Part shown: one piece after another, positions 1 to 64,000 of the stretch | How the letters are laid out: every line of letters begins with the position of its first letter | Numbering within the stretch: the first letter of the stretch is position 1 | From: a virus | Length of the DNA: 64,000 nucleotides | Reading direction: 5' to 3' (one strand) | IMG/VR virus record: IMGVR_UViG_3300025000_000067 | Location: 38,132-102,131 of that record | The notes under the pieces: model-generated | What the model was told of the DNA's origin: nothing | The model's database searches: none | What the model saw: the letters and a program-made list of their open reading frames with translations, nothing else | Made by a program: the position numbers and the translations under genes

Positions 1-16
1 TAGGGATATAAAGCGT

Positions 17-283
17 ATGCCTAAGGCAGAGGAACCTTCAGAAGTCATGCTAAGCCCACAAGAAGCAGTAGATACTATGTACGAGGAGACTCATAGTGAG
101 TCTGAGAATACCCTAATGTTAAGTTCCACAGTAATCTATGTTAATAAAAGGAAATCTGCCTTTTCATTACATCTTGAAAAAAGTATGGATGGATCAGAGA
201 TCAAAGAGGCGCTTTTAAGTTATGCATCCATCTTAGATGACAAGAAAGTTTATGACCTTCTGCTTGATATAGGAGGAGACTAG
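17..283 (+). CDS. Hypothetical protein, 88 aa
   Basis: I do not recognise this acidic 88-residue protein. It has no membrane segment or cysteine motif; the second half (SEIKEALLSYASIL) looks helical. No convincing ribosome site precedes the ATG, but the window edge is only 16 bases upstream, so an earlier start cannot be excluded. Its PSEV residues are encoded by a CTTCAGAAG palindrome (36-44). It is followed by the first copy of the repeated promoter/leader unit, so transcription is probably re-initiated for the next gene. Confidence 0.55.
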   Translation: MPKAEEPSEVMLSPQEAVDTMYEETHSESENTLMLSSTVIYVNKRKSAFSLHLEKSMDGSEIKEALLSYASILDDKKVYDLLLDIGGD

Positions 284-295
284 CATCATCCATCA

Positions 296-362
296 TCCAC
301 TTTTTAAAGATACCTATGTATATTAATAATAGGGGATAGAGCCCCTAAAATAAGTGAAGGAG
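296..362 (+). promoter_or_regulatory. Promoter/leader repeat, copy A
   Basis: First of four related units (others at 551, 2297, 2887). The order is TCCACTTTTTAAA, then CCTATG-TATATT-AATA (a -10-like element), then a hairpin AGGGG/CCCCT (331-346), then CTAAAATAA and the Shine-Dalgarno GAAGGAG. The conserved TCCAC lies where a -35 box would be but does not resemble TTGACA. It probably drives the small membrane protein gene that follows. Confidence 0.7.
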
Positions 363-370
363 CTGGTCAT

Positions 371-529
371 ATGTTAAAGAGAATCACATTAGCCCATGTC
401 GTTATCTTGGTCCTTGTAGGCATAGCAGTCTTCAGTAAATACCATGAGCCCAAAGCGGTTCAAGGATTTGGTACAAAGGACAATATTGTACCAACGTTCC
501 ATGTGACTTCAAAAGCTACTAAAATGTAA
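371..529 (+). CDS. Small single-span membrane protein, 52 aa
   Basis: This 52-codon gene has a clear Shine-Dalgarno (GAAGGAG, 356-362) and sits right after leader copy A. After a short basic start (MLKR) it has one hydrophobic helix (about residues 5-21, ITLAHVVILVLVGIAVF), then a hydrophilic tail. It could be a membrane-anchored phage effector, or the helix could be an uncleaved signal anchor. No family recognised. The dedicated leader and clean ORF are the reasons to call it. Confidence 0.65.
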   Translation: MLKRITLAHVVILVLVGIAVFSKYHEPKAVQGFGTKDNIVPTFHVTSKATKM

Positions 530-533
530 TCTA

Positions 534-549
534 GGGGCCTACGGGCCCC
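534..549 (+). terminator. Hairpin after the small membrane protein gene
   Basis: GGGGCC and GGCCCC pair around a TACG loop immediately after the stop codon. The T-run follows only after GTCCAC, which belongs to leader copy B, so the hairpin and the repeat may work together as terminator then promoter. Confidence 0.5.
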
Positions 550-550
550 C

Positions 551-616
551 GTCCACTTTTTTAAAAAGCCTATGTATAGTATTAGTAGGGGATGGAACCC
601 CTAAAACAAGAAGGAG
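551..616 (+). promoter_or_regulatory. Promoter/leader repeat, copy B
   Basis: Second copy: GTCCACTTTTTTAAAAAG, then CCTATG-TATAGT-ATTAGT, hairpin AGGGG/CCCCT (587-602), CTAAAACAAG, Shine-Dalgarno AAGGAG. It is nearly identical to copy D at 2887, including the GCGTGTTGA stretch after the Shine-Dalgarno. Confidence 0.75.
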
Positions 617-627
617 CGTGTTGAGAA

Positions 628-813
628 ATGAACTACATCAAACAAATGCAAGAAAATGTTGAGGATCTTAAGAAAACCAATGCTGAACAGTGTGAGGTTA
701 TTAATGAATTTTTACACTACCTCGGGTCCTCTAAATTCTGGAATGATCCTACGATTCAGGTTAGCGAAGTCCAACAGATGCTAGTGAATATCAAAATGGC
801 TTTGACCACATAA
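628..813 (+). CDS. Hypothetical small helical protein, 61 aa
   Basis: The first 35 residues (QMQENVEDLKKTNAEQ) look like a short coiled coil, followed by a segment containing LHYLGSSKFWND and a second helix. No family is recognised. The ATG lies 11 bases after AAGGAG of leader copy B. A CTTCGGAAG palindrome begins 4 bases after the stop codon. Confidence 0.6.
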   Translation: MNYIKQMQENVEDLKKTNAEQCEVINEFLHYLGSSKFWNDPTIQVSEVQQMLVNIKMALTT

Positions 814-844
814 TTACTTCGGAAGTGGGTATATTAAGAGTATA

Positions 845-860
845 AGGGGCTCCGGCCCCT
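845..860 (+). promoter_or_regulatory. 5' leader hairpin before Shine-Dalgarno
   Basis: AGGGGC-TCCG-GCCCCT hairpin followed by AAAACAAAAGGAGTG. It is the same hairpin/AAAAYAAA/Shine-Dalgarno module as in the leader repeats but without the upstream GTCCAC promoter part. Confidence 0.65.
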
Positions 861-882
861 AAAACAAAAGGAGTGTTAAACG

Positions 883-1173
883 ATGGAAAGATTAACATAT
901 CAATACAACTGTGTTGGATGTCCCAATATCAATGAGCTAAACTACATCATAGACAACGCTAAGGACATCACGTACCAAACTTTTCGAAGGCATGTTGATA
1001 CAGAATCTTTTACTCTGCTAAAAGAGCAGCTAGGTTACACACCACAATTAGCGAGAGACTGTAGCTTAACCCTGGCTAATGACTGGGCCGTAAGCTTTTG
1101 CAAATCAAAAACACCTAAGGGTAAACCTGTGTACTATATACGTCACTCAGCAATTGAACACATTTTTAAGTAG
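883..1173 (+). CDS. Hypothetical phage protein, 96 aa
   Basis: Soluble mixed alpha/beta protein with no recognised domain. Visible features are CVGC near the N-terminus, a TFRRHV segment and a C-terminal stretch GKPVYYIRHSAIEHIF. It follows the AAAAGGAGTG leader at good spacing and overlaps nothing; the next gene begins 16 bases after its stop, probably co-transcribed. Confidence 0.6.
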   Translation: MERLTYQYNCVGCPNINELNYIIDNAKDITYQTFRRHVDTESFTLLKEQLGYTPQLARDCSLTLANDWAVSFCKSKTPKGKPVYYIRHSAIEHIFK

Positions 1174-1189
1174 GGGGAGTGGACCTAAG

Positions 1190-1384
1190 ATGAAAAAAGG
1201 CGATTACGTAGAGACTCCTAGATTCTTGATGGTAAAAATTGAAAAGGTATTTCGTAAAATGGAGAGGGCTGTAAAAGAGGGGTATACTGAGCCAACTCAT
1301 TACAGGAATTCAGATTATCACATTAGAGGTAAGTGCCTTGGTGAAAATCGGATGATCTTTGCAGCAGTTAAAAGAGAACTATAG
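1190..1384 (+). CDS. Hypothetical phage protein, 64 aa
   Basis: I place the start at ATG 1190, behind AGGGGGAG, rather than at an upstream in-frame codon that would overlap the previous gene without a ribosome site. The 64-residue protein carries YVETPRFLMVKIEKVF and GYTEPTHY, a pattern I associate with small conserved proteins in Gram-positive phages, but I cannot name a function. Confidence 0.6.
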   Translation: MKKGDYVETPRFLMVKIEKVFRKMERAVKEGYTEPTHYRNSDYHIRGKCLGENRMIFAAVKREL

Positions 1385-1494
1385 AGGAATACTTCTGTGC
1401 TACGGAAGACAGGCAGGCGCTTAACATCCTGCCTTGATTCGGGCTCACAGGCGAAGAGGCATCGACCTCTAAGATAGAAGGGAAGTTTAGGAAG
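1385..1494 (+). promoter_or_regulatory. Structured leader of the PAPS-reductase-like gene
   Basis: The 110 bases hold two hairpins: GGCAGG/CCTGCC (about 1410-1434) and AGAGG/CCTCT (1455-1470), the latter followed by AAGATAGAAGGGAAG. The second matches the hairpin-plus-Shine-Dalgarno module of neighbouring genes. I see no clear promoter. Confidence 0.45.
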
Positions 1495-2277
1495 ATGAAT
1501 GAAATTACAGGACCTTTAGAGTTACGAGATGACTATACATCCATAATCGTTAGTTACTCAACAGGCATAGACTCAACAGGGGCCTTAGCCAAAGCCTTAG
1601 AACTTGCTAAGAAGTTACCACGAAAGACCAAAAAGTTTCTGCTTTATTGTGACACAGGTATGGAGTACAAAATTAATACTGGGTTATTCTACCAAGTAGC
1701 AAAAGCGTTTAAATTAGTACCAGTGCTACTTCAGAATGAAAAAACCTTTCTAGATATCCTACTTGAGCGCCAGAAGTGGCCGGATATGAAAAATCGTTGG
1801 TGTACCTCCTATCTTAAGACAGGAGTAACAGATAAATGGATCAGAGCAAATCGTCACATGCTAGGAGAGAGGGTGCTGTTTATAACCGGGGAGCGCCGGG
1901 ATGAAAGTCCACGTAGAGCAAAGTATCCAGAATTGGATTGGCAAAGCACTACGCTCAAAACAGAGCGGAAAGGTAGATTCATATGCCACTGGTATCGGCC
2001 TGTTCTTGACTTTGAGAAGGGTAAAATGTTTGAGTATGGTAAAAAACTCCATATTCCCCCGCACCCCTGCTATGAGTATGTGAATAGATGTAGCTGCATG
2101 TTCTGTGTTTTCATGATGGATAAGCATACTATTGAGAATATGAAAAACCATCCTCAAGACGCACAGAAATGGTTACAGGCAGAACTAAAGATAAATCACA
2201 CCTGGAAGAACAAGATGAGCTTAAATAAGCTCTGGAATGAAAACTGTGAAGAAGCCCCTATGAATATCATTGTCTAA
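1495..2277 (+). CDS. Phosphoadenosine phosphosulfate reductase-like PP-loop protein
   Basis: The N-terminus carries a PP-loop ATP-binding motif, STGIDST (residues 22-28), typical of adenine-nucleotide alpha hydrolases of the PAPS reductase family. Downstream are RWCTSYLK (near 101), GERRDES (near 131) and a cysteine cluster CYEYVNRCSCMFC (about 192-204). Cysteines in such positions suggest an Fe-S cluster or sulfur handling, as in DndC and phage PAPS-reductase-like proteins. Those proteins activate sulfate or a nucleotide for transfer; the substrate here is unknown. No dnd partner genes are visible, so phosphorothioation is not supported. Length (260 aa) is normal for the family. Confidence 0.8.
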   Translation: MNEITGPLELRDDYTSIIVSYSTGIDSTGALAKALELAKKLPRKTKKFLLYCDTGMEYKINTGLFYQVAKAFKLVPVLLQNEKTFLDILLERQKWPDMKNRWCTSYLKTGVTDKWIRANRHMLGERVLFITGERRDESPRRAKYPELDWQSTTLKTERKGRFICHWYRPVLDFEKGKMFEYGKKLHIPPHPCYEYVNRCSCMFCVFMMDKHTIENMKNHPQDAQKWLQAELKINHTWKNKMSLNKLWNENCEEAPMNIIV

Positions 2278-2296
2278 AAGTCATAGGGTGGCTTCC

Positions 2297-2365
2297 GTCC
2301 ACTTTTTAAAAAGGCCTATGTATGGTATTAATAGAGGGGTAGGACCTCTAAAACAAACGAAGGAG
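2297..2365 (+). promoter_or_regulatory. Promoter/leader repeat, copy C
   Basis: GTCCACTTTTTAAAAAGG, then CCTATG-TATGGT-ATTAAT, hairpin AGAGG/CCTCT (2333-2349), CTAAAACAAACG, Shine-Dalgarno AAGGAG. The hairpin bases differ from those of the other copies but still pair (AGAGG with CCTCT in place of AGGGG with CCCCT). This compensatory change supports a real RNA stem. Confidence 0.75.
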
Positions 2366-2376
2366 AGTGTATTAAA

Positions 2377-2850
2377 ATGACAGAGAAAATCAATTGGGTA
2401 AAAGTTATGGAAGACAACAGTGAGGCAATAGTTGACACAATCAAACTAGCAAAAGAGGAAGCTTATGGCTGCATGCAAGGATGGCACATTGACGTTGAAA
2501 TAAACGAGGATGGTAAAGTATGGACCAGTGGTCTTAATTCCCATGGAAGTCAATCAATGTCTTCGTGGAAAGGTGAAACCCTTATTGTCTGCCATGTAAA
2601 CTCTTGGGAAGTTGACACAAATGAAGCAGAGGATATTAAGTATTCCCCAGAAATATATGCTGAGTATCTGGCACAGCAGGAAGCCGAAGATGGTTATGAC
2701 TCCGCTTGGGAGTTCATGGAGAATAAATACCCTGAGATTCGCCAACAATGGCAAAAAGATGCTAGAAACTTTGAGATCAGTGAATTTGATGCAGGTGAAC
2801 TGCTGGATAGAGCTATTGAGGGGCAGAGAGCATACCACCAGTTTGACTAA
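2377..2850 (+). CDS. Hypothetical protein, 157 aa
   Basis: Acidic soluble protein with its own promoter/leader (copy C). The first half includes WHIDVEINEDGKVWTSG, a likely beta segment; the second is helical and rich in Glu/Tyr/Trp. No catalytic motif is visible and I do not recognise the family. A GC-rich hairpin terminator follows it. Confidence 0.6.
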   Translation: MTEKINWVKVMEDNSEAIVDTIKLAKEEAYGCMQGWHIDVEINEDGKVWTSGLNSHGSQSMSSWKGETLIVCHVNSWEVDTNEAEDIKYSPEIYAEYLAQQEAEDGYDSAWEFMENKYPEIRQQWQKDARNFEISEFDAGELLDRAIEGQRAYHQFD

Positions 2851-2857
2851 GTATTTC

Positions 2858-2880
2858 AGGGGTCCTTAGGCCCCTTTCCT
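2858..2880 (+). terminator. Probable Rho-independent terminator
   Basis: AGGGG (2858-2862) pairs with CCCCT (2871-2875), followed by TTCCTATT. It lies directly between the stop codon and promoter copy D, so it plausibly insulates the next transcription unit. Confidence 0.55.
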
Positions 2881-2886
2881 ATTATC

Positions 2887-2953
2887 GTCCACTTTTTAAA
2901 AAAGCCTATGTATAGTATTAGTAGAGGGGATCGAGCCCCTAAAATAAAAGGAG
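2887..2953 (+). promoter_or_regulatory. Promoter/leader repeat, copy D
   Basis: GTCCACTTTTTAAAAAAG, CCTATG-TATAGT-ATTAGT, hairpin AGGGG/CCCCT (2925-2940), CTAAAATAAA, Shine-Dalgarno AAGGAG. Comparison with copy B fixes the downstream start: in both, the start codon lies 10-11 bases after AAGGAG. Confidence 0.75.
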
Positions 2954-2963
2954 CGTGTTGAAG

Positions 2964-3872
2964 GTGCGAGACACATTTGAAATGGTCAATGGAGCGGTTA
3001 CAGTAATTTTAGGTGGAGCAGACCAGCAAGGTAAGTTTTCTTTTGAAGGTGTTAAAGTATCAACGAAACCTAACGTATTGTTTAAGTCCTATGTTCACAG
3101 CTTAGATAAAAAAGTTAGTGGAGAGCTTACAATCACCTCCCTTCGTGAGCACATCTATGGAAAGATCAAGGTTCAAGCAGATTCGGAGCTTAAAGATTAT
3201 ATCAAAAAGCATATCAATGACACGGCATTTTACACTGAGAAGGATGAATACGAATACAAGTTTTTCTCCCGCGGAGTTAACTCCAAAGATGCATATCCGG
3301 AAATTGACGAGAATATCAACTTAACTTACGGTAGTATTGGCCATGGCTTAGTTAACTGCACAATTAATAATAGATACTGTGTTTACGACCTTGTTCAGGA
3401 CAAATTTATAAGCATTAGATCATCTAGTTATAGCGATGCGGTAGATGTAACCCCACTGCAAATTTTCTATGGGAGAGAACTAAACTTCATTATTGCCCTT
3501 GAGCAGTACAAACTTGGTAAAGCTCACCCGGCCTTTACAGAAGTCGTTAACCTGAATAAGTTCCTTGAGGGTAAAAAGTCAGTGAAACTTAAAATGACCA
3601 ACGGTAAAGTTCATGAGCTTAAAAGCACATCTTCAGAAGTTCGGGCTAATCAAATTATAGAGTGCATCAATGGTGTCTTCTCTATGGAGAATAACTACCA
3701 CCTATCCCCGCGCCTTGAAAAAGATCACACAGGTTTAGAGTTCCTTGATTGCTTGCAGTTCGGTAAACAGACCTATAAAATTAATGCAGCGAACCTAGTA
3801 ATTAAAGCCCCGGCCCCAAAAGTAAAGGCACCTAAGACCCGGGTTCGGAAGTCTAAAAACGCAGCGAAGTAA
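2964..3872 (+). CDS. Hypothetical protein with basic C-terminal tail, 302 aa
   Basis: I choose GTG 2964 because an upstream in-frame GTG (2955) almost touches the Shine-Dalgarno, and because the homologous leader copy B places its start at the equivalent distance. The protein looks mainly beta in its first half and ends in a Lys/Pro/Ala-rich tail (KAPAPKVKAPKTRVRKSK), suggesting nucleic-acid contact or a flexible tether. No domain recognised. Confidence 0.6.
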   Translation: MRDTFEMVNGAVTVILGGADQQGKFSFEGVKVSTKPNVLFKSYVHSLDKKVSGELTITSLREHIYGKIKVQADSELKDYIKKHINDTAFYTEKDEYEYKFFSRGVNSKDAYPEIDENINLTYGSIGHGLVNCTINNRYCVYDLVQDKFISIRSSSYSDAVDVTPLQIFYGRELNFIIALEQYKLGKAHPAFTEVVNLNKFLEGKKSVKLKMTNGKVHELKSTSSEVRANQIIECINGVFSMENNYHLSPRLEKDHTGLEFLDCLQFGKQTYKINAANLVIKAPAPKVKAPKTRVRKSKNAAK

Positions 3873-3877
3873 TTAAT

Positions 3878-3893
3878 AGGGGCTTCGGCCCCT
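3878..3893 (+). promoter_or_regulatory. UUCG-loop leader hairpin before Shine-Dalgarno
   Basis: AGGGGC-TTCG-GCCCCT, an extra-stable cUUCGg tetraloop hairpin, followed by TAATATAAAGGAGTG. It lies within 6 bases of the upstream stop and 22 bases before the next start. With no T-run it is not a typical terminator. Confidence 0.6.
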
Positions 3894-3914
3894 TAATATA
3901 AAGGAGTGTTTAAG

Positions 3915-4535
3915 ATGGAATTAGCTACTTTTGAGCTACCTAAAGGCTATGAACTTCTGAAGTCTAAGGTCAAAGAGGGCGAAACAGTTGATGGTGGCCC
4001 GGTGCGTATTATCCTAGCTGTAAGAGCTTCTGACGGGGAACATGTTACCTGGGAGTACAATGACAGGAGCAAGTGTTACTGGGGTCACTACTACAGAAGT
4101 AAGTGTTACTGGGGTCACTACTACAGAAGTTTAGAGGCTGCTGAGAGAGACTTCGAAACTAGGAACCCTGACTATACGAAAGCTATCAGAGATGCTAAGG
4201 CGATCTACGAAGAAATGAAGGCCCTCTATGCAGCAGGCAATGAGAACCCAGAGGATTACTTGGTAGTAGCTAAGAAGTATGCTAACTTAGTTACTAAGTA
4301 CGGAAGTTGCAGGGATGGGCTCCATACTGAATGGACTATTCCCGGCACAACATTCCTATCTTCACGGAATACACCTACCTATACTTCCTATAAATCGTTC
4401 ACCAGACTTCCGGATTTCCTTATATTTGCTGAGGACTGTGCTATGATGGTCTATCGCCTAAACGGTGGCGAAGGGTTTACTACGCCAGAGCTTGTGAAGT
4501 TCTTAGACAGTCGGCCTAAGTTCTTAGGGGAATAA
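3915..4535 (+). CDS. Hypothetical protein with in-frame 10-residue duplication
   Basis: Start ATG 3915 follows AAAGGAG at 9-base spacing; an upstream in-frame GTG overlaps the ribosome site. The unrecognised 206-residue protein contains an exact tandem duplication of ten residues (KCYWGHYYRS twice, about residues 53-72) from a perfect 30-bp DNA repeat. The aromatic- and Cys/His-bearing repeat might sit on the protein surface. The rest is helical in the middle, with FLDSRPKFLGE at the end. Confidence 0.6.
   Translation: MELATFELPKGYELLKSKVKEGETVDGGPVRIILAVRASDGEHVTWEYNDRSKCYWGHYYRSKCYWGHYYRSLEAAERDFETRNPDYTKAIRDAKAIYEEMKALYAAGNENPEDYLVVAKKYANLVTKYGSCRDGLHTEWTIPGTTFLSSRNTPTYTSYKSFTRLPDFLIFAEDCAMMVYRLNGGEGFTTPELVKFLDSRPKFLGE
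4071..4130 (+). repeat. Perfect 30-bp tandem duplication
   Basis: Bases 4071-4100 and 4101-4130 are identical (AAGTGTTACTGGGGTCACTA followed by CTACAGAAGT). The reading frame is kept, adding ten residues. Complete identity suggests a recent event. Confidence 0.95.
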
Positions 4536-4536
4536 A

Positions 4537-4552
4537 AGGGGCTTCGGCCCCT
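4537..4552 (+). promoter_or_regulatory. UUCG-loop leader hairpin before Shine-Dalgarno
   Basis: AGGGGC-TTCG-GCCCCT followed by AAAATAAAAGGAGTG, the same module as at 3878. It starts 2 bases after the preceding stop and ends about 20 bases before the next ATG. Confidence 0.6.
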
Positions 4553-4573
4553 AAAATAAAAGGAGTGCTGTAA

Positions 4574-5113
4574 ATGAAAAAGCTTTTTAAGGCTATGCAA
4601 AGCCTAGTCAACAAACATGTTGAATGCTATCAATCGGACTTCGGAATTGACAAGAAAGTGATCATGGCTAACCCTAATGAAGTTCTTTATTATTGGTACA
4701 TTTGTCAGTATGGGACCTTTCTTGCAAGCGCTACTGACATGCAGTGGGTCGAATCAGGTAGACCAAAATCCGCTAAGTTCTGGTTATCTGAAACTAAGAT
4801 GATCTTTGAAGTTCATATAGATACTAAGGAGCTTAAGTCCATAACCCCATACAAAATGGAGGGTATTATTAAGGCAGCTAAATCTATGTCTGAGAACATT
4901 AAACTTGACTATCTAATCAAGTGGATGGGCAGAGGTCCTATGTTCGAGAATGAGAGGCCTTCTGAAACACTCTACCATGTAGCTGATAGCCTTAACTTTA
5001 AACATCCTAAAATTAATGAACTCATTAAGGATTGCTCAGGTATCCTTACTATTCTTGCTGCCTTAACTGAACTAAAGGCTAGCACAATGCATGAACTAAA
5101 GGAGCGTGCTTAA
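4574..5113 (+). CDS. Hypothetical protein, 179 aa
   Basis: Soluble, mixed-composition protein without recognised motifs. The N-terminal part is helical; YYWYICQYGTF is a markedly aromatic segment. Its last codons contain the Shine-Dalgarno of the next gene (AAGGAG, 5099-5104), so the two are translationally coupled. Confidence 0.6.
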   Translation: MKKLFKAMQSLVNKHVECYQSDFGIDKKVIMANPNEVLYYWYICQYGTFLASATDMQWVESGRPKSAKFWLSETKMIFEVHIDTKELKSITPYKMEGIIKAAKSMSENIKLDYLIKWMGRGPMFENERPSETLYHVADSLNFKHPKINELIKDCSGILTILAALTELKASTMHELKERA

Positions 5114-5114
5114 A

Positions 5115-5516
5115 ATGATGGAATTTAATGACACAGATGTAGTTAAAGAGCTAGTAATCGAGATCAAATTAGAGTTTACAGCATCGGATATTGATAACCT
5201 TATTGTGACGGCTTTTGAGGGTGGTACTGATTATTGGGCAGGCATAATTTATAAAAAAGAGCAGTTTAGTCTTAAACCGAAAGGTGTACCTACGGCACAG
5301 TGGATTACTAAGCTTTTACTTGAGGGGCAAGACGTTGAGCTATGTGATATTGAGGACAGGTCTGAACGTTGGGTACTGAGCTTACAGAAGCTCATGGATG
5401 GTATTGCTTTGAATGCTAAGGAACGTCCAGAGCACATAGACAAGGATAATTGGGATGCTGAGGACGCTGATTGTATTATGCAGTACGCCTTATTCGGGGA
5501 AATTGTATACAGCTAA
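5115..5516 (+). CDS. Conserved-looking phage protein, 133 aa
   Basis: Start ATG 5115 follows AAGGAG (5099-5104). The segment FTASDIDNLIVTAFEGGTDYW and the closing DCIMQYALFGEIVYS form a pattern I have seen in proteins of many Gram-positive phages, but no activity is known to me. Acidic and soluble. It ends the first gene cluster and is followed by a terminator. Confidence 0.65.
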   Translation: MMEFNDTDVVKELVIEIKLEFTASDIDNLIVTAFEGGTDYWAGIIYKKEQFSLKPKGVPTAQWITKLLLEGQDVELCDIEDRSERWVLSLQKLMDGIALNAKERPEHIDKDNWDAEDADCIMQYALFGEIVYS

Positions 5517-5517
5517 T

Positions 5518-5542
5518 GGGGCTTAAATGCCCCTTCTTTTCC
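5518..5542 (+). terminator. Rho-independent terminator
   Basis: GGGGC (5518-5522), loop TTAAAT, GCCCC (5529-5533), then TTCTTTT. It closes the preceding transcription unit just before an operator/promoter. Confidence 0.75.
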
Positions 5543-5551
5543 ATAATTTAT

Positions 5552-5593
5552 TTTGTTCAAAGTTGTATAAGTTTGGTCATTATGTGGTATGAT
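5552..5593 (+). promoter_or_regulatory. Operator-like 15-mer plus extended -10 promoter
   Basis: TTTGTTCAAAGTTGT (5552-5566) is one of four copies of an intergenic 15-mer. Downstream, TGG-TATGAT (5585-5593) is a good extended -10; the -35 region is weak (TTGTAT, 5563-5568, overlapping the 15-mer). The overlap suits a repressor or activator acting on this promoter. Confidence 0.65.
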
Positions 5594-5632
5594 AGTATCA
5601 TTGAACTAGTGAAATGAAAGGAGCGGATTATA

Positions 5633-6193
5633 TTGTCAATCGAACCTATTATTTGCCCAGCAGAGGGTAATGGGAAGGTCATGGACTTTCATCAGAAACT
5701 AGGTACTATTCTAGGTCTTACAGGCTCAAAAGAGCTGTACCTATGGGCTAGTAGCTCTGCGAGTGAATACCTGTTCTGCTATGGTAATGCAGAGTACGCG
5801 GTGTCTAAGATTCATTTCTACGATCCAGCAGGGAGAGTCTACACAAATCCTCATGGGTACTTTGGTTACTGGGAGGGCGAAACTAGCTACAGGTATCGAG
5901 GTATAAGCTTTAAGACAAATCAAAAGCTTCTGAAGCGTGTGAAGCTGACGAAAGACTTCAATTGGAAAAAGTCCTACGATGAAGATATTCTGTTCTTTGT
6001 ATCCCGGGGGAGGATGGGATACACCAAACCACAAGCTGAGATATATATCCCCTTCTCATACCTTAGGAACCTAGGGTTTACCGTTGAGGTTGCAGAGTTT
6101 GATCATAATGATGATGAGATTCTGCAGGTGGCTAAGCTGGTAGCGCCAGAATTTTCTGTGATCATAGGTCAAGAAGTTAAATTGAAGGAGTAG
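5633..6193 (+). CDS. Hypothetical protein, 186 aa, TTG start
   Basis: TTG 5633 is chosen because AAAGGAG (5617-5623) lies 9 bases upstream; no ATG fits as well. The protein is aromatic-rich (YFGYWEGETSYRYRG) and probably beta-rich. No family recognised. It is first in the cluster driven by the operator-bearing promoter at 5552-5593. Its LLKR residues are encoded by a CTTCTGAAG palindrome. Confidence 0.6.
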   Translation: MSIEPIICPAEGNGKVMDFHQKLGTILGLTGSKELYLWASSSASEYLFCYGNAEYAVSKIHFYDPAGRVYTNPHGYFGYWEGETSYRYRGISFKTNQKLLKRVKLTKDFNWKKSYDEDILFFVSRGRMGYTKPQAEIYIPFSYLRNLGFTVEVAEFDHNDDEILQVAKLVAPEFSVIIGQEVKLKE

Positions 6194-6200
6194 GTGGGGA

Positions 6201-6449
6201 ATGCTTAATCCTATAAAAATTACATGGGAACCTGTAACCTATGGTATGGGGCAGTGGATCGGGTACATGAGGATTAACAATCTACGTAGGGGAGCTGTGC
6301 AAATAGACAGCATAAGAATTGTACTCAAGATATACACTGCTAACCTTTTAACTTGCTCGGAGTTGAATGCACTAACGCATGAGCTAGTGCAAAATCCAAA
6401 TATGAGGGATAAGCTAGTCGAGTTGACGTGCATAGAGGAGGGAGGTTAA
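6201..6449 (+). CDS. Hypothetical protein, 82 aa
   Basis: Small protein with a plausible Shine-Dalgarno (GGTGGGGA) just upstream, starting 8 bases after the previous stop. No motif recognised. It is followed by another gene after 3 bases, indicating an operon. Confidence 0.55.
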   Translation: MLNPIKITWEPVTYGMGQWIGYMRINNLRRGAVQIDSIRIVLKIYTANLLTCSELNALTHELVQNPNMRDKLVELTCIEEGG

Positions 6450-6452
6450 GCT

Positions 6453-6677
6453 ATGAATCTAATTGATTGCCATGTAACAAAGGTTATCAGTGTTCGGGAA
6501 TTTAACGCTACTGAAGAGTGGAAGCTTGTTAAAGGGGACTGGGGCTTTGGTAATGTCTATACTGAGTTTATGGTGGAGTACTGGGATGACGGCGGGCAGC
6601 AGAAAAAGCCTGAACAATTAATCTTTGAAAGGGGAACTGAGCCAGATGTTAAACCTGGGTACATTTTTCAACACTGA
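6453..6677 (+). CDS. Hypothetical phage protein, 74 aa
   Basis: Small protein opening with CHVTKVISV and holding a likely beta sheet (YTEFMVEYWDDGG). The GGGAGG ribosome site lies in the end of the previous gene. Its stop (TGA) overlaps the next start (ATG) by one base. Function unknown. Confidence 0.6.
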   Translation: MNLIDCHVTKVISVREFNATEEWKLVKGDWGFGNVYTEFMVEYWDDGGQQKKPEQLIFERGTEPDVKPGYIFQH

Positions 6678-6880
6678 TGAGGAAGACTAATGAATCTCAA
6701 GCGCACCTTAACTGCTCAAAGTGCAAATGGTCAGACATAAAGGTTAAGGCAGACTACCAGCATAGGGGAGTTGGTTTCTGCCTCGTGCATAAGCAGCAGT
6801 GGATAATCGAACAGCATCCAGAGGAGGATATATCAGAACGGGAATGGGCCAATTCAACCTATGCTAGGTACTACGTCTAA
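6677..6880 (+). CDS. Small cysteine-containing protein, 67 aa
   Basis: CSKCKW followed about 20 residues later by CLVH suggests a small zinc site, possibly completed by histidines. Translation is probably coupled to the preceding gene through the shared TGATG. Family unknown. Confidence 0.55.
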   Translation: MRKTNESQAHLNCSKCKWSDIKVKADYQHRGVGFCLVHKQQWIIEQHPEEDISEREWANSTYARYYV

Positions 6881-6912
6881 AGATAAGAAAGAGGAGAGCT
6901 GGGGGTTAAATT

Positions 6913-7407
6913 ATGGCAGAGGACAAAATGCCCAAGCATTGGGAAATGCAAAGAGTATCTAGACTTTCACATGAAGAGCAGCTAGAAAATATGAGGGGTA
7001 GTCTTAGAAGACTAGAGGACAGAAACTCTACGTTAGAACAACGTGTAGAACACCTAAGAGTATCCCGTAGAGTGCTTATGACCTTACTTGAACAACTAGA
7101 GCAGGAAAATGCTTCTGAAATCAAACGCTTGGAAAAACTCTTAGCCTTAGAGAGAAGTCAGAAGAGGCGTGTGTCTAAGGATCATCCTTTATGGGCACCC
7201 CAAGAGCATCCTAGTCTAGATGCTTTAGCCAACGAGTACTTAAAAAGTTACCCTAATGATCCTCAAGCTGTACTAGAAGCCCAAGGTATTAGGGAAAATG
7301 CAAAGAGTATACGTGAGGAGTTTAAATCTGATGAGTCAGAAGTGCTAGCCAGTAAGCAGGATAAGTTGCGGAAAATACGCAGACTTACAGAGCAGGAAAG
7401 AGTCTAA
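6913..7407 (+). CDS. Coiled-coil protein, 164 aa
   Basis: Residues about 18-90 form a long, highly charged coiled coil (LENMRGSLRRLEDRN, LEQRVEHLRVSRRV, LEQLEQENASEIKRLEKLL). A second helical region lies at the C-terminus. This suggests an oligomeric adaptor or scaffold, but no function can be given. GAGGAG and GGGGG purine runs precede the start. Confidence 0.6.
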   Translation: MAEDKMPKHWEMQRVSRLSHEEQLENMRGSLRRLEDRNSTLEQRVEHLRVSRRVLMTLLEQLEQENASEIKRLEKLLALERSQKRRVSKDHPLWAPQEHPSLDALANEYLKSYPNDPQAVLEAQGIRENAKSIREEFKSDESEVLASKQDKLRKIRRLTEQERV

Positions 7408-7428
7408 GAAAGAGGAGAGTGTTCAACT

Positions 7429-8043
7429 ATGAAAAGTATTAAGGGGATTGCTGCAGATGCTCGAGACTTAGAACTCATTGAATTAGCCTTTGCTAAAACT
7501 GAGAGAAATCAAGCTGCAACAATCAGCTCCAAGCTAATCTACGGAGCAGCAAGGCAGTGCGGTAAAGTTGACTTCACTGCTTCAGCTTTAGAAGGCCTAC
7601 TAAAAAGTTCACCCATCGAAGTCACGTGTTGCAAATGTGGTGATAAGGGCTTAGCTGAACCTATACCAAGAGTCGATGACAACGTTAAAGAGTGGATCTA
7701 TGAGCTCTGTGACGAAGCTTTTAAGGCCCTAGAGCGAGATCCTAATATACCACCTGATGAAGAGTGCCTACCCGGTAAACCCTGCGCCCGGTGCGCTGAA
7801 ATACTAGCTGAGGTCTTCTGTTCTGAGTGCGGGTGTTTGGTAGATCTGGATGAGCTTTCCAATGAAGAACGCCCTAATAAGGGGTTGTGCAAAGACTGCT
7901 TTGAGGCTATCAGGAGAGCTGGTATTTGCTCAGTATGCGCTTCAGAAGAGTACGATGCAGATGAGTTACAGGAGAGCAGGTGTCCCAGTTGTTATGAAGA
8001 GTTTAGTGCTTACATCGGTGTACAAAAAGAGGAGGAGGAATAA
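7429..8043 (+). CDS. Cysteine-rich zinc-ribbon-like protein, 204 aa
   Basis: At least five CxxC-type pairs are visible: CCKCGDKG, CARC, CSECGC, CSVCASEE and CPSCYEEF, with CKDC between. This indicates tandem zinc ribbons or treble clefs. The N-terminal 60 residues are helical and cysteine-free. Such proteins often bind nucleic acid or proteins; the target is unknown. The gene end carries the ribosome site of the deaminase-like gene 3 bases later. Confidence 0.6.
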   Translation: MKSIKGIAADARDLELIELAFAKTERNQAATISSKLIYGAARQCGKVDFTASALEGLLKSSPIEVTCCKCGDKGLAEPIPRVDDNVKEWIYELCDEAFKALERDPNIPPDEECLPGKPCARCAEILAEVFCSECGCLVDLDELSNEERPNKGLCKDCFEAIRRAGICSVCASEEYDADELQESRCPSCYEEFSAYIGVQKEEEE

Positions 8044-8046
8044 GCG

Positions 8047-8865
8047 ATGTTTGTAATTTGTATGAATGACTATCCAGTGGCCACGGCTGAAACTGAACAG
8101 AAAGCATCGAAGGCCCGGGCTTATATTCAAAGGATTTATGACATGCTGTGTATAGCTAGCTCACAATATGGGAGTAAAATTTATATCCATATACATGAAG
8201 TACCTGAAATTTCAACAGTAGAGGATTATCACAATGTCTTTATAAAGTCGGGGGGAGGGCAGTACCAACATATTCTAAATAACCTGATGCACCGAGTATC
8301 GTACCCATTAACTAGCACTGTACCTATACTTAATGCAGAAGAGGCTACTGACCTATTCAAGAACTTTCGGAAAACGTACCCGACCATTGATGAATTCATT
8401 AAGCGTACACAAGCTGAAGGCTGGTCTGTTAGCTCTAAAGAGGAAATCAAGGAAGATATTAATTACTGGAATGTAGCTAGATCATATATGGTGCGTAGTA
8501 ACTGTTTAAAAAGGCAGTACGGATGTGTCATTGTCCGAGCGGACGGGGTTGTAGCTTCTATGGGGTGTAACAAAAGCCGTGTGCCTTGCACCACTTGTGC
8601 TAGGGAAAATGTTGATCATAATTCCGGAGACTATGCAGGGTGCCCGGCTATCCACGCTGAGCAAATGGCTCTTATGAAAGCTAGTGCCCATAACTTGAAA
8701 GGGGCTAAGCTTTACCTAGTTAGTAATGACAACCTAAATGTAACATGCTGCCCTACCTGTCAAAACATAATGAACTGGTATGGAGTAACTCAAGTAACGG
8801 AGGTGTTAATAACGGAGGTGTTAATAACGGAGGTGTTAATAACGGATGAAAGTCAAGAAAATTGA
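8047..8865 (+). CDS. Deoxycytidylate deaminase-like protein with extra N-terminal domain
   Basis: The C-terminal half (about residues 135-260) is a cytidine/dCMP deaminase domain: zinc ligand and proton shuttle in HAEQ (near 204), the cysteine pair in TCCPTC (near 233-238), and a conserved start WNVARSYMVRSNC. dCMP deaminases convert dCMP to dUMP for thymidylate supply, so a role in phage nucleotide metabolism is likely. Residues 1-130 are unrecognised. The C-terminus is extended by a three-fold TEVLI repeat from a 15-bp DNA repeat that also multiplies the next gene's ribosome site. Confidence 0.8.
   Translation: MFVICMNDYPVATAETEQKASKARAYIQRIYDMLCIASSQYGSKIYIHIHEVPEISTVEDYHNVFIKSGGGQYQHILNNLMHRVSYPLTSTVPILNAEEATDLFKNFRKTYPTIDEFIKRTQAEGWSVSSKEEIKEDINYWNVARSYMVRSNCLKRQYGCVIVRADGVVASMGCNKSRVPCTTCARENVDHNSGDYAGCPAIHAEQMALMKASAHNLKGAKLYLVSNDNLNVTCCPTCQNIMNWYGVTQVTEVLITEVLITEVLITDESQEN
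8797..8841 (+). repeat. 15-bp tandem repeat, 3 copies, containing Shine-Dalgarno
   Basis: The unit ACGGAGGTGTTAATA occurs three times in a row (8797, 8812, 8827) and begins a fourth. Each carries GGAGGTG. The reading frame of the deaminase-like gene is kept, and the last copy is correctly placed for ATG 8846. Confidence 0.95.
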
Positions 8866-9040
8866 AAAGCGAATATCTGATGCACTTATAGCAGCACGAA
8901 TGACTAATGCATCATTTGGCTTTGGTGCTAAAACTTCACAGGACATTATTGCAACAACAAAACCATATAGAGATACCTATATCATAGGACCTCTAGAAGA
9001 GGCCTTAAAACTTCTTCGTGAGGGCAAGCGTCATGATTAG
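8846..9040 (+). CDS. Hypothetical protein, 64 aa
   Basis: Basic-start small protein (MKVKKIEKRISDALIAAR) overlapping the end of the deaminase-like gene by 20 bases. Its ribosome site is the third GGAGGTG of the tandem repeat. No family recognised. The next gene overlaps its end by 8 bases. Confidence 0.55.
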   Translation: MKVKKIEKRISDALIAARMTNASFGFGAKTSQDIIATTKPYRDTYIIGPLEEALKLLREGKRHD

Positions 9041-10172
9041 GGATTGGCATTGTCCTGAAGGATGCACGGGTGTAGCCCTTTATCAAGGTGCGTGTCCCGA
9101 TGATCTAGGTCCAGATGAACCATGTGTTAATGGAATCCTTGATGATGAGGAGTACAAAGCTTCAGAAGATTCAAGAGATGTTCCTACGCTATTCAAAACT
9201 GAGGAGGAGATACAGACAATGGTTGACTTTAACAAGCTGAGAGCTAATAGGGACCAGAAGGATAGGAGAACTCAACAGAAGACATCGGGAGTGGTTAAAC
9301 CGCTCCCTCGGACTTTTGTTGTATTAGACCTAGAGACAACGGGTTTTGATCGTGTTAATGACCGAATCATTGAAATCGGCGCGGTGAGATTTACAGATGG
9401 TGAGCCTGTGGCCATATTTAATACACTCGTTAACCCAGAAGTGCTTGTAAGTGAAGAGATAACTAAACTTACAGGGCATACCAACGAGGACCTTCTGAAG
9501 GGCATGAGTGAAGATCACGCAATTATCACCTTAATATACTTTCTTCGAAGTGAGCCTATCGTTGGCCACAATGTTCTTTTTGACTATGAGCTATTCTACC
9601 GGGCTGCTGGAAGAATTGAATGTGGTGTGTGTAACCCCTTAATCGATACACTCACCATTGCACGAGACAGGCACAAGTACCCTCACAAGCTCCCAGATAT
9701 GTGTAAGAGGTATAATGTTCACCAAGAAGGCTGGCATAGTGCTTATTTCGATGCCCTAGCATGCGGGGACCTGTTACTCGCTATGCACGCAGAGGATAAA
9801 AACTACCCCGAGGGTAAACAGGTAGCTGACTATACAAATGTGATTGGTTGGAAGAGGCAGTATGGAGAACCTAAGTGGGGACCATCATGGGTAACACTCA
9901 AAGGGCAGGGTGATATGCATGTTCAAGAAGGTCCTCGGAAGGCTAGGCAGGTTATGGTGCCTAAGCATGATAAACCAGATGCTAAGTGGTTCGGCAAAGG
10001 GTGTGCATATCAGGCATGCCAATTTGAAGAAAGTGGTGTTCAAGGGGAAGGTGTAGGTTTTCCAGTACTGACTGCCTGTAGCCATCCTGAAGCATCACAA
10101 AGCATACGAGAAGATAATTGCCAAGCCAACATGCTCTGTCCTATGGGTCTAAGTGATGACCTCCCATTTTGA
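9033..10172 (+). CDS. DEDDh 3'-5' exonuclease (DnaQ-like), 379 aa
   Basis: I choose ATG 9033, preceded by GAGGG, over an upstream in-frame GTG without a ribosome site. The central domain is a DnaQ/epsilon-type exonuclease: DLETTGF (near residue 98, first DxE), IVGHNVLFDYELF (exo II) and HSAYFDALA (near 235, exo III with His and Asp). It removes nucleotides from 3' ends and may proofread for the phage polymerase or degrade DNA. The N-terminus has a small Cys pair. The C-terminus has a separate cysteine cluster (CAYQACQF, CSHPEA, CQANMLCP), which suggests a metal-binding appendix. Confidence 0.85.
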   Translation: MIRDWHCPEGCTGVALYQGACPDDLGPDEPCVNGILDDEEYKASEDSRDVPTLFKTEEEIQTMVDFNKLRANRDQKDRRTQQKTSGVVKPLPRTFVVLDLETTGFDRVNDRIIEIGAVRFTDGEPVAIFNTLVNPEVLVSEEITKLTGHTNEDLLKGMSEDHAIITLIYFLRSEPIVGHNVLFDYELFYRAAGRIECGVCNPLIDTLTIARDRHKYPHKLPDMCKRYNVHQEGWHSAYFDALACGDLLLAMHAEDKNYPEGKQVADYTNVIGWKRQYGEPKWGPSWVTLKGQGDMHVQEGPRKARQVMVPKHDKPDAKWFGKGCAYQACQFEESGVQGEGVGFPVLTACSHPEASQSIREDNCQANMLCPMGLSDDLPF

Positions 10173-10193
10173 AAGAAAGGAGTTGAATCTCCT

Positions 10194-10604
10194 GTGGACA
10201 TGACCCCACACCAAGTACGGGTCTGTAAGAACTGTAAAAATAGGTTTGTTATAGCCTGCGCTTGTTATGACAAAAAGCACTGGGAACTTAATTTAGAATG
10301 CTATGGCTGTACTCATTGCTTTAACAAAAGTTCCACGGACACTGTAATGTGCTACAGGTGCAATAACTTTAGTAAAAAGATTATTAAGCTAAAACCAAAA
10401 GGAGTTGATGATACAGTGGCAAATATCAAAATTGAGTACAGTGCAACGGACCTAAAAAATCTCGTACTGAAGGACCTGCAGGAAAAATTCCCAAACCAAA
10501 AGATTGAGCTGCATCGAGTAAACATTGAAACTAAGTCTAAGCAGAATTATAAGTCTGAGTGGGAGACTGCTGATTTTAGAGCTAGTATTAATGTAAATAT
10601 TTAG
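10194..10604 (+). CDS. Two-part protein: Cys-rich N-terminus and separate C-terminal module
   Basis: GTG 10194 sits 11 bases after AAAGGAG. Residues 1-60 contain CKNC, CAC, CYGCTHC and CYRC, a zinc-binding-like region. Residues 75-136 (IKIEYSATDLKNLVL onward) look like an independent small domain. A second full ribosome site (AAAAGGAG, 10397-10404) and an in-frame GTG at 10416 lie exactly at the junction, so a separate product of about 62 residues may be made from the same frame. Confidence 0.6.
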   Translation: MDMTPHQVRVCKNCKNRFVIACACYDKKHWELNLECYGCTHCFNKSSTDTVMCYRCNNFSKKIIKLKPKGVDDTVANIKIEYSATDLKNLVLKDLQEKFPNQKIELHRVNIETKSKQNYKSEWETADFRASINVNI

Positions 10605-10621
10605 AGAGGAGTTGATTACTG

Positions 10622-10789
10622 ATGAAAGCTGAGGACTTAGATAGCAAGGCTAATGAAAACGAAACATTTCGCCAATTTATTCAATACGGTGAAAAAGAGT
10701 TTGGTTTAGAGCCACAAGACTTAAATTCAATGTCTGAACAAGAATTAACCGATTATTTAGATTTAATAGATTATCTGTGGACTAAGTAA
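10622..10789 (+). CDS. Small acidic protein, 55 aa
   Basis: A 55-codon ORF with a strong ribosome site (GAGAGGAG) and spacing like its neighbours. The protein is acidic (MSEQELTDYLDLIDYL) and helical, with no cysteines. Not recognised; small acidic phage proteins are often inhibitors of host proteins, which is only speculation here. Confidence 0.6.
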   Translation: MKAEDLDSKANENETFRQFIQYGEKEFGLEPQDLNSMSEQELTDYLDLIDYLWTK

Positions 10790-10804
10790 AGGAGTTGAAT
10801 ACCT

Positions 10805-11011
10805 ATGCCTCACTGTAAGTGCACACAAACTGACCAAACATGTAAATGTAACGGATGTGCCGAAGCTTTTGACTGTGATCTATGCCCTGAGCACGGATGT
10901 CAGAAGAACCCAGTAAACGGGGCTAGAACAAGCATGTTCCTATGCTTCTATACGCTTAAGCCAGGATATAGAGAGGCATGGAAAAAATTAAATAAGGGAG
11001 CTGAGAGCTGA
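10805..11011 (+). CDS. Cys-rich paralogue 1, 68 aa
   Basis: Begins with CKCTQTDQTCKCNGC followed by CDLCPEHGC. The pattern C-x2-C ... C-x-LCP-x-HGC recurs in the next two genes, so the three are paralogues, probably binding zinc. Good Shine-Dalgarno (AAAGGAG). Stop and next start overlap by one base (TGATG). Confidence 0.65.
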   Translation: MPHCKCTQTDQTCKCNGCAEAFDCDLCPEHGCQKNPVNGARTSMFLCFYTLKPGYREAWKKLNKGAES

Positions 11012-11484
11012 TGCTATCTAAAACATGTAGTGAAGTTAAAGCAGGGTTGGAGGGTCCTTGTATCCAGCATATAGAAAACACTTGCTTATGCTTAGACTGC
11101 TCAGAGAGTGGGGACTGTCTTTTATGCCCTAAACACGGGTGCCCTGTGTACCCACAAGATCATAACTTTATAGCTGATGTAGAGTTTCAAGGAAACAATG
11201 GTGGGGATTATGTGAAGATAAGCCAGACTGTAGGTCAATCTAAAGAATCATGTCTTAATATTGAAGTCGGTCATTGCTGCGTTGTTACCCTTAGGGCAGT
11301 TGTCCCTGTTGAGTTTCTAACATCACTTATTACTAAGTTCATGTTTACCGATACAGAGGGTATGTCAAGAGCCACGGATGATAAGCTGTCTGACTTTGCT
11401 AGAGAAATCATGGACGAATGGCCTAAGGACTTTGTAGATGAGAGGTTGTCTAAAATAGTTGAAGGAGGTTTTTGGAATGCCTAA
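11011..11484 (+). CDS. Cys-rich paralogue 2, 157 aa
   Basis: Shares CLCLDC ... CLLCPKHGCP with its neighbours in the first 50 residues. The remaining 100 residues are a different, mixed alpha/beta domain (VKISQTVGQSKES, VVTLRAVVPVEF) that is not recognised. The shared Cys module is therefore an N-terminal tag joined to unrelated bodies. Confidence 0.65.
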   Translation: MLSKTCSEVKAGLEGPCIQHIENTCLCLDCSESGDCLLCPKHGCPVYPQDHNFIADVEFQGNNGGDYVKISQTVGQSKESCLNIEVGHCCVVTLRAVVPVEFLTSLITKFMFTDTEGMSRATDDKLSDFAREIMDEWPKDFVDERLSKIVEGGFWNA

Positions 11485-12112
11485 AACGTGTACTGATGTT
11501 GTAACCAGTCCTAATGGTAATCCTCTAGATTGTCTAAACTGTAGGTGCGTAGGGTGTGGGGAGTATAAAGATCCCTATAATGCAAACTGTGACTTATACC
11601 CAGAGCACGGGTGCCCTAAGTACCCACTAATACCTGAACCTGAGAAATGGTCCTATAACTTTACTGAAGACGGTCTATGGGATAATGAAGTCTTTGAAAC
11701 AGGTGAAGAAGCTTACGAGGCTGGTAAAGCGGAAGCCCTAGATCGTGGGGGCGATACCTTCTACATTGGCCAGTTGGTGCCTATCACTATTTCTAGTAAT
11801 GCTGCTGTTGATGTAGATGGGATATTTGATCTAATATCCCAACAATTAGACGATGAGTATGGGTCAGACTTCGAGCACGGTGAGCGGTGGTACGATGCCA
11901 TTACATCCGATGATAAGCTCACCTTGGAGGAGATGCTTAATGCAGCGTTCCACGAGTGGCTTCAGAAGACCAGCAACCAACCTACGAGTTTAACGATTAT
12001 TGACATTGATGAGTACTGCAAGACTGCAAACACATGGGTAGAGAAGCTTAGTACGCAGAAGGCAAAGAGGCTAAGTGAAAAATTAGGGGAGGATATGCTA
12101 AATGAAAACTGA
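11477..12112 (+). CDS. Cys-rich paralogue 3, 211 aa
   Basis: ATG 11477 follows AAGGAGG (11462-11468) inside the end of the previous gene and overlaps it by 8 bases; an upstream in-frame TTG has no ribosome site. The N-terminal module reads CLNCRCVGC ... CDLYPEHGCP; the usual second Cys of LCP is replaced by Tyr. The larger C-terminal part is acidic and helical and includes VPITISSNAAVDVDGIFDLI. Unrecognised. Confidence 0.65.
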   Translation: MPKTCTDVVTSPNGNPLDCLNCRCVGCGEYKDPYNANCDLYPEHGCPKYPLIPEPEKWSYNFTEDGLWDNEVFETGEEAYEAGKAEALDRGGDTFYIGQLVPITISSNAAVDVDGIFDLISQQLDDEYGSDFEHGERWYDAITSDDKLTLEEMLNAAFHEWLQKTSNQPTSLTIIDIDEYCKTANTWVEKLSTQKAKRLSEKLGEDMLNEN

Positions 12113-12527
12113 TATTGAAGTACTCCGGTTCGGGTATAATGATGAACTGTATGCCGTTGTAGAGAAGCTGAAAGATGTGCATAAAGAGGATCCTACGTCA
12201 CTACGCATCTTCGAAGTTGAGGGGGAAACTCGACCTCCTAAAGATCTATACATTTATGGATCGGCTAGTGTTCAGAAGCTCAGGGACTTCTTAAACAGCT
12301 TATACGAGCCAGCTAAACACACCAAGGATTGCTCCTGCATTGACTGCATCAATACATCAGCTATGCGAATGCTGTTGCAGGAGGCAGTTAAGCTCTTTGA
12401 GGGGTTAGATCTTAACCGGGATAGGGCAAATTCTTGGATAGTTAATCTCAGTGAACATGGTCTGCTATATGCTGATATTCTAAGGTTAAAAGGGTCCATA
12501 AGAGACTTACTAGAGCCCCAAGAATAG
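12102..12527 (+). CDS. Hypothetical protein, 141 aa
   Basis: Overlaps the previous gene by 11 bases and uses GGGGAGGA in it as ribosome site. Probably soluble alpha/beta; CSCIDC in the middle suggests a remnant of the Cys pattern of the upstream paralogues. Its stop codon lies inside the loop/right arm of the following terminator. Confidence 0.6.
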   Translation: MKTDIEVLRFGYNDELYAVVEKLKDVHKEDPTSLRIFEVEGETRPPKDLYIYGSASVQKLRDFLNSLYEPAKHTKDCSCIDCINTSAMRMLLQEAVKLFEGLDLNRDRANSWIVNLSEHGLLYADILRLKGSIRDLLEPQE

Positions 12528-12540
12528 GGGCTCTTTTCCT
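12513..12540 (+). terminator. Rho-independent terminator
   Basis: GAGCCCC (12513-12519) pairs with GGGGCTC (12527-12533), followed by TTTTCCTTT. It overlaps the last codons of the upstream gene. Confidence 0.85.
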
Positions 12541-12590
12541 TTACTTAGTATGTGGGCAAGCTTACTAAAATAAAAGGAGTGGTTCGTACT

Positions 12591-12737
12591 ATGCTAGAGG
12601 GTATCAGTGGAATAATTGAGGTCTTTGTTACAGTATTTAAAGATTCAAAATATTTTGTTAAATCATTCACTATAGAGGATGTCTGGGGTGGCATAGCCCT
12701 AGTGACTGTGCTGTTCGTGCTAAGTATTTTACTATAA
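12591..12737 (+). CDS. Small membrane protein, 48 aa
   Basis: ATG 12591 follows AAAAGGAG (12572-12579); an upstream in-frame GTG would include the ribosome site. An amphipathic N-terminal half is followed by one C-terminal hydrophobic helix (WGGIALVTVLFVLSILL). It could be a tail-anchored inner-membrane protein; a holin-like role is possible but unsupported. The leader TTACTAAAATAAAAGGAGTG matches the hairpin-module leaders without the hairpin. Confidence 0.6.
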   Translation: MLEGISGIIEVFVTVFKDSKYFVKSFTIEDVWGGIALVTVLFVLSILL

Positions 12738-12741
12738 ATAC

Positions 12742-12770
12742 TTGTCTATATTTGTTCATCGTTGTATACT
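12742..12770 (+). promoter_or_regulatory. Vegetative-type promoter with overlapping operator-like 15-mer
   Basis: TTGTCT (12742-12747), 17-base spacer, TATACT (12765-12770). The spacer holds TTTGTTCATCGTTGT (12751-12765), one of four related intergenic 15-mers. A protein binding there would block RNA polymerase, so regulated transcription of the downstream genes is likely. Confidence 0.75.
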
Positions 12771-12827
12771 ACTTAACAGGGGGATTTTAGGAAGAACTAA
12801 AATTTTTAAAGGGATGGTGGACAAGCT

Positions 12828-13160
12828 ATGCCAGTTAAATATCCCAGGCCGGCAGCCGGAGCTGTTGCAGAACAAACGGATACCTATGTCAAGAAAGAGA
12901 AGCACCAAGTGGAATTAACTAAGAACCTACGGAAGCCTAGTGTCACTAAAGCTAAAGAGCCTGTAACTGATTGGTTTATACTTCAGGCAGGTGATGACCC
13001 GGGTCCAGGAGATGGTACAGAATGGGTATGGAGAAATGACTTTAAGTCCATTCATAGGGGAACTAGAAAAGAGTGCTTGGATTATATAGTGACCTATAAG
13101 CGTAAGAACCCAAAGGATACAACTGAGATGTTCTTGGCCCATGGGTTAAAGGTGATCTAA
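12828..13160 (+). CDS. Hypothetical protein, 110 aa
   Basis: Basic protein with a Pro/Ala-rich start, then a compact region DWFILQAGDDPGPGDGTEWVW and a positively charged C-terminus. First gene after the regulated promoter at 12742. Not recognised. Confidence 0.6.
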   Translation: MPVKYPRPAAGAVAEQTDTYVKKEKHQVELTKNLRKPSVTKAKEPVTDWFILQAGDDPGPGDGTEWVWRNDFKSIHRGTRKECLDYIVTYKRKNPKDTTEMFLAHGLKVI

Positions 13161-13185
13161 TAAAGAGGAAGAGGAGCTGGCGAAT

Positions 13186-13557
13186 ATGAAAGAGATGGAT
13201 GTACTACTAGCACGAAAGCTGCTGATTACTCTAGGTGTACTTACTGAAGTCGATGAGCAGGAGAACGGTGAGATTATTGCTGTACTTACTGCTGAAGACA
13301 TGGCTGCTTATGAGGATCTTGCTTCACAGGCTGCAGAGATTCGTAATTTAGAGAAGTTACTAAAAGAACTTAAGGTTAAAATCAATACGAAAGTACTTGT
13401 GCATAATGCCCGTCGGGATATGTGGTGGAACTGCATAGAAATGCGACATGGAGTAACCAAAGAGCAGAGCACCACTGGATTGCACGTTGATAGGATAAAC
13501 AATGCACTAAGAAAAGGTATACTGGCTGACAATACCTATGGAATTAATCGGACTTAA
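13186..13557 (+). CDS. Hypothetical protein, 123 aa
   Basis: Residues about 35-65 form a charged helix (AAEIRNLEKLLKELKVKI); the C-terminal half has MWWNCIEMRHGV. Strong ribosome site GAAGAGGAG. Probably in one operon with its neighbours. Function unknown. Confidence 0.6.
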   Translation: MKEMDVLLARKLLITLGVLTEVDEQENGEIIAVLTAEDMAAYEDLASQAAEIRNLEKLLKELKVKINTKVLVHNARRDMWWNCIEMRHGVTKEQSTTGLHVDRINNALRKGILADNTYGINRT

Positions 13558-13581
13558 GTTAAGAAGAGGAGGAATTTATCC

Positions 13582-14148
13582 ATGAGTAATACTATTGCAG
13601 TGAGTTCTTCAGATTACAAAGAATCAGGTTGTGTAAAGTGTGGTTGTGAGTACTGTTATGGACAGGGTATAAGTGGTGGAGGCACGACACCTGTAGTATG
13701 TGGAGAGTGTGAGACACGATTTATTATCCTTGCAGAAGGCTTAACCAAGTCAAGGATAGGCTTTGGATCTGGGGATGGCCCCGCATCGTACCCTGAGCTA
13801 CAAGCACACCCACGAAAAGGTACTCCTAATCATCCATATATAAGACCTGATGTAAAGCCAGAGGGTGGTGGTGAATACTGGGCACCACGGGGCGTAGGGT
13901 ATGACCTATCGGGCTTCGTCAAATGTAAGGAGGCCGGGGAGCGTATTGTTAAAATGGTGGAAAAAGGCATTGGAAGAACTCCCAAAACTTGGCTAGACTA
14001 CAGACCATCGGAACCTAAATGGGTACAGGTAAAAGTTCAAGCTGTCGATGGGATTAACCTTGAAACGCTGTGTGATTTATGCAAAGATGGAATCATAACG
14101 GAGCAGAGGATAATTACATCCTTAACCATTGAAGCTCTGACTAAGTGA
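13582..14148 (+). CDS. Zinc-ribbon-like protein, 188 aa
   Basis: The N-terminus has CVKCGCEYC followed by CGECETRF, a four-cysteine ribbon. The middle is Gly/Pro-rich (HPRKGTPNHPYIRPD) and the end helical. It is the last gene before the long non-coding region. Two bases after the stop comes a CTTCTGAAG palindrome that begins the terminator. Confidence 0.6.
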   Translation: MSNTIAVSSSDYKESGCVKCGCEYCYGQGISGGGTTPVVCGECETRFIILAEGLTKSRIGFGSGDGPASYPELQAHPRKGTPNHPYIRPDVKPEGGGEYWAPRGVGYDLSGFVKCKEAGERIVKMVEKGIGRTPKTWLDYRPSEPKWVQVKVQAVDGINLETLCDLCKDGIITEQRIITSLTIEALTK

Positions 14149-14156
14149 TCTTCTGA

Positions 14157-14190
14157 AGCCCTAGTGCCACAAGGCATTGGGGCTTTTCCT
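14157..14190 (+). terminator. Rho-independent terminator
   Basis: AGCCCTAGTGCC (14157-14168) pairs with GGCATTGGGGCT (14173-14184) with two G-T wobbles, then TTTCCTAT. It closes the 12828-14148 operon. Confidence 0.8.
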
Positions 14191-14226
14191 ATACCCGCTC
14201 AATGCCCTCTCATATATGCCTTTGAC

Positions 14227-14257
14227 GAATGTTACATAATAAGCATATGTAACATTC
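14227..14257. repeat. Perfect 12-bp inverted repeat
   Basis: GAATGTTACATA (14227-14238) and TATGTAACATTC (14246-14257) are exact reverse complements around a 7-base centre. No T-run follows, so an operator or protein-binding dyad is likelier than a terminator. Confidence 0.8.
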
Positions 14258-14354
14258 AGGTTTAAGTGGGGGGTGCTCCTATACTCCTAGATGCCTCCTA
14301 TAAATGGGCTAAAAATCCATGACAGAATACTCTGACAGGGTTTATGCAGTCGAG

Positions 14355-14408
14355 TGCATAATTATGCATAGGTGTTTTCTTGCAATTCTTAGGAGCCTAT
14401 AGTATAGT
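14355..14408 (+). promoter_or_regulatory. 14-bp palindrome followed by a promoter
   Basis: TGCATAATTATGCA (14355-14368) is a perfect palindrome. It is followed by TTGCAA (14380-14385), 17 bases, TATAGT (14403-14408). The -10 context GCCTATAGTATAGTATAGGG resembles that of the four early leader repeats. No obvious gene follows, so it may drive an untranslated RNA or priming. Confidence 0.55.
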
Positions 14409-14622
14409 ATAGGGATTTTTAAAATGGGGTGTTTTCATGTGAAAAGGAAAAATGTTACAAGTAGCTGTAACCCTTGGTATCGCTGGGTTTGGGCATTTAT
14501 TACAAAAGTATCCATGTAAAAAATTAGGATATTTTTAAGATGGGGTGAGAGGCTCAGAGAATTGGACTAATGGTCTGACTATTGGTAAGACGAAATTGTA
14601 AATAAATGGAGCCAAAAATGGG

Positions 14623-14650
14623 GGCAAAATGAGGCCTTTTTGCCTTTTTG
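14623..14650 (+). terminator. Weak terminator-like hairpin
   Basis: GGCAAAA (14623-14629) pairs with TTTTTGCC (14637-14644), followed by TTTTTG. It would end a short transcript from the 14380-14408 promoter, giving about 230 bases of untranslated RNA. Confidence 0.5.
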
Positions 14651-14657
14651 AAAAAAA

Positions 14658-14869
14658 TTTTCTCGATTACGTACGAGTTGGTAAGTAATTATTAAAGACA
14701 CAAAGAAAAAAGGGGTCTATAAAAAAAAAAAATGGTTTTTGTACCAATACTGCAAATTTGTTCATAGTTGTTCATAAAAAAGTGCACAAAAAAATAAAAA
14801 AAAAATTTGCAAAAAATAAAACGCTTGGCACCTGATAATTACGTATCAACTCGTACGTAATCGAGAAAA
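14658..14869. repeat. Long inverted repeat, 33-base arms, A-rich centre
   Basis: Arms 14658-14690 and 14837-14869 are reverse complements at 31 of 33 positions; the shared core includes CTCGATTACGTACGAGTTG. The 146 bases between are extremely A-rich and hold an operator-like copy. Such an arrangement suits origin recognition or looping by a bound protein. Confidence 0.85.
14757..14777 (+). promoter_or_regulatory. Operator-like 15-mer, doubled
   Basis: TTTGTTCATAGTTGT is followed directly by TCATAA, so TTGTTCATA repeats with a 10-base period (14758 and 14768), one helical turn. This is the clearest sign that the half-site is read by a DNA-binding protein on one face of the helix. Confidence 0.6.
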
Positions 14870-15046
14870 CCTTGAAAACAGTTAAAATGACCTATTTTTG
14901 AAATATATTTTAAAAATGTAGTGTATAAAGTGCATAAAAATTCATAAGAAAACGACAAAGGAAATAAGTACTTTAAGGATGAAAAAATAGTTTTATTTAT
15001 ATTAGGTTTATTTTTTATTTCTTCTTATATATGTATTTTAAAATTG

Positions 15047-15101
15047 TTTGTTCAAAGTTGTGAACTATTGTCTATCAATTTTCTTATAGATGTGGTAAAA
15101 T
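15047..15101 (+). promoter_or_regulatory. Operator-like 15-mer plus extended -10 promoter of the packaging genes
   Basis: TTTGTTCAAAGTTGT (15047-15061) is identical to the copy at 5552. Its extension gives GTTCA/TGAAC dyad symmetry (15050-15065). TGG-TAAAAT (15093-15101) is an extended -10. It reads into the small terminase gene and may start late transcription. Confidence 0.7.
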
Positions 15102-15136
15102 ACTCCATAGAATTCCTCGGACGCAGGTCCTGGGAG

Positions 15137-15158
15137 TCCCTATACACCTAGGGAGGAG
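15137..15158 (+). promoter_or_regulatory. Hairpin overlapping the Shine-Dalgarno of the terminase small subunit gene
   Basis: TCCCTA (15137-15142) can pair with TAGGGA (15149-15154), hiding part of GGGAGGAGG. This could slow terminase translation. The stem is short and the effect is inferred. Confidence 0.4.
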
Positions 15159-15170
15159 GCGATTTTACCC

Positions 15171-15992
15171 ATGGGGCATAAACTAATATCTAAGATAAAG
15201 CAGGCTGCAAAACCTGTTAAGTATACACCTGAAGAAATAGCAGTAGCAGAGGCCCCAAAAATAGCTAAAGGGAAAAGACAACGCATGCAACTAAATATGC
15301 CCGTCCCTGCCACACAGACTAGGGTTATAGCTGTTAGCAAAAGAAAAAACCCCATAACAGCACGCAAAGTACTAACGGGCAAGTCTCCGAAGTATGTGCA
15401 GCTTGAGGTTAGAGGTTCTGGCGATAAGGTATATACAATTGTCGTTCCTGCTAGCTACAAGAACGTGATACCGAAGACCTGGAGATGGAACCCTAGGCGC
15501 TACAAGGCTGCTGATATGATAGGTGCTGGGCATCCTATTACCCAAATAGCTAAAGTGCTAGGCATGCATAAGTCTATGATCTATGCATGGTTGCAGCATC
15601 CAGAGTTCAAGGGTCATGTTAATGGGCTCGTGATGGAGACAGGATGGGCCAATAAGCAGGAGCGGATTGCAGGGCTTAACAAAGTGACCCGCTTACTCTT
15701 TGATAAGGTTGTAGCGGAGATTGATGGGGTTAACTTAACAGATAAGTCTATTGGCCCAGTGCTAACAGCCATCCAAACGATTGCCAAGCAGATCGCTCAA
15801 GAAAAAGATGAATTTGTAGAGCAATCGAAGGTGGAGCAGAATACCAACTTGAGCGGTGTCGTTGGTATAGCTATCGCTAATATTGATACTATAATGGCCA
15901 GCAAAAGCGCTGAAGAACGAAGGGCTTTAGAAGCCCAGTTTAAAGATGTCAGTGATGATGTGATTCGGGGTATCACTGGTGAGAAGGAGTAG
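15171..15992 (+). CDS. terS: Terminase small subunit (probable)
   Basis: The 273-residue protein has a central helix-turn-helix (ADMIGAGHPITQIAKVLGM to SMIYAWLQHPEF, about residues 113-145) of the transposase-like type used by terminase small subunits. An acidic helical C-terminus follows, probably for oligomerisation or large-subunit contact. The N-terminal 60 residues are Lys-rich. It would recognise the packaging site and recruit the large subunit. Its place at the head of the packaging module, 2.3 kb before the large terminase gene, supports the call. Confidence 0.7.
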   Translation: MGHKLISKIKQAAKPVKYTPEEIAVAEAPKIAKGKRQRMQLNMPVPATQTRVIAVSKRKNPITARKVLTGKSPKYVQLEVRGSGDKVYTIVVPASYKNVIPKTWRWNPRRYKAADMIGAGHPITQIAKVLGMHKSMIYAWLQHPEFKGHVNGLVMETGWANKQERIAGLNKVTRLLFDKVVAEIDGVNLTDKSIGPVLTAIQTIAKQIAQEKDEFVEQSKVEQNTNLSGVVGIAIANIDTIMASKSAEERRALEAQFKDVSDDVIRGITGEKE

Positions 15993-15999
15993 AGGGAAT

Positions 16000-16275
16000 A
16001 TGAAAATATACATTGCTGGTGCTATAACAGGCAATGAAAATTATCAAGCAGAATTTGCACAGGCTGAGAAAGAGTTAACGGAATTAGGGAACACAGTGCT
16101 TAATCCTGCACTACTACCTAAAGGATTTACACAAGAGGAGTACATGAGTGTATGTATCCCAATGCTTAATATTTGTGAGGCGATATACCTACTACGTGGC
16201 TGGGAGCCTAGTATTGGTGCAAATATTGGAAAGCTACATGCAGAGCATGTAGGGAAGATAGTTATCTTCGAATAG
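16000..16275 (+). CDS. DUF4406 / nucleoside deoxyribosyltransferase-like protein, 91 aa
   Basis: ATG 16000 gives the typical start MKIYIAGAITG; upstream in-frame codons lie in the previous gene. The fold and signature (IAGAITGNENY, LLPKGFTQEEYM, IYLLRGWEPSIGA) match small phage proteins of the nucleoside 2-deoxyribosyltransferase superfamily (DUF4406). The superfamily handles nucleotide N-glycosidic bonds; the substrate of this branch is unknown. Length is normal. Confidence 0.8.
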   Translation: MKIYIAGAITGNENYQAEFAQAEKELTELGNTVLNPALLPKGFTQEEYMSVCIPMLNICEAIYLLRGWEPSIGANIGKLHAEHVGKIVIFE

Positions 16276-16373
16276 TAGTTGTTAAACAACCTGCACAACG
16301 CCATAGAGTGGACAAACTATGGCTATGAGCGGGTTCGTGTTAAACGAATGAGTAAACAGGGGGAATGATTGTC

Positions 16374-16553
16374 GTGCCTAAGATTTGTCAAGTATGCAAT
16401 GTTACCTATGGAAGTACCAACCAAACGAAATGCAGCTACTGTGAGAGGCCTCTTCAAATTGTATCCAGCCAGGGCATGTGCCCAAACAGCAGTCTGCAAC
16501 TTCTCCAAGCGGATATGGAGCAGCATAAGAATCCATACTTTGGTACTCACTAA
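16374..16553 (+). CDS. Small zinc-ribbon protein, 59 aa
   Basis: CQVC ... CSYC spaced about 15 residues apart forms a rubredoxin-like zinc knuckle. I prefer GTG 16374, 10 bases after CAGGGGG, over ATG 16365, which nearly touches it. The +1 frame is also open here but lacks the cysteine pattern. The stop overlaps the next start (TAATG). Confidence 0.55.
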   Translation: MPKICQVCNVTYGSTNQTKCSYCERPLQIVSSQGMCPNSSLQLLQADMEQHKNPYFGTH

Positions 16554-16741
16554 TGGCTAATGTGCTGCAGGAGGAACCTGCTACAACCCATATGCGGAAG
16601 TCAAAGCGGTGTAGCCATTGCAACGGTTCAGGCAAGGTTCCAGTATCTTGTATGATACATAATAACCATGGGCTACCTACACGACTAGAACTTAAGGAGT
16701 CGTGCCCGGTGTGTAAAAGGCATGGGTTTGTGAAGGTATAA
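16553..16741 (+). CDS. DnaJ-type zinc finger-like small protein, 62 aa
   Basis: CSHCNGSGKV followed by CPVCKRHGF is the CxxCxGxG pattern of DnaJ/TRASH-like zinc centres. It is coupled to the preceding gene by a one-base overlap. Likely a small protein- or RNA-binding accessory factor. Confidence 0.6.
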   Translation: MANVLQEEPATTHMRKSKRCSHCNGSGKVPVSCMIHNNHGLPTRLELKESCPVCKRHGFVKV

Positions 16742-16746
16742 GAAAA

Positions 16747-16771
16747 AGATCAACTCGTTAAGAGTTGATCT
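16747..16771. terminator. Bidirectional terminator between convergent genes
   Basis: AGATCAACTC (16747-16756) and GAGTTGATCT (16762-16771) pair perfectly. The left flank is an A-run and the right flank T/C-rich, so it can act in both directions. It overlaps the end of the minus-strand gene. Confidence 0.7.
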
Positions 16772-16925
16772 TCTGCTGTTGAAGTTTGAACTTAACAGCT
16801 AGGTCTTTTATAGCTTCATCTAGTAGTTTAGCAATGGAAATTCTTGAGTCTACTGATAGGTTTTTTAGTATTTCGTATGTTTCACGATCAACGGCTGAGC
16901 CTAATTTAACCCTATTCTTAAGCAT
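16758..16925 (-). CDS. Ribbon-helix-helix (CopG/Arc-type) DNA-binding protein, 55 aa
   Basis: On the minus strand a 55-codon ORF starts at 16925 behind AGGGAGGG. The protein begins with a basic strand (NRVKLGSAVDRETYEIL), followed by two helices (TYEILKNLSV, SIAKLLDEAIKDLAVKF), the layout of ribbon-helix-helix repressors. Such dimers insert a beta ribbon into the major groove and bind tandem short sites. It is divergent from the cluster at 17060 and is one of only two minus-strand genes, so it may regulate the flanking promoters or one of the dispersed repeats. The target is not known. Confidence 0.75.
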   Translation of the reverse strand: MLKNRVKLGSAVDRETYEILKNLSVDSRISIAKLLDEAIKDLAVKFKLQQQKINS

Positions 16926-17059
16926 GGGTAGCCCTCCCTAAAGTGGTATGACTTGTAAGTGGAAGCATTTAGCAGTATAGTATATCCAAGTAATTACTGT
17001 TTATGCTACTAGGAAGTACACTAAATGTCAAACTAAATTAGCAAGGGAGTGGGATTAGG

Positions 17060-17209
17060 ATGTTTAAGACAGAGGAACAGGCTCAGGCAGTATTTAGAGT
17101 TTTTATTGATGTTGCGCTTAATCGGGAAGTATCTTTAGTTGATCTTATGCAAATTACACCACGACATATGGATGTAGAGGCAGCTAAAGATTGGCTTAAT
17201 TCCATATGA
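17060..17209 (+). CDS. Hypothetical protein, 49 aa
   Basis: A 49-codon ORF with a GGGAGTGGG ribosome site, on the far side of the divergent region from the RHH gene. The protein is helical (AQAVFRVFIDVALNREVSL). No family recognised. Confidence 0.5.
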   Translation: MFKTEEQAQAVFRVFIDVALNREVSLVDLMQITPRHMDVEAAKDWLNSI

Positions 17210-17218
17210 GCACCTGTA

Positions 17219-17326
17219 ATGAGAAAACAGCTATGCGAGTTACATGGTAAGGACACCTATGAAGAGTGCCTACAAACTATCTTAGGTAATAAGGAGTTAG
17301 ATGAACAGGTACATACCTATGAATGA
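17219..17326 (+). CDS. Possible small protein, 35 aa
   Basis: A 35-codon ORF (MRKQLCELHGKDTYEECL) between 17209 and the Rha-like gene, overlapping the latter. No convincing ribosome site, so this is a weak call. Confidence 0.25.
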   Translation: MRKQLCELHGKDTYEECLQTILGNKELDEQVHTYE

Positions 17327-17891
17327 ATTAACTAAGATAGTTGTTGAAGGCGATATCTTTAAAGTAGACAGCAGAATTATTGCTAAAAACTTTGAAAAGG
17401 ACCACAGGCACGTATTACGAGATATTGATAATCTAATTGCGCAAATAGATGTGTCCAAAATTGGGCACATCTCTGAAAGCTATTTTGTGCCAGCTAAGTA
17501 TGCAGATGTGCATGGTAGGGTACAAAGATTCTATGATATGACTTTTAGAGGTTTTATACTTCTTACTATGGGTTTTACAGGGGAAAAGGCATTTGCTTGG
17601 AAATTAAAGTACATTGATACTTTTGAGTGGCTGAGACAAGAGTACTTAAAAAAGCTAAAAGTACCTGAGCATCCCTTTATAAACCTAGCTACTATGACAG
17701 GTCTTCAAATGGATGTTTTTGAGCGTTTTGTGCCAGATGGTATGACGCTGAGGGAAGGGGCTTTTTGGTTTAATACAGACTTCTATAAGGATATAATTAG
17801 ATCCTATGAAAAGGGAGTAAGGAAGTTTGAGCGTAAACAAGCTAGGCTAAAACAAAAGAAATTAGAATCATCTTCAGAAGTTGAGGACTAA
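17301..17891 (+). CDS. Rha family phage regulatory protein, 196 aa
   Basis: Residues about 10-115 show the Rha signature: VDSRIIAKNFEKDHRHVLRDI, followed by YDMTFRGFILLTMGFTGEKA and an aromatic/Lys helix FAWKLKYIDTF. Rha proteins are encoded by many temperate and lambdoid-like phages and interfere with phage growth in some hosts; the mechanism is not well established. The C-terminus is a long basic helix. AAGGAG lies 4 bases before ATG 17301; ATG 17319 is an alternative. Confidence 0.85.
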   Translation: MNRYIPMNELTKIVVEGDIFKVDSRIIAKNFEKDHRHVLRDIDNLIAQIDVSKIGHISESYFVPAKYADVHGRVQRFYDMTFRGFILLTMGFTGEKAFAWKLKYIDTFEWLRQEYLKKLKVPEHPFINLATMTGLQMDVFERFVPDGMTLREGAFWFNTDFYKDIIRSYEKGVRKFERKQARLKQKKLESSSEVED

Positions 17892-17928
17892 GGTCAAATA
17901 GACCAGAGCATAAAGGAGGAATACACCG

Positions 17929-18108
17929 ATGTATGATGCAGGGACAACTGTATCGATCATCATTGTGCTTACACTAGGCCTTATGGTCGTTAGCCTAATA
18001 TTCGCTGTAAAGATCATTCAGCTAAAGAAGGTAATTAAAGCCTTAAGAGCTAAGTATACCAAGATTAGAGCTTTAGGCCGAAAGCCTAAGTACTATAACT
18101 GGTCCTAG
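17929..18108 (+). CDS. Small single-span membrane protein, 59 aa
   Basis: ATG 17929 follows AAAGGAGGA. One hydrophobic helix (VSIIIVLTLGLMVVSLIFAV, residues 8-27) is followed by a very basic tail (KKVIKALRAKYTKIRALGRKPKYY). The positive tail should stay in the cytoplasm. With the next gene it forms a pair of small membrane proteins upstream of the terminase. Confidence 0.6.
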   Translation: MYDAGTTVSIIIVLTLGLMVVSLIFAVKIIQLKKVIKALRAKYTKIRALGRKPKYYNWS

Positions 18109-18120
18109 AGGGGGAACACT

Positions 18121-18327
18121 ATGTTCAAGGTATCAGACACTTTAATACATGCGATTATTATTCTATCCTTATCCGGACTAACTGGTCTGCTTGTTGTAGC
18201 TGTATTTTATGCGTGGGATTGGGCCTTTACCAAGATACTAGAAGTATTAGGCGTTAAAAAATGCTTCGTTGAGTTTTTGATTAAAAAATACCGAGATAAG
18301 CGAGTGACTAAACAGAAGATGGAATAG
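18121..18327 (+). CDS. Small membrane protein, 68 aa
   Basis: A hydrophobic stretch (AIIILSLSGLTGLLVVAVFYAW) forms one membrane helix, followed by a basic C-terminal half ending KKYRDKRVTKQKME. Ribosome site GAGGGGG. No family recognised; lysis or signal functions cannot be told apart from sequence. Confidence 0.6.
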   Translation: MFKVSDTLIHAIIILSLSGLTGLLVVAVFYAWDWAFTKILEVLGVKKCFVEFLIKKYRDKRVTKQKME

Positions 18328-18339
18328 GCAGGTGACATC

Positions 18340-20157
18340 ATGGAGGGCTTCTCACGACAGGAGATATTTGACTATCAAATACGCACTAGGCCCTCTATAT
18401 GGGCTCAGTACCACACTAAGCTAAGGGGAAAGCCTTATCGCTTCGAACAACTCAATCCTGATGGCTCCTTGGACCTACGGAAGGCCTTTCAGATATCCCC
18501 TCAAGAGCAGAATATAGGGCTCCGTGGTCAAAGGCAGTTTCTTCAGCAAATGCTAGATGACCAGCACCCATATAAGTCAGAACAGAAGTCCCGGCAATGT
18601 GGGGCCAGTGAGAACGAGGTTAGAGAAGTCTTATGGTTTGCTGATACTCATCCCTACTCATCTATCGTCTATGTCTTCCCAACGTTTGACCAAGTGGCTG
18701 ACTTCTCAAAGACACGGATCGAGGAGGTTATGAGAGAGTCACCTCATGTGAAGAGTCGTATGGGCTATGACCCAAAGACAGGTAAAAAGAGGCAGGGTGA
18801 AGATCCTGTGGACAATGTACGACTACGGAAGATGGGGGATAACAGCTGGCTCTATTTCCGTAGTGGTAGTACACCAAAAGCCGGAGAAGGAATACCATGC
18901 GACGTGGTTGTGTTCGATGAGATCGACAGAATGGCACCAAATGTCATGATTGCCTTCAATGAAACGCTGTCATCCAGCGCCTATGGATGGAGAAGGGACG
19001 TATCAACCCCTAGCCTCCCTGGTGTAGGTGTGAATGCAAGCTTCAAAGATTCAGATCAACAGCATTGGTTTATGAAATGCCCACACTGTAATCATTGGAC
19101 TACGATGATACATGACTTTCCGAAGGGTGTAGAGCAGCTTACTGTAGACCGCCATGATCGGCCAAATCACAACTTGCATCTAGTCTATGACTGGGTGCAG
19201 GAGTCAGACAGGTACATATACACTTGTTTGAAGTGTAAGAGACCTATTAGTGACGAAATGCGGATCAATGGCATATGGCAACCGCTCTACCCTCATAGAG
19301 ATCGAATCAGGGGTTATCAAATAAGCCAACTTATGTGCCCGTGGATAAGCCCTAGCCAACTCATGCAGAAGAAAGCTGACTATAAGCTAGAGCAGCTGTT
19401 TATGAACTATGTTATTGGCCTAACCTACCTTGGGGACAATGTCATGATATCTAAGGGGGATATTCTTAGATGCTGTGATACGTCGCTTACGAATCCCTAT
19501 GACCTCAGAAGGGATCGTGTGTGTCTAGGTGTAGACTGGGGTAACACATCGTGGGGTACTGCTGGCATGCCTCATCCAGATAACCCAAGTAAGATCATTA
19601 TTCTGGACATATGGGACGTTAAAGATGATGAAGCAGTGACTACAGATGGCCGGAAGAACAACCCACATATATCGAGGACCGCTGATAAGATGAGACAATG
19701 GGATGCTAAACGTGGGGTATTTGACGCAGGCTATGGCAAGGACCGTAACTGGGAGCTTATGCAAGTATTCCCGGGTAAAGTATTTAGCTGTTTCTACCCT
19801 AATCTGTCAACGACCTCAACGAAGAATGTAGATGATCAGTGGCACGAGGATGAGGCCAAGGTTAACGTTGATCGAACACTAGACCTTAAGCTTATGGCCC
19901 GGATGTTTAGAGAAGGGCTCTTTGTGATACCAGCATGGGTTGTGCTTAATCCGCTCTTTGAAACCTTCTTTATCAAGCACCTAACCAACATTGTCCTGAT
20001 AAGAGATATTGAAGAAGATGAGAAGACTAAAAAAGAGATCATATCTGAGAGAGTGGGCACCCTTCCAGGTGGAGATCACTTTGCCCATGCAACGAACTAT
20101 TTGACAATCGCCTTACGGAAGGTTGGTAAAGGTGGCGGGGGAGATTTCTTTTTCTAG
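18340..20157 (+). CDS. terL: Terminase large subunit
   Basis: The N-terminal ATPase has a Walker A variant SRQCGAS (residues 84-90) and Walker B VVVFDE (about 189-194) with IDRMAP following. A CPHC/CLKC pair (about 247, 295) makes a zinc ribbon-like insertion, as in GpA-type terminases. The C-terminal RNase-H-like nuclease shows GVDWG (near 397), FDAGYGKD (near 461) and GGDHFAHA (near 577), supplying the three acidic metal ligands. The enzyme pumps DNA into proheads and cuts concatemers. Length of 605 residues is normal. Confidence 0.92.
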   Translation: MEGFSRQEIFDYQIRTRPSIWAQYHTKLRGKPYRFEQLNPDGSLDLRKAFQISPQEQNIGLRGQRQFLQQMLDDQHPYKSEQKSRQCGASENEVREVLWFADTHPYSSIVYVFPTFDQVADFSKTRIEEVMRESPHVKSRMGYDPKTGKKRQGEDPVDNVRLRKMGDNSWLYFRSGSTPKAGEGIPCDVVVFDEIDRMAPNVMIAFNETLSSSAYGWRRDVSTPSLPGVGVNASFKDSDQQHWFMKCPHCNHWTTMIHDFPKGVEQLTVDRHDRPNHNLHLVYDWVQESDRYIYTCLKCKRPISDEMRINGIWQPLYPHRDRIRGYQISQLMCPWISPSQLMQKKADYKLEQLFMNYVIGLTYLGDNVMISKGDILRCCDTSLTNPYDLRRDRVCLGVDWGNTSWGTAGMPHPDNPSKIIILDIWDVKDDEAVTTDGRKNNPHISRTADKMRQWDAKRGVFDAGYGKDRNWELMQVFPGKVFSCFYPNLSTTSTKNVDDQWHEDEAKVNVDRTLDLKLMARMFREGLFVIPAWVVLNPLFETFFIKHLTNIVLIRDIEEDEKTKKEIISERVGTLPGGDHFAHATNYLTIALRKVGKGGGGDFFF

Positions 20158-20169
20158 AGGAGGATTAAT

Positions 20170-20484
20170 ATGAAAATGCGGAAGATTGTGCAGAAAGTTG
20201 TACATTTGAAAGAACATAGGGTAGCCGTACTAGCCTATAGAATGTCAGAGGGTTCTGAAGTACAATACCTGACTGCTATGCCTAAGGAAGGTAGGCGCAT
20301 GCTCAAGGAGTTTAGAGAAACTGGTAAGTTTACACGATTAAAACCATGGGTAAGCAGAGATGCCTTAGAAGTTCTAGAGCCTGTGAGTATGACTATGGCA
20401 TACACAGATGGCTGGTACGCTAAGATTCCTGCAGTCATTGACTATAAGGAGGATGAAACAAATGGATATGTACATTGGATTTAA
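20170..20484 (+). CDS. Hypothetical protein, 104 aa
   Basis: Basic N-terminus, then a region RMLKEFRETGKFTRLKPW. Strong ribosome site (GAGGAGG). It overlaps the start of the Tad2-like gene by 23 bases and carries that gene's AAGGAGG. Not recognised. Confidence 0.6.
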   Translation: MKMRKIVQKVVHLKEHRVAVLAYRMSEGSEVQYLTAMPKEGRRMLKEFRETGKFTRLKPWVSRDALEVLEPVSMTMAYTDGWYAKIPAVIDYKEDETNGYVHWI

Positions 20485-21076
20485 GATGATCGAGGCAAAG
20501 CCTATGACAGCAAAAGAGGCTAGCCTAATACTATTTGATCGGCCAATTAGCACTGAGAACGCTGATGAAGAAGGTAATGGCTATCTAGTGAAGTATGAAG
20601 ATGGCTACACCTCATGGTCACCTAAAGCTCAGTTTGAAAAGGCATACACAAAATTTGGGACTAGGAGTGCCATAGGTGAAGGCCTAGAAATCAAACCGAT
20701 TGACTCAAGTGTTTGTATAATCAAATTTAAAGAGGACTTCTCACACGAAGAGATTGAGTCATTTAAGAAAGCATGGAGAACTGCGATGTGTAGTCCAGGA
20801 TCACCTAAAGTAACAGCGCTCTGTGTGCCAAATACCATAGACATAAAATCCTTAGAGGGGACAACCTTTGATTTCTCAGTGGCCCTGAAGCTTCTGAAGT
20901 TAGGGTATAAGGTCACAAGAACCTACTGGATGGATGGGGATAGTGTGGTTTACTGGCTAGAGCTGGTAGATAACGATATTCGAAAAGGCCGGATGTACGC
21001 TGGTAACCTAAGCTATTGGGATGATGCAGAGTCGGCAGCTCTGTTAGCTGAAGACTATAAGCTCATGAAGCGCTAA
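20462..21076 (+). CDS. Three-part protein with C-terminal DUF2829/Tad2-like domain
   Basis: ATG 20462 follows AAGGAGG; upstream in-frame codons lack a ribosome site. Part 1 (1-60: KMIEAKPMTAKEASLILF ... YLVKYEDGYTSWSPKAQFEKAY) is a common phage N-terminal module. Part 2 (about 80-130) contains IKFKEDFSHEEIESFKKAW. Part 3 (about 138-204: FDFSVALKLLKLGYKVTRTYW ... AESAALLAEDYKLM) matches the DUF2829 pattern 'few helices, G-x-x-V-x-R-x-x-W ... L-A-x-D-W/Y'. DUF2829 includes Tad2, which sequesters the cyclic nucleotide of Thoeris defence. An anti-defence role is possible but not shown. Confidence 0.65.
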   Translation: MDMYIGFKMIEAKPMTAKEASLILFDRPISTENADEEGNGYLVKYEDGYTSWSPKAQFEKAYTKFGTRSAIGEGLEIKPIDSSVCIIKFKEDFSHEEIESFKKAWRTAMCSPGSPKVTALCVPNTIDIKSLEGTTFDFSVALKLLKLGYKVTRTYWMDGDSVVYWLELVDNDIRKGRMYAGNLSYWDDAESAALLAEDYKLMKR

Positions 21077-21092
21077 GAGGAGGAAGGGGAAT

Positions 21093-21383
21093 ATGTTAGA
21101 CGCTGGGTGGACTGTGCATGTCGGATGGCTTGTACTTGCGGTATTAGTTGGGGTAATTATCGGTTGTCTAATCCTCGGATTCTTTGCAGGGGCAAAGGAA
21201 CCAAAGTGTGACGAATGCGTGCTGATGTGCAGAGCTGTGTCAAGTGGTAAAGGTACTTACTGCAGCAATCAAATGGCTAAACATAAGGCAGAACCACCAC
21301 TAAAACATAACTGGGAAATAACCCATGCAGATAAACCTACAAGGAGCCCGTACCGTAGAAATGAGCGTCGTAGTAAGGTTTAA
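21093..21383 (+). CDS. Membrane-anchored cysteine protein, 96 aa
   Basis: A glycine-rich membrane helix (VGWLVLAVLVGVIIGCLILGFF, about residues 10-31) is followed by four cysteines (CDEC, C, C) and a basic tail (RSPYRRNERRSKV). It may be a membrane-bound zinc or disulfide protein. Strong ribosome site GAGGAGG. A CTTCGGAAG palindrome begins 5 bases after its stop. Confidence 0.6.
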   Translation: MLDAGWTVHVGWLVLAVLVGVIIGCLILGFFAGAKEPKCDECVLMCRAVSSGKGTYCSNQMAKHKAEPPLKHNWEITHADKPTRSPYRRNERRSKV

Positions 21384-21407
21384 TAATCTTCGGAAGTAAA
21401 AGGGCTA

Positions 21408-21434
21408 TTGATTTTCCATAAATAATGGTATTAT
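21408..21434 (+). promoter_or_regulatory. Extended -10 promoter before the Ig-like gene
   Basis: TTGATT (21408-21413), then TGG-TATTAT (21426-21434). The spacer is a short 15 bases, but the extended -10 matches those at 5585 and 15093. It would allow separate expression of the Ig-like protein. Confidence 0.55.
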
Positions 21435-21468
21435 TAGTTTAATATGCAAATGGGACGGGGGAATTTAT

Positions 21469-22749
21469 ATGAGTCAGATTGGAGATACACGAGAGTATAC
21501 AAATATTGATGAGAGTGCCAGCAAGTTGCTTGCTAAGTGTCCACAATGTCAGGTAAAAGCAGTACCGAAGGGAATCAACTCAACGAGTCCGGGGGCACCA
21601 GGTGAAAAGCACTGCCCTAATTGTGGCCAGATCTTTGGCCGGGGAACCTTCCCGACAAAGGTGCTAACAGTTGCTGTAACTGGGACTGCAGGAGCGGTAA
21701 CCATTGCAGTGGATAAGGCTAGGCTGCAAATGTTATCTGAAGTCCTTCCTGCTATTGCTACCGATAAGTCAGTAGCATGGAGTGTAGCAGCTGGGACAGG
21801 AACAGCGTCAATCAGTTCTGGTGGCTTACTGCAGTCACTAACAAACGGCACTGTTACCGTGTTGGCTACAGCTAACGATGTGACTAAGGTATCCGGAAGC
21901 AGGGTAGTCACGCTAAGTAACCAGAGTATCTGGGTACAGAGTTTAGTAGTTACTGGGGCAGGGAATGCCACAACCGTAGAAACAGACAGAGGCACCCTCC
22001 AAATGGCCGTAGCAGTATTACCTGCTAATGCTGCGGATAGTGCTGTAGTCTGGAGTGTTACAGCGGGTACGGGAACCGCTACAATTAGTGCAGAAGGCCT
22101 ACTCTCTGCAGTGTCTAATGGGACTGTAACCGTTGTAGCAACCGCTCATGATGGCTCAGGGGTTATTGGTAGCCGTGTGATCATGTTAAGTAATCAGAGT
22201 ATCTGGGTAGCTAGCCTAGTTGTATCGGGTGCAGCTGGTGCAACAACTATCACAGTAGATGGTGGTACCCTACAGATGGATGTTGCTGCATTGCCTGCTA
22301 ATGCTACAGATGCTTCTGTAACATGGAGTGTAGCAGCTGGAACTGGTACAGCAACGATTAGTGCGGGTGGATTGTTAACCGCAGTAACAGATGGAACAGT
22401 AACCGTCACAGCCACAGCAGACGATGCGGGTGGAGTTACAGATGATCTAGTAATTACGCTCAGTAATCAAATTAAGCTGGTGACTAGCATTGTAGTAACT
22501 GGAGCGGGAAGTGCAGTAATCATTGATGTAAATGATGGCACCCTTCAGATGGCTGCAGCAGTTTTACCTGTTGATGCCGATGATGGTACCTATACATGGT
22601 CCGTAGAGCCGGGAACCGGGGCAGCTGCGATCAGTGATACTGGGTTACTCACTGCGGTAACCAATGGTACAGTGACCGTAAAAGCTACAGCTAATGATAC
22701 CTCAGGTATTGTTGGTGAGAGGATAATTACAATTAGTAATCAAGTATAA
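21469..22749 (+). CDS. Four-repeat bacterial Ig-like (Big2-type) protein, 426 aa
   Basis: Residues 24-62 form a zinc ribbon (CPQCQVKAVPKG ... CPNCGQIF). The rest is four tandem Ig-like repeats of about 88 residues, each with 'ATDKSVAWSVAAGTGTASIS ... GLLQSLTNGTVTVLATANDV ... VTLSNQ'. Big2 domains on phage virions usually project from the surface and may bind cell-surface carbohydrates weakly. The zinc ribbon may anchor the chain. Placement between terminase and portal, with its own promoter and terminator, suggests a decoration protein made in high amounts. There is no signal peptide. Confidence 0.8.
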   Translation: MSQIGDTREYTNIDESASKLLAKCPQCQVKAVPKGINSTSPGAPGEKHCPNCGQIFGRGTFPTKVLTVAVTGTAGAVTIAVDKARLQMLSEVLPAIATDKSVAWSVAAGTGTASISSGGLLQSLTNGTVTVLATANDVTKVSGSRVVTLSNQSIWVQSLVVTGAGNATTVETDRGTLQMAVAVLPANAADSAVVWSVTAGTGTATISAEGLLSAVSNGTVTVVATAHDGSGVIGSRVIMLSNQSIWVASLVVSGAAGATTITVDGGTLQMDVAALPANATDASVTWSVAAGTGTATISAGGLLTAVTDGTVTVTATADDAGGVTDDLVITLSNQIKLVTSIVVTGAGSAVIIDVNDGTLQMAAAVLPVDADDGTYTWSVEPGTGAAAISDTGLLTAVTNGTVTVKATANDTSGIVGERIITISNQV

Positions 22750-22778
22750 GCTAACCACGAGCCCAGGGGGAATTAAAG

Positions 22779-22824
22779 AAAGAGCGGAGGAAGGGGACAA
22801 CCTTCGTCTGCTCTTTTTGTTTTA
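22779..22824 (+). terminator. Rho-independent terminator
   Basis: AAAGAGCGGAGGAAGG (22779-22794) pairs with CCTTCGTCTGCTCTTT (22801-22816), with one wobble and one mismatch, followed by a T-rich run. It isolates the Ig-like gene from the portal gene. Confidence 0.85.
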
Positions 22825-22842
22825 GGTAGAGGAGGTATGGTT

Positions 22843-24645
22843 ATGGATAACATACTAGACATTTGTGCAACAGCCCCAAAAGCTGAAGAGCTTCTGAAGG
22901 CCTTTGCTAGTGGAGAAAAGATAAAGATGGGTAAGCCTAAGTCTGCAATTATTGATCCGTATATGACGACAGGGGCTAACGGCCTAAGACAGAAACCTAC
23001 TGCTGTTCCATACTCTGTGCTTAGACGAATGGCTAAGGTCCCTGCAGTAGCTGCGATCATTAACACAAGACTCAATCAAGTTGCACGGTTCTCTCGACGG
23101 CCACGATTTGAAGGGGATATGGGATTTAAGATCGTACTGAAGGACAGAGAAGCTAAAATGTCAGAGGCCCAGAAAAAACGAGCCTTCGAGCTGGAAGAGT
23201 TCTTCATGACCACAGGTGCCGTGCCTAATGCTAAGCGCAAAGACAACTTTGATAAGTTCATGCGTAAGATTGTACGTGATACCTTGACATTAGATGTTGT
23301 GACCTTTGAAAATGTAGGTAATCGCAAAGGAACCATAGCTGAGATATGGGCTATTGATGGCGCAACGATTGAACTTGTAGCCAGTGATCTAACAGGTGCA
23401 GAGCGGGAAATGCCTGTCTATGAGCCAATGACCCGGGCCGGGCAGTCAATAGCTAAGGACATATCCTATGTGCAGAGGGTTAATGGCCAGATTATTGCGG
23501 AGTTTACAGAAGACGAATTGTGTTTTGCTATTCGCAATCCTCAGACAGATATCAACATGGTGGACTTCGGAATGTCAGAACTTGAAACACTAATAGAGAT
23601 TGTCACAGGAATTATGAATAGCGTCCGGTACAATACAAGCTATTTCAGTGAATCACACCTACCCCAAGGGATACTAGAAATCGTGGGTAGCTATGAAGAC
23701 TCACACTTAGAAGGTTTTAAGAAGCACTGGAAAGCGATGACTAGTGGCGCATCAGGGAAGTGGGCAGTGCCTGTGATGGCCTTAAAAGAAGGAGCAGGGT
23801 TTAAGTTCACAAACTTTAAGGCAAATAATCGGGATATGGAGTTCAATGAGTTCTTAGAGTTTTTGTTCAATATCGCCTGTGCAGTGTATCAGATCGATCC
23901 CAATGAAGTAGGTTTTAAGTCTTGGACCAGTGGTGGCAACGGAGCTATGAAATCGGACAATACAGAAGTCAAGATTGACCAGTCAAAGGATAAAGGATTC
24001 GTCCCGCTCATGCAGTTCTTAGCCAATACCTTCAATTCAGAAGTCGTGGACCGGATTGATGATCAGTTTGCCTTTACATGGATTGGAATTGATGAACAAG
24101 ATGAGGAGCAGAAGTGGGCGCGGTATAAGGAGCAGATTGACTCGGGAGTTGTCGTCGTTGCAGAGATCCGGAAGAAAGAAGACATGGATGAACTGTTGGA
24201 TGAGGAAGGTAAACCCGCTCAATGGACAACAGCACCTGGTAACCCCACCCTAATTCAGGTGTTTATGGCTGAAGTCAATGCTAAGATGGCAGAAGAACAG
24301 CAAGCACAGCAACAACAGCAGGGTGCTATCGACGGAGCACAGGAGAAGATGACTGCTGATGATACCCATAGTAAGGCTTTAGAAGTCATGGATAAGCAAC
24401 ACCAGCAGGGATTAGAAGCTAAGAAGTTGGATCAAGAACATCAAGTTAACCTAGAGAAAATCAAGCATAAACAAGGTCTTGAAGGTAAACAGCTTGACCA
24501 AAAGCATCAGACAAATATTGAACAGATGAAAGCAAAAGCACAGGCTAAGAAGCCACCGCTTAAGAAATCTCTTATAGATTCTTCCGAAGTATTAGATTCC
24601 GAAGAGGACGAGCTGCAGGTATCAATTGAGTGGGGAGATTACTAA
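22843..24645 (+). CDS. Portal protein, 600 aa
   Basis: ATG 22843 is 7 bases after AGAGGAGG; an earlier ATG (22837) is too close. The sequence has typical portal features: RMAKVPAVAAIINTRLNQVA near the N-terminus, FAIRNPQTDINMVDFGMSEL in the stem/wing region, and CAVYQIDPNEVGF late in the core. The C-terminal 100 residues are Gln-rich and coiled-coil (EVMDKQHQQGLEAKKLD, repeated). LLKAFASGE near residue 15 and LKKSLIDSSE near the end match the proposed protease motif, so both ends may be trimmed. The portal forms the ring through which DNA is packaged. Confidence 0.88.
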   Translation: MDNILDICATAPKAEELLKAFASGEKIKMGKPKSAIIDPYMTTGANGLRQKPTAVPYSVLRRMAKVPAVAAIINTRLNQVARFSRRPRFEGDMGFKIVLKDREAKMSEAQKKRAFELEEFFMTTGAVPNAKRKDNFDKFMRKIVRDTLTLDVVTFENVGNRKGTIAEIWAIDGATIELVASDLTGAEREMPVYEPMTRAGQSIAKDISYVQRVNGQIIAEFTEDELCFAIRNPQTDINMVDFGMSELETLIEIVTGIMNSVRYNTSYFSESHLPQGILEIVGSYEDSHLEGFKKHWKAMTSGASGKWAVPVMALKEGAGFKFTNFKANNRDMEFNEFLEFLFNIACAVYQIDPNEVGFKSWTSGGNGAMKSDNTEVKIDQSKDKGFVPLMQFLANTFNSEVVDRIDDQFAFTWIGIDEQDEEQKWARYKEQIDSGVVVVAEIRKKEDMDELLDEEGKPAQWTTAPGNPTLIQVFMAEVNAKMAEEQQAQQQQQGAIDGAQEKMTADDTHSKALEVMDKQHQQGLEAKKLDQEHQVNLEKIKHKQGLEGKQLDQKHQTNIEQMKAKAQAKKPPLKKSLIDSSEVLDSEEDELQVSIEWGDY

Positions 24646-24661
24646 AAAGGGGACGGTGTAA

Positions 24662-25021
24662 ATGACTAAGTCTAGATTAAGGCACTGCAAGGATGGCGTT
24701 CAAGAATATGATCTTCTGTGGCTCTGGTGCCCAGGGTGTAACGAGTACCATGCAGTTAAAGTTAACACTTCAAATGGTTGGAATTGGAATGGAAGTCAAG
24801 AAAAACCGACAGTTACACCTTCAATACTAGTGCGAGGTACAAAACCAATAAGTGATGAAGAAGCTAAGAGAATCCTGAATGGTGAGCATATTGAGTCAAT
24901 TCCACTGGTATGTCATAGTTTTGTAACAGACGGTAGAATACAGTTTCTTAGTGATTCAACTCATGTGTTAGCAGGCCAAACAGTGGATTTACCTGAATTG
25001 GACGAAAATGATATTGATTAG
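24662..25021 (+). CDS. DUF6527-type zinc-binding-like protein, 119 aa
   Basis: WCPGCNEYHAVKV, WNWNGSQEKPTVTPSILV and CHSFVTDGRIQFLSDSTHVLAGQTV are the signature of DUF6527 phage proteins. Cys/His residues suggest a metal site. Function is unknown; it is often found among phage structural or accessory genes. It is inserted between portal and MuF genes. Confidence 0.75.
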   Translation: MTKSRLRHCKDGVQEYDLLWLWCPGCNEYHAVKVNTSNGWNWNGSQEKPTVTPSILVRGTKPISDEEAKRILNGEHIESIPLVCHSFVTDGRIQFLSDSTHVLAGQTVDLPELDENDID

Positions 25022-25044
25022 AGGAGTTGAGGAGGTTGAAGCAA

Positions 25045-26295
25045 TTGAATATCGTACTTCCGAAGACTCTGCAGGCATTGTCAAATGATCATAAGCTTCA
25101 GATAGTCTCTGAACTATCTAAGGCCCTAGATATTAAAAGCCCTAAGGCCTCGGGATTAGAACGCACAGTGTGGACCACGAACGATGAGCAGTTACTCGGT
25201 GAAGCTGAGGATGAACTTTATGAAATACTAGTGGGTCCAGCTCTAGAGAATATGGCTGAGCTCATAGCAGCCTTGGAGCGAAGTGATGAGCCAATACAAC
25301 TACAGAAGGCCTTCAGTCCAGAATACTTAACCTATGAAGATCAATTGTTTAAGGCCTTGGACAATGGTAAGCACAAGTTAAGTGATCTTATCAACCTATC
25401 GAAGACTAAGCGCAATGCTTTTACTAAGCTACTGCAGGAGGGTAGTGAGTGGACAAAAGCTAAGCTTAAGCAAATTGACGATATCATGAAACAAAAGTTA
25501 CCGGACTATGCAAAGTTAGCTGAGCAGTTTGCAGTAAGAGCAGCGTTTATAGCTAAGATCCGGAGTCATGCAGACACTGAGATGTTGAGCACTGTAGGCG
25601 CTTTTGTAGACCGCTTTCCCTCAACGATTAAAGAGGCAGAGCATGAAGGGTTAGTTCTAACTCTTAAAGAGCAGGAGAGGGCTAAGGCAGAAGGTCGAAC
25701 AGTGAAGATCCTTCCTCTACAACCCCAAGAACTTAGGGCAGTAGAACATGCAAATTTACGAGCGGGCGATAAGCTGACAGAGATAAGTGATCGCCACCGA
25801 GCAGGTGTCCGGCAATTAGTGATCCGAGCACAGAATGAGCGCTGGGGTGCTCAGAAGTTAGCTCAAGCCCTCTTTGATGCTTTTGGGGAGCAGAACAGAG
25901 ATTGGAGAAGAGTTAGCCTCACAGAAATATCCATGGCAAGTAATGACGCGTTTTTAGCAGGCTGTTCAGAAGGGGATACAGTGTGGGTTCCACCTGTTGA
26001 GGGTAGTTGCGAACACTGTAAAAAACTTATTGAAGGCAAGACCTTCATAGTGACCTCAGACCCGGGAGCTGACCCTCAGAAGTACATATGGGTAGGCAAG
26101 AGTAACTATGGCCGGACGGTTAAGGAGTGGATACCCTGTGTTCCCTTGCACGTTCAATGTCGGCACCGTTTCCACGCCGTGTCTCGATTCTACAAAGTAG
26201 ACCAAGACGGGAAACCTAAGCTTAAGACCACTGTAGAGCTTATTCAGGAGGAAAGGCTTAAAAGGGGCCTTGGTCCAGATTTGAATTTAAAGTAG
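25045..26295 (+). CDS. MuF-like head morphogenesis protein, 416 aa
   Basis: I choose TTG 25045, 9 bases after AGGAGG (25030-25035); earlier in-frame TTG codons overlap the ribosome site. The C-terminal third is the Mu gpF domain: a helix-rich lead-in (LTEISMASNDAFLAG), a Cys pair GSCEHCKKLIEGKTF, and VPLHVQCRHRF near the end. MuF proteins join the portal and are injected or help head assembly. LQKAFSPEYL (near residue 90) fits the proposed protease motif. The 3' end is overlapped by 38 bases by the minus-strand endonuclease gene. Confidence 0.82.
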   Translation: MNIVLPKTLQALSNDHKLQIVSELSKALDIKSPKASGLERTVWTTNDEQLLGEAEDELYEILVGPALENMAELIAALERSDEPIQLQKAFSPEYLTYEDQLFKALDNGKHKLSDLINLSKTKRNAFTKLLQEGSEWTKAKLKQIDDIMKQKLPDYAKLAEQFAVRAAFIAKIRSHADTEMLSTVGAFVDRFPSTIKEAEHEGLVLTLKEQERAKAEGRTVKILPLQPQELRAVEHANLRAGDKLTEISDRHRAGVRQLVIRAQNERWGAQKLAQALFDAFGEQNRDWRRVSLTEISMASNDAFLAGCSEGDTVWVPPVEGSCEHCKKLIEGKTFIVTSDPGADPQKYIWVGKSNYGRTVKEWIPCVPLHVQCRHRFHAVSRFYKVDQDGKPKLKTTVELIQEERLKRGLGPDLNLK

Positions 26296-27097
26296 CTTTT
26301 AATACTTGTATCAATTCTAAGGACCTACGTTTATAACTTTGTGGATATTCAGTAATAACTCTTTTACTTTTCCAACCGTTGCTAGTTACTCTGTATAGAG
26401 TCCACCCCTGTTCAAATAAAAAGGCTTCTTTCTTTGCATCCTGTAGTTGTTTACGCTCAGAAGAGTGCCACCCACCACCATCTATCTCAATAGCTATCTT
26501 ATTTTCTGGGAAAGCAAAGTCTAAATTAAATATATTAAGAGCATAGTTATGTCTGAAGCCTGTGATGTTAGCCTCAAGTAGCCATTTAGCAAACCATAGT
26601 TCCCATTTAGACATTGGTTGGTGCTCGACGCTCAGGGCACGTTTCTCTAAGTCAGCTTTACTACGTTTGGAGCCACGCACCGCAGCATGTGCTTTAGCTG
26701 TTATAGCAAGATTTTCCTCTTTAGTTGAATTGGCAAAGCGAATTAAGTTAGCCTCTGAGCCACTACGAGTTGGTACACCAAGTCTTTTACACCAATCGAA
26801 TAGTGCAGGGGTAGAAACACTGTACTCACGTTCAAGTGCTTCAATAGATTTATTCTCTACCCATATTTTTTGATTTAGAAGGTCTTTAAGTTGGGGATCA
26901 GTTAGATGCCTAAATATTTTTCTTACCATAGGTAACGGAACACTAAATTTCTTGAGCCAGTTTAGCACCATTGTTCGTGATACGTCTAAGTCATCCATAA
27001 TCATTGTTACTGTCTTAAATTCAATCTCTACCTTGTATCTTAGTAATTCAGCCAGTTCATCATCAGAAAGATGTTTTAATTTCCATCGTACAGCCAT
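26258..27097 (-). CDS. Free-standing Vsr/DUF559-type endonuclease, probable homing endonuclease
   Basis: Minus-strand gene; the start at 27097 is preceded by AAGGGGG. The C-terminal domain (about residues 160-260) holds KWELWFAKWLLEAN, a first acidic residue in NLDFAFP, the core EIDGGGWHSSERKQLQDAKK and FEQGWTLYRV, the pattern of PD-(D/E)xK/Vsr-like endonucleases. The N-terminal half has two similar helix-turn-helix units (LDVSRTMVLNWLKKF and YSVSTPALFDWCKRLGV), giving sequence recognition. Such proteins cut an allele lacking the insertion and copy themselves. The antisense orientation between MuF and the next late gene marks it as an invader. Confidence 0.78.
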   Translation of the reverse strand: MAVRWKLKHLSDDELAELLRYKVEIEFKTVTMIMDDLDVSRTMVLNWLKKFSVPLPMVRKIFRHLTDPQLKDLLNQKIWVENKSIEALEREYSVSTPALFDWCKRLGVPTRSGSEANLIRFANSTKEENLAITAKAHAAVRGSKRSKADLEKRALSVEHQPMSKWELWFAKWLLEANITGFRHNYALNIFNLDFAFPENKIAIEIDGGGWHSSERKQLQDAKKEAFLFEQGWTLYRVTSNGWKSKRVITEYPQSYKRRSLELIQVLKATLNSNLDQGPF

Positions 27098-27185
27098 TAG
27101 TAATTCCCCCTTGTATAATGTAGTCATAGACATTATACTGCAATCACAGGTAATACACAATTAGTAAAAGAGGAGCTGGCAAAGA

Positions 27186-27440
27186 ATGAAAAAACCTATT
27201 GATACGCAGTTCGTTGCTCAAACCATCGAACGACTGGTAAGGGGCACAGGTTACCCGGTAACCGCTCAAGTTCTGAAGTCCATTGATGTTGACCGGGAGC
27301 AGCTTAGGCATATGGAGCGGAAAGGCCTAGTGAAGTCCTTAGAATTACACTGCAGAGGTCAAATGACTAAGGCCTACTACACAGAAAACATGTGGCCATC
27401 AAAGATATCAGTAAAAGAACCGGAGGTAGCTGAAGTATAG
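27186..27440 (+). CDS. Winged-helix-like small protein, 84 aa
   Basis: GYPVTAQVLKSIDVDREQLRHMERKGLVKSL followed by a two-strand wing (CRGQMTKAYY) resembles a winged helix DNA-binding domain. It starts 22 bases after the endonuclease promoter region, with GAGGAG, and ends 11 bases before the polyvalent protein gene. It may bind DNA in the head or regulate late genes. Confidence 0.5.
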   Translation: MKKPIDTQFVAQTIERLVRGTGYPVTAQVLKSIDVDREQLRHMERKGLVKSLELHCRGQMTKAYYTENMWPSKISVKEPEVAEV

Positions 27441-27451
27441 GAGGGACGAGC

Positions 27452-30400
27452 ATGGAAATACTCAACTTAAAAGACCTAAATATTATAAAGGGGTATTTTA
27501 AGCAAGAACTTCACCCAAGAGCAAGAGATGGTAAGTTTGCTAAAAAGCATGAGGGTATTGTCTCTCCAGTTGTTAGAGAGGAGCCTAAAAAGGCCTCTAA
27601 GACAAGTGCAAAGGCAAAACCTAAGGCAAGTACACCAAAAAAGGATACCAAGAGCAAGACTACCCCAAAAAAGACCGCTCCTAAGAAACCTGATCCAGCA
27701 GTTAAGGTACCAGACAAGAAAACTGCAGCTAAAAAGGTAGCTAAGCCAAAAGAAGCTAAGAAATTCTATAGGTATAGCCCCGGTGCAAGCAGCTTTATAG
27801 AGGCAGTAGGGGCTAAGGAAGTCAAGTTAAAGGCTGTTAAAGGATCATTTTTCATGGAGCACCCGGACCCTGAACATCCCGAGGACACGTATATCTATGA
27901 GACTACAACAGGGACTAGGATAATTTCGTGCTTCACTGGAGAAAAAGATGCTATAAAAATGGCAGAGTCTAGGCTCAAGGGCTGGGGACAGGAATATTTT
28001 GAGGATAGGATGTCTACAAATAAAATGGCCCGTGGTCTAGCACCAGGGCATGAGAATCCTAAGAAAGTAGCTAAACCTGCAGCTAAAACTAAGGAAGCAA
28101 CAGCGCCTAAGATGCCCCCGGTAGTTGATGATCTAGTTAAGAAAAGAGTACCAAGGCCTAAGGTTGTTTTGCTACCTAAGACTAGTGATTCAGAGTTTAG
28201 TGACTTAGCTCCTGACTTCCAAAACAAAGGGCGTGTAAGAGTTATTGCACGTCGAGTAGGTAGTTACGCTGTGCCTAATATGCAGGTAAATAGTCGTGAA
28301 GATGTGGCCCAAGTTTTTGCAGATTTAACCGACTCAGATCGTGAAAAGAGCTATGTGCTGGGAACTAAAAATGGGGAAGTCGTGGGCATCCACTGCGCTC
28401 ACATAGGTAATGTTGATTCAAGTATTATTGACCCTAAGGACATGATGAAAGTACCGCTCCTATCTGGTGCAGATACAGTTTACCTAATCCATAATCACCC
28501 AACAGGAGATAGTACCCCGAGTCAACCGGATGTGGCAGTTACTGAGCGCTTTAGGGATGTAGCAGATCACATGGGTATGCGGTTCGGTGGTCACGTTGTT
28601 ATAGGTGACAATGAGTACACAGCTCTAAATGGTAATGGAAGTATCGTTGAATTCAACAAAAATATGGATCGTTCTAAAATCATGAGAACTGAGCAGGCAC
28701 CTATCTATGAAACCTATCAAGAGAAAGATGCCAGTGTACCTGGGCCTAGGATGAATGGTGTAGATGATGTAAAAGACTACATCAAAAATAATCTTAGTAT
28801 CCATGATGCTGATAAGGCCATTTATATTATTGGAGTTGATACCAAAAATGGTATCACCCATGCTGAGCCCCTTGATGTAACTTTATCACCTAATAAGCTT
28901 CGGAAGAAAGCACTTGAGAGTCTTATTAAAGCAAATAGTAAAAGCTTTTTTATGTACACGGGTTTTGGGTCAAGTGAAGTTATGCATAATGCAGGGATAC
29001 AAGATGCCTCTAAAACTCTAGGTATCCAGCTCTACGATGTCATTGTTCCTAATACCAATAGCCGGCAGGATATTGATGCTGGGCACTGGACCTTTCGCTC
29101 CTATGCTGAGAGAAGCATAATGAACCTTGTTAAAGGACTCTATATTGATCTTCAGAAGGCCCTTGCACCAGGCAAAGTAACCAAGACGCAGGCAAAAGCT
29201 CTGCACAAGGAACTTCCACCTGGAGGAGTATGGCGTTCGATGAATGGGCATCATATTTACATCCTCAATGGTAAGGTATTGGCCGGGGCTATCCCGGGGG
29301 TAAAGAGTGCTAAGAAAGCAACGAAGGCCCATTTAGCAGAACATCAGGAAACCATAGACAAAGAAGCTAAGGCTGCTGCTAAGCTTAAGAAGCTTAAAGC
29401 AAGAAGAGATCCAGCAGGCCTAGAGGGTAAGAAGCCTACAACTAAAACGGGGAAAGAGGCTATTGAAGATACACTCAAAGAAGTTAACAATAAAGAATCC
29501 TCGACAAAACGAACCAAGGTAACCCCTGAGTTTATGGCAAAGCAAAAGGAAGCCGTGGATGCGCTTGCTAAGAAACCAAAGCCTAAGAGCAAGAAAGCAA
29601 CGCTTGAGGAGCAGCAGGCTGAAGCTAAGAAGATGCTTGAGCCTACCACTAAACCTAAAGATAAAGCAAAAGAGATTTTAAACTCTAAAAACGATAAACA
29701 AGATAAGATTATTCAGGCAGCTTCTGAGCTTACAGAAGCTAAACGGGCGACAGATAAGGTTATTAAACGCAAAGGTGTTAATGATATCCGAACCGAAAAA
29801 CAAGCCAACAATGAAACAGCTTACGATGTGGGGGCTAAGATCGGTGGAGCTCGTAAAGATGTCGCAGTTTTTGATGCGTTTCTGAAGAGCTTAAGTGGGC
29901 AAAGCTTAGGGGATGTGGAAAAGATGTCTCCTGAACAGGCGCAGAAGTTGTGTGTTAAGAAGAATCTTCTAAAGCCTGTAGACTTTGAAGCAGATTATAA
30001 ACGAGGCGTGGACATAAATGTAGCTATCACAAAACAGCTTATTTATGATCGTATAACCCCTAAGCCTAGCGATGATACCCCTGAAGCAAGGGCAGGATAT
30101 CTACATGCTATTAAAGAACTACAACGGCAGCTAGAACCTGTTACATCATGGGATGAGTTTAAGAAAGCAACTCGTAACCTAGGAGACTGGATGAAGGCTG
30201 AAACGCCTAAGAATATGGGTGACCAGCAACGCTACTTAGAATATGCCCAAAAACAGTATGAAAAAGAACCAACTGAAGATGACCTAAAGGAAAGGGTCTA
30301 TACACCAGGATCAGATGTAAAATGGGTAACACTTACGCGTGATGAGTGGAAGAAGAAAAAGCTGGATAGGGTAAATGATGTCAAGCGAGACATTGAATTT

Positions 30401-33400
30401 GCTAAAAAAACTGCACAAAGCCCATATGCACCGCTCGGAGAGAAGTTAACGAACTTCTTTACAAATTACGAGAGTCGTGATCGGACTATGCAGACGGTAG
30501 CTAGTAAAAATATGACATGGGATAAATACATCTCTAAGCAAAAAGAAGCTTCGGAAGCACATAAAGAGGAAAAAGGAGCGAAGACTAAGACTAAGTGGGA
30601 AAAGATGATGCCTGCTAAGATTCAGCGCTCAGGTGGACGTGATACTAAGGTTCAAAAACCTGAAGAAATGGTAAAAACTTTCGGCTTTAAGGGGATAGAA
30701 TTTGGTAACTGGGTTGACGATAAGAGCGGAAACTTTCACCTAGTCAAGTGTGCTGAAGCCTTTCATGACCTAGCGGATATTCTAGGTCTTCAGGACAAAG
30801 ATGTGTCGATGAATGGTAGGTTATCTATGGCTTTTGGTGCCCGGGGTAAGGGTAAAGCCTTAGCTCACTATGAGGCTTTAAGTAAGGCTATAAATATTAC
30901 TAAAGAAGGCGGGGCCGGGTCCTTAGCCCACGAGTGGGGCCATGCCATGGATAATATTCTCTATCAGGAGAGCGCAGGCAGAAATTCAACGAATCTAGCT
31001 TCTGAAGGTATGGGAGACGTAGGGGATAAGCGAATCAAAGCGTCTTACGAAGTCCTTATGGATGCTATTCTTAAAGGCGATGGCTCAGGGATTGAATACG
31101 TTGACAATAAAGACAATGATTACTATAGCTATTATCCTAAGCGAAGACAGGCAGTAGCCGATTTAGGAATAGCAGGAGCTGTACTCAAATACAGCAAAGA
31201 GCTAGACTCTGCGCGTGATAGGGCATTGTCCAGTACAGAAGACTGGGCACAACGCTATAATTATGATAAAGCTAAGAAAGAAAAAGAAATCAAAAAGATT
31301 TTACGAAAACACACCACGGATAAGAACGCTATGGTTCAGGAAATGGCCTATCACCATAAAAAACTAACAGGCGAAGTACTAGACAAGATACCCGTACCAA
31401 ATGGTATGTCCCAATTTTACACAGATTCTAAGAATGTAGGCGGGGATACTGATTACTGGATTAGTAACTGTGAACTCTTTGCACGGGCCTTTGAAACCTA
31501 TGTTGAGAGCAAGATGAGGACAGGAAAGATCAAAAACGATTACCTAGTGCATGGGTCTTGGTATGATACAAAGTCTACACCATACCCAAAAGGTAAAGAA
31601 CGTGATGCTATCAATGGTGCATTTGATGAGCTTATGAAGAACGTTAGAAACTCAGGAGCCATTCAGAAAGGCCTATCCTTCGATCTTCAGAAGGGCATTA
31701 TTGGACGAAGTGACCTACAAAGACCCGTAATACCTATTACCCGAAGTGCATACAACGTAGCGAATACAGAAGGTATACTTTATATCCCTACCAACCGTTT
31801 GCAGACCCCTTTTCAGACAGACAAAGCTCTTGACTTCGATAAGGTCAGATCCAATGTAACCCGGATGGAAAATGGTGAAAACATTGACCCTATCATCATT
31901 GGCTGGAACTATGAGGTCCATGATGGCCATCACAAGCTTGAGGCAAGTAAAATACAAGGCTATACCCACTGCCCATGTATCATTGGTGAATTCAACGGCA
32001 TCGACAAGCAGAGGCTTTTTGAAGAGTACTCGGAGCTATGGAAATCCTTTAGGGAAGACTACGCTGAACCCAAAAAGTATAAAACTAGATCTTTAAAGAC
32101 AGACATCGAAACCACGGACCTAGACGGTGAAAAGAAAGCCATTATTGATTACTCCGAGCGCCTGAAGCAGATCAAAGACCCTAGGATCCGGAAGATCCTT
32201 GTAGAGATTATTGCCGATGAGAAGAACCATAAGCATAACCTTGCACAAGTACTATCATATCTTAATGGTGATAAGACCGCTCTTAACAGCAATAAGCTTC
32301 AGAAGTCCTTGGTCTACTTACCAGAGGTAGACACTGGGCTAAGCGCCTTTCCCTATGATAATGCATCGGGGATTATGTTCCGTGGTATTGGCCAAAAAGA
32401 GTATGACTTCATTCAGAAGTCTGGGTACATCCAGACCAAGGGTAAAGGAAACGATGCAGACCAAGAGAATGTTGTTACCTGCTTCAGTACCCTCTTCAGT
32501 CAAGCAGAAGGTTATGCTAGAAGTAACTATGATCTATACAACGAGACAATGGCCTATGTTTTAGTTGTAGAATACAGGGGAGTAGAAAATGAGCTAGGTG
32601 AAATAGAAGTTCTAGAGAAGACACCTGCTAGCTCCATCTTTGGTGTGATTCCAGTTCCTAAGACTCCAGTAATGAAAGGACTCTACATTGACTTAAAAAA
32701 GTCGATAACCCGCTCAGAGGCTAAGAAAGTACACAAAGACCTTCCTGAAGGTGGTGTCTGGCGTACACTCATGGGCCACCACGTCTACATCAAAGACGGT
32801 AAGATCTTAGCGGGATCAGTACCCGGGGTCAAAGGTGTAAAGAAGGCGACTAAGGAGCATCTAGCAGGGCATCAGAAGACCATTGATAAAGAGGCTAAGA
32901 AGGCTGTACCAAAGGCTAATGAAGTTAAGGGATTAGTACAAAGAGAAGTGGGGCAATTAGATAGGGGTATGACCGCACTAGCTAAGGGGAAGAAATTAAG
33001 GGCTAAGCTAGGAGATATTCATAGTTCAGAGGATACGTATAATGCCTATGCACGAAAAGTAAGTGAATACAAGGATAGGCTAGGAACTGACCCTCACAAG
33101 CTAACTTATGGTGACTTTTATAGTACTGCTAGAGAGTATCAAGGTTTTATAGGCAGTGATGAAATGCCCCTTAATGCTCTAGCCAAGATGAACAGATTAC
33201 CTAATAATGGGCTAAGGCGTGAGCTAGAACTGCACTATAACTTTGTTAAAAGGGCACTGGAGGAAGGAAAAGAAGTTCCTCCTGAAGTACTCAAAGATTA
33301 CCCTGAATTAGTTAGCGTCCATAAATCTGAAAAGCCTGTGTATGATAAGGCTAAGGGGGAAGGAACCTCCAAAACAAAAGGAGTGGACGCTAAGATGGGT

Positions 33401-34918
33401 AGTAGATTGAGCGCAACCAATGCTAAAAAACTTATGGGCGAGTACGGTGTACCAGCAGGTCATAGAGAAGCCGTACTGAATACACTGAAACACAGCACAA
33501 CGTCAAATAGCTTTAGTGCCCAAGGGCGGGATGAGTTAGATGTCACAGGTAGTAAACAAGTTATAGGACGAGAGTATAGCGCGGTGGATGTTCAGAAGGC
33601 CGTCGAATCCTATAAGAAAGATAAGAAGTTTGCTAAAGACGTCGCTGCTAAGGCCATAGCCATAAATGATGCTGCTAAACAGGAGAAAAAGGCTAAGAGT
33701 GATGCTAAGGCTCAAAAAGAGCTGGAACATGATGAATTCTTAGAGACGATCAAAGCTAACACTGATCAGATGTATAAAGATCAGGAAACACGTGAAGCTA
33801 AGAAGAACAGAACTCCTGAGCAGGTTGCTGCAGACGAAAAAGCTTTTGCAGACTTTGACCCTTTGGCTCTTCTGATGGCAGGTACTGAGCCTAATAAAGA
33901 ACCTTGGGAGATGACACCTGATGAATACTTTCATGACAAGATGGTTAAAACGGGGTACATGAAAGGGGCACAAGGTGAATACGTAGGAGTTATACATGAT
34001 CGATACAGGGAACACTTAGCAGGTAGTGCTAGCTTAGCACAGCAGAAAGAATGGTCAGATCAAGAGCATAAAAAACTAATACTCAAACATCATGCAGAGA
34101 CTACTTCTATGGCTGATGCTTTCAAGGAGTTTATGGATGCTAATAAACCCAAAGAAGAGCCAAAAATAGCCCAGTACTATAAGTCAAATAAATCTGTAGG
34201 AGACAGAACAGGTAAGTTAACTTATGTACCTGTAGATGGTAAACGGATTGATATAGGTGGCGATGTCCATGCTTTCATACACAAAGGAGCAGGGGGTCGA
34301 GGTTGGGTGATCACAGAAGTTCGTTCAGGTATTATGCTTGCTAATGGTAAAACTCAAGATGAAACAATGGTAAAAGCTCGGGAAGCCGTGACTAAGTTAG
34401 GCCCTACTAAACTAGCTGAAGGGGTAAAGAAGCACATAGACAAACATGGTGAAAGTCCAGCAACAGCAGAGCCAGGTAAAGCTGGCACCATATTCGGTTC
34501 TGAGCAGCCAGTAACACCCTACCATATAGCTGTACCTAAGGGTAAAAACGGTAAAGCTAAGTATACGCCCGTGCACAATGCGGAAAAAGTGAACGTAGGA
34601 AAAGGTATCCATGCTTTTATCCATGGGCGAGAAGGAGACTGGGCAGTTTCAGAAGCCCGCTCTGGTCTTAAAATTACGAGCAACAGTAGTAAGAATTTAG
34701 CTGTAAAAATAGCTAAGGAGTTAATAGAGCGCAACAGGGAAAATCTTGATACTATGATTCAGAAGCATATTGAAAAACATGGTGAATCTCCTAAGACAGC
34801 GCCTACGTTTGATGAGTACGTCAAAAAAGAAGTTAAGGGATCTACGGATCATTTGTCAGTAGAGGCATGGGGTAGCTACAGAAGAAGTTACGATTCCATA
34901 TACAATGGTAAAAGATAG
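27452..34918 (+). CDS. Giant polyvalent protein 1 (2488 aa): JAB/RadC-like, HExxH, ParB-like, ART-like modules
   Basis: This multi-domain chain, beside portal and MuF, is probably packaged and injected. Order: HPRARDGKF motif (22-30); histone-like Lys/Pro/Ala stretch (about 45-110); JAB/RadC-like domain with HNHPTGDSTPSQPD (near 346); module A (565-640: LHKELPPGGVWRSMNGHHIYI); coiled, charged region; an LPD1-like domain with zinc-peptidase motif AHEWGHAMD (near 1159); ParB/sulfiredoxin-like nuclease segment (1425-1520: VHDGHHKLEAS); ADP-ribosyltransferase-like segment (1630-1735: MFRGIGQKEYDF, CFSTLFSQAEGYA); second module A (1745-1815); and a tandem duplicated C-terminal domain (2245-2335, 2355-2450; both with HAFIH and KHGESP). 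Module names rest on motifs only. Confidence 0.75.
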   Translation: MEILNLKDLNIIKGYFKQELHPRARDGKFAKKHEGIVSPVVREEPKKASKTSAKAKPKASTPKKDTKSKTTPKKTAPKKPDPAVKVPDKKTAAKKVAKPKEAKKFYRYSPGASSFIEAVGAKEVKLKAVKGSFFMEHPDPEHPEDTYIYETTTGTRIISCFTGEKDAIKMAESRLKGWGQEYFEDRMSTNKMARGLAPGHENPKKVAKPAAKTKEATAPKMPPVVDDLVKKRVPRPKVVLLPKTSDSEFSDLAPDFQNKGRVRVIARRVGSYAVPNMQVNSREDVAQVFADLTDSDREKSYVLGTKNGEVVGIHCAHIGNVDSSIIDPKDMMKVPLLSGADTVYLIHNHPTGDSTPSQPDVAVTERFRDVADHMGMRFGGHVVIGDNEYTALNGNGSIVEFNKNMDRSKIMRTEQAPIYETYQEKDASVPGPRMNGVDDVKDYIKNNLSIHDADKAIYIIGVDTKNGITHAEPLDVTLSPNKLRKKALESLIKANSKSFFMYTGFGSSEVMHNAGIQDASKTLGIQLYDVIVPNTNSRQDIDAGHWTFRSYAERSIMNLVKGLYIDLQKALAPGKVTKTQAKALHKELPPGGVWRSMNGHHIYILNGKVLAGAIPGVKSAKKATKAHLAEHQETIDKEAKAAAKLKKLKARRDPAGLEGKKPTTKTGKEAIEDTLKEVNNKESSTKRTKVTPEFMAKQKEAVDALAKKPKPKSKKATLEEQQAEAKKMLEPTTKPKDKAKEILNSKNDKQDKIIQAASELTEAKRATDKVIKRKGVNDIRTEKQANNETAYDVGAKIGGARKDVAVFDAFLKSLSGQSLGDVEKMSPEQAQKLCVKKNLLKPVDFEADYKRGVDINVAITKQLIYDRITPKPSDDTPEARAGYLHAIKELQRQLEPVTSWDEFKKATRNLGDWMKAETPKNMGDQQRYLEYAQKQYEKEPTEDDLKERVYTPGSDVKWVTLTRDEWKKKKLDRVNDVKRDIEFAKKTAQSPYAPLGEKLTNFFTNYESRDRTMQTVASKNMTWDKYISKQKEASEAHKEEKGAKTKTKWEKMMPAKIQRSGGRDTKVQKPEEMVKTFGFKGIEFGNWVDDKSGNFHLVKCAEAFHDLADILGLQDKDVSMNGRLSMAFGARGKGKALAHYEALSKAINITKEGGAGSLAHEWGHAMDNILYQESAGRNSTNLASEGMGDVGDKRIKASYEVLMDAILKGDGSGIEYVDNKDNDYYSYYPKRRQAVADLGIAGAVLKYSKELDSARDRALSSTEDWAQRYNYDKAKKEKEIKKILRKHTTDKNAMVQEMAYHHKKLTGEVLDKIPVPNGMSQFYTDSKNVGGDTDYWISNCELFARAFETYVESKMRTGKIKNDYLVHGSWYDTKSTPYPKGKERDAINGAFDELMKNVRNSGAIQKGLSFDLQKGIIGRSDLQRPVIPITRSAYNVANTEGILYIPTNRLQTPFQTDKALDFDKVRSNVTRMENGENIDPIIIGWNYEVHDGHHKLEASKIQGYTHCPCIIGEFNGIDKQRLFEEYSELWKSFREDYAEPKKYKTRSLKTDIETTDLDGEKKAIIDYSERLKQIKDPRIRKILVEIIADEKNHKHNLAQVLSYLNGDKTALNSNKLQKSLVYLPEVDTGLSAFPYDNASGIMFRGIGQKEYDFIQKSGYIQTKGKGNDADQENVVTCFSTLFSQAEGYARSNYDLYNETMAYVLVVEYRGVENELGEIEVLEKTPASSIFGVIPVPKTPVMKGLYIDLKKSITRSEAKKVHKDLPEGGVWRTLMGHHVYIKDGKILAGSVPGVKGVKKATKEHLAGHQKTIDKEAKKAVPKANEVKGLVQREVGQLDRGMTALAKGKKLRAKLGDIHSSEDTYNAYARKVSEYKDRLGTDPHKLTYGDFYSTAREYQGFIGSDEMPLNALAKMNRLPNNGLRRELELHYNFVKRALEEGKEVPPEVLKDYPELVSVHKSEKPVYDKAKGEGTSKTKGVDAKMGSRLSATNAKKLMGEYGVPAGHREAVLNTLKHSTTSNSFSAQGRDELDVTGSKQVIGREYSAVDVQKAVESYKKDKKFAKDVAAKAIAINDAAKQEKKAKSDAKAQKELEHDEFLETIKANTDQMYKDQETREAKKNRTPEQVAADEKAFADFDPLALLMAGTEPNKEPWEMTPDEYFHDKMVKTGYMKGAQGEYVGVIHDRYREHLAGSASLAQQKEWSDQEHKKLILKHHAETTSMADAFKEFMDANKPKEEPKIAQYYKSNKSVGDRTGKLTYVPVDGKRIDIGGDVHAFIHKGAGGRGWVITEVRSGIMLANGKTQDETMVKAREAVTKLGPTKLAEGVKKHIDKHGESPATAEPGKAGTIFGSEQPVTPYHIAVPKGKNGKAKYTPVHNAEKVNVGKGIHAFIHGREGDWAVSEARSGLKITSNSSKNLAVKIAKELIERNRENLDTMIQKHIEKHGESPKTAPTFDEYVKKEVKGSTDHLSVEAWGSYRRSYDSIYNGKR

Positions 34919-34960
34919 CCTTCGGAAGTCTGTGTATAATTAATTCCTAAAGTCTGGTAA

Positions 34961-35004
34961 AATGGGGCTAAGTGGCTTAGGCTGCTTAGCCCCATTTTTA
35001 TTTG
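34961..35004 (+). terminator. Strong Rho-independent terminator
   Basis: AATGGGGCTAAG (34961-34972) and CTTAGCCCCATT (34985-34996) pair perfectly, followed by TTTATTTG. It separates the two giant genes, so they are separate transcription units or differ in level. Confidence 0.9.
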
Positions 35005-35023
35005 TCCAGAAGGAGGGATTCAT

Positions 35024-38000
35024 ATGAATCTATACATAGATTTAGAGAAAGCCATAGGTACAGTATCATGGAGAGAGGAAATTCACCCTCGGGATAAATT
35101 CGGAAAGTTTTCCTCTATCAAAGGTGGCTCAAGTGTCGTTACTCATACTGGAAAAACAGGCACTGTTGAGAAGGTAGACGGGGACTATTACCATGTGCGT
35201 CATGCAGATGGCAAGAAAAGCAGAGTTAAACGTAGTAATGTCATCCATGCCAATGACCACAAAAAGATCATGGACGCCCAGGCTAAGACCAAGAAGCGGA
35301 AGGCTTCTGCTGCAGTGGGTCAAACAACCAAAGCAGCGAATAGGGCTAATGGTACAGGTAAAGCCACAGAGCCTAAGCTAGTTTTGACCAGTGGCAAAAA
35401 GCAGCAATCCACTAAGGTAAAAGCAATGGAGCAGAAGGCCACGGCCGAGAACAAAGCAAATAGAAGAGCTAAGAAAGAGCGTGACCTTTCGGCCCCTGAT
35501 ATACTTCGGAAGCCCATTGAACAGGGAACGACTGGTAGGTCATCCCAGATGAAAAATACTGAGCAGAGTTCTCATGCAGAGGACTACAAAGATTTAGAGA
35601 ATAACCCTGAAGCTACGTCAAGGCTTGATGAGATGTGGAACTCAAAAGAAGCTAAGGCGCTTATGAAGAAAGAGCCAGGTAAACGATCAGAGGCTGATAT
35701 TCGCAGAATCGCTGGGGATATGACTACTCAAAATGACCGATTAGCTTATCACACAACCCTTCAGATGGGAAAGGCCCGGGGAATGAATCTCCTAAGTCAA
35801 GTTAACCGAATTGAGGACGTTGGACCGAGCGGTGATGGAGAGGTCCACAACCAAGAGACGGGGTATTATGGGGATCTTCTTCAAACAGCCCGAGCATCTA
35901 TGTATGAGACTCTATACCGGGTCATGAGCGGAAGTCAGAATCCTGGTAAAGATACTAATATTGGAGCCCATGTCATATCCCGTATGAAGCAGAAGCTTCA
36001 CAAGGATATGTATGCTCTTCTGAATGAAGTCCCGGCACCTCATGAGATCAGGGGAGCACTGGCAGACCTGCATAAAGGGGAAGCAGAACTAATCCAGAGC
36101 CTAGGCCATACACCATCGATGGAGGAACTTGCAAATCATTTGCAACAGACTTCGGCTAAGTTTAAAAGCGCACCGATTATGGACAATCCAACCTATGATG
36201 AAAAGACAGGTCAATGGGTAGCTACCAAGAAACGGATCACAGATCCAGTTGAGCGTCTAAAGACACTGCAGGCCTATAGGGATCGTCAGAAGACCAGTAC
36301 CTTAGATAAGGACATTGATGGAGAAGAAGGGACAGCAGGTTCAGCTGCAGCTAATGTAAAAAGTACAGAAGCGACACCTGATGAACAGTATGAGCAGAAG
36401 GAGCGTCAAAAAGAGCTTAAGACAGCGATCCCTAAAGTTCTGCAGGACATAGGCCTTAGCAGCAAAGAAAAACTAGTCTTCATGGTTATGTTTGGAAGTC
36501 CCTCAGCTAAGATCAACAAAGGAAATATGACCCTTGACGAAGTAGCTGAAGCTATTAACAGGCAGGGCGGGTACGAAGGTGGTAAGCAGGCAACCAAGGA
36601 CTGGGTTAATAAGTATTACAGAAGCGCTATGGTTAAATTATCTGATGCTCGAACAAAGAATCACCCGGCCTTAAAAGAACTTGCTATGATGAAGTCTCTC
36701 GTATTCAATCTCGTTATGAAGTCACTCTATGAGTATGATCTTGTGAAGTCCCTGAATTCATGGGGAATAGGCACTGATATTTTAGTATACAAGCAAACGA
36801 GAATTGCCACGGCAGATAACCTTCTTTCCTTGCAGAAGTCTATGGCACCCCAAGAGTACATTGGATCGATAGTCTACACCGAGGGTGGAGAGCTCCATGC
36901 CCGAATTGTGGAGTTCGGTTTACCTGAAGATAATGAGCTTTATAAAAGCTTCAACTCGTCTTTAGAGAAGTCCATGTTTCCTCATAAAGGTAAGCAACAC
37001 GAAGTCAATAAAAAGATGGGTGACTATGTAAAAGCCAATGCAAAAAAGTACTCTAGCCTTTCTGAAGCCCAGCATGGATCGGCTAAGAAAAAGAGTTCTG
37101 GGCATACATGGTCAGAAGAACTCCTTCTGAAGAACCCGGGCAGCGCATGGATTACATGGGGCGGTAAGCGGGTCCTAGTCAACACGTCTGATGGTAATCT
37201 CATCTATGATTCAGCGAATGAAGTTCATAGAGAGGAACATAATCAAGGGGCTCCAGAAGATAAGATTGACTTCCACCATGAGCAAGACACTGGGCATAAG
37301 GATGCGGGTATCGAAGCCTTTAAAGAAGACATGGAAGGTATGCGTAAGTCCTGGCGTGGTGACGAAACGGATAAGGACTTAGGCATACGGAAGACCTACC
37401 TGAGAGAACACGAGCACAAAGGGCACCATGACTATGCCAACTTCACAGAAGATGAGCAAAAAGCCTATGAGAGCATGAGTGAGGACGAGCGCAAAAAGTT
37501 TCTAGGTAACCGTTATCTGGGCAAAGAAGGAGTTAAAGAAGCTCTACAGAAGTACCGTGACAGTGGAGATACTGAAGCAGATCGAAAAGAGGCTATGGAT
37601 GCCCTATCCAAGGCAGGATCTATGGCAGGTAAAAATGCAAAGATGATGATTGGTAAAACAGGTAACAGTGGCCTATTAGCCCAAGTACGTAAAGGCGCTG
37701 ATGAAGATACCATAGTCGACTTGCTAGGTCAGAACGAACTTACAAGGGCTAAAGAAGAGGCTAGTAAAAAACTTTTACCTGATGGGACGTATCTGGTAGG
37801 AAATCCTCTTACAGGTAAGACAATAGCACTAAAGATTAAGAACGAAGTCACTAAGGCGGGCCAGGGTGGGGCTCATACAAGGTTCGGATCAACGATTGCT
37901 GAAGTCTTTGACCCTGATGGGGGTCAGCACGAGGACCTAAATACATGGGGTGGTCTAGGGAAGGCTCTAGGGTACACAGGTGCTGATGCTTCAGGACTTC

Positions 38001-41000
38001 AAGACATCTTAGCTAAAAAAGCCAACTCTGAGGGTGATAAGCCCTTTATGAAGCAGATCGATGAAGCTGAATATGCTAAGGCACGGTCCAATACCAAGCT
38101 AGGACTTCAGGAGGGCATGGCTCACAAGGACTTCAAGCTTGTTAATCAAAGTCGGAATAAAAAAGGTGAAGTAACAAGTCACACGTATGCACAGGACATG
38201 CCCGATGGAACCCAAAACACGGTTATGGTAGATGCTAAGGGGACGATCACAGATCCAGTCATGGCGCGTCTTCTGAAACAGAGAAAACCTATCGCCAATG
38301 CTGGCGATTTGCATGAGGTCATGCAAGGAGCCGTAGGTAATAGGGCATGGGTTACTGCTCATTCAGGTTCTGGAACTCATGTTAGTGACTCCTTAGGTCA
38401 TCACATTCAGCTTGAATATGATGGAAAAGGTGCCCCTAGGGTAGTCGGTGGAGAGTATGACAGTTACAGATTTATGGACACCAATGACATCCCCAAGGGA
38501 GCGGTGGATCCTGCAACAGGAGAGCCTATCAAAGCCTTATTCAAAGGCGGAAAGCTTGTAGATCGAGGTCTGACTACTAAGAACAAAGTAGCCATGAAGG
38601 AAGGAAACGCTGTTCTTTATCCTGGAGAAAAAGGATTCAGAAAAGGGCGTATTCATGCTATCGAAGGGGACACTTACAAGGTAACGGACGGTAAAGGCCA
38701 TGTTATAGGGATGTTCAAGAAGTCAGAGCTTAAGCAAGCTTCTGAAGAAGGCCGAACCTTATCAGCGAGTGGCCAGTCAGTTGTTAAAACAGCAAAGACG
38801 GGCACACACCGGATGGATACCACGAGCACCTTCAAAGCGGATAATCCTAAGGATCAGAAGAAAGTTGACAAGGTAAAAGAGCTATTCAGTCAAGCCCTTC
38901 AGAAGGCAGGTATAAACAGCGCCTTTGATAAAGACGGTGTTATGAATAACCAACTAGAACTATCAGACGCTATGATGAAGCAGCTAACCAAACGTCTCGG
39001 AAGATCAAAAGCAGGTAAAGAACTTCTTAAGCAGTTTAAGAGTGCTTATACAAAAGAACTTGAAATTCATGTACCTGAAGCTATGAGAGATCAAGTATCT
39101 ACCTATGGGGTTAGAGTCCTAAGCAATGGAACAGCTAAGATTTCAGCAGGTAAGTTTGAAGAGCTTAGAGAAGCCCTAGGAGGCCTGTCTGTAAGTCATG
39201 ATGCTAGAGAACATCTAGCAGAACATTTCAACCGTAAGGATCGTAAGCCTAAGAGTCCTGAAGAGCTTCAGAAGGCCTATCAACCGAATGCTAGTGACTC
39301 AGAAAGTGCCTTTGGCCAAGCGTACCAAGCACAGTTTAAACCAGGTGGTCGGATAATGAAGCAAGGTCTTTATAGTACGCAGCTTGCTGGGGTATCCCAC
39401 TTAGTTGAACGAGGGCGGGGAATAGTTGGACACGGAATGGGCACCGGCAAAACAATCACAGGTGTAGCAGCTGCTTTACACGAGAAGGCTAAGGCTATTT
39501 CTGAAGGAAGAAAGCCAGGAAAGACGCTTGTTGTCTCCCCTGCTGGAATTCAATCGGACTGGGGTAAGGAGATCGGTGGAGAGACTAATTCCAGAGCTCT
39601 CTACATTGGGTCTGAGGGTAATCTTCGGAAGAAGGATTCTAGTGGTAACTGGATGAAGTCTGAGGGCGGGCGTCATATGTTTGGGCAAGAGGGCACTGAA
39701 CAAGAGGCTGTGAGTTCTAAGCACTTTGTAAATAATATCAGCAGCATAGGCTCAGAAGACCATGACTTCCACATTATGTCCTATGACCAATTCATGAAAC
39801 ACCGAGATGTACTTTCTAAGTCCGGCCTGTACGACAATATTATTGTCGATGAAATTCATGCTTTTAAGAATCAAGGAAGACAGCGTGGTAAATCCTTAGC
39901 TGAAACAACTGATTCCTTTAAAAACGTTTGGGGCCTGTCTGGTACTCCCATGGAAAATGATGCTCGTGAAGTCCATAGCCTTATTGATACCGTCACAGGT
40001 GGAAGACATGAACTTGGTACAGCTAAGGAGTTTACAGATAAGTTCCTTATGAAGGACAAAAATGGTAAAGTTATTGGAGTTAAGCCAGCCATGGCGGATA
40101 AGCTTGGGGATATCGTAGCTAATATTGTTCAGTTCAGGGGTTCAGAAGACGTACAGTACAGTGATAGGTCCAAGATTCACTTTCCCCACATCATCGGAAG
40201 CGACGCAGCTCAAAAGGAAAATGCACCCGAAGACTTCATGAGTAACATGGCAGACCGTAACCGAGATCATAAGACAACGGATTACTATGGAACCAAGCAC
40301 TCTGTGTTTGACTTTGAAAGTGGAAGTCATGAGGTAACAGGCAAAAATGGTGAAACATATACATCCCAGACAACTTCGCCAGCTAATCTGAGCCCTGCTC
40401 AACAGAAGTTCTATAACGATTACCATGCAGTTCAGAAGCAATACCTGCCTGATGCTAAACTTCAGGAGATGGTTAAAGCTAGTGCCACGGGGTATGACAA
40501 CACTGAAAAGGGTGAAACGTCCAAGAATTACCTAACTGCTATGCAGAAGCTTCAGAAGCACCTAAATGCACCACTGGCGAGTAGGATGTATGTGCCCGGT
40601 GGGGGAAGTGCTCTAGATTCAGGAGATACAGATGTTCAGGCAGTAGCAGAAGCTGGGGCCAAGGCCAAGAAAGTGAAATCCGGAGGATTAAAACCCTATA
40701 ACCCAGTTACAGGTGAAGGCCACTATAAAGTCGATGAGCATGGCAACAAGCGGTACTTTGAGAGCGATGGGGAAGGTAGTTTTAAACGAAATAGTGACGG
40801 AAGTCCTAAGCTTCTCCCACCAATGCACCACAACAACCCTAAGGCTGAGTACATGAAGCAGCGAATAAGCACCTACCTAGATTCATTAGCTACGGAAAAC
40901 GAGGCTAGGGCTAAAGCAGGTAAACCAGAGCTGATGCCCAAAGTCGTTGTGAAGTCTAGTTACACTACCTTTGGAACCGATGTTGCAGACGGGGTTATTC

Positions 41001-41662
41001 GCGATCTACAGCGTGAGCACCCACACTTAGCTTATTGGGCAGATAAGCTGCAGAAGCAGGGTCAAAGTCTAGCTGCGGGGCAGTTTACCGGAGAGGCTAA
41101 GGACCGGGAGGAGACTAAGACCGGATTTAGAGGAAATAAAAACAGTTATGCAAAAGATCAGGGTAATATGTGGGCTACCACTGTGTCTCCAGCAGGCAAG
41201 GAGGGTGTAGACTTTGGTAATGCTCACCTAATGCTTATGATGGACCAGGATTGGAACCCTCAGAAGATGGCGCAGTTTACTGCACGTGTCAGGCGCTCAG
41301 ATTCTGCAACAAAAGGACATGAGCAAGTAGGACGAGCTAATAGTGTACGCATCGAATCTCTGCACATGCCCGGAACCATCGAAGACTTTATGTTCAACGC
41401 TGAAGATATTAAAATGGGGGATATTCAGAGAGTCACTAAGGCTACGCGAGATGCTGAAGAGGTTACTAAATTTGGAGATTCAGAGTCTAAAATTAGCTCA
41501 ACAAAGAACTTCACTAGGAGCCAGAAGCGCAGAGCAGGCGCTAAGCCAAAGGGTACAACAGGTGACCCAGGTAGTGCCCAAAGACCAAAGTCTAATGAAA
41601 ATCCCCCAACCCAAGTAGGAAGGCAAGTAGCTAAGGCTCTTAAGTTGGTAGTTATTCTATAA
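35024..41662 (+). CDS. Giant polyvalent protein 2 (2212 aa): sigma-70-like region and SNF2-type helicase
   Basis: Starts with the same HPRDKFGKF motif as polyvalent protein 1, then a KOW/SH3-like segment (37-72). Residues about 225-550 resemble sigma-70: region 2-like (YYGDLLQTARASMYETLYRV, IGAHVISRMKQKLHKDM), region 3-like (LGHTPSMEELANHL) and region 4-like (LSSKEKLVFMVMFG, MTLDEVAEAI). Residues 650-1440 are unrecognised and include a second KOW-like part (FRKGRIHAIEGDTYKVTD). The C-terminus is a complete superfamily-2/SNF2 helicase: Walker A GMGTGKT (near 1471), VVSPAGIQSDW, VDEIHAF (near 1608), GLSGTPMEND (near 1637), and motif V/VI region EGVDFGNAHLML and QFTARVRR (near 2065-2090). Motifs are intact. 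It is probably co-injected with the DNA. Confidence 0.75.
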   Translation: MNLYIDLEKAIGTVSWREEIHPRDKFGKFSSIKGGSSVVTHTGKTGTVEKVDGDYYHVRHADGKKSRVKRSNVIHANDHKKIMDAQAKTKKRKASAAVGQTTKAANRANGTGKATEPKLVLTSGKKQQSTKVKAMEQKATAENKANRRAKKERDLSAPDILRKPIEQGTTGRSSQMKNTEQSSHAEDYKDLENNPEATSRLDEMWNSKEAKALMKKEPGKRSEADIRRIAGDMTTQNDRLAYHTTLQMGKARGMNLLSQVNRIEDVGPSGDGEVHNQETGYYGDLLQTARASMYETLYRVMSGSQNPGKDTNIGAHVISRMKQKLHKDMYALLNEVPAPHEIRGALADLHKGEAELIQSLGHTPSMEELANHLQQTSAKFKSAPIMDNPTYDEKTGQWVATKKRITDPVERLKTLQAYRDRQKTSTLDKDIDGEEGTAGSAAANVKSTEATPDEQYEQKERQKELKTAIPKVLQDIGLSSKEKLVFMVMFGSPSAKINKGNMTLDEVAEAINRQGGYEGGKQATKDWVNKYYRSAMVKLSDARTKNHPALKELAMMKSLVFNLVMKSLYEYDLVKSLNSWGIGTDILVYKQTRIATADNLLSLQKSMAPQEYIGSIVYTEGGELHARIVEFGLPEDNELYKSFNSSLEKSMFPHKGKQHEVNKKMGDYVKANAKKYSSLSEAQHGSAKKKSSGHTWSEELLLKNPGSAWITWGGKRVLVNTSDGNLIYDSANEVHREEHNQGAPEDKIDFHHEQDTGHKDAGIEAFKEDMEGMRKSWRGDETDKDLGIRKTYLREHEHKGHHDYANFTEDEQKAYESMSEDERKKFLGNRYLGKEGVKEALQKYRDSGDTEADRKEAMDALSKAGSMAGKNAKMMIGKTGNSGLLAQVRKGADEDTIVDLLGQNELTRAKEEASKKLLPDGTYLVGNPLTGKTIALKIKNEVTKAGQGGAHTRFGSTIAEVFDPDGGQHEDLNTWGGLGKALGYTGADASGLQDILAKKANSEGDKPFMKQIDEAEYAKARSNTKLGLQEGMAHKDFKLVNQSRNKKGEVTSHTYAQDMPDGTQNTVMVDAKGTITDPVMARLLKQRKPIANAGDLHEVMQGAVGNRAWVTAHSGSGTHVSDSLGHHIQLEYDGKGAPRVVGGEYDSYRFMDTNDIPKGAVDPATGEPIKALFKGGKLVDRGLTTKNKVAMKEGNAVLYPGEKGFRKGRIHAIEGDTYKVTDGKGHVIGMFKKSELKQASEEGRTLSASGQSVVKTAKTGTHRMDTTSTFKADNPKDQKKVDKVKELFSQALQKAGINSAFDKDGVMNNQLELSDAMMKQLTKRLGRSKAGKELLKQFKSAYTKELEIHVPEAMRDQVSTYGVRVLSNGTAKISAGKFEELREALGGLSVSHDAREHLAEHFNRKDRKPKSPEELQKAYQPNASDSESAFGQAYQAQFKPGGRIMKQGLYSTQLAGVSHLVERGRGIVGHGMGTGKTITGVAAALHEKAKAISEGRKPGKTLVVSPAGIQSDWGKEIGGETNSRALYIGSEGNLRKKDSSGNWMKSEGGRHMFGQEGTEQEAVSSKHFVNNISSIGSEDHDFHIMSYDQFMKHRDVLSKSGLYDNIIVDEIHAFKNQGRQRGKSLAETTDSFKNVWGLSGTPMENDAREVHSLIDTVTGGRHELGTAKEFTDKFLMKDKNGKVIGVKPAMADKLGDIVANIVQFRGSEDVQYSDRSKIHFPHIIGSDAAQKENAPEDFMSNMADRNRDHKTTDYYGTKHSVFDFESGSHEVTGKNGETYTSQTTSPANLSPAQQKFYNDYHAVQKQYLPDAKLQEMVKASATGYDNTEKGETSKNYLTAMQKLQKHLNAPLASRMYVPGGGSALDSGDTDVQAVAEAGAKAKKVKSGGLKPYNPVTGEGHYKVDEHGNKRYFESDGEGSFKRNSDGSPKLLPPMHHNNPKAEYMKQRISTYLDSLATENEARAKAGKPELMPKVVVKSSYTTFGTDVADGVIRDLQREHPHLAYWADKLQKQGQSLAAGQFTGEAKDREETKTGFRGNKNSYAKDQGNMWATTVSPAGKEGVDFGNAHLMLMMDQDWNPQKMAQFTARVRRSDSATKGHEQVGRANSVRIESLHMPGTIEDFMFNAEDIKMGDIQRVTKATRDAEEVTKFGDSESKISSTKNFTRSQKRRAGAKPKGTTGDPGSAQRPKSNENPPTQVGRQVAKALKLVVIL

Positions 41663-41681
41663 AGCGCGGAGGTTTAAGACT

Positions 41682-41933
41682 GTGGATGAACAAATGTTCA
41701 ACGCTAACTCATTTGAAGAGCTAAAAGATACTTCTGAAGTTAAAGCAGCTGTACAGTACCTAGCAAAAAACGAAGTAAAGTTCAGGCAAGAGCTATCTTC
41801 TGCAGGTATGGACTATGATATGATACAGACAGAGGTAGGAGTCTTATGGGTAAACCTTCTCAAAAGGTGTGCTAAGTTTAAGTACTCTGATTATATAGTA
41901 GTCTCTAAAAAGGCTATCTACGGCATCAAGTAA
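41682..41933 (+). CDS. Hypothetical protein, 83 aa
   Basis: GTG start 10 bases after GCGGAGGT. Helical and soluble, without recognised motifs. A CTTCTGAAG palindrome encodes TSEV. It lies between the helicase protein and a small zinc ribbon protein. Confidence 0.55.
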   Translation: MDEQMFNANSFEELKDTSEVKAAVQYLAKNEVKFRQELSSAGMDYDMIQTEVGVLWVNLLKRCAKFKYSDYIVVSKKAIYGIK

Positions 41934-41958
41934 CCTAAGCATGGGAGGTGTGTAGGCT

Positions 41959-42162
41959 ATGGTACAGTGTCCTGGATGCAAAAGAATCATTATGGATTCA
42001 ATGCAGAGTGGCGGGTACAAGATCCGCTCACGGATGATTCTATTCTCAGATGGTAAAGCCATAGCCATATGCCCTACGTGTAAAACACATGTTGAAGTCC
42101 CGATTATCCTAGGAGCTATACCAGAAGAACCACATAAAAGTAAATTATTCATAAATAAGTAG
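41959..42162 (+). CDS. Small zinc-ribbon protein, 67 aa
   Basis: CPGCKR and CPTCKT frame a compact 30-residue beta region, a classic zinc ribbon. Good ribosome site GGGAGGTG. Its final codons form the left arm of a hairpin. Role unknown; its position before the head protease suggests a structural or regulatory part. Confidence 0.6.
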   Translation: MVQCPGCKRIIMDSMQSGGYKIRSRMILFSDGKAIAICPTCKTHVEVPIILGAIPEEPHKSKLFINK

Positions 42163-42180
42163 GGCTTACTTATGAATAAT
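42144..42180 (+). terminator. AT-rich 16-bp hairpin overlapping a stop codon
   Basis: ATTATTCATAAATAAG (42144-42159) pairs with CTTACTTATGAATAAT (42165-42180) with one mismatch; the stop TAG lies in the loop. No T-run follows, so it may be an RNA-processing or stability element rather than a standard terminator. Confidence 0.55.
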
Positions 42181-42256
42181 TATGTAATTTATCTTGCCAT
42201 TTACTTCCGAAGTTGGTACTATTAACAATAGTTAAATATTTAGGGCAACAAAATCC

Positions 42257-42361
42257 GTGTATAACACAGCTAGGATGGCCCAAGACACGTAGACTAGGCC
42301 AAGGTTTCGCCAGCTCACCTAGCCAAGCAGCGTGTCTTTGGACATCCTAGCTGTGTTATAC
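42257..42361 (+). ncRNA. Candidate structured RNA: long hairpin upstream of the head protease gene
   Basis: Bases 42259-42277 pair perfectly (19 bp) with 42343-42361. Inside this, CCAAGACACG (42280-42289) pairs with CGTGTCTTTGG (42331-42341) with one bulged T, and CTAGG (42294-42298) with CCTAG (42318-42322). The roughly 105-base stem is far longer than any terminator here and lacks a T-run. It may be a leader element, a processed small RNA or a DNA site. A CTTCGGAAG follows at 42371. Confidence 0.6.
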
Positions 42362-42391
42362 TTACACCTACTTCGGAAGGTGGTGAAATGA

Positions 42392-43996
42392 ATGCTAGTC
42401 AGTAATGAAACGGTACAAGAGGATACTTATAGGGTATTTGTGCCTATTGAAGATCATGATCTTATAAAGTCCATTGAGATCGATGAAAACGGCGACTACA
42501 TAGTACAGGGTGTCATGACGTCTGATAACAAAGACGAAGAAGATGATAGCATCACACCAGAAGGTATGGATTGTAGCTATTTTCTGGATAAGGGTTGGAT
42601 AAAGTACGAGCATGGTAACTCCCCTAAGCAATTTATAGGTGAGCCTCTAGCGGTTAAAATAGGTCAATTTACACACCCTACAAGACATGAGGTAGTCAAG
42701 GGTATCTTTGTAAAAGCTAAACTTTTTGCTCAGAGAAAGCTCGCTCAAGAAGCAATTCAGACTATGCAAGACCTTCAGAAGAGCCACACTAAACGCACAA
42801 TGGGTTGGTCTATTGAAGGAAATGTTAAAGAACGAAATCGTAAGACAGGAAAAATTGTAAAATCCGTTTTACGAAATCTTGTGCTTACCATGAATCCGGT
42901 GAACACAATTACATGGGCTGAGCTTGCTAAGTCGTTTGAGAAAAACCATGAGCTAACGATTAGCTTAGATGTTGAAAAATCAATGGATACTTCAGGAGCT
43001 GCAGCTATCATGCCTCAGTCCTTGGAAGGTGAAACTCAAGATCCCCAGACAGATTGGGTTAAGCTCTTTAGGAAGTTTTGTAGAGGTAACTTTTTACAGA
43101 AGTCCCTACGTGATAAGTTCGTCGCTGGCTCACAGGGCGTTGTAGGTACGATGACCTATACTTTCGCCTTGGAAAACGGGCTAGATAACGAAGAGGCGTA
43201 CTCATTCGCCTCCTATATACTAGGTAAACATGCTGTTTTAAAATCTATTTTTAGTACAAATTTTGGGGGTGGGGCTATGGGTAAGACAAAAGAACTTGCT
43301 GGTCTGCTAGACGCAGATTTGGAAGAACTTCGAAAGTCCTTAGAACTGAATACAGAAGACGATGAAACGCTTACGAAGTCCAGTAACAAGGATGACGAAG
43401 ATGATGAAGATGCAGATGGCGACGAAGATGGCGACGAAGATGGCGACGAAGATGCAGATGGCGACGAAGATGATGAAGATACGAAAGAAAAATCTCTTCA
43501 GATGGACTTCCGGAAATCTCTAATCGACCATAAGGATGGTGCTCAGGCGCTTGAAGTATCTGATTTTTTATCAGACATGGTGGACGAGCTTGGTTACAGT
43601 ATGGGTGGCCTTTCAAAGTCTCTAGGCCTTGTGTCTAAGCAGCAGGTAACAATGACGAAAGCCCTTATGGGTGCCTTTGATGTCATTAAGAGCTTGACTG
43701 AAAAAATTGAGACGATGCAGACTGATAATGCAGAGCTTAAGAAGTCTCTTGATGGTGTTATGAATCTCCCCATTGGGCGTAAGGGTGCAGTAAGTCCACG
43801 AGACATTACAACGCTTAAGAAGTCTATTGAAGGCGACAAAGGTGGCCTCACACGGCAGCAAGCCGGGGCAATTCTCATGAAGTCATTCGATGCTAAGCTA
43901 ATTCCAGGTTCAGCTGTTACAAGATTCGAGGCAGGGACACCACTGCAGAACCTAGGTTTGCCAGATTCAGTAAAAGCTGAACTTGGTATGCAATAA
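42392..43996 (+). CDS. Prohead protease fused to scaffold-like region, 534 aa
   Basis: Residues 1-190 resemble a head maturation serine protease: WIKYEHG (near residue 70, candidate catalytic His), GWSIEGNVKER (near 141, candidate Ser) and LRNLVLTMNPVNTITWAEL. The rest is helical and acidic and includes a DEDGDEDAD-type run (about 335-365), like a scaffold core. The motif (L/I)xKS recurs at least ten times (LIKSIE, VEKSMD, LQKSLR, LRKSLE, FRKSLI, LKKSLD, LKKSIE), plausibly self-cleavage sites that let the scaffold be digested and leave the head. Its place just before the major capsid gene supports this. Confidence 0.78.
   Translation: MLVSNETVQEDTYRVFVPIEDHDLIKSIEIDENGDYIVQGVMTSDNKDEEDDSITPEGMDCSYFLDKGWIKYEHGNSPKQFIGEPLAVKIGQFTHPTRHEVVKGIFVKAKLFAQRKLAQEAIQTMQDLQKSHTKRTMGWSIEGNVKERNRKTGKIVKSVLRNLVLTMNPVNTITWAELAKSFEKNHELTISLDVEKSMDTSGAAAIMPQSLEGETQDPQTDWVKLFRKFCRGNFLQKSLRDKFVAGSQGVVGTMTYTFALENGLDNEEAYSFASYILGKHAVLKSIFSTNFGGGAMGKTKELAGLLDADLEELRKSLELNTEDDETLTKSSNKDDEDDEDADGDEDGDEDGDEDADGDEDDEDTKEKSLQMDFRKSLIDHKDGAQALEVSDFLSDMVDELGYSMGGLSKSLGLVSKQQVTMTKALMGAFDVIKSLTEKIETMQTDNAELKKSLDGVMNLPIGRKGAVSPRDITTLKKSIEGDKGGLTRQQAGAILMKSFDAKLIPGSAVTRFEAGTPLQNLGLPDSVKAELGMQ
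43391..43482 (+). repeat. Acidic codon repeat (GATGGCGACGAA units)
   Basis: Several 12-base units GATGGCGACGAA and related GAT/GAA codons encode an Asp/Glu-rich run in the scaffold part. It may mimic DNA charge, or be a flexible linker, and is prone to length change by slippage. Confidence 0.85.
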
Positions 43997-44035
43997 GTAC
44001 CTACAGAAAATAGTAGTAGTAAAGGGGGTAAACCT

Positions 44036-45505
44036 ATGTTTGAAAACTTTAACGGCCTTGAGGACGGGTTTGGGCAAGGTACAGTTGGGGAACTTGAGGA
44101 GCTTAATAAAGCGCTAGGCACCGGGGAGCAGGGAGATGCCTATGGTAGTTTTAATGATATGTCGGCGCTGCGTCCACAGTCTTTAGAAGCAACCCTTAAA
44201 GTGGTTACCGCGACGACAGACCAAATTAAGTTCTGGAAACGCATCGGGAAGAAACAGGCATTTAATACTGTTGAAGAGTTCAACGTAATGGACAGCATGG
44301 GGGGAAATTCTTCTCCGTTCTTCGTTGAGGGTGGCCTTCCAAATGAAGAAGATTCACACTACCTCCGTCAAGCCCAGTACGTTAAATTCCTCGGGACAAC
44401 TCGTGTCATCACACATCCTGCAACTATAGTGCGTAACACAGTTGGTGATATCGTTGCCCGCGAAACTACAAATGGAACATCTTGGCTTTTGATGCAGCTT
44501 GAAAAAGCTCTATACTTTGGTAATTCCGCTCTTGACCCCTTGGCTTTTGACGGAGTTATGATGCAGGTTATAAATGCTGTTGCTGGAAAAACCTATGCGA
44601 ATCAGCACGTTATTGATATGAAGGGTCAACCACTGGATGAGAATACCATGGAAGACGCTTCAGCGATTATTGCAGATAACTTCGGAAGAGGTAAATTAGA
44701 GCTGCACTTAACGAACCAAGTTAATAAGGACCTATCCAAGCTTGTTATGGGCTCAAGTGGTCGGCAGCGGGTAATGATGGGCCAAGGTCAGGAAATAATG
44801 TTAGGCCAGCCTATCGGAGGCTACATGGCAAATGCTGGCCCGATTGAGTTTGTTAATAACATATTCCTTAAGCCACAGGCTACGGTTCCTTCTGCCTCAG
44901 CTAAAGGGGCGCCTGCTGTACCAACATACCCGGGCGGTCAGATAGTAGCCGGATCATCCGGGGCTACAATCCCTTCAGGAACCTACTACTACTTTGTAAC
45001 AGCTAAAAACAGCGCAGGAGAATCAGCACCAGTGTCTATGGGGTCTGTAGCTGTAACTCTAGGACAAGCAGTTACTTTAACCATTAATCGAGTAGTCGGT
45101 GATCCTCCGGCAAAGTCTTATAAGGTCTATCGTGGTACGAAGTCTACAGCTGCTGATGCCTTGTTTGCCTTTGAAATCAAGGACTCTGGTGCAGAAACAA
45201 CTCAAGCTATTATAGACACAAATGCTGATATTCCGGGAACACATAGTGCAATGGCACTAGATAATGATCCAGAAAACGTATTATCATTTAAACAGCTTGC
45301 ACCACTTATGAAGCTGCCTTTAGCTCGCATTTCAGCTGCAGAGCGCTTTATGATCCTGCTTTATGGCATGATTCAAGTGTACAACCCTCGGAGAATCATC
45401 GTGTTTAAAAACATTGGAACACTGGGCCTTAACTCCAACCGTGAGCTCTTCACCCCAAATTATGATGCTCCTAGCTTCGGTACAGTTCGCCCAAGCCTTC
45501 AGTAA
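44036..45505 (+). CDS. Major capsid protein with FN3/Ig-like insertion, 489 aa
   Basis: The gene lies right after the protease/scaffold gene and has its own strong terminator, as expected for an abundant capsid protein. The N-terminal 25 residues are acidic and end in ELEELNKALG, a good candidate for proteolytic removal. The core (LEATLKVVTATTDQIKFWK onward) looks like a HK97-fold capsid. About residues 295-402 (SGTYYYFVTAKNSAGESAPV ... YKVYRGTKS) form an FN3/Ig-like domain probably displayed on the capsomer surface. DNFGRG is encoded by a CTTCGGAAG palindrome in the third frame. Confidence 0.82.
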   Translation: MFENFNGLEDGFGQGTVGELEELNKALGTGEQGDAYGSFNDMSALRPQSLEATLKVVTATTDQIKFWKRIGKKQAFNTVEEFNVMDSMGGNSSPFFVEGGLPNEEDSHYLRQAQYVKFLGTTRVITHPATIVRNTVGDIVARETTNGTSWLLMQLEKALYFGNSALDPLAFDGVMMQVINAVAGKTYANQHVIDMKGQPLDENTMEDASAIIADNFGRGKLELHLTNQVNKDLSKLVMGSSGRQRVMMGQGQEIMLGQPIGGYMANAGPIEFVNNIFLKPQATVPSASAKGAPAVPTYPGGQIVAGSSGATIPSGTYYYFVTAKNSAGESAPVSMGSVAVTLGQAVTLTINRVVGDPPAKSYKVYRGTKSTAADALFAFEIKDSGAETTQAIIDTNADIPGTHSAMALDNDPENVLSFKQLAPLMKLPLARISAAERFMILLYGMIQVYNPRRIIVFKNIGTLGLNSNRELFTPNYDAPSFGTVRPSLQ

Positions 45506-45528
45506 TACCATCTATTTAGTACACACAG

Positions 45529-45570
45529 GTGAGGGCTAGGGCTAGTATCTAGCCCTCACTTTTAGATTTT
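45529..45570 (+). terminator. Strong terminator after the capsid gene
   Basis: GTGAGGGCTAG (45529-45539) and CTAGCCCTCAC (45549-45559) pair perfectly over 11 bp, followed by TTTTAGATTTT. Confidence 0.88.
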
Positions 45571-45587
45571 GAAAGCGAGGTAAAAGC

Positions 45588-45893
45588 ATGGCACAGGTTC
45601 AAAAGTGTTTTGGTGATCTACCAGAAAACGTTGTAGTCCTTTCAGAAGTCGTGTCTTTCGACTCAAACGGTTTTGCAGAGGTATCTGATGAGGTAGCAGA
45701 AATACTGGTGCAGGTTCCCGGGTATAAGGAAGTAGTGGAAGAAACAGTAGTGGAAGAAACAGTAGTGGAAGAAACTAACCAAGCTGAAGCACCTGCTGAA
45801 GAAATTAACCAAGCTGAAGCACCTGCTGAAGAGACTAACCAAGCTGTAGTACCTAAAAAGCCTGCACAACGAAGAACATCTACCTCTAGGTAG
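45588..45893 (+). CDS. Small protein with acidic tandem repeats, 101 aa
   Basis: The first 47 residues form a compact region (CFGDLPENVVVLSEVVSF). The rest is VVEET three times, then two and a half copies of a ten-residue NQAEAPAEE-type unit, and a basic end (KKPAQRRTSTSR). Similar small 'head fibre or linker' proteins follow capsid genes in other phages, but function here is unknown. Confidence 0.6.
   Translation: MAQVQKCFGDLPENVVVLSEVVSFDSNGFAEVSDEVAEILVQVPGYKEVVEETVVEETVVEETNQAEAPAEEINQAEAPAEETNQAVVPKKPAQRRTSTSR
45732..45846 (+). repeat. Two nested tandem repeats in frame
   Basis: A 15-bp unit (GTAGTGGAAGAAACA) occurs three times from 45732 to 45776. A 30-bp unit starting TAACCAAGCTGAAGC occurs at 45776 and 45806, with a partial copy at 45836. 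All preserve the reading frame. Confidence 0.95.
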
Positions 45894-45908
45894 TAAGGGA
45901 GTGATGAA

Positions 45909-46166
45909 ATGCTAGGTGTAGCAGGTTTTAGACAATATAAAGTTATTGTAGGTGCAGTAGGGACTCTAGGTACTCAGTATGCTTATATTGAAGTTACCAA
46001 TGATACTGGAGCAGACGTTTTGCTCTATCTTAATGATTTTCCCGAGGGTGGTCATCCGGCTACAGATGGTATACCTATTAAGGCCGGGACAACTCGACCT
46101 ATTCCAGTGACTTGTTATAACTTCGTAGCATCAGGCACCGTCACTGTTGTAGCTTATGGGATGTAG
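45909..46166 (+). CDS. Small beta-rich structural protein, 85 aa
   Basis: Mostly beta-forming sequence (YKVIVGAVGTLGTQYAYIEV, GTVTVVAYGM), with no cysteine motif or charge-rich tail. Location just after the capsid gene suggests a capsid-decoration or head-completion protein. Ribosome site AAGGGAG. Confidence 0.55.
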   Translation: MLGVAGFRQYKVIVGAVGTLGTQYAYIEVTNDTGADVLLYLNDFPEGGHPATDGIPIKAGTTRPIPVTCYNFVASGTVTVVAYGM

Positions 46167-46177
46167 GAGGGTATCTA

Positions 46178-47014
46178 ATGGCTATTATAACCTATGCAGA
46201 GACAAACTTACCAGATGTAGACGAAATACAGAGTACATGGTGTTTTGGACTTCCGTTCTTCGACAGCTATGGAAACTCAATAGAGGAAACCTCTGTACAG
46301 AAGCTCATAGACGGGGCTAGACGTCAGGTAGAGAGGCACTTAGGTATCTTTCTGAAGCCTAAGTTAATCGCCTCTAACCCTGAAGAACGAGGACTAGTAG
46401 AAGGAACGGATTATGAGATAGCTGAACCACCCTACGACTACGATGCAAAAGCTTATGCTAACATGGGTTTTACGCAGCTTAGGGAACGTCCAGTACAGAA
46501 GATAACCGGTTTAAAGTTGGTCCTTCCGAATGGTCAAGTTATCGTTGATTTCCTAACTAGGCCAGAGTGGGTAAAACTTTATCCTAAATCAGGGCAGTTT
46601 CAGATTGTCCCTTATGCTGGGGATCCAACTATTTTTAGCCTTCTAGGTGGAACACAGATGGGTTATGGATTTATGACGGGGCAGCTTAACCGCTCAGTAC
46701 CTCAAATGTGGTACATCGACTACATTGCAGGGTACGCCAAGAACAGGATACCTGAAGACATTCGAAACATTGTTGCTAAAATGGTCGCAGTCGATGTTCT
46801 TGGTATTATCGGCGAAGCCTATAAGTCTGGCTTAACAGGTATGTCAACGTCAATTGACGGTCTATCTGAGAGTGTGAGTTATACAACCTCTGCAAACAGT
46901 ACTTTGTATAGCGCCCACATTAAGCAGTACAAAGAAGAAATATCTGACTTTTTTGATGAAACGAAGTCAGGTGTCAGAAGCTCTGAACGTGGCTTAACCT
47001 TTACAGTCCTTTAA
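46178..47014 (+). CDS. Head-tail connector (adaptor-like) protein, 278 aa
   Basis: A short N-terminal helix (VQKLIDGARRQVERHLGIFL) is followed by a beta-rich middle, then WYIDYIAGYAKNRIPEDIRN and a helical C-terminus. This helix-beta-helix layout and the genomic position match gp6/gp15-type adaptor proteins that dock beneath the portal. No exact family is assigned. Confidence 0.6.
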   Translation: MAIITYAETNLPDVDEIQSTWCFGLPFFDSYGNSIEETSVQKLIDGARRQVERHLGIFLKPKLIASNPEERGLVEGTDYEIAEPPYDYDAKAYANMGFTQLRERPVQKITGLKLVLPNGQVIVDFLTRPEWVKLYPKSGQFQIVPYAGDPTIFSLLGGTQMGYGFMTGQLNRSVPQMWYIDYIAGYAKNRIPEDIRNIVAKMVAVDVLGIIGEAYKSGLTGMSTSIDGLSESVSYTTSANSTLYSAHIKQYKEEISDFFDETKSGVRSSERGLTFTVL

Positions 47015-47028
47015 GGGGGGGTGGATAC

Positions 47029-47763
47029 GTGCAAACTCCTGTATTAAATGTTGTTAAGCTTGAGGAGATGCTTGATCGTAGGGGCAGACCTGTTAGGTGG
47101 CAAGAAACTATTATATGCTCCTGCTGGAACCCTGATAGCGGTTCTCCGGATTATACGTGCCTAGCTTGCCATGGTAAAGGGCATGTGTACCAGACACCTA
47201 TAGAATCAAAAGCCTTAATTACGAGTATCACACTGAGTAAGGACTTTGAGGCCATGGCCGGGGTATTTGAAGTTGGGGATGCGGTAATGACCGTACCAAA
47301 AAGAATCCCTGTACGCCACCCACTAAATAGTATGCCTACAGGTCAATACACAAACAACCCAATCTTCGGTATTGGTATGTATGATAAGATCACACTTCTT
47401 GATGATGAGTTCAAGTCTTCTGAAGTTCTGGTCAGAGACACACCTATTAATGCTCGACCACCAGATACCCTGCTTAATACTGACATCACCCACGTTAAGT
47501 CCATACAAAAGTACAATCCTATGACAGGTGGAGTAGTGATCTATAGACCTGGGATAGACTTTGAAATGGCAGGAAATGTCGTACTATGGCTTGAAGATGG
47601 GCTGTCACCTGAAGTAGGGGAGCAGTATAGCGCTGCATATTACCATAGGCCAACATACGTAGTTACAGCAACGCTACCGAAGCCTAGACATCAAGATGGT
47701 CAGGACTTTCCGCGCTATGTAGCCCTGCGCTACTTGTCTGGAGGAGTTGAGCGCATTGTATGA
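47029..47763 (+). CDS. Head completion protein (probable), 244 aa
   Basis: GTG start after AAGGGGGGGTGG. A zinc knuckle CSCWNPDSGSPDYTCLACHGKGHV lies at residues 28-50 (three or four Cys plus His). The rest is beta-rich, with VGDAVMTVPKRIP. It lies in the connector cluster between the adaptor and tail completion genes, so a stopper or completion role is likely. It overlaps the next gene by ATGA. Confidence 0.58.
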   Translation: MQTPVLNVVKLEEMLDRRGRPVRWQETIICSCWNPDSGSPDYTCLACHGKGHVYQTPIESKALITSITLSKDFEAMAGVFEVGDAVMTVPKRIPVRHPLNSMPTGQYTNNPIFGIGMYDKITLLDDEFKSSEVLVRDTPINARPPDTLLNTDITHVKSIQKYNPMTGGVVIYRPGIDFEMAGNVVLWLEDGLSPEVGEQYSAAYYHRPTYVVTATLPKPRHQDGQDFPRYVALRYLSGGVERIV

Positions 47764-48599
47764 GTTTGCTAACAATTGCAGCAGATGTTCCTAACCTAGA
47801 TAATGTGCTCAGATCCGTTGAAAAGGCAGGACAGGGGAACCTCCCGTATACTTCTGAAGCTGTGCGTGCAGCTCTTACAGATGTTATACAGAGAACTTGG
47901 GTTGAGTATGCGTCTGGTGTTACAGTGACCTACTCAGGGGGAACGTTCCACATTAGCGTTGTTTCGGGGGAATACACCCGCAGTATTCAAGAAGGTCTTA
48001 AGATGCTGGGGAATCTTACAGGTGAAGTTATGACGACCTCAGGACATGGAAGACTCATTGAAGATGGCATAAAACCCTACAACCAAAAAGACGGACTCCT
48101 ATCATCACCAAAAGCTAAGGTTGGAAAAGGTGGCTCTCGATACATCACAGTACCCTTTAGGCATGGAACACCGGGGACAGTTACGATGGCAGCGATGCCT
48201 AAGCACGTACACGACCAAGCAAAGACACTTGGGTTCAGTCGCAAGAATAACTTCTTAACTGCCTTAGTTACCGGACGAAAGTATGCATGGGGTGGTCACC
48301 TGCAGGAGACGTCTGATGGGCAAAGAAGTCACGTAAGCCCGCACCCAGGCAAGGGGTACACATGGAAAACCGGGCTATTTAGTGGCATGGTGAAAATGGG
48401 TAAGCCAAACCATTCTCAATATATGACCTTCCGAAGAGTATCGACTAACTCAGATCCTGCATCTTGGCAATTCCCTGGGGTTAAGCCTAGGCCAATACGT
48501 GAAGCAGTTGTGGAAAATACACGAGAGGAAGTCTTACAGCTTATTCGGAGTGGCTTTGAGATGGACCTGTACTTTATGGGCTTAGGGGGTGGTCAATAG
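47760..48599 (+). CDS. Connector/tail completion protein (gp10-like position), 279 aa
   Basis: An N-terminal helical region (AVRAALTDVIQRTWVEYAS) is followed by a Gly/His/Lys-rich middle. Position and the 4-base overlap with its neighbours fit the HK97-gp10 slot of the head-tail joining module. No firm motif. Confidence 0.5.
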   Translation: MSLLTIAADVPNLDNVLRSVEKAGQGNLPYTSEAVRAALTDVIQRTWVEYASGVTVTYSGGTFHISVVSGEYTRSIQEGLKMLGNLTGEVMTTSGHGRLIEDGIKPYNQKDGLLSSPKAKVGKGGSRYITVPFRHGTPGTVTMAAMPKHVHDQAKTLGFSRKNNFLTALVTGRKYAWGGHLQETSDGQRSHVSPHPGKGYTWKTGLFSGMVKMGKPNHSQYMTFRRVSTNSDPASWQFPGVKPRPIREAVVENTREEVLQLIRSGFEMDLYFMGLGGGQ

Positions 48600-49153
48600 T
48601 GGGCTTTACTTTTGCTACAGTTGATGTGAAACAGGAACTTGTTGATGGCCTAAAAGCAGGTCTTGTAGGCTTAGGTTACACAGGTAAGAACACAATTAAT
48701 GTACTAAAAGCTGACCCGCAAAAGCCCACTGAGTTACCATGCGTAGGAATTAACCGTGCTGATGACTCAGAAAGTTCACAATCGATATCTGATGGACAGG
48801 GCACTTCATATGATCCAATTACAAAAGTGAACACAACATTCTATGGCACCTTCTTTGCAGAAGCCCAAGAAATTCGTATATGGCACACAAACGCTGATGA
48901 GCGGGAGAAGCTATACCTAGCAACGAAGGCTATACTCTTTAGTATGAGAAATTACTTAGCTGAAAAAGGGCTCATAAACTTTAATCTGCGTAGCGGTAGG
49001 GATGAGCAGGACAGTACGATGGCACAGGCCCCTATGGTGATGTACTGGGCATCAATAACCATGAGTTACTTAAATCCACTTGATGTGTCCTTTACAGAAG
49101 TCGTAGAGCCTATTACTAGCGTAGACGATCAAGGAACTTTAGGTATTTATTAA
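48599..49153 (+). CDS. Tail terminator-like protein, 184 aa
   Basis: GTG start overlaps the previous stop by one base. The first helix (VKQELVDGLKAGLVGLGY) and the later strands around VNTTFYGTFFAEAQEIRIWHT fit an alpha/beta tail terminator or neck protein. It is the last gene before the sheath cluster. Assignment is by position. Confidence 0.5.
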   Translation: MGFTFATVDVKQELVDGLKAGLVGLGYTGKNTINVLKADPQKPTELPCVGINRADDSESSQSISDGQGTSYDPITKVNTTFYGTFFAEAQEIRIWHTNADEREKLYLATKAILFSMRNYLAEKGLINFNLRSGRDEQDSTMAQAPMVMYWASITMSYLNPLDVSFTEVVEPITSVDDQGTLGIY

Positions 49154-49173
49154 CGGGAAAGGGGGAGATAACT

Positions 49174-49389
49174 ATGCCTGATAAAAAGAAAACACCTTCA
49201 GAAGAAGAAGATGTGGCGTACCCAGCAGAATTAGCCCGTCAAATGACCTTAGCTGAATTTATCACTGAGTTAAGGCCACATAGGGGGCTAGTGGCTAGTT
49301 TTAAGGTTGAAGAAAAGGACCTCAGCCCTAGGAGTCAAGTAGCGTGGGCAGAGGCCTTTAAAGCTCAATCTGAACGCGTCTATAAATAG
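49174..49389 (+). CDS. Small hypothetical protein, 71 aa
   Basis: Acidic-basic short protein (MPDKKKTPSEEEDVAYPAEL) with one helix. It sits directly before the sheath gene in many-gene context and has a good ribosome site AAAGGGGGAG. Role unknown. Confidence 0.55.
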   Translation: MPDKKKTPSEEEDVAYPAELARQMTLAEFITELRPHRGLVASFKVEEKDLSPRSQVAWAEAFKAQSERVYK

Positions 49390-49407
49390 TAGGGGAGGTA
49401 TGGAAGG

Positions 49408-50832
49408 ATGGCAATTAACATCTCCTTTGGAGGAGCTAATATTAAACGACCAGGAGCCTACTCAACGGTAGATACTGCAAGTATGTCCCCTGCATCGGCT
49501 GGGGGATTTAAGGTCTTGGCTTGTATTGGTATTGTGCCTGGGCTAGCAGCGCAGGTAGAGACAACTACAGTCGTCGGCACTATAACTACAGCTGGAAATG
49601 TTACCGTGGTAGTTACAGCCTTAGGAATGACAAATTCACCAAAAACAATCTCAGTTGCAGTTGCCTTAGCTGATGATGCTTCTGCAGTTGCAACTAAAAT
49701 CAGGGCATCGTTATCCGCGGACACGAATATTGCTGGGTTCTTCACTGTAGGGGGCACTGGTGCAGTGGTTACACTAACTGCAAAAGTCACGGCCTTGAAC
49801 GATGATTCACTGAATATTAGTGTAGCCAATGGGACGAGTGTTGGACTGACAAGTGCACTTACTTCGACTACAGCAACCCCGGGAGGGACGAGCGGAACTC
49901 CTGTAGGAACAGTATCTTACTTTAATGATCCTACAGTAGCAGGAACTATGATAGCATCCTGTGAACTTCTGGATCTTATGAAGCTTAGCTGGGGTCATGG
50001 TGCTGACTTGATTGCAGTATCTCCCGTGGCTTCTATAGGAGCTGATTCTGACTGGCAAGCTGCTATAGACCTTCTAACCGTTGAGAGCGTTGATGGGATT
50101 ATGATAGCCAGTACAGCACAGGCTATCCAAGTCAAAGTTGACACGCACTGTACCCTGATGTCCTCGATTAAGAACCGCAGAGAGCGCCGAGCTTTTTATG
50201 GGCATGCCACTGGATTATCGGTATCCGCAGTTATTGCATTACAGAGCGCCATAAACAGTGAGTTGGCTCTGATGGCTACCCCGGGCATGTATGTCTTTGA
50301 TGATGTAGGTAACAAAGTTTTGAAGCCGTCGAACTACCTTGCAGCAGCGTATGCCGGTCTATGGGCTGGAAGATCCTCTCAAGATCCGATTACCTATAAG
50401 TACGTTAAGTGTGTAGGGTTAGAGAAGGTATATGACGGGGTAGAGATCGAGACTCTGCTCACTGGACATATATCACCTACTGAGTATGTCCGAAATAAAG
50501 GCTACCGAGTCGTGCAAGGAGTCACTTGCTCTGCTAGTTCTGACCTTACTCAGCAGGAGCTTTCAGTATCCTCAATAAAGGTAGAAATTAGTCAAACGAT
50601 CAGAGGCTATCTTGAGGATAAGTATGTAGGTAGAGCTGGTGTCTATGGCATCGAAGTATCTATATACAATGACCTAGTTTCTATTTTAGAGGGGTTCAAA
50701 AGCACTGGGTTAATTTCTGGCTACGCCAAGCAAAAAGTCACTAAAGCCGGTACTTCATTTATTATTGATTGGGAAGGTATTCCGACACTTCCAATTAATA
50801 ACTTTCTGATAACCACGCACCTAAGACTCTAG
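49408..50832 (+). CDS. Tail sheath protein with inserted beta domain, 474 aa
   Basis: N-terminal FGGANIKRPGAYSTVD and C-terminal GLISGYAKQKVTKAG ... GIPTLPINNFLITTHL are typical of contractile tail sheaths. About residues 48-155 (TTTVVGTITTAGNVTVVVTA ... LNDDSLNISVANGTS) form an extra beta-rich, Ser/Thr/Ala-rich domain inserted near the N-terminus and probably displayed on the outside of the tail. The sheath contracts to drive the tube through the envelope. It establishes that this is a myovirus. Confidence 0.85.
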   Translation: MAINISFGGANIKRPGAYSTVDTASMSPASAGGFKVLACIGIVPGLAAQVETTTVVGTITTAGNVTVVVTALGMTNSPKTISVAVALADDASAVATKIRASLSADTNIAGFFTVGGTGAVVTLTAKVTALNDDSLNISVANGTSVGLTSALTSTTATPGGTSGTPVGTVSYFNDPTVAGTMIASCELLDLMKLSWGHGADLIAVSPVASIGADSDWQAAIDLLTVESVDGIMIASTAQAIQVKVDTHCTLMSSIKNRRERRAFYGHATGLSVSAVIALQSAINSELALMATPGMYVFDDVGNKVLKPSNYLAAAYAGLWAGRSSQDPITYKYVKCVGLEKVYDGVEIETLLTGHISPTEYVRNKGYRVVQGVTCSASSDLTQQELSVSSIKVEISQTIRGYLEDKYVGRAGVYGIEVSIYNDLVSILEGFKSTGLISGYAKQKVTKAGTSFIIDWEGIPTLPINNFLITTHLRL

Positions 50833-50871
50833 AACTTCAAAATTCTAAAATAGTGGGGAGGGGTATAGCCT

Positions 50872-51408
50872 ATGTCTACTCTAGGACCTTCGGGTACACA
50901 AACTGTTCATTCTGGTAATACAATTAAGCTAAAAATTAATGGTGCTGTAGTTGGCCGAGCACAATCTGTCGATGGCCGTAGGTCATTTGGTCAGCAGGCT
51001 CAATATGAGCTAGGATCTATTATGCCTAAAGAGCATGTAGCCCTCCGTTACGAGGGTACAGTAACCGTAGATAAATTCATGGTGCGTAAAAAGTCACTTA
51101 AGGATCTTGGATTAGCTGCATTAGGTATCGGTATTCTTAACTTAGGAGTTATTGATATCGAAGTTACTGATAAGTATACTAATGATATCATCATCGTTTA
51201 CCGCAACTGCTCTCTTCAGGATTGCAGTGAAAACTTTCGTGTTAATGCTATAGCTGGTCAGAATGCTACATGGCAGTACCTTTCCTCTGACAATGGTGTA
51301 GTTGAAGTTACATCGCCTGATGCAGCTGCTCAAGCTATTATAAGCGCAGCTGCAGAATCAGCAGCTCAAGCTATTACAGATTCTAATGCTATCAATGATG
51401 TATTCTAA
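50872..51408 (+). CDS. Tail tube protein, 178 aa
   Basis: Directly follows the sheath gene. Features of contractile tail tubes: VHSGNTIKLKINGAVVGRAQSV at the start, a DFG-like GRRSFGQQAQYELGSI, and beta-rich core. The C-terminus ends in an Ala-rich repeat (AAAQAIISAAAESAAQAIT), likely a helical tail not found in the shorter tube proteins I know. Confidence 0.8.
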   Translation: MSTLGPSGTQTVHSGNTIKLKINGAVVGRAQSVDGRRSFGQQAQYELGSIMPKEHVALRYEGTVTVDKFMVRKKSLKDLGLAALGIGILNLGVIDIEVTDKYTNDIIIVYRNCSLQDCSENFRVNAIAGQNATWQYLSSDNGVVEVTSPDAAAQAIISAAAESAAQAITDSNAINDVF

Positions 51409-51435
51409 AACACTCGCATATTAACTTCCGAAGTA

Positions 51436-51476
51436 TATAGAATAACCCCTACCAAAAAGGTGGGGGTTATTCTATA
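51436..51476 (+). terminator. 18-bp stem-loop between tail tube and chaperone genes
   Basis: Bases 51436-51453 pair with 51459-51476 (TATAGAATAACCCC / GGGGTTATTCTATA plus ACC/GGT ends, one wobble), loop AAAAA. No T-run follows, but the stem is strong. It probably lowers read-through from the highly expressed tube gene. A CTTCCGAAG lies just upstream (51425). Confidence 0.7.
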
Positions 51477-51517
51477 ATAAGGCAATAAGCTAGTACTAAT
51501 AAAAAGGGGTTGGCAAA

Positions 51518-51958
51518 GTGTCTAATAATGAGGAAAATAGAGCACTAGTAGCAGATCTTATGGCTAAAGCTGAGCAGGTTAAACTTGGGGGAGAACTAAA
51601 AGCTGGAGTGTATATTGACCACACAACGGTCTTCGGAACGGAACTTAAAGGTAGTGTAGTATTTAAACGCCCTACTATGCTCGACTATGTAAAAATAGGT
51701 GCTATTAAATCCGAGTATCTGCGGAGTTCAGGGGTTGTTAACGCTAATTTAGTCGATAATAGCGTTAAGTTTATAGCCCAGGTCATGGCCACTCTACAAG
51801 TTGTTATTGTGAAGTCCCCAGAATGGCTCATTAAATTAGACAGCGTGCAAGAGCCTGACATCCTCTACCACGTTTATGAGAAATATGAGGAATGGGAAAA
51901 CTCCTTTCGAAAGGTCCTTGAAAAACCAGTACCTGAGCATAGCGAAACTCCCGAATGA
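51518..51958 (+). CDS. Tail assembly chaperone, short form, 146 aa
   Basis: GTG 51518 follows AAGGGGT. The gene lies between tail tube and tape measure, the universal position of the tail chaperone pair. The protein ends PEHSETPE just before TGA 51956. The next ORF overlaps in the frame reached by +1 (or -2), so a longer fusion protein is expected, as in other tailed phages. Confidence 0.8.
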   Translation: MSNNEENRALVADLMAKAEQVKLGGELKAGVYIDHTTVFGTELKGSVVFKRPTMLDYVKIGAIKSEYLRSSGVVNANLVDNSVKFIAQVMATLQVVIVKSPEWLIKLDSVQEPDILYHVYEKYEEWENSFRKVLEKPVPEHSETPE

Positions 51959-52265
51959 ACGGAAAATTTGGATTCTTAGGAGATTTTATGCTGGAGGTAC
52001 AGGATGCTTACCTCCCACAGACCCTAGAATCTTAGCTATGACACCAGAAATGGTAGAGCTAGAGTTCGCCCATATAGCTATTGATCGAAAGCTTAAAGAT
52101 GGTGATACTGAGCAGTATGAAGATCCAGACTTCGATGCTTATGAAAAAGAATCCGAGGAATTGGATAATAGGTTATCTGACGATTATATTCCAGACTATA
52201 TTTCGCAGGTACTGCCTAAAATCTCAGAAGACGATGCCTCGTGGGAAGACATTAGTGATGATTAG
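51840..52265 (+). CDS. Tail assembly chaperone, frameshifted extension
   Basis: This frame is open from 51840 to 52265 and has no ribosome site of its own before its first ATG (51876). Best slip point: CCC at 51950-51952, next to GAA and TGA, which can re-pair as CCG one base on (+1). Then LPNERKIWILRRFYAGG continues to the acidic end. A +1 slip on proline CCC has been described for Listeria phage PSA, and Mu uses -2. The exact site is inferred. Confidence 0.7.
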   Translation, partial: TACKSLTSSTTFMRNMRNGKTPFERSLKNQYLSIAKLPNERKIWILRRFYAGGTGCLPPTDPRILAMTPEMVELEFAHIAIDRKLKDGDTEQYEDPDFDAYEKESEELDNRLSDDYIPDYISQVLPKISEDDASWEDISDD

Positions 52266-52274
52266 ACTCTTATG

Positions 52275-52308
52275 AAGTCCGATGGTTAAGAACATGACCG
52301 TCGGACTT
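52275..52308 (+). terminator. Hairpin before the tape measure gene
   Basis: AAGTCCGATGGT (52275-52286) pairs with ACCGTCGGACTT (52297-52308) with one wobble. No T-run. It may moderate tape measure expression or protect the transcript end. Confidence 0.55.
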
Positions 52309-52332
52309 TAAGCTAGGTAGGGGGTGGTAGGC

Positions 52333-55300
52333 ATGAGCTCTACAGAACAGGCTGTACGTGTTACAGCACAAGGAGAATTTGGACAGCTGCAACGAGGGCT
52401 TAAAGACCTTCAAAGCGATCTTAAAAATGTTTTAGGCGAAGTGGATAAGGGTGCACGTAGGGGTGGGATGTTTGATGATACCCAGCTAAGGGCACTAGAT
52501 GTTTACAGAAGGCGCTTTAAAGAAACCCTAGCGGATCTAGACAAGGAATTTGAAAAACAAGCAGACTCAGTAGATGCTCTTAACGCGAAGATGAAAAAAG
52601 CTTACGCTTGGGAACGTGAAGAGCTTAAGGATCAGATAAAACAGCGTCGAGAGAATTTAGACGTTATTGATAGAACAAGGAGACAGCTTGAGCAGACGTA
52701 CCAAAGGCGTAATACAGAAGCTCAAAGCTACGGGAGCTCTAACCCTGCACCTAGTGGAAGATCTAGTGGATCAGATAGCGGATCAGATAGCGGATTTGCT
52801 ATGCTCGGGGCAGGTTCTGTCATATCAAGAACTTTGGGTGCTGTTAGTATTATCGGTAAATTTGCCTTAGGCTTAGCTGGCGTGGGTAGCCTACTTGGTA
52901 TGGCTACAGAAGCTTATCAGTTAGCACATACACGAGAGATAGGATCACTAGACTTAGCACAACGTCTTAGAGGTAATGGCTTTAGTGGCTCAAATACGAA
53001 AATGTATGACGATGTAGGAGCTATTGGGCGAAGCAGTGGTATGGGATACTCTCAAGCGGAGTCATGGCAGTTACAGGAGGCCTATACTTCAGAAGCTGGG
53101 GAGTTGGGGGCAAAAGGACAGGAAGCTCTTCAGAAGTTCTCTCGTGGCTATGGCTTAGATGCTACTACTGTGGGTAGTATGGCCGGAAATGCTAAACAAC
53201 TTGGTGGAGTATCTGGGCCTAAACAATTTGCTGATATGATTGCTACCTCTGTAGAAAAGTCAGGTATGACACCTCGCATTTTAGAGGTTATGAAGACAAG
53301 TAATACCCTCCTTCAGAATCTCAATACATCCTTTAAAGATGGAAGCACTTCGCAGATCATAGCATATCAGACAACCCTAGATAGACTAGGTAACGAAAAT
53401 GGTATGACAAGGCTCACAGGTGCTCAAGGTGCTAATGTTATAGGCGGACTGGGAGGAATATACCAACCGGACAACGATAAGTGGAAATGGATGGGTATAA
53501 CAGCCCTTCAGAAGTACAATCCAGACAAATATAGCAAAATGGGACTCTATGATCTGGAGTCATCGTTTGAAGATGGCATGCAGAATAAAGATAACATACC
53601 AGCTATGGCAAAGTACCTTAAAGAGACATCCGGTGGGGATAATGATAACTTTAAGCGCATGATGCAAGGTTGGCTTATGGACGGTGGATTTAAGGCCACA
53701 AAGAGTGAAGTAACAGAACTCGATAAAGTAACTGATGGGTTTACAGCTTTTGATCCAGACAAAATCGATAAGGTCTTAGGCACCGACTCTGGGGCAAAAT
53801 ACGACACCGAGAGAAAGGGTGAACTAGGGCAGCATATTATGGACGTTGATGCTGAATTTAGTAAAAACTTGGAAAAAATAGGACAGAAAATGCTACCTAT
53901 TGTTACACAAATGAAGTCTAGCATTAATGATCTATATGGATTAGTTGATGGATCAGCTAACTTTTCTGAAGTTTTTGGAAAGATAGTAAAATTATTTGAA
54001 GATACAGGTGTAGGAGCCTTTGTATCAACTCCAAAGGAACCTACAGATGGTACAGGGGGTACAGACTCAGGCTTAGGAACAGCAGCAGGCATAGTTATTG
54101 GTGGTGGAATAGCTGGGCGCTTAGGTGTTAAAGCCTATGAAAGGTTTAGAAGTGCAGACACAGAACTAATAGAAGAAGGTCCGACTAGAAGTAGGGCCGA
54201 ACAGTACCAAAGATTGCAAGACAGGGTTACATCTTCAGAAGGGGTTGGTGGCTCAGCTTCAGAAGGAGTGGGTACTAGGTTTGGGCGTTTTGTAAATAAG
54301 GTAAAGGGACTTGGCAAAGGTACTAATACCTTAAACAGTATACTTAGTGTCATACCTGCTGGTATAGCGGGTTATGAGGCTGAAAAAGAGAATCCAGATG
54401 CTCCTTTTATAGACAAATTAGGTAGCGCACTGGAAAAGCTACTCCCTTTTGACTGGAATAAGACTAATTTCTCAGCAGAGTCTATGGGTGACTCTGATAT
54501 GCTAAGTACTACGAGCACAAAGCCCGGAAGTCTAGCTAATTTGAGTAAAATGGGTGTTACAGATATCTTAGATCTTAGCACAAAAGGAAAATCATCTTTA
54601 GAGGACTTAAAAACTAGGGGTTTAATGTCCTATACATCCATTGAACAAATCACAGCAGCTAAATTCGATGAAATTAAACAGATTCACAAAAATTACTATG
54701 ATCTTTTAGGTATTAAAGACGGTGTAAGTAGCGGTGTTGGCCGTACAGCAGGGAATACGACGGAAGAAAAAGTGTGGAACATGTTAGCTGATAAGGGTCT
54801 TAAGCCCGGAGCTATTTCAGGTATCATGGGTAATATTAATGCTGAATCAAGTTTTGACCCAAAAGCTGTTAATCCTAGTAGTGGGGCTTATGGTGTTGGT
54901 CAATGGCTAGGTGGTCGCCTAGACAACTTAAAAACCTATGCAAAAGACTTAGGTAAAGATCCTAGTGACCTGCAGACGCAAATAGATTTCCTTTGGAAGG
55001 AATTTAATGGTGGCGACCCAACGACAGGCTCTATCCTAAATTCGCATGGTGGACTTAGTGCCTTTAATGAGATGAATGCTTCTGATGCATCTAGCACCTT
55101 TGAAAAATCTTTTGAACGCTCCGGTGGCGCTCTATTACAGGAACGTGCAAAATCAGCGAACGGCTATTTTAATAAGTATGGAAGCCTAGGGACTTCAGTA
55201 GGCTCTCCCACAGGTGGTGTTTTTAGGAATTGGCAGAGCAAGATAACATCAAAGTTCGGAGCTAACCGTGGTGACCATGAGCACTCAGGCTTAGACATTG

Positions 55301-55911
55301 ACGGAGAACAGGGTGATCCACTAAATGCTTTAGCGGGAGGTAGAGTTACAGGGCTTACTATAGACGATGGAAGTCAGTATGATAATGACGCTCAGGGCAA
55401 AGGGAAGAACACAAACATGGGTGGCACAGAAATGATGGTTACAATGCCGGATGGTAGTGCCTATTCCTATAGTCATATGTCTAAGATAAACCCAGGCATT
55501 TTTTCTAAGTGGTTTTCAGGTAATCATGATATAGCTGTTAACGCAGGAGATAATCTCGGGAGTATGGGAGGGGATATAGACGAGCCTGGGAGCGGATCTT
55601 CTACAACAGGGTCACACCTACACCTAGGGTACAGAGACGCTAATGGTGTCGCGCAAAATCCTGAAGACCTTCTGAACTCTCTCAATGCTGGTGATTCTAG
55701 CATTTTAGGTGGGAACAATGTGTCTAGTACAGGGCAGAGCACTAATGCACATATTACAGTAGATGTTAACCTCTCAGGGGATAAAGTTTCTCAACTTAAC
55801 AATATGACAGCAGAAACTCTTAAATCGCTTGTTCAGACGCTTGTTCAGCAAGGTATAGAAGCCTATAAGAGGCAACAGATGGCTATGAATCCTACAGTAG
55901 GGGGGTGGTAA
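52333..55911 (+). CDS. Tape measure protein with tail lysozyme and M23 peptidase domains, 1192 aa
   Basis: ATG 52333 follows AGGGGGTGG. Residues 1-130 are coiled coil; a hydrophobic segment (about 160-200, GAVSIIGKFALGLAGVGSLLG) is typical of tape measures. Residues about 812-952 resemble a phage tail lysozyme (MGNINAESSFDPKAVN, YGVGQWLG). Residues about 962-1112 are an M23 peptidase, with HSGLDID (near 983) and HLHLG (near 1094) as zinc ligands. The chain sets tail length and then cuts peptidoglycan at entry. A small in-frame duplication (SGSDSGSDSG) lies near 150. Confidence 0.88.
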   Translation: MSSTEQAVRVTAQGEFGQLQRGLKDLQSDLKNVLGEVDKGARRGGMFDDTQLRALDVYRRRFKETLADLDKEFEKQADSVDALNAKMKKAYAWEREELKDQIKQRRENLDVIDRTRRQLEQTYQRRNTEAQSYGSSNPAPSGRSSGSDSGSDSGFAMLGAGSVISRTLGAVSIIGKFALGLAGVGSLLGMATEAYQLAHTREIGSLDLAQRLRGNGFSGSNTKMYDDVGAIGRSSGMGYSQAESWQLQEAYTSEAGELGAKGQEALQKFSRGYGLDATTVGSMAGNAKQLGGVSGPKQFADMIATSVEKSGMTPRILEVMKTSNTLLQNLNTSFKDGSTSQIIAYQTTLDRLGNENGMTRLTGAQGANVIGGLGGIYQPDNDKWKWMGITALQKYNPDKYSKMGLYDLESSFEDGMQNKDNIPAMAKYLKETSGGDNDNFKRMMQGWLMDGGFKATKSEVTELDKVTDGFTAFDPDKIDKVLGTDSGAKYDTERKGELGQHIMDVDAEFSKNLEKIGQKMLPIVTQMKSSINDLYGLVDGSANFSEVFGKIVKLFEDTGVGAFVSTPKEPTDGTGGTDSGLGTAAGIVIGGGIAGRLGVKAYERFRSADTELIEEGPTRSRAEQYQRLQDRVTSSEGVGGSASEGVGTRFGRFVNKVKGLGKGTNTLNSILSVIPAGIAGYEAEKENPDAPFIDKLGSALEKLLPFDWNKTNFSAESMGDSDMLSTTSTKPGSLANLSKMGVTDILDLSTKGKSSLEDLKTRGLMSYTSIEQITAAKFDEIKQIHKNYYDLLGIKDGVSSGVGRTAGNTTEEKVWNMLADKGLKPGAISGIMGNINAESSFDPKAVNPSSGAYGVGQWLGGRLDNLKTYAKDLGKDPSDLQTQIDFLWKEFNGGDPTTGSILNSHGGLSAFNEMNASDASSTFEKSFERSGGALLQERAKSANGYFNKYGSLGTSVGSPTGGVFRNWQSKITSKFGANRGDHEHSGLDIDGEQGDPLNALAGGRVTGLTIDDGSQYDNDAQGKGKNTNMGGTEMMVTMPDGSAYSYSHMSKINPGIFSKWFSGNHDIAVNAGDNLGSMGGDIDEPGSGSSTTGSHLHLGYRDANGVAQNPEDLLNSLNAGDSSILGGNNVSSTGQSTNAHITVDVNLSGDKVSQLNNMTAETLKSLVQTLVQQGIEAYKRQQMAMNPTVGGW

Positions 55912-55916
55912 CCAGT

Positions 55917-57470
55917 ATGGCAACTGGTGTTACAAATAAGCCTGATGGTGGGTCATTCGCTAGGAACCATTCGCCTATTGCACAGGTATCTTTTCATACG
56001 GAAGACAAACTATATCAAGCTAGAGGGGTAATAGCTGGCACTAGTCACGATATAGATCCTACAAATCAACTGCTATCGATTACTACAAATAAGATGCTCA
56101 GTTCTCCGGCCGGCACTTTTTCTACATCTTTATCAGGTGACGATTGGTTTATGCCTAATGGCACCCCAAAACTTAGGCCCAATGATCTAGCTATTATTTA
56201 TATGGGGTACAGAGCACCAAGCAGCAGTGTACTATGGATCGATGGTACTAGTCATACATCTAGTGAAGACCTGAGCACTGTAATGATAGGTCTTATAGAT
56301 ACAGTTACGCGCACTAGGTCTGGGGGTGGTAATGGCATTCAACCACAGACCACTACCACAGTTACAGGTAGAGACTTCGGAAAGCTCCTCATTAAATCGA
56401 TGCTTAAGTTTTACCCAGAATTAAACTGGGATACGACTAAAGAGCAGCACTTTTTTCTGGCACAGACAGGATGGATAGCGCTCCTACGGGCGTTTACAGG
56501 TGCTGATGCTATCGTAGGAACACCGGCTAAAATACTGGATACTATTATGAGATCCGTTCTTAAAAAGCTAGTAGGAATAAGCTGGAAAGTGTATGATGAT
56601 AATATAACGGGGTCTACTGGTGGTGCTAAAACTGCAGAACTTGGGAGTATGCTACGCTATCGTTTTGCTGCAACAGACTTTAGTATACCATTCTACATGA
56701 CCGTGCAGCAGTATGAGGGCAGCGTCTGGAACTTAATGGAGAGAGTAAACCTAAGACCTTTCACAGAGCTATTTATTGATACAAGAGATCGTTGGGAAGT
56801 TGACTGGGGTGATGGACATGCTCAACAGCTTGTTACTGAGATATGTGAGGAATCCAGTGACATGGCTAAAGGTCAATTATCCGATGATAAAGGGAAGTGG
56901 GCTTACCCGGCCACTATGTTTGGTAAGAAAGACGGTGCTCAGGCAGTTGTTACCTTCAGAAATACACCCTTCACAAAAGATCTATGGGCTAAGCTTAGGT
57001 CACATGAGATACTAGAGGAGGATATTATTAGCGAAAGCCTATCTTATTCGGATAACGAAAACTACAATATCTTCTGGGCCGGTACAACACTAACACCCTT
57101 CGCGTCTACATTTGATCTAAAAAGAGTAAACCCACCTATGATCAATGAGGATAATGTTAAGCGATATGGCCTAAGTGCTTTAGAAGTCCAAATTGAGGGT
57201 CTTCAATTAACAGATGTTACTCAAACTATAGCTTTAACTACAATGGCAAAGAGTTTAAATCAAAAACTTAGGGATTGGTTTGAACATAATAATGAGTACC
57301 TGTCAGGAACACTGGTAATTAGGGGTAAGGGTGATCTAAAAATTGGACAGAAGCTTATACACAAATCCATAGGGATGGAATTTTATATAGAGGGTGTTTC
57401 ACAAAGCTACCAAGTGTATGGGGAGTGGCACACAACTGCTCAAGTAACTCGGGGGAGACTCATCACGTAG
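55917..57470 (+). CDS. Baseplate hub-like protein, 517 aa
   Basis: ATG 55917 is preferred over a GTG overlapping the tape measure stop. N-terminal beta domain (VSFHTEDKLYQARGVIAG), then SPAGTFSTSLSGDDWF, and a large middle with IPFYMTVQQYEGSVWNLMERV as in gpD/gp44-like hub proteins. It would form the centre of the baseplate below the tube. It ends shortly before a CTTCGGAAG. Confidence 0.65.
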   Translation: MATGVTNKPDGGSFARNHSPIAQVSFHTEDKLYQARGVIAGTSHDIDPTNQLLSITTNKMLSSPAGTFSTSLSGDDWFMPNGTPKLRPNDLAIIYMGYRAPSSSVLWIDGTSHTSSEDLSTVMIGLIDTVTRTRSGGGNGIQPQTTTTVTGRDFGKLLIKSMLKFYPELNWDTTKEQHFFLAQTGWIALLRAFTGADAIVGTPAKILDTIMRSVLKKLVGISWKVYDDNITGSTGGAKTAELGSMLRYRFAATDFSIPFYMTVQQYEGSVWNLMERVNLRPFTELFIDTRDRWEVDWGDGHAQQLVTEICEESSDMAKGQLSDDKGKWAYPATMFGKKDGAQAVVTFRNTPFTKDLWAKLRSHEILEEDIISESLSYSDNENYNIFWAGTTLTPFASTFDLKRVNPPMINEDNVKRYGLSALEVQIEGLQLTDVTQTIALTTMAKSLNQKLRDWFEHNNEYLSGTLVIRGKGDLKIGQKLIHKSIGMEFYIEGVSQSYQVYGEWHTTAQVTRGRLIT

Positions 57471-57501
57471 GTACACCTTCGGAAGGGAATGGGGGTATTT
57501 T

Positions 57502-57945
57502 ATGCATGAGCAATCAGGGTTGGGTGCTCGAAAAATACATCGAATGCCTACGTATGATGGCACACAGATTGGTCGTATTACCAGTGCTGAGGGCTTTAAA
57601 GAATTTGGGAGAATCGAAGCTATTTTTCTTGACTATGGGCAACCATTTCCTATATGGGTAAGCGGTTCTGTAGATAGGGAGCCCGTGAGTGGTGATATGA
57701 TTCTTGTAGGGTTTATACAAGGTAGGCAAGATAGTCCATACATGCTAGGTTATGTCAGGAATGAAGCCTATACTTCTAATTTTATCCTAGTAGAAAAAGA
57801 CAAAATTACCCTACAGATACCAACAGATCCCGAGGATATAAAAGGCCACTTGCTTGATGATAGTAAGAAAGCTAGCCGTACCATACTTGAACTTACTGCA
57901 TCGGGTGCTACACTAAATGGTAAGCAGATAGCAACTATTGGCTAA
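57502..57945 (+). CDS. Baseplate OB-fold spike/assembly protein (gpV/gp5-like), 147 aa
   Basis: A compact OB-like domain (QIGRITSAEGFKEFGRIEAI ... SVDREPVSGDMILVGFI, PYMLGYVRN) is followed by a short beta tail (ILELTASGATLNGKQIATI), as in baseplate assembly V and spike proteins. The ribosome site GGGGG and a CTTCGGAAG lie upstream. Confidence 0.62.
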   Translation: MHEQSGLGARKIHRMPTYDGTQIGRITSAEGFKEFGRIEAIFLDYGQPFPIWVSGSVDREPVSGDMILVGFIQGRQDSPYMLGYVRNEAYTSNFILVEKDKITLQIPTDPEDIKGHLLDDSKKASRTILELTASGATLNGKQIATIG

Positions 57946-57972
57946 TTGGTTAGGCAGAGGAGGGTGTAGGCA

Positions 57973-58575
57973 TTGGCCTTAGTATCAAATAGAACAGCGA
58001 ATCTTAAAAAAAGCTATCATCAAACATTTGAAATCCATACAAGTGGAAATACTAAAGTCGTTGTACGTCATACACTTATGCTTAACCCACAGAGTTTAAC
58101 CCAAGCGGAGCAGGCAAAAACAAGTGTAACACAGACCATTGGTGGGGTTTATGTCACAGACTTCGGTGAGGGCCTTCAGCAGGTAACCATTGCGGGTACG
58201 ACAGGATATAAGCAAAGGTATAATGCTGATGGTGAGCTACGTGATGGATTTGAGGAATTTAAACACTTCCGAAATGAAGTTTATCGTAAATTTGTTAAAT
58301 CAAATGACCCAGACTACATGATGTTTTGGTATAATTGGGAAGACGAGGAATATTACAGGATTCAGCCGATATCATTTCGCTTGCAAAGAAGTGTATCGGA
58401 ACCACTCCTTTACCGCTATGAATTTTCCTTCACCTGCCTAAATGAGGCTATCAAAGGTTATAAGGCCTCAGAGGTATATGATTCCAGCCTTGATTTTTCC
58501 GCGCTAGAAACATCCTTGTTTACGTCTACGGGTAATGCTACTAATGTCCTAAATGCTATGCTAGGAAATACTTAG
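57973..58575 (+). CDS. Baseplate/tail protein, 200 aa, TTG start
   Basis: TTG 57973 follows AGGAGGGTG. Sequence includes HTLMLNPQSLTQAEQAKTS and GEGLQQVTIAGTTGY, motifs seen in baseplate proteins of contractile-tailed Gram-positive phages located before a LysM-gp25 gene. Probably a tube-baseplate adaptor; not assigned to a named family. Confidence 0.58.
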   Translation: MALVSNRTANLKKSYHQTFEIHTSGNTKVVVRHTLMLNPQSLTQAEQAKTSVTQTIGGVYVTDFGEGLQQVTIAGTTGYKQRYNADGELRDGFEEFKHFRNEVYRKFVKSNDPDYMMFWYNWEDEEYYRIQPISFRLQRSVSEPLLYRYEFSFTCLNEAIKGYKASEVYDSSLDFSALETSLFTSTGNATNVLNAMLGNT

Positions 58576-58596
58576 AAGGGGAGGTGTAAAGGGCTT

Positions 58597-58974
58597 ATGG
58601 CCATCATGGAGGGTACTCTGTACTTACCTGCAGAACGCCTAAACTTTAGAAATTACCCTGAAGTAGCCACTTTGATGGGTGACATTAAAGATATTATTAG
58701 GTATTCCATAGAAGTTGGTAATGCTATAAAAGCTTATACTAGCAGTACACTCGATCGTATAAACCTTAACATCGTGGATCTTCAAAGGTGCATCCTGTTA
58801 TGCCGTACGGTATGTAGCACTCTAGGCTTAGCTCCTAATGTCTGCTATGACATCCTAGTAGAAATAAGGTCCCTACAAAACACACTGCAAACTCTTGTAT
58901 TTGTGAAAAATAGGTACGGAAGCCAGTATATAGGTGTACCTACGAATTTGACCATTAGGCCTAGTATTTTGTAG
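58597..58974 (+). CDS. Small baseplate-region protein, 125 aa
   Basis: Mostly helical (IRYSIEVGNAIKAYTSSTLDR) with four cysteines in the middle (CILLCRTVCSTLGLAPNVC). No family recognised. Position implies a baseplate part or chaperone. Confidence 0.55.
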   Translation: MAIMEGTLYLPAERLNFRNYPEVATLMGDIKDIIRYSIEVGNAIKAYTSSTLDRINLNIVDLQRCILLCRTVCSTLGLAPNVCYDILVEIRSLQNTLQTLVFVKNRYGSQYIGVPTNLTIRPSIL

Positions 58975-58991
58975 CAGGAGTTGAGGTACTT

Positions 58992-59912
58992 ATGATAGAG
59001 CATGTACTAACAGATGCTGATTCCCTACAATCACTAGCTCTTACATACCTAAAAGATGCTACACGCTGGGGGGAAATTGCTGATTATAATAGGCTTAGGT
59101 ATCCGTACATACTTCGAAGTAAGGAAGATATAAAAGACTTCTTCGGAAGTGGTTATATTACTATTGTACGTTCTGGGTACCAAAATGAAGCGCTTATACA
59201 AAAGGGTTGGACGTTTAAAACAGAATCAAGCCTACTAACAGGTAACACTGTTAGGGTATTCGAAGTTATAGAGGATACTGTTATACCCGCCGGGGTTCAG
59301 CAGTACGATGTTCCTCTCCGGTGCATCGTCCCTGGAGACTTCGGAAATGTTATGGAGTATACGATTACAGAAGCTGGGGATAATACCGTGCAGCTGAGTG
59401 GTATACAGTACCTAAGCATCTATAATGAATTAAAATTTTCTGGTGGTAGGACCTTGGATGTACGAATTACCGGAGAGTCTATATACATCCCTGTAGCATC
59501 AACTATTATGGCCCCAGAGGACGCCATAAAGATGCTTAGTTTCCTCGGTGGAGAAGATATACTACTTGATGATACAGGAAACCTTATTATAGAAGACGGT
59601 GGGGACTTGGCATCCATAAGTGGCACCAACAATATCCGCTATGCTGTAGCATCACGCTTAAAATCGGAGATTAATGATATAGCTCAACACCCGGAATACG
59701 GAACAGACTTACAGGACTTAATTGGCAGCCCAAACATCTCTAACCGAGAAAAGCTTATGGAGATTGCTGTCTACAGGTCTTTAGCTCAGGAAAGTAGGAT
59801 TACAGAAGTTTCTATAGTGAGCCTTACCGTGACTGGGACAAGTGTATTGTTAAGCTTAACTTACAAACTGTCGATGAACGGAGCATCGGACAGTATCACC
59901 CTAAGCTTATAG
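58992..59912 (+). CDS. LysM-like N-terminus plus gp25-like baseplate wedge protein, 306 aa
   Basis: Residues 1-60 show a LysM-like start (DADSLQSLALTYLKDATRWGE). Residues about 190-300 resemble the gpW/gp25 wedge domain (DLASISGTNNIRYAVASRLK, HPEYGTDLQDLIGSP, followed by AVYRSLAQESRI). gp25 proteins start sheath assembly. The fusion of LysM and gp25 in one chain is common in Gram-positive myophages. Its neighbour is the baseplate J gene. Confidence 0.75.
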   Translation: MIEHVLTDADSLQSLALTYLKDATRWGEIADYNRLRYPYILRSKEDIKDFFGSGYITIVRSGYQNEALIQKGWTFKTESSLLTGNTVRVFEVIEDTVIPAGVQQYDVPLRCIVPGDFGNVMEYTITEAGDNTVQLSGIQYLSIYNELKFSGGRTLDVRITGESIYIPVASTIMAPEDAIKMLSFLGGEDILLDDTGNLIIEDGGDLASISGTNNIRYAVASRLKSEINDIAQHPEYGTDLQDLIGSPNISNREKLMEIAVYRSLAQESRITEVSIVSLTVTGTSVLLSLTYKLSMNGASDSITLSL

Positions 59913-59937
59913 TCTACTTTGAAAGAGGTGCTACACA

Positions 59938-61107
59938 ATGTCTTTTGAGCGAAAATCTATGGAGTACCTCACCAATCGGATGATTGGTTGGGTGCAGGGT
60001 GTTTCCACTAGATTGACTGACTTTCGCGTCGGTTCAAAAAATCGGGCCCTTATTGAAGCTGTAGCATTAGTTACTGAGGAGCTCTATGATAAAGTTTTTA
60101 GAGGCCTTAGACAGCTCATTGAAGATAGTATCTATGCTATCTTCAACTTCAATAAGATACCTGTAATCTATACTACAGGCATAGTCACTTTCTCTAGGAG
60201 TACGCCTGCAAACCAGAATTATACTATTACTGTAGGGACAATGCTTATGTCCCAAGCAACTCAGTACAGTGCACCTATTCGCTTCTATACGAGTGCTGAT
60301 GCTGTGCTATCTACTGGGACTACATCTGTGGACGTCCCTGTCATCTGTGATTTACCGGGAGTACAAGGAAACATAGCAGCAGGAACTTTAACGACATTTA
60401 TACAAAAACCTATAGGTATTGAAGCAGTTACAAATTCCTTAGAATTTAGTACAGGTGCAGAAGAAGAAACTAAAGAAAATCAGAAAGATAGATTTCAAGA
60501 ATTCTTTGAAGCCCAAGCCCGGGGAGTTCTGCAATCCGTGGAGTATGGTGCTAAACTGGCAAAAGTAATAGACCCTACAACAGGCAGTCCTATAGAAGTC
60601 GTGTTGCAGGCCGTAGCTATAGAAAACCTACCTATCCGTAAAGGCGAAGTTGACCTCTATGTGTGGAATGGTGTAGGAGTAGCATCAGCAGACCTTATTA
60701 CTGCCATAAATACTATACTAAAAGGGTACTATGATTCGGATGGAAATCCTGTGTATGGGTATAAGCCCGCTGGTATTATGGTAAACGTATACTCAGCGTC
60801 AACTAAACTCGTCAAAGTTAGAGTAATTGCTGTAGCTGAAATATACACAACTGTAGACCTTCTGAAGCCTCTAATGGAGGCTGAGATAACTAGGTACTTT
60901 GCCAGTTTAATTATTGGGCAAATGATCGAGCAGCCAAACCAGACCGTTGTACAATCTGCTTTACAGGCAGGTATTAAAAAAATAGATGGAGTGTATGATG
61001 TGAAGGTATACCTGTCAATTGATGATGGGGTAACATTTACCACAGATAATGTTACTGTGCTAGGGGCACAAATTGCTCTAGTAAGTTTTCCGGTAGTGTA
61101 CGTTTAA
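59938..61107 (+). CDS. Baseplate J-like protein, 389 aa
   Basis: N-terminal helix (ALIEAVALVTEELYDKVF), then GIVTFSRSTPANQNYTITVGT, VDVPVICDLPGVQGNIAAGTL and NLPIRKGEVDLYV are typical of gpJ/gp6-like wedge proteins. It surrounds the hub and transmits the contraction signal. Length is normal. Confidence 0.85.
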   Translation: MSFERKSMEYLTNRMIGWVQGVSTRLTDFRVGSKNRALIEAVALVTEELYDKVFRGLRQLIEDSIYAIFNFNKIPVIYTTGIVTFSRSTPANQNYTITVGTMLMSQATQYSAPIRFYTSADAVLSTGTTSVDVPVICDLPGVQGNIAAGTLTTFIQKPIGIEAVTNSLEFSTGAEEETKENQKDRFQEFFEAQARGVLQSVEYGAKLAKVIDPTTGSPIEVVLQAVAIENLPIRKGEVDLYVWNGVGVASADLITAINTILKGYYDSDGNPVYGYKPAGIMVNVYSASTKLVKVRVIAVAEIYTTVDLLKPLMEAEITRYFASLIIGQMIEQPNQTVVQSALQAGIKKIDGVYDVKVYLSIDDGVTFTTDNVTVLGAQIALVSFPVVYV

Positions 61108-61120
61108 GGGGTGAAGTTAC

Positions 61121-62593
61121 TTGAAAATGATGAGCAAGCTTTTAGGCCACCTAGGTAGGGTATGGAACACAGCCCCTAAGGACTTTGAATCTTTAGTCTT
61201 ACAGCAAAATAACGGTGCACATAGCCTAATAACTGTAGAAACAAGTCAAATATCCTTTCACTCTACACCCTTTCGAAGCAGCATGACTGCCAGGCAAGTT
61301 CTATCTCTAGATGCATATAGTCTTAGTGGCCTTGCCGAGGCGATCAATAGCCTAGGGTACAGCGCATATATTACACAGAAAGCGGTAGACTCTGGTTATG
61401 GAAGTCTAAAAGCCTGTACTTTGATGCCTATTGAAAACGTACCTATACTAAGCGCTACGTTATCATCCTTTACTTCACCTTTATGGCAACTTTTATATCC
61501 GTTATCCCGCCTACTAGAGGAATTAGATAACGATACAGAAAAAGCTATGGCTCAGGTGTACACGAGTTCAATTACCGGGACGTGGATGGATTATTGGGCA
61601 ACTTTTTTTAAGCTTAAGCGCTTACCTGAGGAATCGGATACTCACTTCCAAAAACGCCTGTTTGTGGCTCTAATGAACATGAAAACCAATAATGTAGCCC
61701 TTCAGGAGCTTCTGAAGTACACAACAGGTGGCAGTGCTATAGTTTCAGACCATGCACCAGCTCAGTTTAAGGTTTTAATTGACCCTAAATATATGAGTAC
61801 GGTAGCATCTGTTCACCAAATTATTACAGAAGCTAAAGGTGCCGGCATTGATTACTTCCTAAATTACCTAAGTGTAGAAGAGGAGAGCTACATAGCCTAC
61901 TTCAGGGATACTAACGGGGTGTCTTTTGCAGACTCTGATGCCGTGCGTAGCTTAATGAACATGACCTGTTCTGAGCATACTTATGATTATGAACAGGACA
62001 GGCTCAAGATGTTTCGGGTCGGCTTTACCAAAATACTTACAGGTGGTTTTAAGCTGCTGCCGAAGACAACAGTATCTAAGAGTATGAGAGCAGTGCTTGC
62101 TGAAAGCTCTATGAGTGCCCTAGGGTCCTATACTGAAGCTTTTGTAGCTCCCCTAACCTCAGACTCTAAGAGTATGCAGACAACTAATTCTGATGTATAC
62201 TTAGCACCAACCGAAGCTGAGCACAGAGAAGTGCACTTGAGTGAACTGACTGAAGCAGTTGTAGACATACACACACTGGAAGTATTATGTACTTTCCTAG
62301 AGGAATTTGAAACCCCGCTAGAAGAAGTTGCATCTAAGATAGCACTTGTAACGTGCAATAATGCCTATGTACCACCTTCCGAAGTTCAGAGTAAAAGTCT
62401 AGTGCTTACCACAGAGGAAAGTTATAAAGATCCTACTATTAAGGGTACTTGGGGATTTACGACTAACTATAGTCGCACTTTTAGCCCTACAAATGCATTG
62501 GCTAAGGCTAAGTTATCAAAACGAGATATACGAATGCAGGAAACTTTAAGTATGCTTTTAACAGTGGATGGAGTAATCATCAAAGCGATGTAA
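61121..62593 (+). CDS. Baseplate/tail protein I-like, 490 aa
   Basis: TTG 61121 is 7 bases after AAGGGGTGA; ATG 61127 is an alternative. The segment WQLLYPLSRLLEELDNDTEKA and FKLKRLPEESDTHFQKRLF fits tail protein I/gp53-like wedge proteins that follow J. The C-terminal half carries repeats of ESYKDPTIKG- and VDIHTLEVL-type sequence and is less familiar. Confidence 0.6.
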   Translation: MKMMSKLLGHLGRVWNTAPKDFESLVLQQNNGAHSLITVETSQISFHSTPFRSSMTARQVLSLDAYSLSGLAEAINSLGYSAYITQKAVDSGYGSLKACTLMPIENVPILSATLSSFTSPLWQLLYPLSRLLEELDNDTEKAMAQVYTSSITGTWMDYWATFFKLKRLPEESDTHFQKRLFVALMNMKTNNVALQELLKYTTGGSAIVSDHAPAQFKVLIDPKYMSTVASVHQIITEAKGAGIDYFLNYLSVEEESYIAYFRDTNGVSFADSDAVRSLMNMTCSEHTYDYEQDRLKMFRVGFTKILTGGFKLLPKTTVSKSMRAVLAESSMSALGSYTEAFVAPLTSDSKSMQTTNSDVYLAPTEAEHREVHLSELTEAVVDIHTLEVLCTFLEEFETPLEEVASKIALVTCNNAYVPPSEVQSKSLVLTTEESYKDPTIKGTWGFTTNYSRTFSPTNALAKAKLSKRDIRMQETLSMLLTVDGVIIKAM

Positions 62594-62613
62594 AAATAGA
62601 GGAGGAAAACACT

Positions 62614-63189
62614 ATGCAATACTCAGAAGAGTTCAAAACCCCAAAGGGATTTATAGATGTTTACGGCCACAAGGGTAGCCCAGAGTTTGTAAAAATTGGA
62701 CTAGGGGAAAAACAGGGGTACTTCGTTATCCCTAAAGATTCAATTGTTCAAGAAATGCATGTTAAGAATTTAGTGGTTGCTAAGGCATCTAAATTTATGG
62801 CAAAGCGTATGGTCCCCGGTGTTTCATGGGGTGCAGGAATAGGATACCTAGAGCTTGGCACAGGTGTTGGCACAGGAACTACTCAAGCACCGCAGGCAGA
62901 AGCTTCAACTCAGGAGGCACTTAGAACATCACTTATACGGAATCCTATTTCAGCGTGGACCTATCTTGACGGTGATGGCGCACCAACTGCTACAGAGACA
63001 AACGTGGTGCAGTACTCAACAACTTTCACAGAATTAGAGGCCATAGGTGCTCTAGTGGAGATGGGCTTATTCGGTGGTGACGCAACAGCTACTGCAGGGA
63101 CCGGATATATGTTTAACTACAAGGTCTTTGCGGTCTGGAATAAAGATGACACTATGCAATTAACTATCCGCTGGGAGATAACATACTAA
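62614..63189 (+). CDS. Tail-associated protein, 191 aa
   Basis: Contains PKGFIDVYGHKGSPEFV, FMAKRMVPGVSWGAGIGYLELGTG and a C-terminal beta domain ending TMQLTIRWEITY. Similar proteins lie between baseplate and tail-fibre genes. It may connect fibres to the baseplate. Strong ribosome site GAGGAGG. Confidence 0.6.
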   Translation: MQYSEEFKTPKGFIDVYGHKGSPEFVKIGLGEKQGYFVIPKDSIVQEMHVKNLVVAKASKFMAKRMVPGVSWGAGIGYLELGTGVGTGTTQAPQAEASTQEALRTSLIRNPISAWTYLDGDGAPTATETNVVQYSTTFTELEAIGALVEMGLFGGDATATAGTGYMFNYKVFAVWNKDDTMQLTIRWEITY

Positions 63190-63229
63190 AACTAGGTGCC
63201 ATACCTAGGTTAAGAGGAGGGGTAGTCAG

Positions 63230-64000
63230 ATGCCTGATTTTACAGTTGTGGATAAATTTGACCCGAGTAAGTCATTTACTCGGGTGGTCTTCGGAAGTGA
63301 TTCTGTTCTTTTAGAGGTAGAGTTAAATGAGCTTCAGAAAATCCAGAATTACCAGCGGGCACTTTTAGCACGCTTACTAGTGACTAATGGGTTTGTAGCA
63401 AAAACAGCTATGACGCTTTCTAGTAGCATTCTGACCGTCCCAGCAGATACTATACTAGTTAATGGGGACTTCATCGAAGTCCTAGAGAATATGTCACTAG
63501 GTGTCTCAAGCGGTGACACGGTGTACGCTGCTATTTCTGAAGTTGAGGTTACGAGCTTAACCACCCTAAAAAAGAGCGGAAATCTAAGTGGTGGGAGTAC
63601 CATTACTAACGATCTTTTAGATGGTCGCGTGGGTGAAGAAACTACGCATCGGACACAAAAGCAAATTCAGCTTGTGAAGTCAAATTCTGACACAAGCAAA
63701 ACCTATATACCAGTAGCAACGATTACAAGTGTAGACACATTTACTGACAATCGTACTTTAGTAGTACCCACTTCTGTAATACAAACCCAACCCCTCACCA
63801 TTCCACATGGACTAAGCTTAGTCACAACAGACCGCAAAACGCCCATTAATGCGCTTGCGTTTAATGGAATAACTAGACTTAATATACTAGGTAAAGATGG
63901 AAACTGTGAGGATATTAGTAAGTGGGGTTATGGAGGATGTTCTATCTCACTTGATTCTTCTAATTATGCAGTTGGTAGTAATAGCATTAAAATAACGTTA
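63230..64000 (+). CDS. Tail fibre protein, N-terminal part (cut by window edge)
   Basis: ATG 63230 follows GAGGAGGGG; 257 codons remain open to the edge. The first 130 residues (VLLEVELNELQKIQNYQRALLAR ... LTVPADTILVNGDFIEVLE) are a baseplate-attachment domain of the kind found on fibres (DUF4815-like). The visible end (GKDGNCEDISKWGYGGCSI ... SNSIKITL) begins a carbohydrate-binding-module-like beta domain. The rest should carry the receptor-binding region. Confidence 0.72.
   Translation, partial: MPDFTVVDKFDPSKSFTRVVFGSDSVLLEVELNELQKIQNYQRALLARLLVTNGFVAKTAMTLSSSILTVPADTILVNGDFIEVLENMSLGVSSGDTVYAAISEVEVTSLTTLKKSGNLSGGSTITNDLLDGRVGEETTHRTQKQIQLVKSNSDTSKTYIPVATITSVDTFTDNRTLVVPTSVIQTQPLTIPHGLSLVTTDRKTPINALAFNGITRLNILGKDGNCEDISKWGYGGCSISLDSSNYAVGSNSIKITL

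Follow-up and report, generated by a model that had tools for sequence, protein, structure and literature searches.

A palindromic word iterated throughout the genomes of a phage family and conserved at the DNA level

Introduction

The closest described system to the one considered here is HIP1 (GCGATCGC), a word of cyanobacterial genomes that occurs once per 1131 bp in Synechocystis 6803. It is judged to be maintained by selection, and roles in chromosome structure, recombination and regulation are debated (PMC6604393). The word studied here, CTTCNGAAG, is found throughout a 64,000-nucleotide stretch of viral DNA (the window), which is part of a 102-kb record, G000. Like HIP1, it is a short palindrome, present far above the level expected from composition, at about one copy per kb and under selection, and a HIP1-like array is our best reading of it. 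HIP1 is however cellular and contains methylase sites, whereas CTTCNGAAG is carried by a phage family, is split by a one-base spacer, lies in an extended symmetric context, and did not appear to be the site of an own-genome methyltransferase in a motif search of three of five genomes.

Many sites for one phage protein are also known within single phage genomes. The stoperators of cluster A mycobacteriophages are more than twenty asymmetric 13-mers, located in promoters and short intergenic spaces and oriented with transcription (PMC9283540). CTTCNGAAG shows neither the asymmetric oriented site nor the promoter or intergenic placement: there are 79–191 symmetric sites per genome, mostly intragenic in the window and with no link to the gene starts of G000. 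The Bacillus phage SPbeta likewise has a repeated word read by a phage protein, MrpR, but ten named genes carry this 15-bp element in their promoter regions (PMC10516654). Mycobacteriophage Alexphander gp94 differs in binding with little sequence discrimination, and the abstract on it does not mention an iterated word.

A TTC-N-GAA core is present in the CodY box AATTTTCWGAAAATT, where a dimer places its recognition helices in one major groove and its wings in the minor grooves on either side (PMC10415144). The winged-helix dimer geometry of CodY, FadR and TubR fits that of the CTTCNGAAG site, but the sites of CodY are degenerate and AT-rich and have a regulatory role, and no CodY homologue is claimed for these phages.

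Occurrence of the word

The window contains 51 exact copies, against a mean of 0.91 and a maximum of 4 in 100 dinucleotide shuffles; the initial annotation had reported at least 49. The sites are as follows, all being exact matches listed without strand.

36..44, CTTCAGAAG, inside a listed ORF
817..825, CTTCGGAAG, intergenic
3631..3639, CTTCAGAAG
3954..3962, CTTCTGAAG
5927..5935, CTTCTGAAG
7940..7948, CTTCAGAAG
9160..9168, CTTCAGAAG, inside a listed ORF
9492..9500, CTTCTGAAG
11960..11968, CTTCAGAAG, not intact in G003, G004
14150..14158, CTTCTGAAG, intergenic
17872..17880, CTTCAGAAG, not intact in G003, G004
20891..20899, CTTCTGAAG
21388..21396, CTTCGGAAG, intergenic
22891..22899, CTTCTGAAG
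24581..24589, CTTCCGAAG, not intact in G003, G004
25057..25065, CTTCCGAAG, same aligned position in three of four deep relatives
28898..28906, CTTCGGAAG
29150..29158, CTTCAGAAG
30549..30557, CTTCGGAAG
30999..31007, CTTCTGAAG, common to two of four deep relatives; not intact in G003, G004
31685..31693, CTTCAGAAG
32297..32305, CTTCAGAAG
34920..34928, CTTCGGAAG, intergenic
35504..35512, CTTCGGAAG
37124..37132, CTTCTGAAG
38739..38747, CTTCTGAAG
38897..38905, CTTCAGAAG
39266..39274, CTTCAGAAG
39623..39631, CTTCGGAAG
40550..40558, CTTCAGAAG, same aligned position in three of four deep relatives; not intact in G004
41731..41739, CTTCTGAAG
42204..42212, CTTCCGAAG, intergenic
42371..42379, CTTCGGAAG, intergenic
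42773..42781, CTTCAGAAG, common to two of four deep relatives
44680..44688, CTTCGGAAG
47417..47425, CTTCTGAAG, same aligned position in three of four deep relatives
47851..47859, CTTCTGAAG, not intact in G003
48428..48436, CTTCCGAAG, same aligned position in all four deep relatives
49196..49204, CTTCAGAAG
51425..51433, CTTCCGAAG, intergenic
53087..53095, CTTCAGAAG
53128..53136, CTTCAGAAG
53506..53514, CTTCAGAAG
54233..54241, CTTCAGAAG
54257..54265, CTTCAGAAG
57477..57485, CTTCGGAAG, intergenic
59141..59149, CTTCGGAAG
60859..60867, CTTCTGAAG
61709..61717, CTTCTGAAG
62376..62384, CTTCCGAAG
63289..63297, CTTCGGAAG

Every one of the 15 family records in which it was counted contains the word. Five genomes are near-complete (G000, G005, G021, G101 and G102; 43–57% GC), and these have, with G000 given first, 79 copies in 102 kb, 133 in 105 kb, 161 in 99 kb, 134 in 94 kb and 191 in 107 kb, while a control word, CTTCNGAAG read backwards, has 5, 21, 15, 5 and 11 copies in the same order. 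CTTCNGAAG is the most frequent word of the 4-1-4 gapped type in all five; in short fragments it ranks first only because palindromes count on both strands. In G000 it leads by far, with 79 copies against 25 for the next gapped word and 16 for the next palindrome. Its single-mismatch neighbours there have 1–17 copies each, and the words with an altered spacer, CTTCGAAG and CTTCNNGAAG, have 3 and 2.

The size of the excess depends on the null model. The initial annotation gave it as 50-fold, which holds against dinucleotide shuffles (about 56-fold) but not against synonymous shuffles (7-fold), which keep the motif-enriched codons, or Markov models of orders 5 to 1 (3- to 46-fold), which were trained on the same motif-bearing sequence. 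The excess thus survives the Markov background that the annotation had proposed as a check.

The mean gaps between sites in the five genomes are 1288, 782, 599, 694 and 551 bp. Sites are spaced more regularly than at random in three of these genomes (CV 0.761, p 0.005; 0.722, p 0.0002; 0.850, p 0.011) and not in G005 (CV 0.942, p 0.30) or G101 (CV 1.0, p 0.58). The densities per kb in core and accessory regions are similar, being 0.78 and 0.77, 1.28 and 1.25, 1.56 and 1.77, 1.49 and 1.29, and 1.76 and 1.83.

Conservation in relatives

In G003, which has 82% nucleotide identity to G000, 26 of 31 sites survive, against 8.2 expected. Four deep relatives retain 8 of 39, 15 of 43, 8 of 42 and 7 of 38 of the G000 sites, where the local expectation is 0.43, 1.12, 0.79 and 0.77. 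A codon test was restricted to codons whose amino acid is unchanged and whose third base lies on a fixed position of the site. At such conserved residues the codon is unchanged in 63 of 65 cases inside sites, compared to 705 of 1149 in the flanks, for G003, and in 58 of 81 compared to 386 of 1159 for G021; the expectation for the same codon type is surpassed in all seven comparisons made. Free loss of sites by synonymous change, which the initial annotation had held up as evidence to the contrary, is therefore not what the relatives display. Judged from these alignments, the clear conclusion is that CTTCNGAAG is under purifying selection at the DNA level. For most of the G000 sites (57 of 79), none of the four deep relatives has a site at the corresponding position, which implies that single positions are mostly replaceable.

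Position relative to genes

One could suppose that the abundance of the word is a by-product of codon or dipeptide usage, given that 61 of the 79 copies in G000 lie in called genes and two frames dominate (29, 22 and 5 copies in the three phases of plus-strand genes, and 5 in minus-strand genes); the other 18 are not fully within genes called with the filter used. However, synonymous shuffling of 117 G000 genes gives 8.65 ± 2.94 copies, with a maximum of 19 in 300 shuffles, and this (8.7 against 61 observed), together with the Markov models, refutes the idea that coding usage predicts the copies. All frames are used, the density is higher outside called genes (1.14 per kb, from 14 sites of which two are miscalled) than inside (0.72 per kb), and the conservation of synonymous positions in relatives also refutes it. 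The by-product explanation can in practice be set aside, and the claims of the initial annotation that copies occur in all three frames and that protein sequence is not their cause are borne out. The window sites at 36 and 9160 were marked non-coding by the gene caller, but both fall in listed ORFs.

As previously noted, eight of the 51 window copies are intergenic, and six of these follow a stop codon at a distance of 2–17 bases (4, 2, 5, 2, 17 and 7). This placement would suit a genome-wide transcriptional silencing, in which a phage repressor occupies all the sites and shuts down a prophage, probably a phage-plasmid, in the manner of stoperators. ParM is matched in three of the five genomes (G000, G021 and G101), which makes a plasmid-like lysogeny plausible. 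Against this, the sites are symmetric and mostly intragenic, in contrast to true stoperators (PMC9283540); core and accessory densities are alike; and there is no excess near gene starts in G000, with 9 sites in the 100 bp upstream against 9.1 expected, and 8 against 9.1 in the first 100 bp of genes. Silencing, and with it the stoperator-like role initially suggested, is thus an unlikely explanation.

Architecture of the site

The core has perfect dyad symmetry. All four central bases occur, as originally stated: the G000 tally, A 30, T 20, G 17 and C 12, roughly follows base composition. The other near-complete genomes have 79–95% G/C at the centre, so specificity may differ between G000 and these four. 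Within G000, the centre is G/C in 10 of 14 non-coding sites, compared to 19 of 65 coding sites.

The flanks were analysed in symmetrised form, with the mean of the outer positions as baseline. Over 1396 half-sites there are preferences for A at -9 (z 9.8), A at -6 (z 9.2), G at -7 (z 6.6), T at -12 (z 6.6) and C at -8 (z 6.5), and from -13 outwards to -35 |z| never exceeds 4. A phase-matched test, in G000 only, is weaker (z 2.7). The preferences over all half-sites suggest a footprint that is symmetric and spans about 25 bp, fitting a protein dimer, and make plausible the earlier proposal of a site read by a dimer.

A short, exact-looking palindromic core might alternatively be the modification site of a phage-encoded DNA methyltransferase. 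The extended flank preference speaks against this. In addition, a search by motif only of stop-free stretches of at least 100 residues found neither a D/N/S-PP-Y/F/W/H nor a G-x-PCQ-type motif in G000, G005 and G101; scattered D/N/S-PP matches number 7 in G021 and 3 in G102. We consider this role, also raised by the initial annotation, very improbable in its phage-encoded form.

Chi sites are asymmetric and orientation dependent, and Chi and KOPS are asymmetric strand-biased octamers. A palindrome can have no strand bias, and hence CTTCNGAAG is not a guide of this type. It could nevertheless be a palindromic self-mark for DNA processing, serving as a Chi-like or loading site for recombination or exonuclease proteins, for giant polyvalent proteins, or for packaging. 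Candidate machinery is conserved, in that each of the other four near-complete genomes encodes homologues of an SNF2 helicase, of Cas4-like, RuvC-like and TerS-like proteins and of both giant proteins; the Cas4-like protein would be a nuclease, and one giant protein of G000 has RadC and ParB-like nuclease matches. The uniform coverage of sites would also suit any position of a break or end. The symmetric flank preference, however, fits a dimeric binder better, and the asymmetry of Chi is unlike CTTCNGAAG; we therefore regard a processing mark as improbable.

The host is inferred to be a member of the Bacillota, from protein kinship only. HIP1 provides a precedent for a cellular word with methylase sites (PMC6604393), and the phages might mimic a word iterated in the host chromosome or read by a host protein or methylase. 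No comparable cellular carrier was seen in two screens: the highest density in 398 genomes from the phylum to which a Mediterraneibacter genome belongs is 183 copies in 2.4 Mb (0.08 per kb, against 0.8–1.8 per kb in the phages), and in a set of 50 genomes chosen for their clustered copies those with the highest density carry 609–660 in 3.2–3.6 Mb. We regard a host-driven origin as unlikely.

Candidate binding proteins

Four or more proteins with an HTH-type match are common to the five near-complete genomes. The candidates are:

Record 11799–12053, outside the window: gp26, 84 residues, MerR/RacA-like winged-helix protein, leading candidate
Record 17730–18104 (start inferred), outside the window: gp32, 124 residues, winged-helix protein, leading candidate
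Window 27186..27440, plus strand: 84-residue protein with a weak, below-cutoff MerR_1 match, found in all four other near-complete genomes, minor candidate
Window 15171..15992, plus strand: HTH protein resembling a terminase small subunit, with a match in each of the other four near-complete genomes, minor candidate

The genes for gp26 and gp32 flank the primase gene, one on each side, and each of the other four near-complete genomes encodes homologues of both. A tblastn search of 50,697 phage records at E 0.01 gave no match to either, although for proteins of 84 and 124 residues the lack of one means little. RacA, pSK1 Par and AspA are small winged-helix DNA-binding proteins of chromosome or plasmid segregation, and gp26 and gp32 gave fold matches to them. 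In a second look, the gp26 model matched pSK1 Par-centromere (Z 6.2) and RacA (Z 5.7), but the model is poor (pLDDT 67) and a ribosome-assembly protein, which is unrelated, scored highest (Z 6.5, rmsd 7.5). For gp32 the matches are CggR-DNA (Z 10.4) and AspA (Z 9.4), with one of five AF2 models good (92) and the others at 55–66. This is a resemblance of fold among many winged-helix matches, with no sequence membership, and at these Z values it may reflect only the common winged-helix arrangement. That the reader is gp26 or gp32 is thus a conjecture.

Other proteins were considered and found less likely. The RHH protein of the window (16758–16925), suggested by the initial annotation as a binding partner, gave no tblastn match in any of the other four near-complete genomes, all of which bear the array, and is therefore probably not the reader. 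The ParM and the ParR-like protein of G000 have no tblastn match (E 0.001) in G005 and G102, both array-bearing, so that the ParM and ParR which a ParMRC system encodes alongside its sites were not found there. For Replic_Relax/TraG, the distribution of the genes across the five genomes argues against such a role.

Discussion

Since selection preserves the word across the genome, it probably serves as the binding site of a protein acting on the entire viral chromosome. We are confident that CTTCNGAAG is a selected binding array, and consider it somewhat more likely than not that its reader is phage-encoded. Whether its role is chromosome-scale rather than one of local transcription is finely balanced, and the full proposal, a genome-wide binding array for a dimeric, most likely phage-encoded protein with a chromosome-level function, has about an even chance of being correct.

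Under this proposal, a sequence-specific dimer would bind CTTCNGAAG, with a G/C centre preferred in four of the five genomes and weaker symmetric preferences around it over about 25 bp. From the half-site spacing only, both reading heads of the dimer would lie in one major groove, with contacts to the flanking minor grooves. The array would serve to organise, condense, position or self-mark the phage chromosome in its entirety, at the stage of replication, recombination or packaging, rather than to control individual genes. It may be a nucleoid or partition-type array, as offered by the initial annotation.

More tentatively, we hypothesise that a phage-encoded winged-helix dimer on a selected CTTCSGAAG lattice forms a phage chromatin or self-identity code, the lattice serving to organise, segregate, protect or package the chromosome as a unit. 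There would be 80–190 sites per genome, fairly evenly placed in several, and incoming genes would carry or acquire the same density.

A search of the open-access literature found no paper with the CTTCNGAAG word or such a phage. Selected iterated palindromes are an open puzzle in cyanobacteria, where HIP1 is hard to dissect at thousands of copies per genome. With phages of about 100 kb, 80–190 sites and two leading small reader candidates, the function of such a lattice becomes testable. If the reader does organise or mark the phage chromosome, this would be an unusual, sequence-specific phage chromatin.

Abundance of the palindrome

The window contains 51 copies of the nine-letter palindromic word CTTCNGAAG; 0.91 are expected, and 100 shuffles gave at most 4. 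The strong over-representation described in the initial annotation is therefore borne out. The full 102,131-bp IMG/VR virus record (G000), of which the window covers bases 38,132–102,131, has 79 copies, which places the word first among all 4-1-4 gapped words of that record; the next has 25, and words one mismatch away have 1–17 copies each. The spacer of the G000 sites is exactly one base. The eight intergenic copies, six of them 2–17 bases 3' of a stop codon, were confirmed. It had also been argued that coding cannot explain the word, and this holds: a synonymous-codon shuffle within the 117 called genes gave a mean of 8.65 copies (sd 2.94, maximum 19, n = 300) against 61 observed. This null is generous to chance, because it retains the motif-enriched codon counts.

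The phage and its family

G000 is a contractile-tailed phage, with genes for tail sheath, baseplate, major head protein, portal and large terminase, the terminase having 32% identity to SPO1-type phages. Among its other products are a primase-MCM protein, a SNF2 helicase, a Cas4-like nuclease and a RuvC-like protein; a further one has a family A DNA polymerase as its homologue in the relative G005. Protein kinship points to a Bacillota host. ParM, Replic_Relax and a TraG-like ATPase are encoded outside the window, and their presence suggests a plasmid-like prophage state. The following features are of interest.

Record 31734–37730, outside the window, minus strand: leftward block of Replic_Relax, a TraG/HerA-like ATPase, ParM and a small protein, without a family match, that we read as ParR-like
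Window 27452–34918: giant polyvalent-type protein, 2488 aa, with RadC, LPD1 and ParB-like nuclease matches
Window 35024–41662: giant polyvalent-type protein, 2212 aa, with a SNF2 helicase match
Window 26258–27160, minus strand: leftward ORF of about 290–300 aa that shares sequence with the end of a rightward gene

The leftward block is a phage-plasmid module whose make-up differs among family members, ParM being matched in three of the five near-complete genomes (G000, G005, G021, G101 and G102), and Replic_Relax with the ATPase likewise in three of five. The sites might serve as a self-mark for recombination or for the machinery of the polyvalent proteins, a reading that we consider unlikely. 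The start of the leftward ORF resembles, to our eye, a helix-turn-helix protein; the four other near-complete genomes contain nothing that matches this ORF.

Relatives were gathered by terminase, gp26 (a candidate binding protein) and primase searches, and by a search for three clustered copies of the word. It is present in all 15 family records counted (G000, G001–G008, G021 and G101–G105), ten of which are fragments below 50 kb; some records nearly duplicate the window's phage (G001, 100% identical; G002, 99.7%), and a further family record, 3300001041_000046, was left out of the count. Between 55 and 59 G000 proteins are matched in G005 and G021, mostly at 30–70% identity.

Table. The word in the five genomes near 100 kb
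Genome	Copies	GC (%)	Centre G/C	Even spacing (p)
G000	79	43	unbiased overall	0.005
G005	133	45	127/133	0.30
G021	161	55	145/161	0.0002
G101	134	57	107/134	0.58
G102	191	55	151/191	0.011

A triple-motif scan was run on genome contigs (at least 120 stretches, with the genomes of 50 of the 80 listed loci counted whole) and on viral records (42 of 51 counted whole), the remainder of both groups being seen as loci, of which the 30 densest per group were examined. Among the 42 viral records, G021 has 161 copies and the runner-up 17 in 185 kb. There is no excess in 50-kb stretches of four relatives: Moorella phage MTATph1 and Bacillus phage vB_BboS-125 (0 copies each), B. velezensis plasmid p3 (1 copy) and the SPO1-like Goe26 (2 copies). 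Among the genomes of the listed loci, those of the flavobacteria Salinimicrobium (G070, G071, G090) and Altibacter (G072) have 543–660 copies in 3.2–3.6 Mb, which is 7–8 times the count of the reversed letters, so that the word is in excess, though less strongly, in cellular DNA too. Mimicry of a host motif by the phage is rather unlikely. No comparable iteration appears in 398 genomes of one phylum (two draws sharing 397 genomes, hence one sample), the maximum being 183 copies in 2.4 Mb. In a search for the host, the major capsid protein had no match at 1e-60 in 299 genomes of one phylum, a negative that would be informative only with a positive control.

Structure of the site

Symmetrised analysis of 1396 half-sites from the five genomes revealed flank preferences that reach 12 bases outward of the centre (T at −12, A at −9, C at −8, G at −7, A at −6 and a purine at −5); between −13 and −35 no |z| exceeds 4. 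The extended consensus is TnnACGAR-CTTCSGAAG-YTCGTnnA. A phase-matched flank control, on G000 only, gave a weaker signal (z 2.7). The G000 centre base, unbiased overall, is G or C in 10 of 14 non-coding sites.

The one-off words GTTCNGAAG and CTTCNGAAC have similar flanks (4.0–5.2, against baselines of 3.4–3.6) and could be genuine sites of lower strength; copies of GTTCNGAAG number 36 in G021 and 34 in G101. The word CTTCGAAG has 68 copies in G005 against about 15 expected, but its flanks there are at baseline (3.43 versus 3.56), so that it is probably unrelated rather than a spacer variant of the same site, and is possibly a second iterated word in that genome.

The footprint of about 25 bp and the strict core suit a protein dimer. 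The half-site centres are 5 bp apart, and both reading heads would thus enter one major groove, with wings in the flanking minor grooves, as has been reported for CodY, FadR and TubR (PMC10415144).

Arrangement and selection

The sites are spread over the whole of G000, at 5–10 per full 10-kb bin, without an evident bias along genes: 8 sites fall in the first 100 bp of genes (9.1 expected) and 9 in the 100 bp upstream (9.1 expected). The initial annotation proposed a check for spacing bias; sites are spaced more evenly than chance predicts in G000, G021 and G102, but not in G005 or G101 (Table). The largest site-free gap of G000 is as follows.

Record 11088–15565, outside the window: 4477 bp, spanning gp26 and part of the primase gene

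In each of the other four genomes the longest site-free stretch is a different one. Site densities in core and accessory regions are similar in all five genomes (0.78/0.77, 1.28/1.25, 1.56/1.77, 1.49/1.29 and 1.76/1.83 per kb), and newly acquired genes therefore carry or gain sites. Genome-wide silencing by a site-binding phage protein is a doubtful explanation of this distribution. A stoperator-like repressor site, as had been suggested, is improbable by placement and symmetry, as are SPbeta elements.

Synonymous conservation in relatives, another proposed check, indicates selection on the DNA of the sites. G003, a relative with 82% nucleotide identity, retains 26 of the 31 sites that align, where 8.2 are expected. 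In coding alignments, the codons scored were those with a conserved amino acid and the third base on a fixed position of the site: 63 of 65 are identical inside sites and 705 of 1149 in flanks, and 43.7 of 65 would be expected from these codon types elsewhere. In four deep relatives 8/39, 15/43, 8/42 and 7/38 sites are intact, well above local expectations of 0.43, 1.12, 0.79 and 0.77; a position can thus persist over long times. Site turnover is also high, as 57 of the 79 G000 sites, including those without an alignment, are not shared in position with any of the four.

Candidate binding proteins

A phage-encoded reader of the word would be expected in all five genomes, and proteins without a match in some are therefore disfavoured. 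This applies to ParM with the ParR-like protein (unmatched in G005 and G102), to Replic_Relax and the TraG-like ATPase (none in G101 and G102), and to the window's ribbon-helix-helix protein, which had been named as a starting point but has no tblastn match in G005, G021, G101 or G102. The DNA-binding-type proteins that remain as candidate readers include the last four below.

Window 16758–16925, minus strand: lone ribbon-helix-helix protein, 55 aa, Pfam RHH_3
Record 11799–12053: gp26, 84 aa, weak HTH_17 match
Record 17730–18104: gp32, winged-helix protein, 124 aa (GTG start, chosen by comparison with relatives)
Window 27186–27440: weak MerR-like protein
Window 15171–15992: TerS-like protein

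The recognition helix SRxTFYR and wing NPxGKxxxRRF of gp26 do not vary among six sequences, of which two are 99% identical. In a tblastn search of 50,697 phage records (E 0.01) neither gp26 nor gp32 was matched, which is weak evidence for such short proteins; this phage's terminase, head protein and primase are matched in 747, 627 and 65 records respectively. In fold comparison, the matches of the gp26 model (pLDDT 67) included pSK1 Par, RacA and BldC (Z 5.4–6.2), topped by an unrelated ribosome-assembly protein (Z 6.5), and those of gp32, with one of five models good, included CggR, MarR and AspA (Z 9.4–10.4). These predicted similarities indicate only a common winged-helix fold. An HTH protein near the vB_BboS-125 primase gene was inspected; homology to gp26 was not established.

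Comparison with known systems and proposed role

CTTCNGAAG resembles HIP1 in its statistics, which are those of a highly iterated palindrome. HIP1 occurs once per 1131 bp in Synechocystis 6803, and is reported to be maintained by selection, with a debated function (PMC6604393). The present word differs in being viral, in its one-base spacer and extended dimer-like flank, and in the absence of a methylase motif: pattern search found no methylase catalytic motif in three of the five genomes, so the modification-site role also suggested for the word is improbable for a phage enzyme. The word itself has no match in the open-access literature searched, and titles and abstract openings there on iterated or over-represented palindromes, stoperators and scattered motifs describe no such phage. 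Positions 1–50000 of vB_BboS-125 show milder excesses, with 85 copies of CAGCTG (24 expected) and 61 of ACGNCGT (16 expected); 15 of 18 ACGNCGT copies in nine large genes checked are in one frame. Other phages may thus carry iterated palindromes.

A chromosome-scale role is favoured over local gene control by the uniform coverage, which includes accessory genes, by the independence of sites from gene starts in G000, and by the even spacing in three of five genomes. As a working explanation, a phage-encoded dimer acting on the whole chromosome is the most likely. Such a dimer would bind sites every 0.5–1.3 kb, and would treat the phage chromosome as one unit in organising, segregating, protecting or packaging it.
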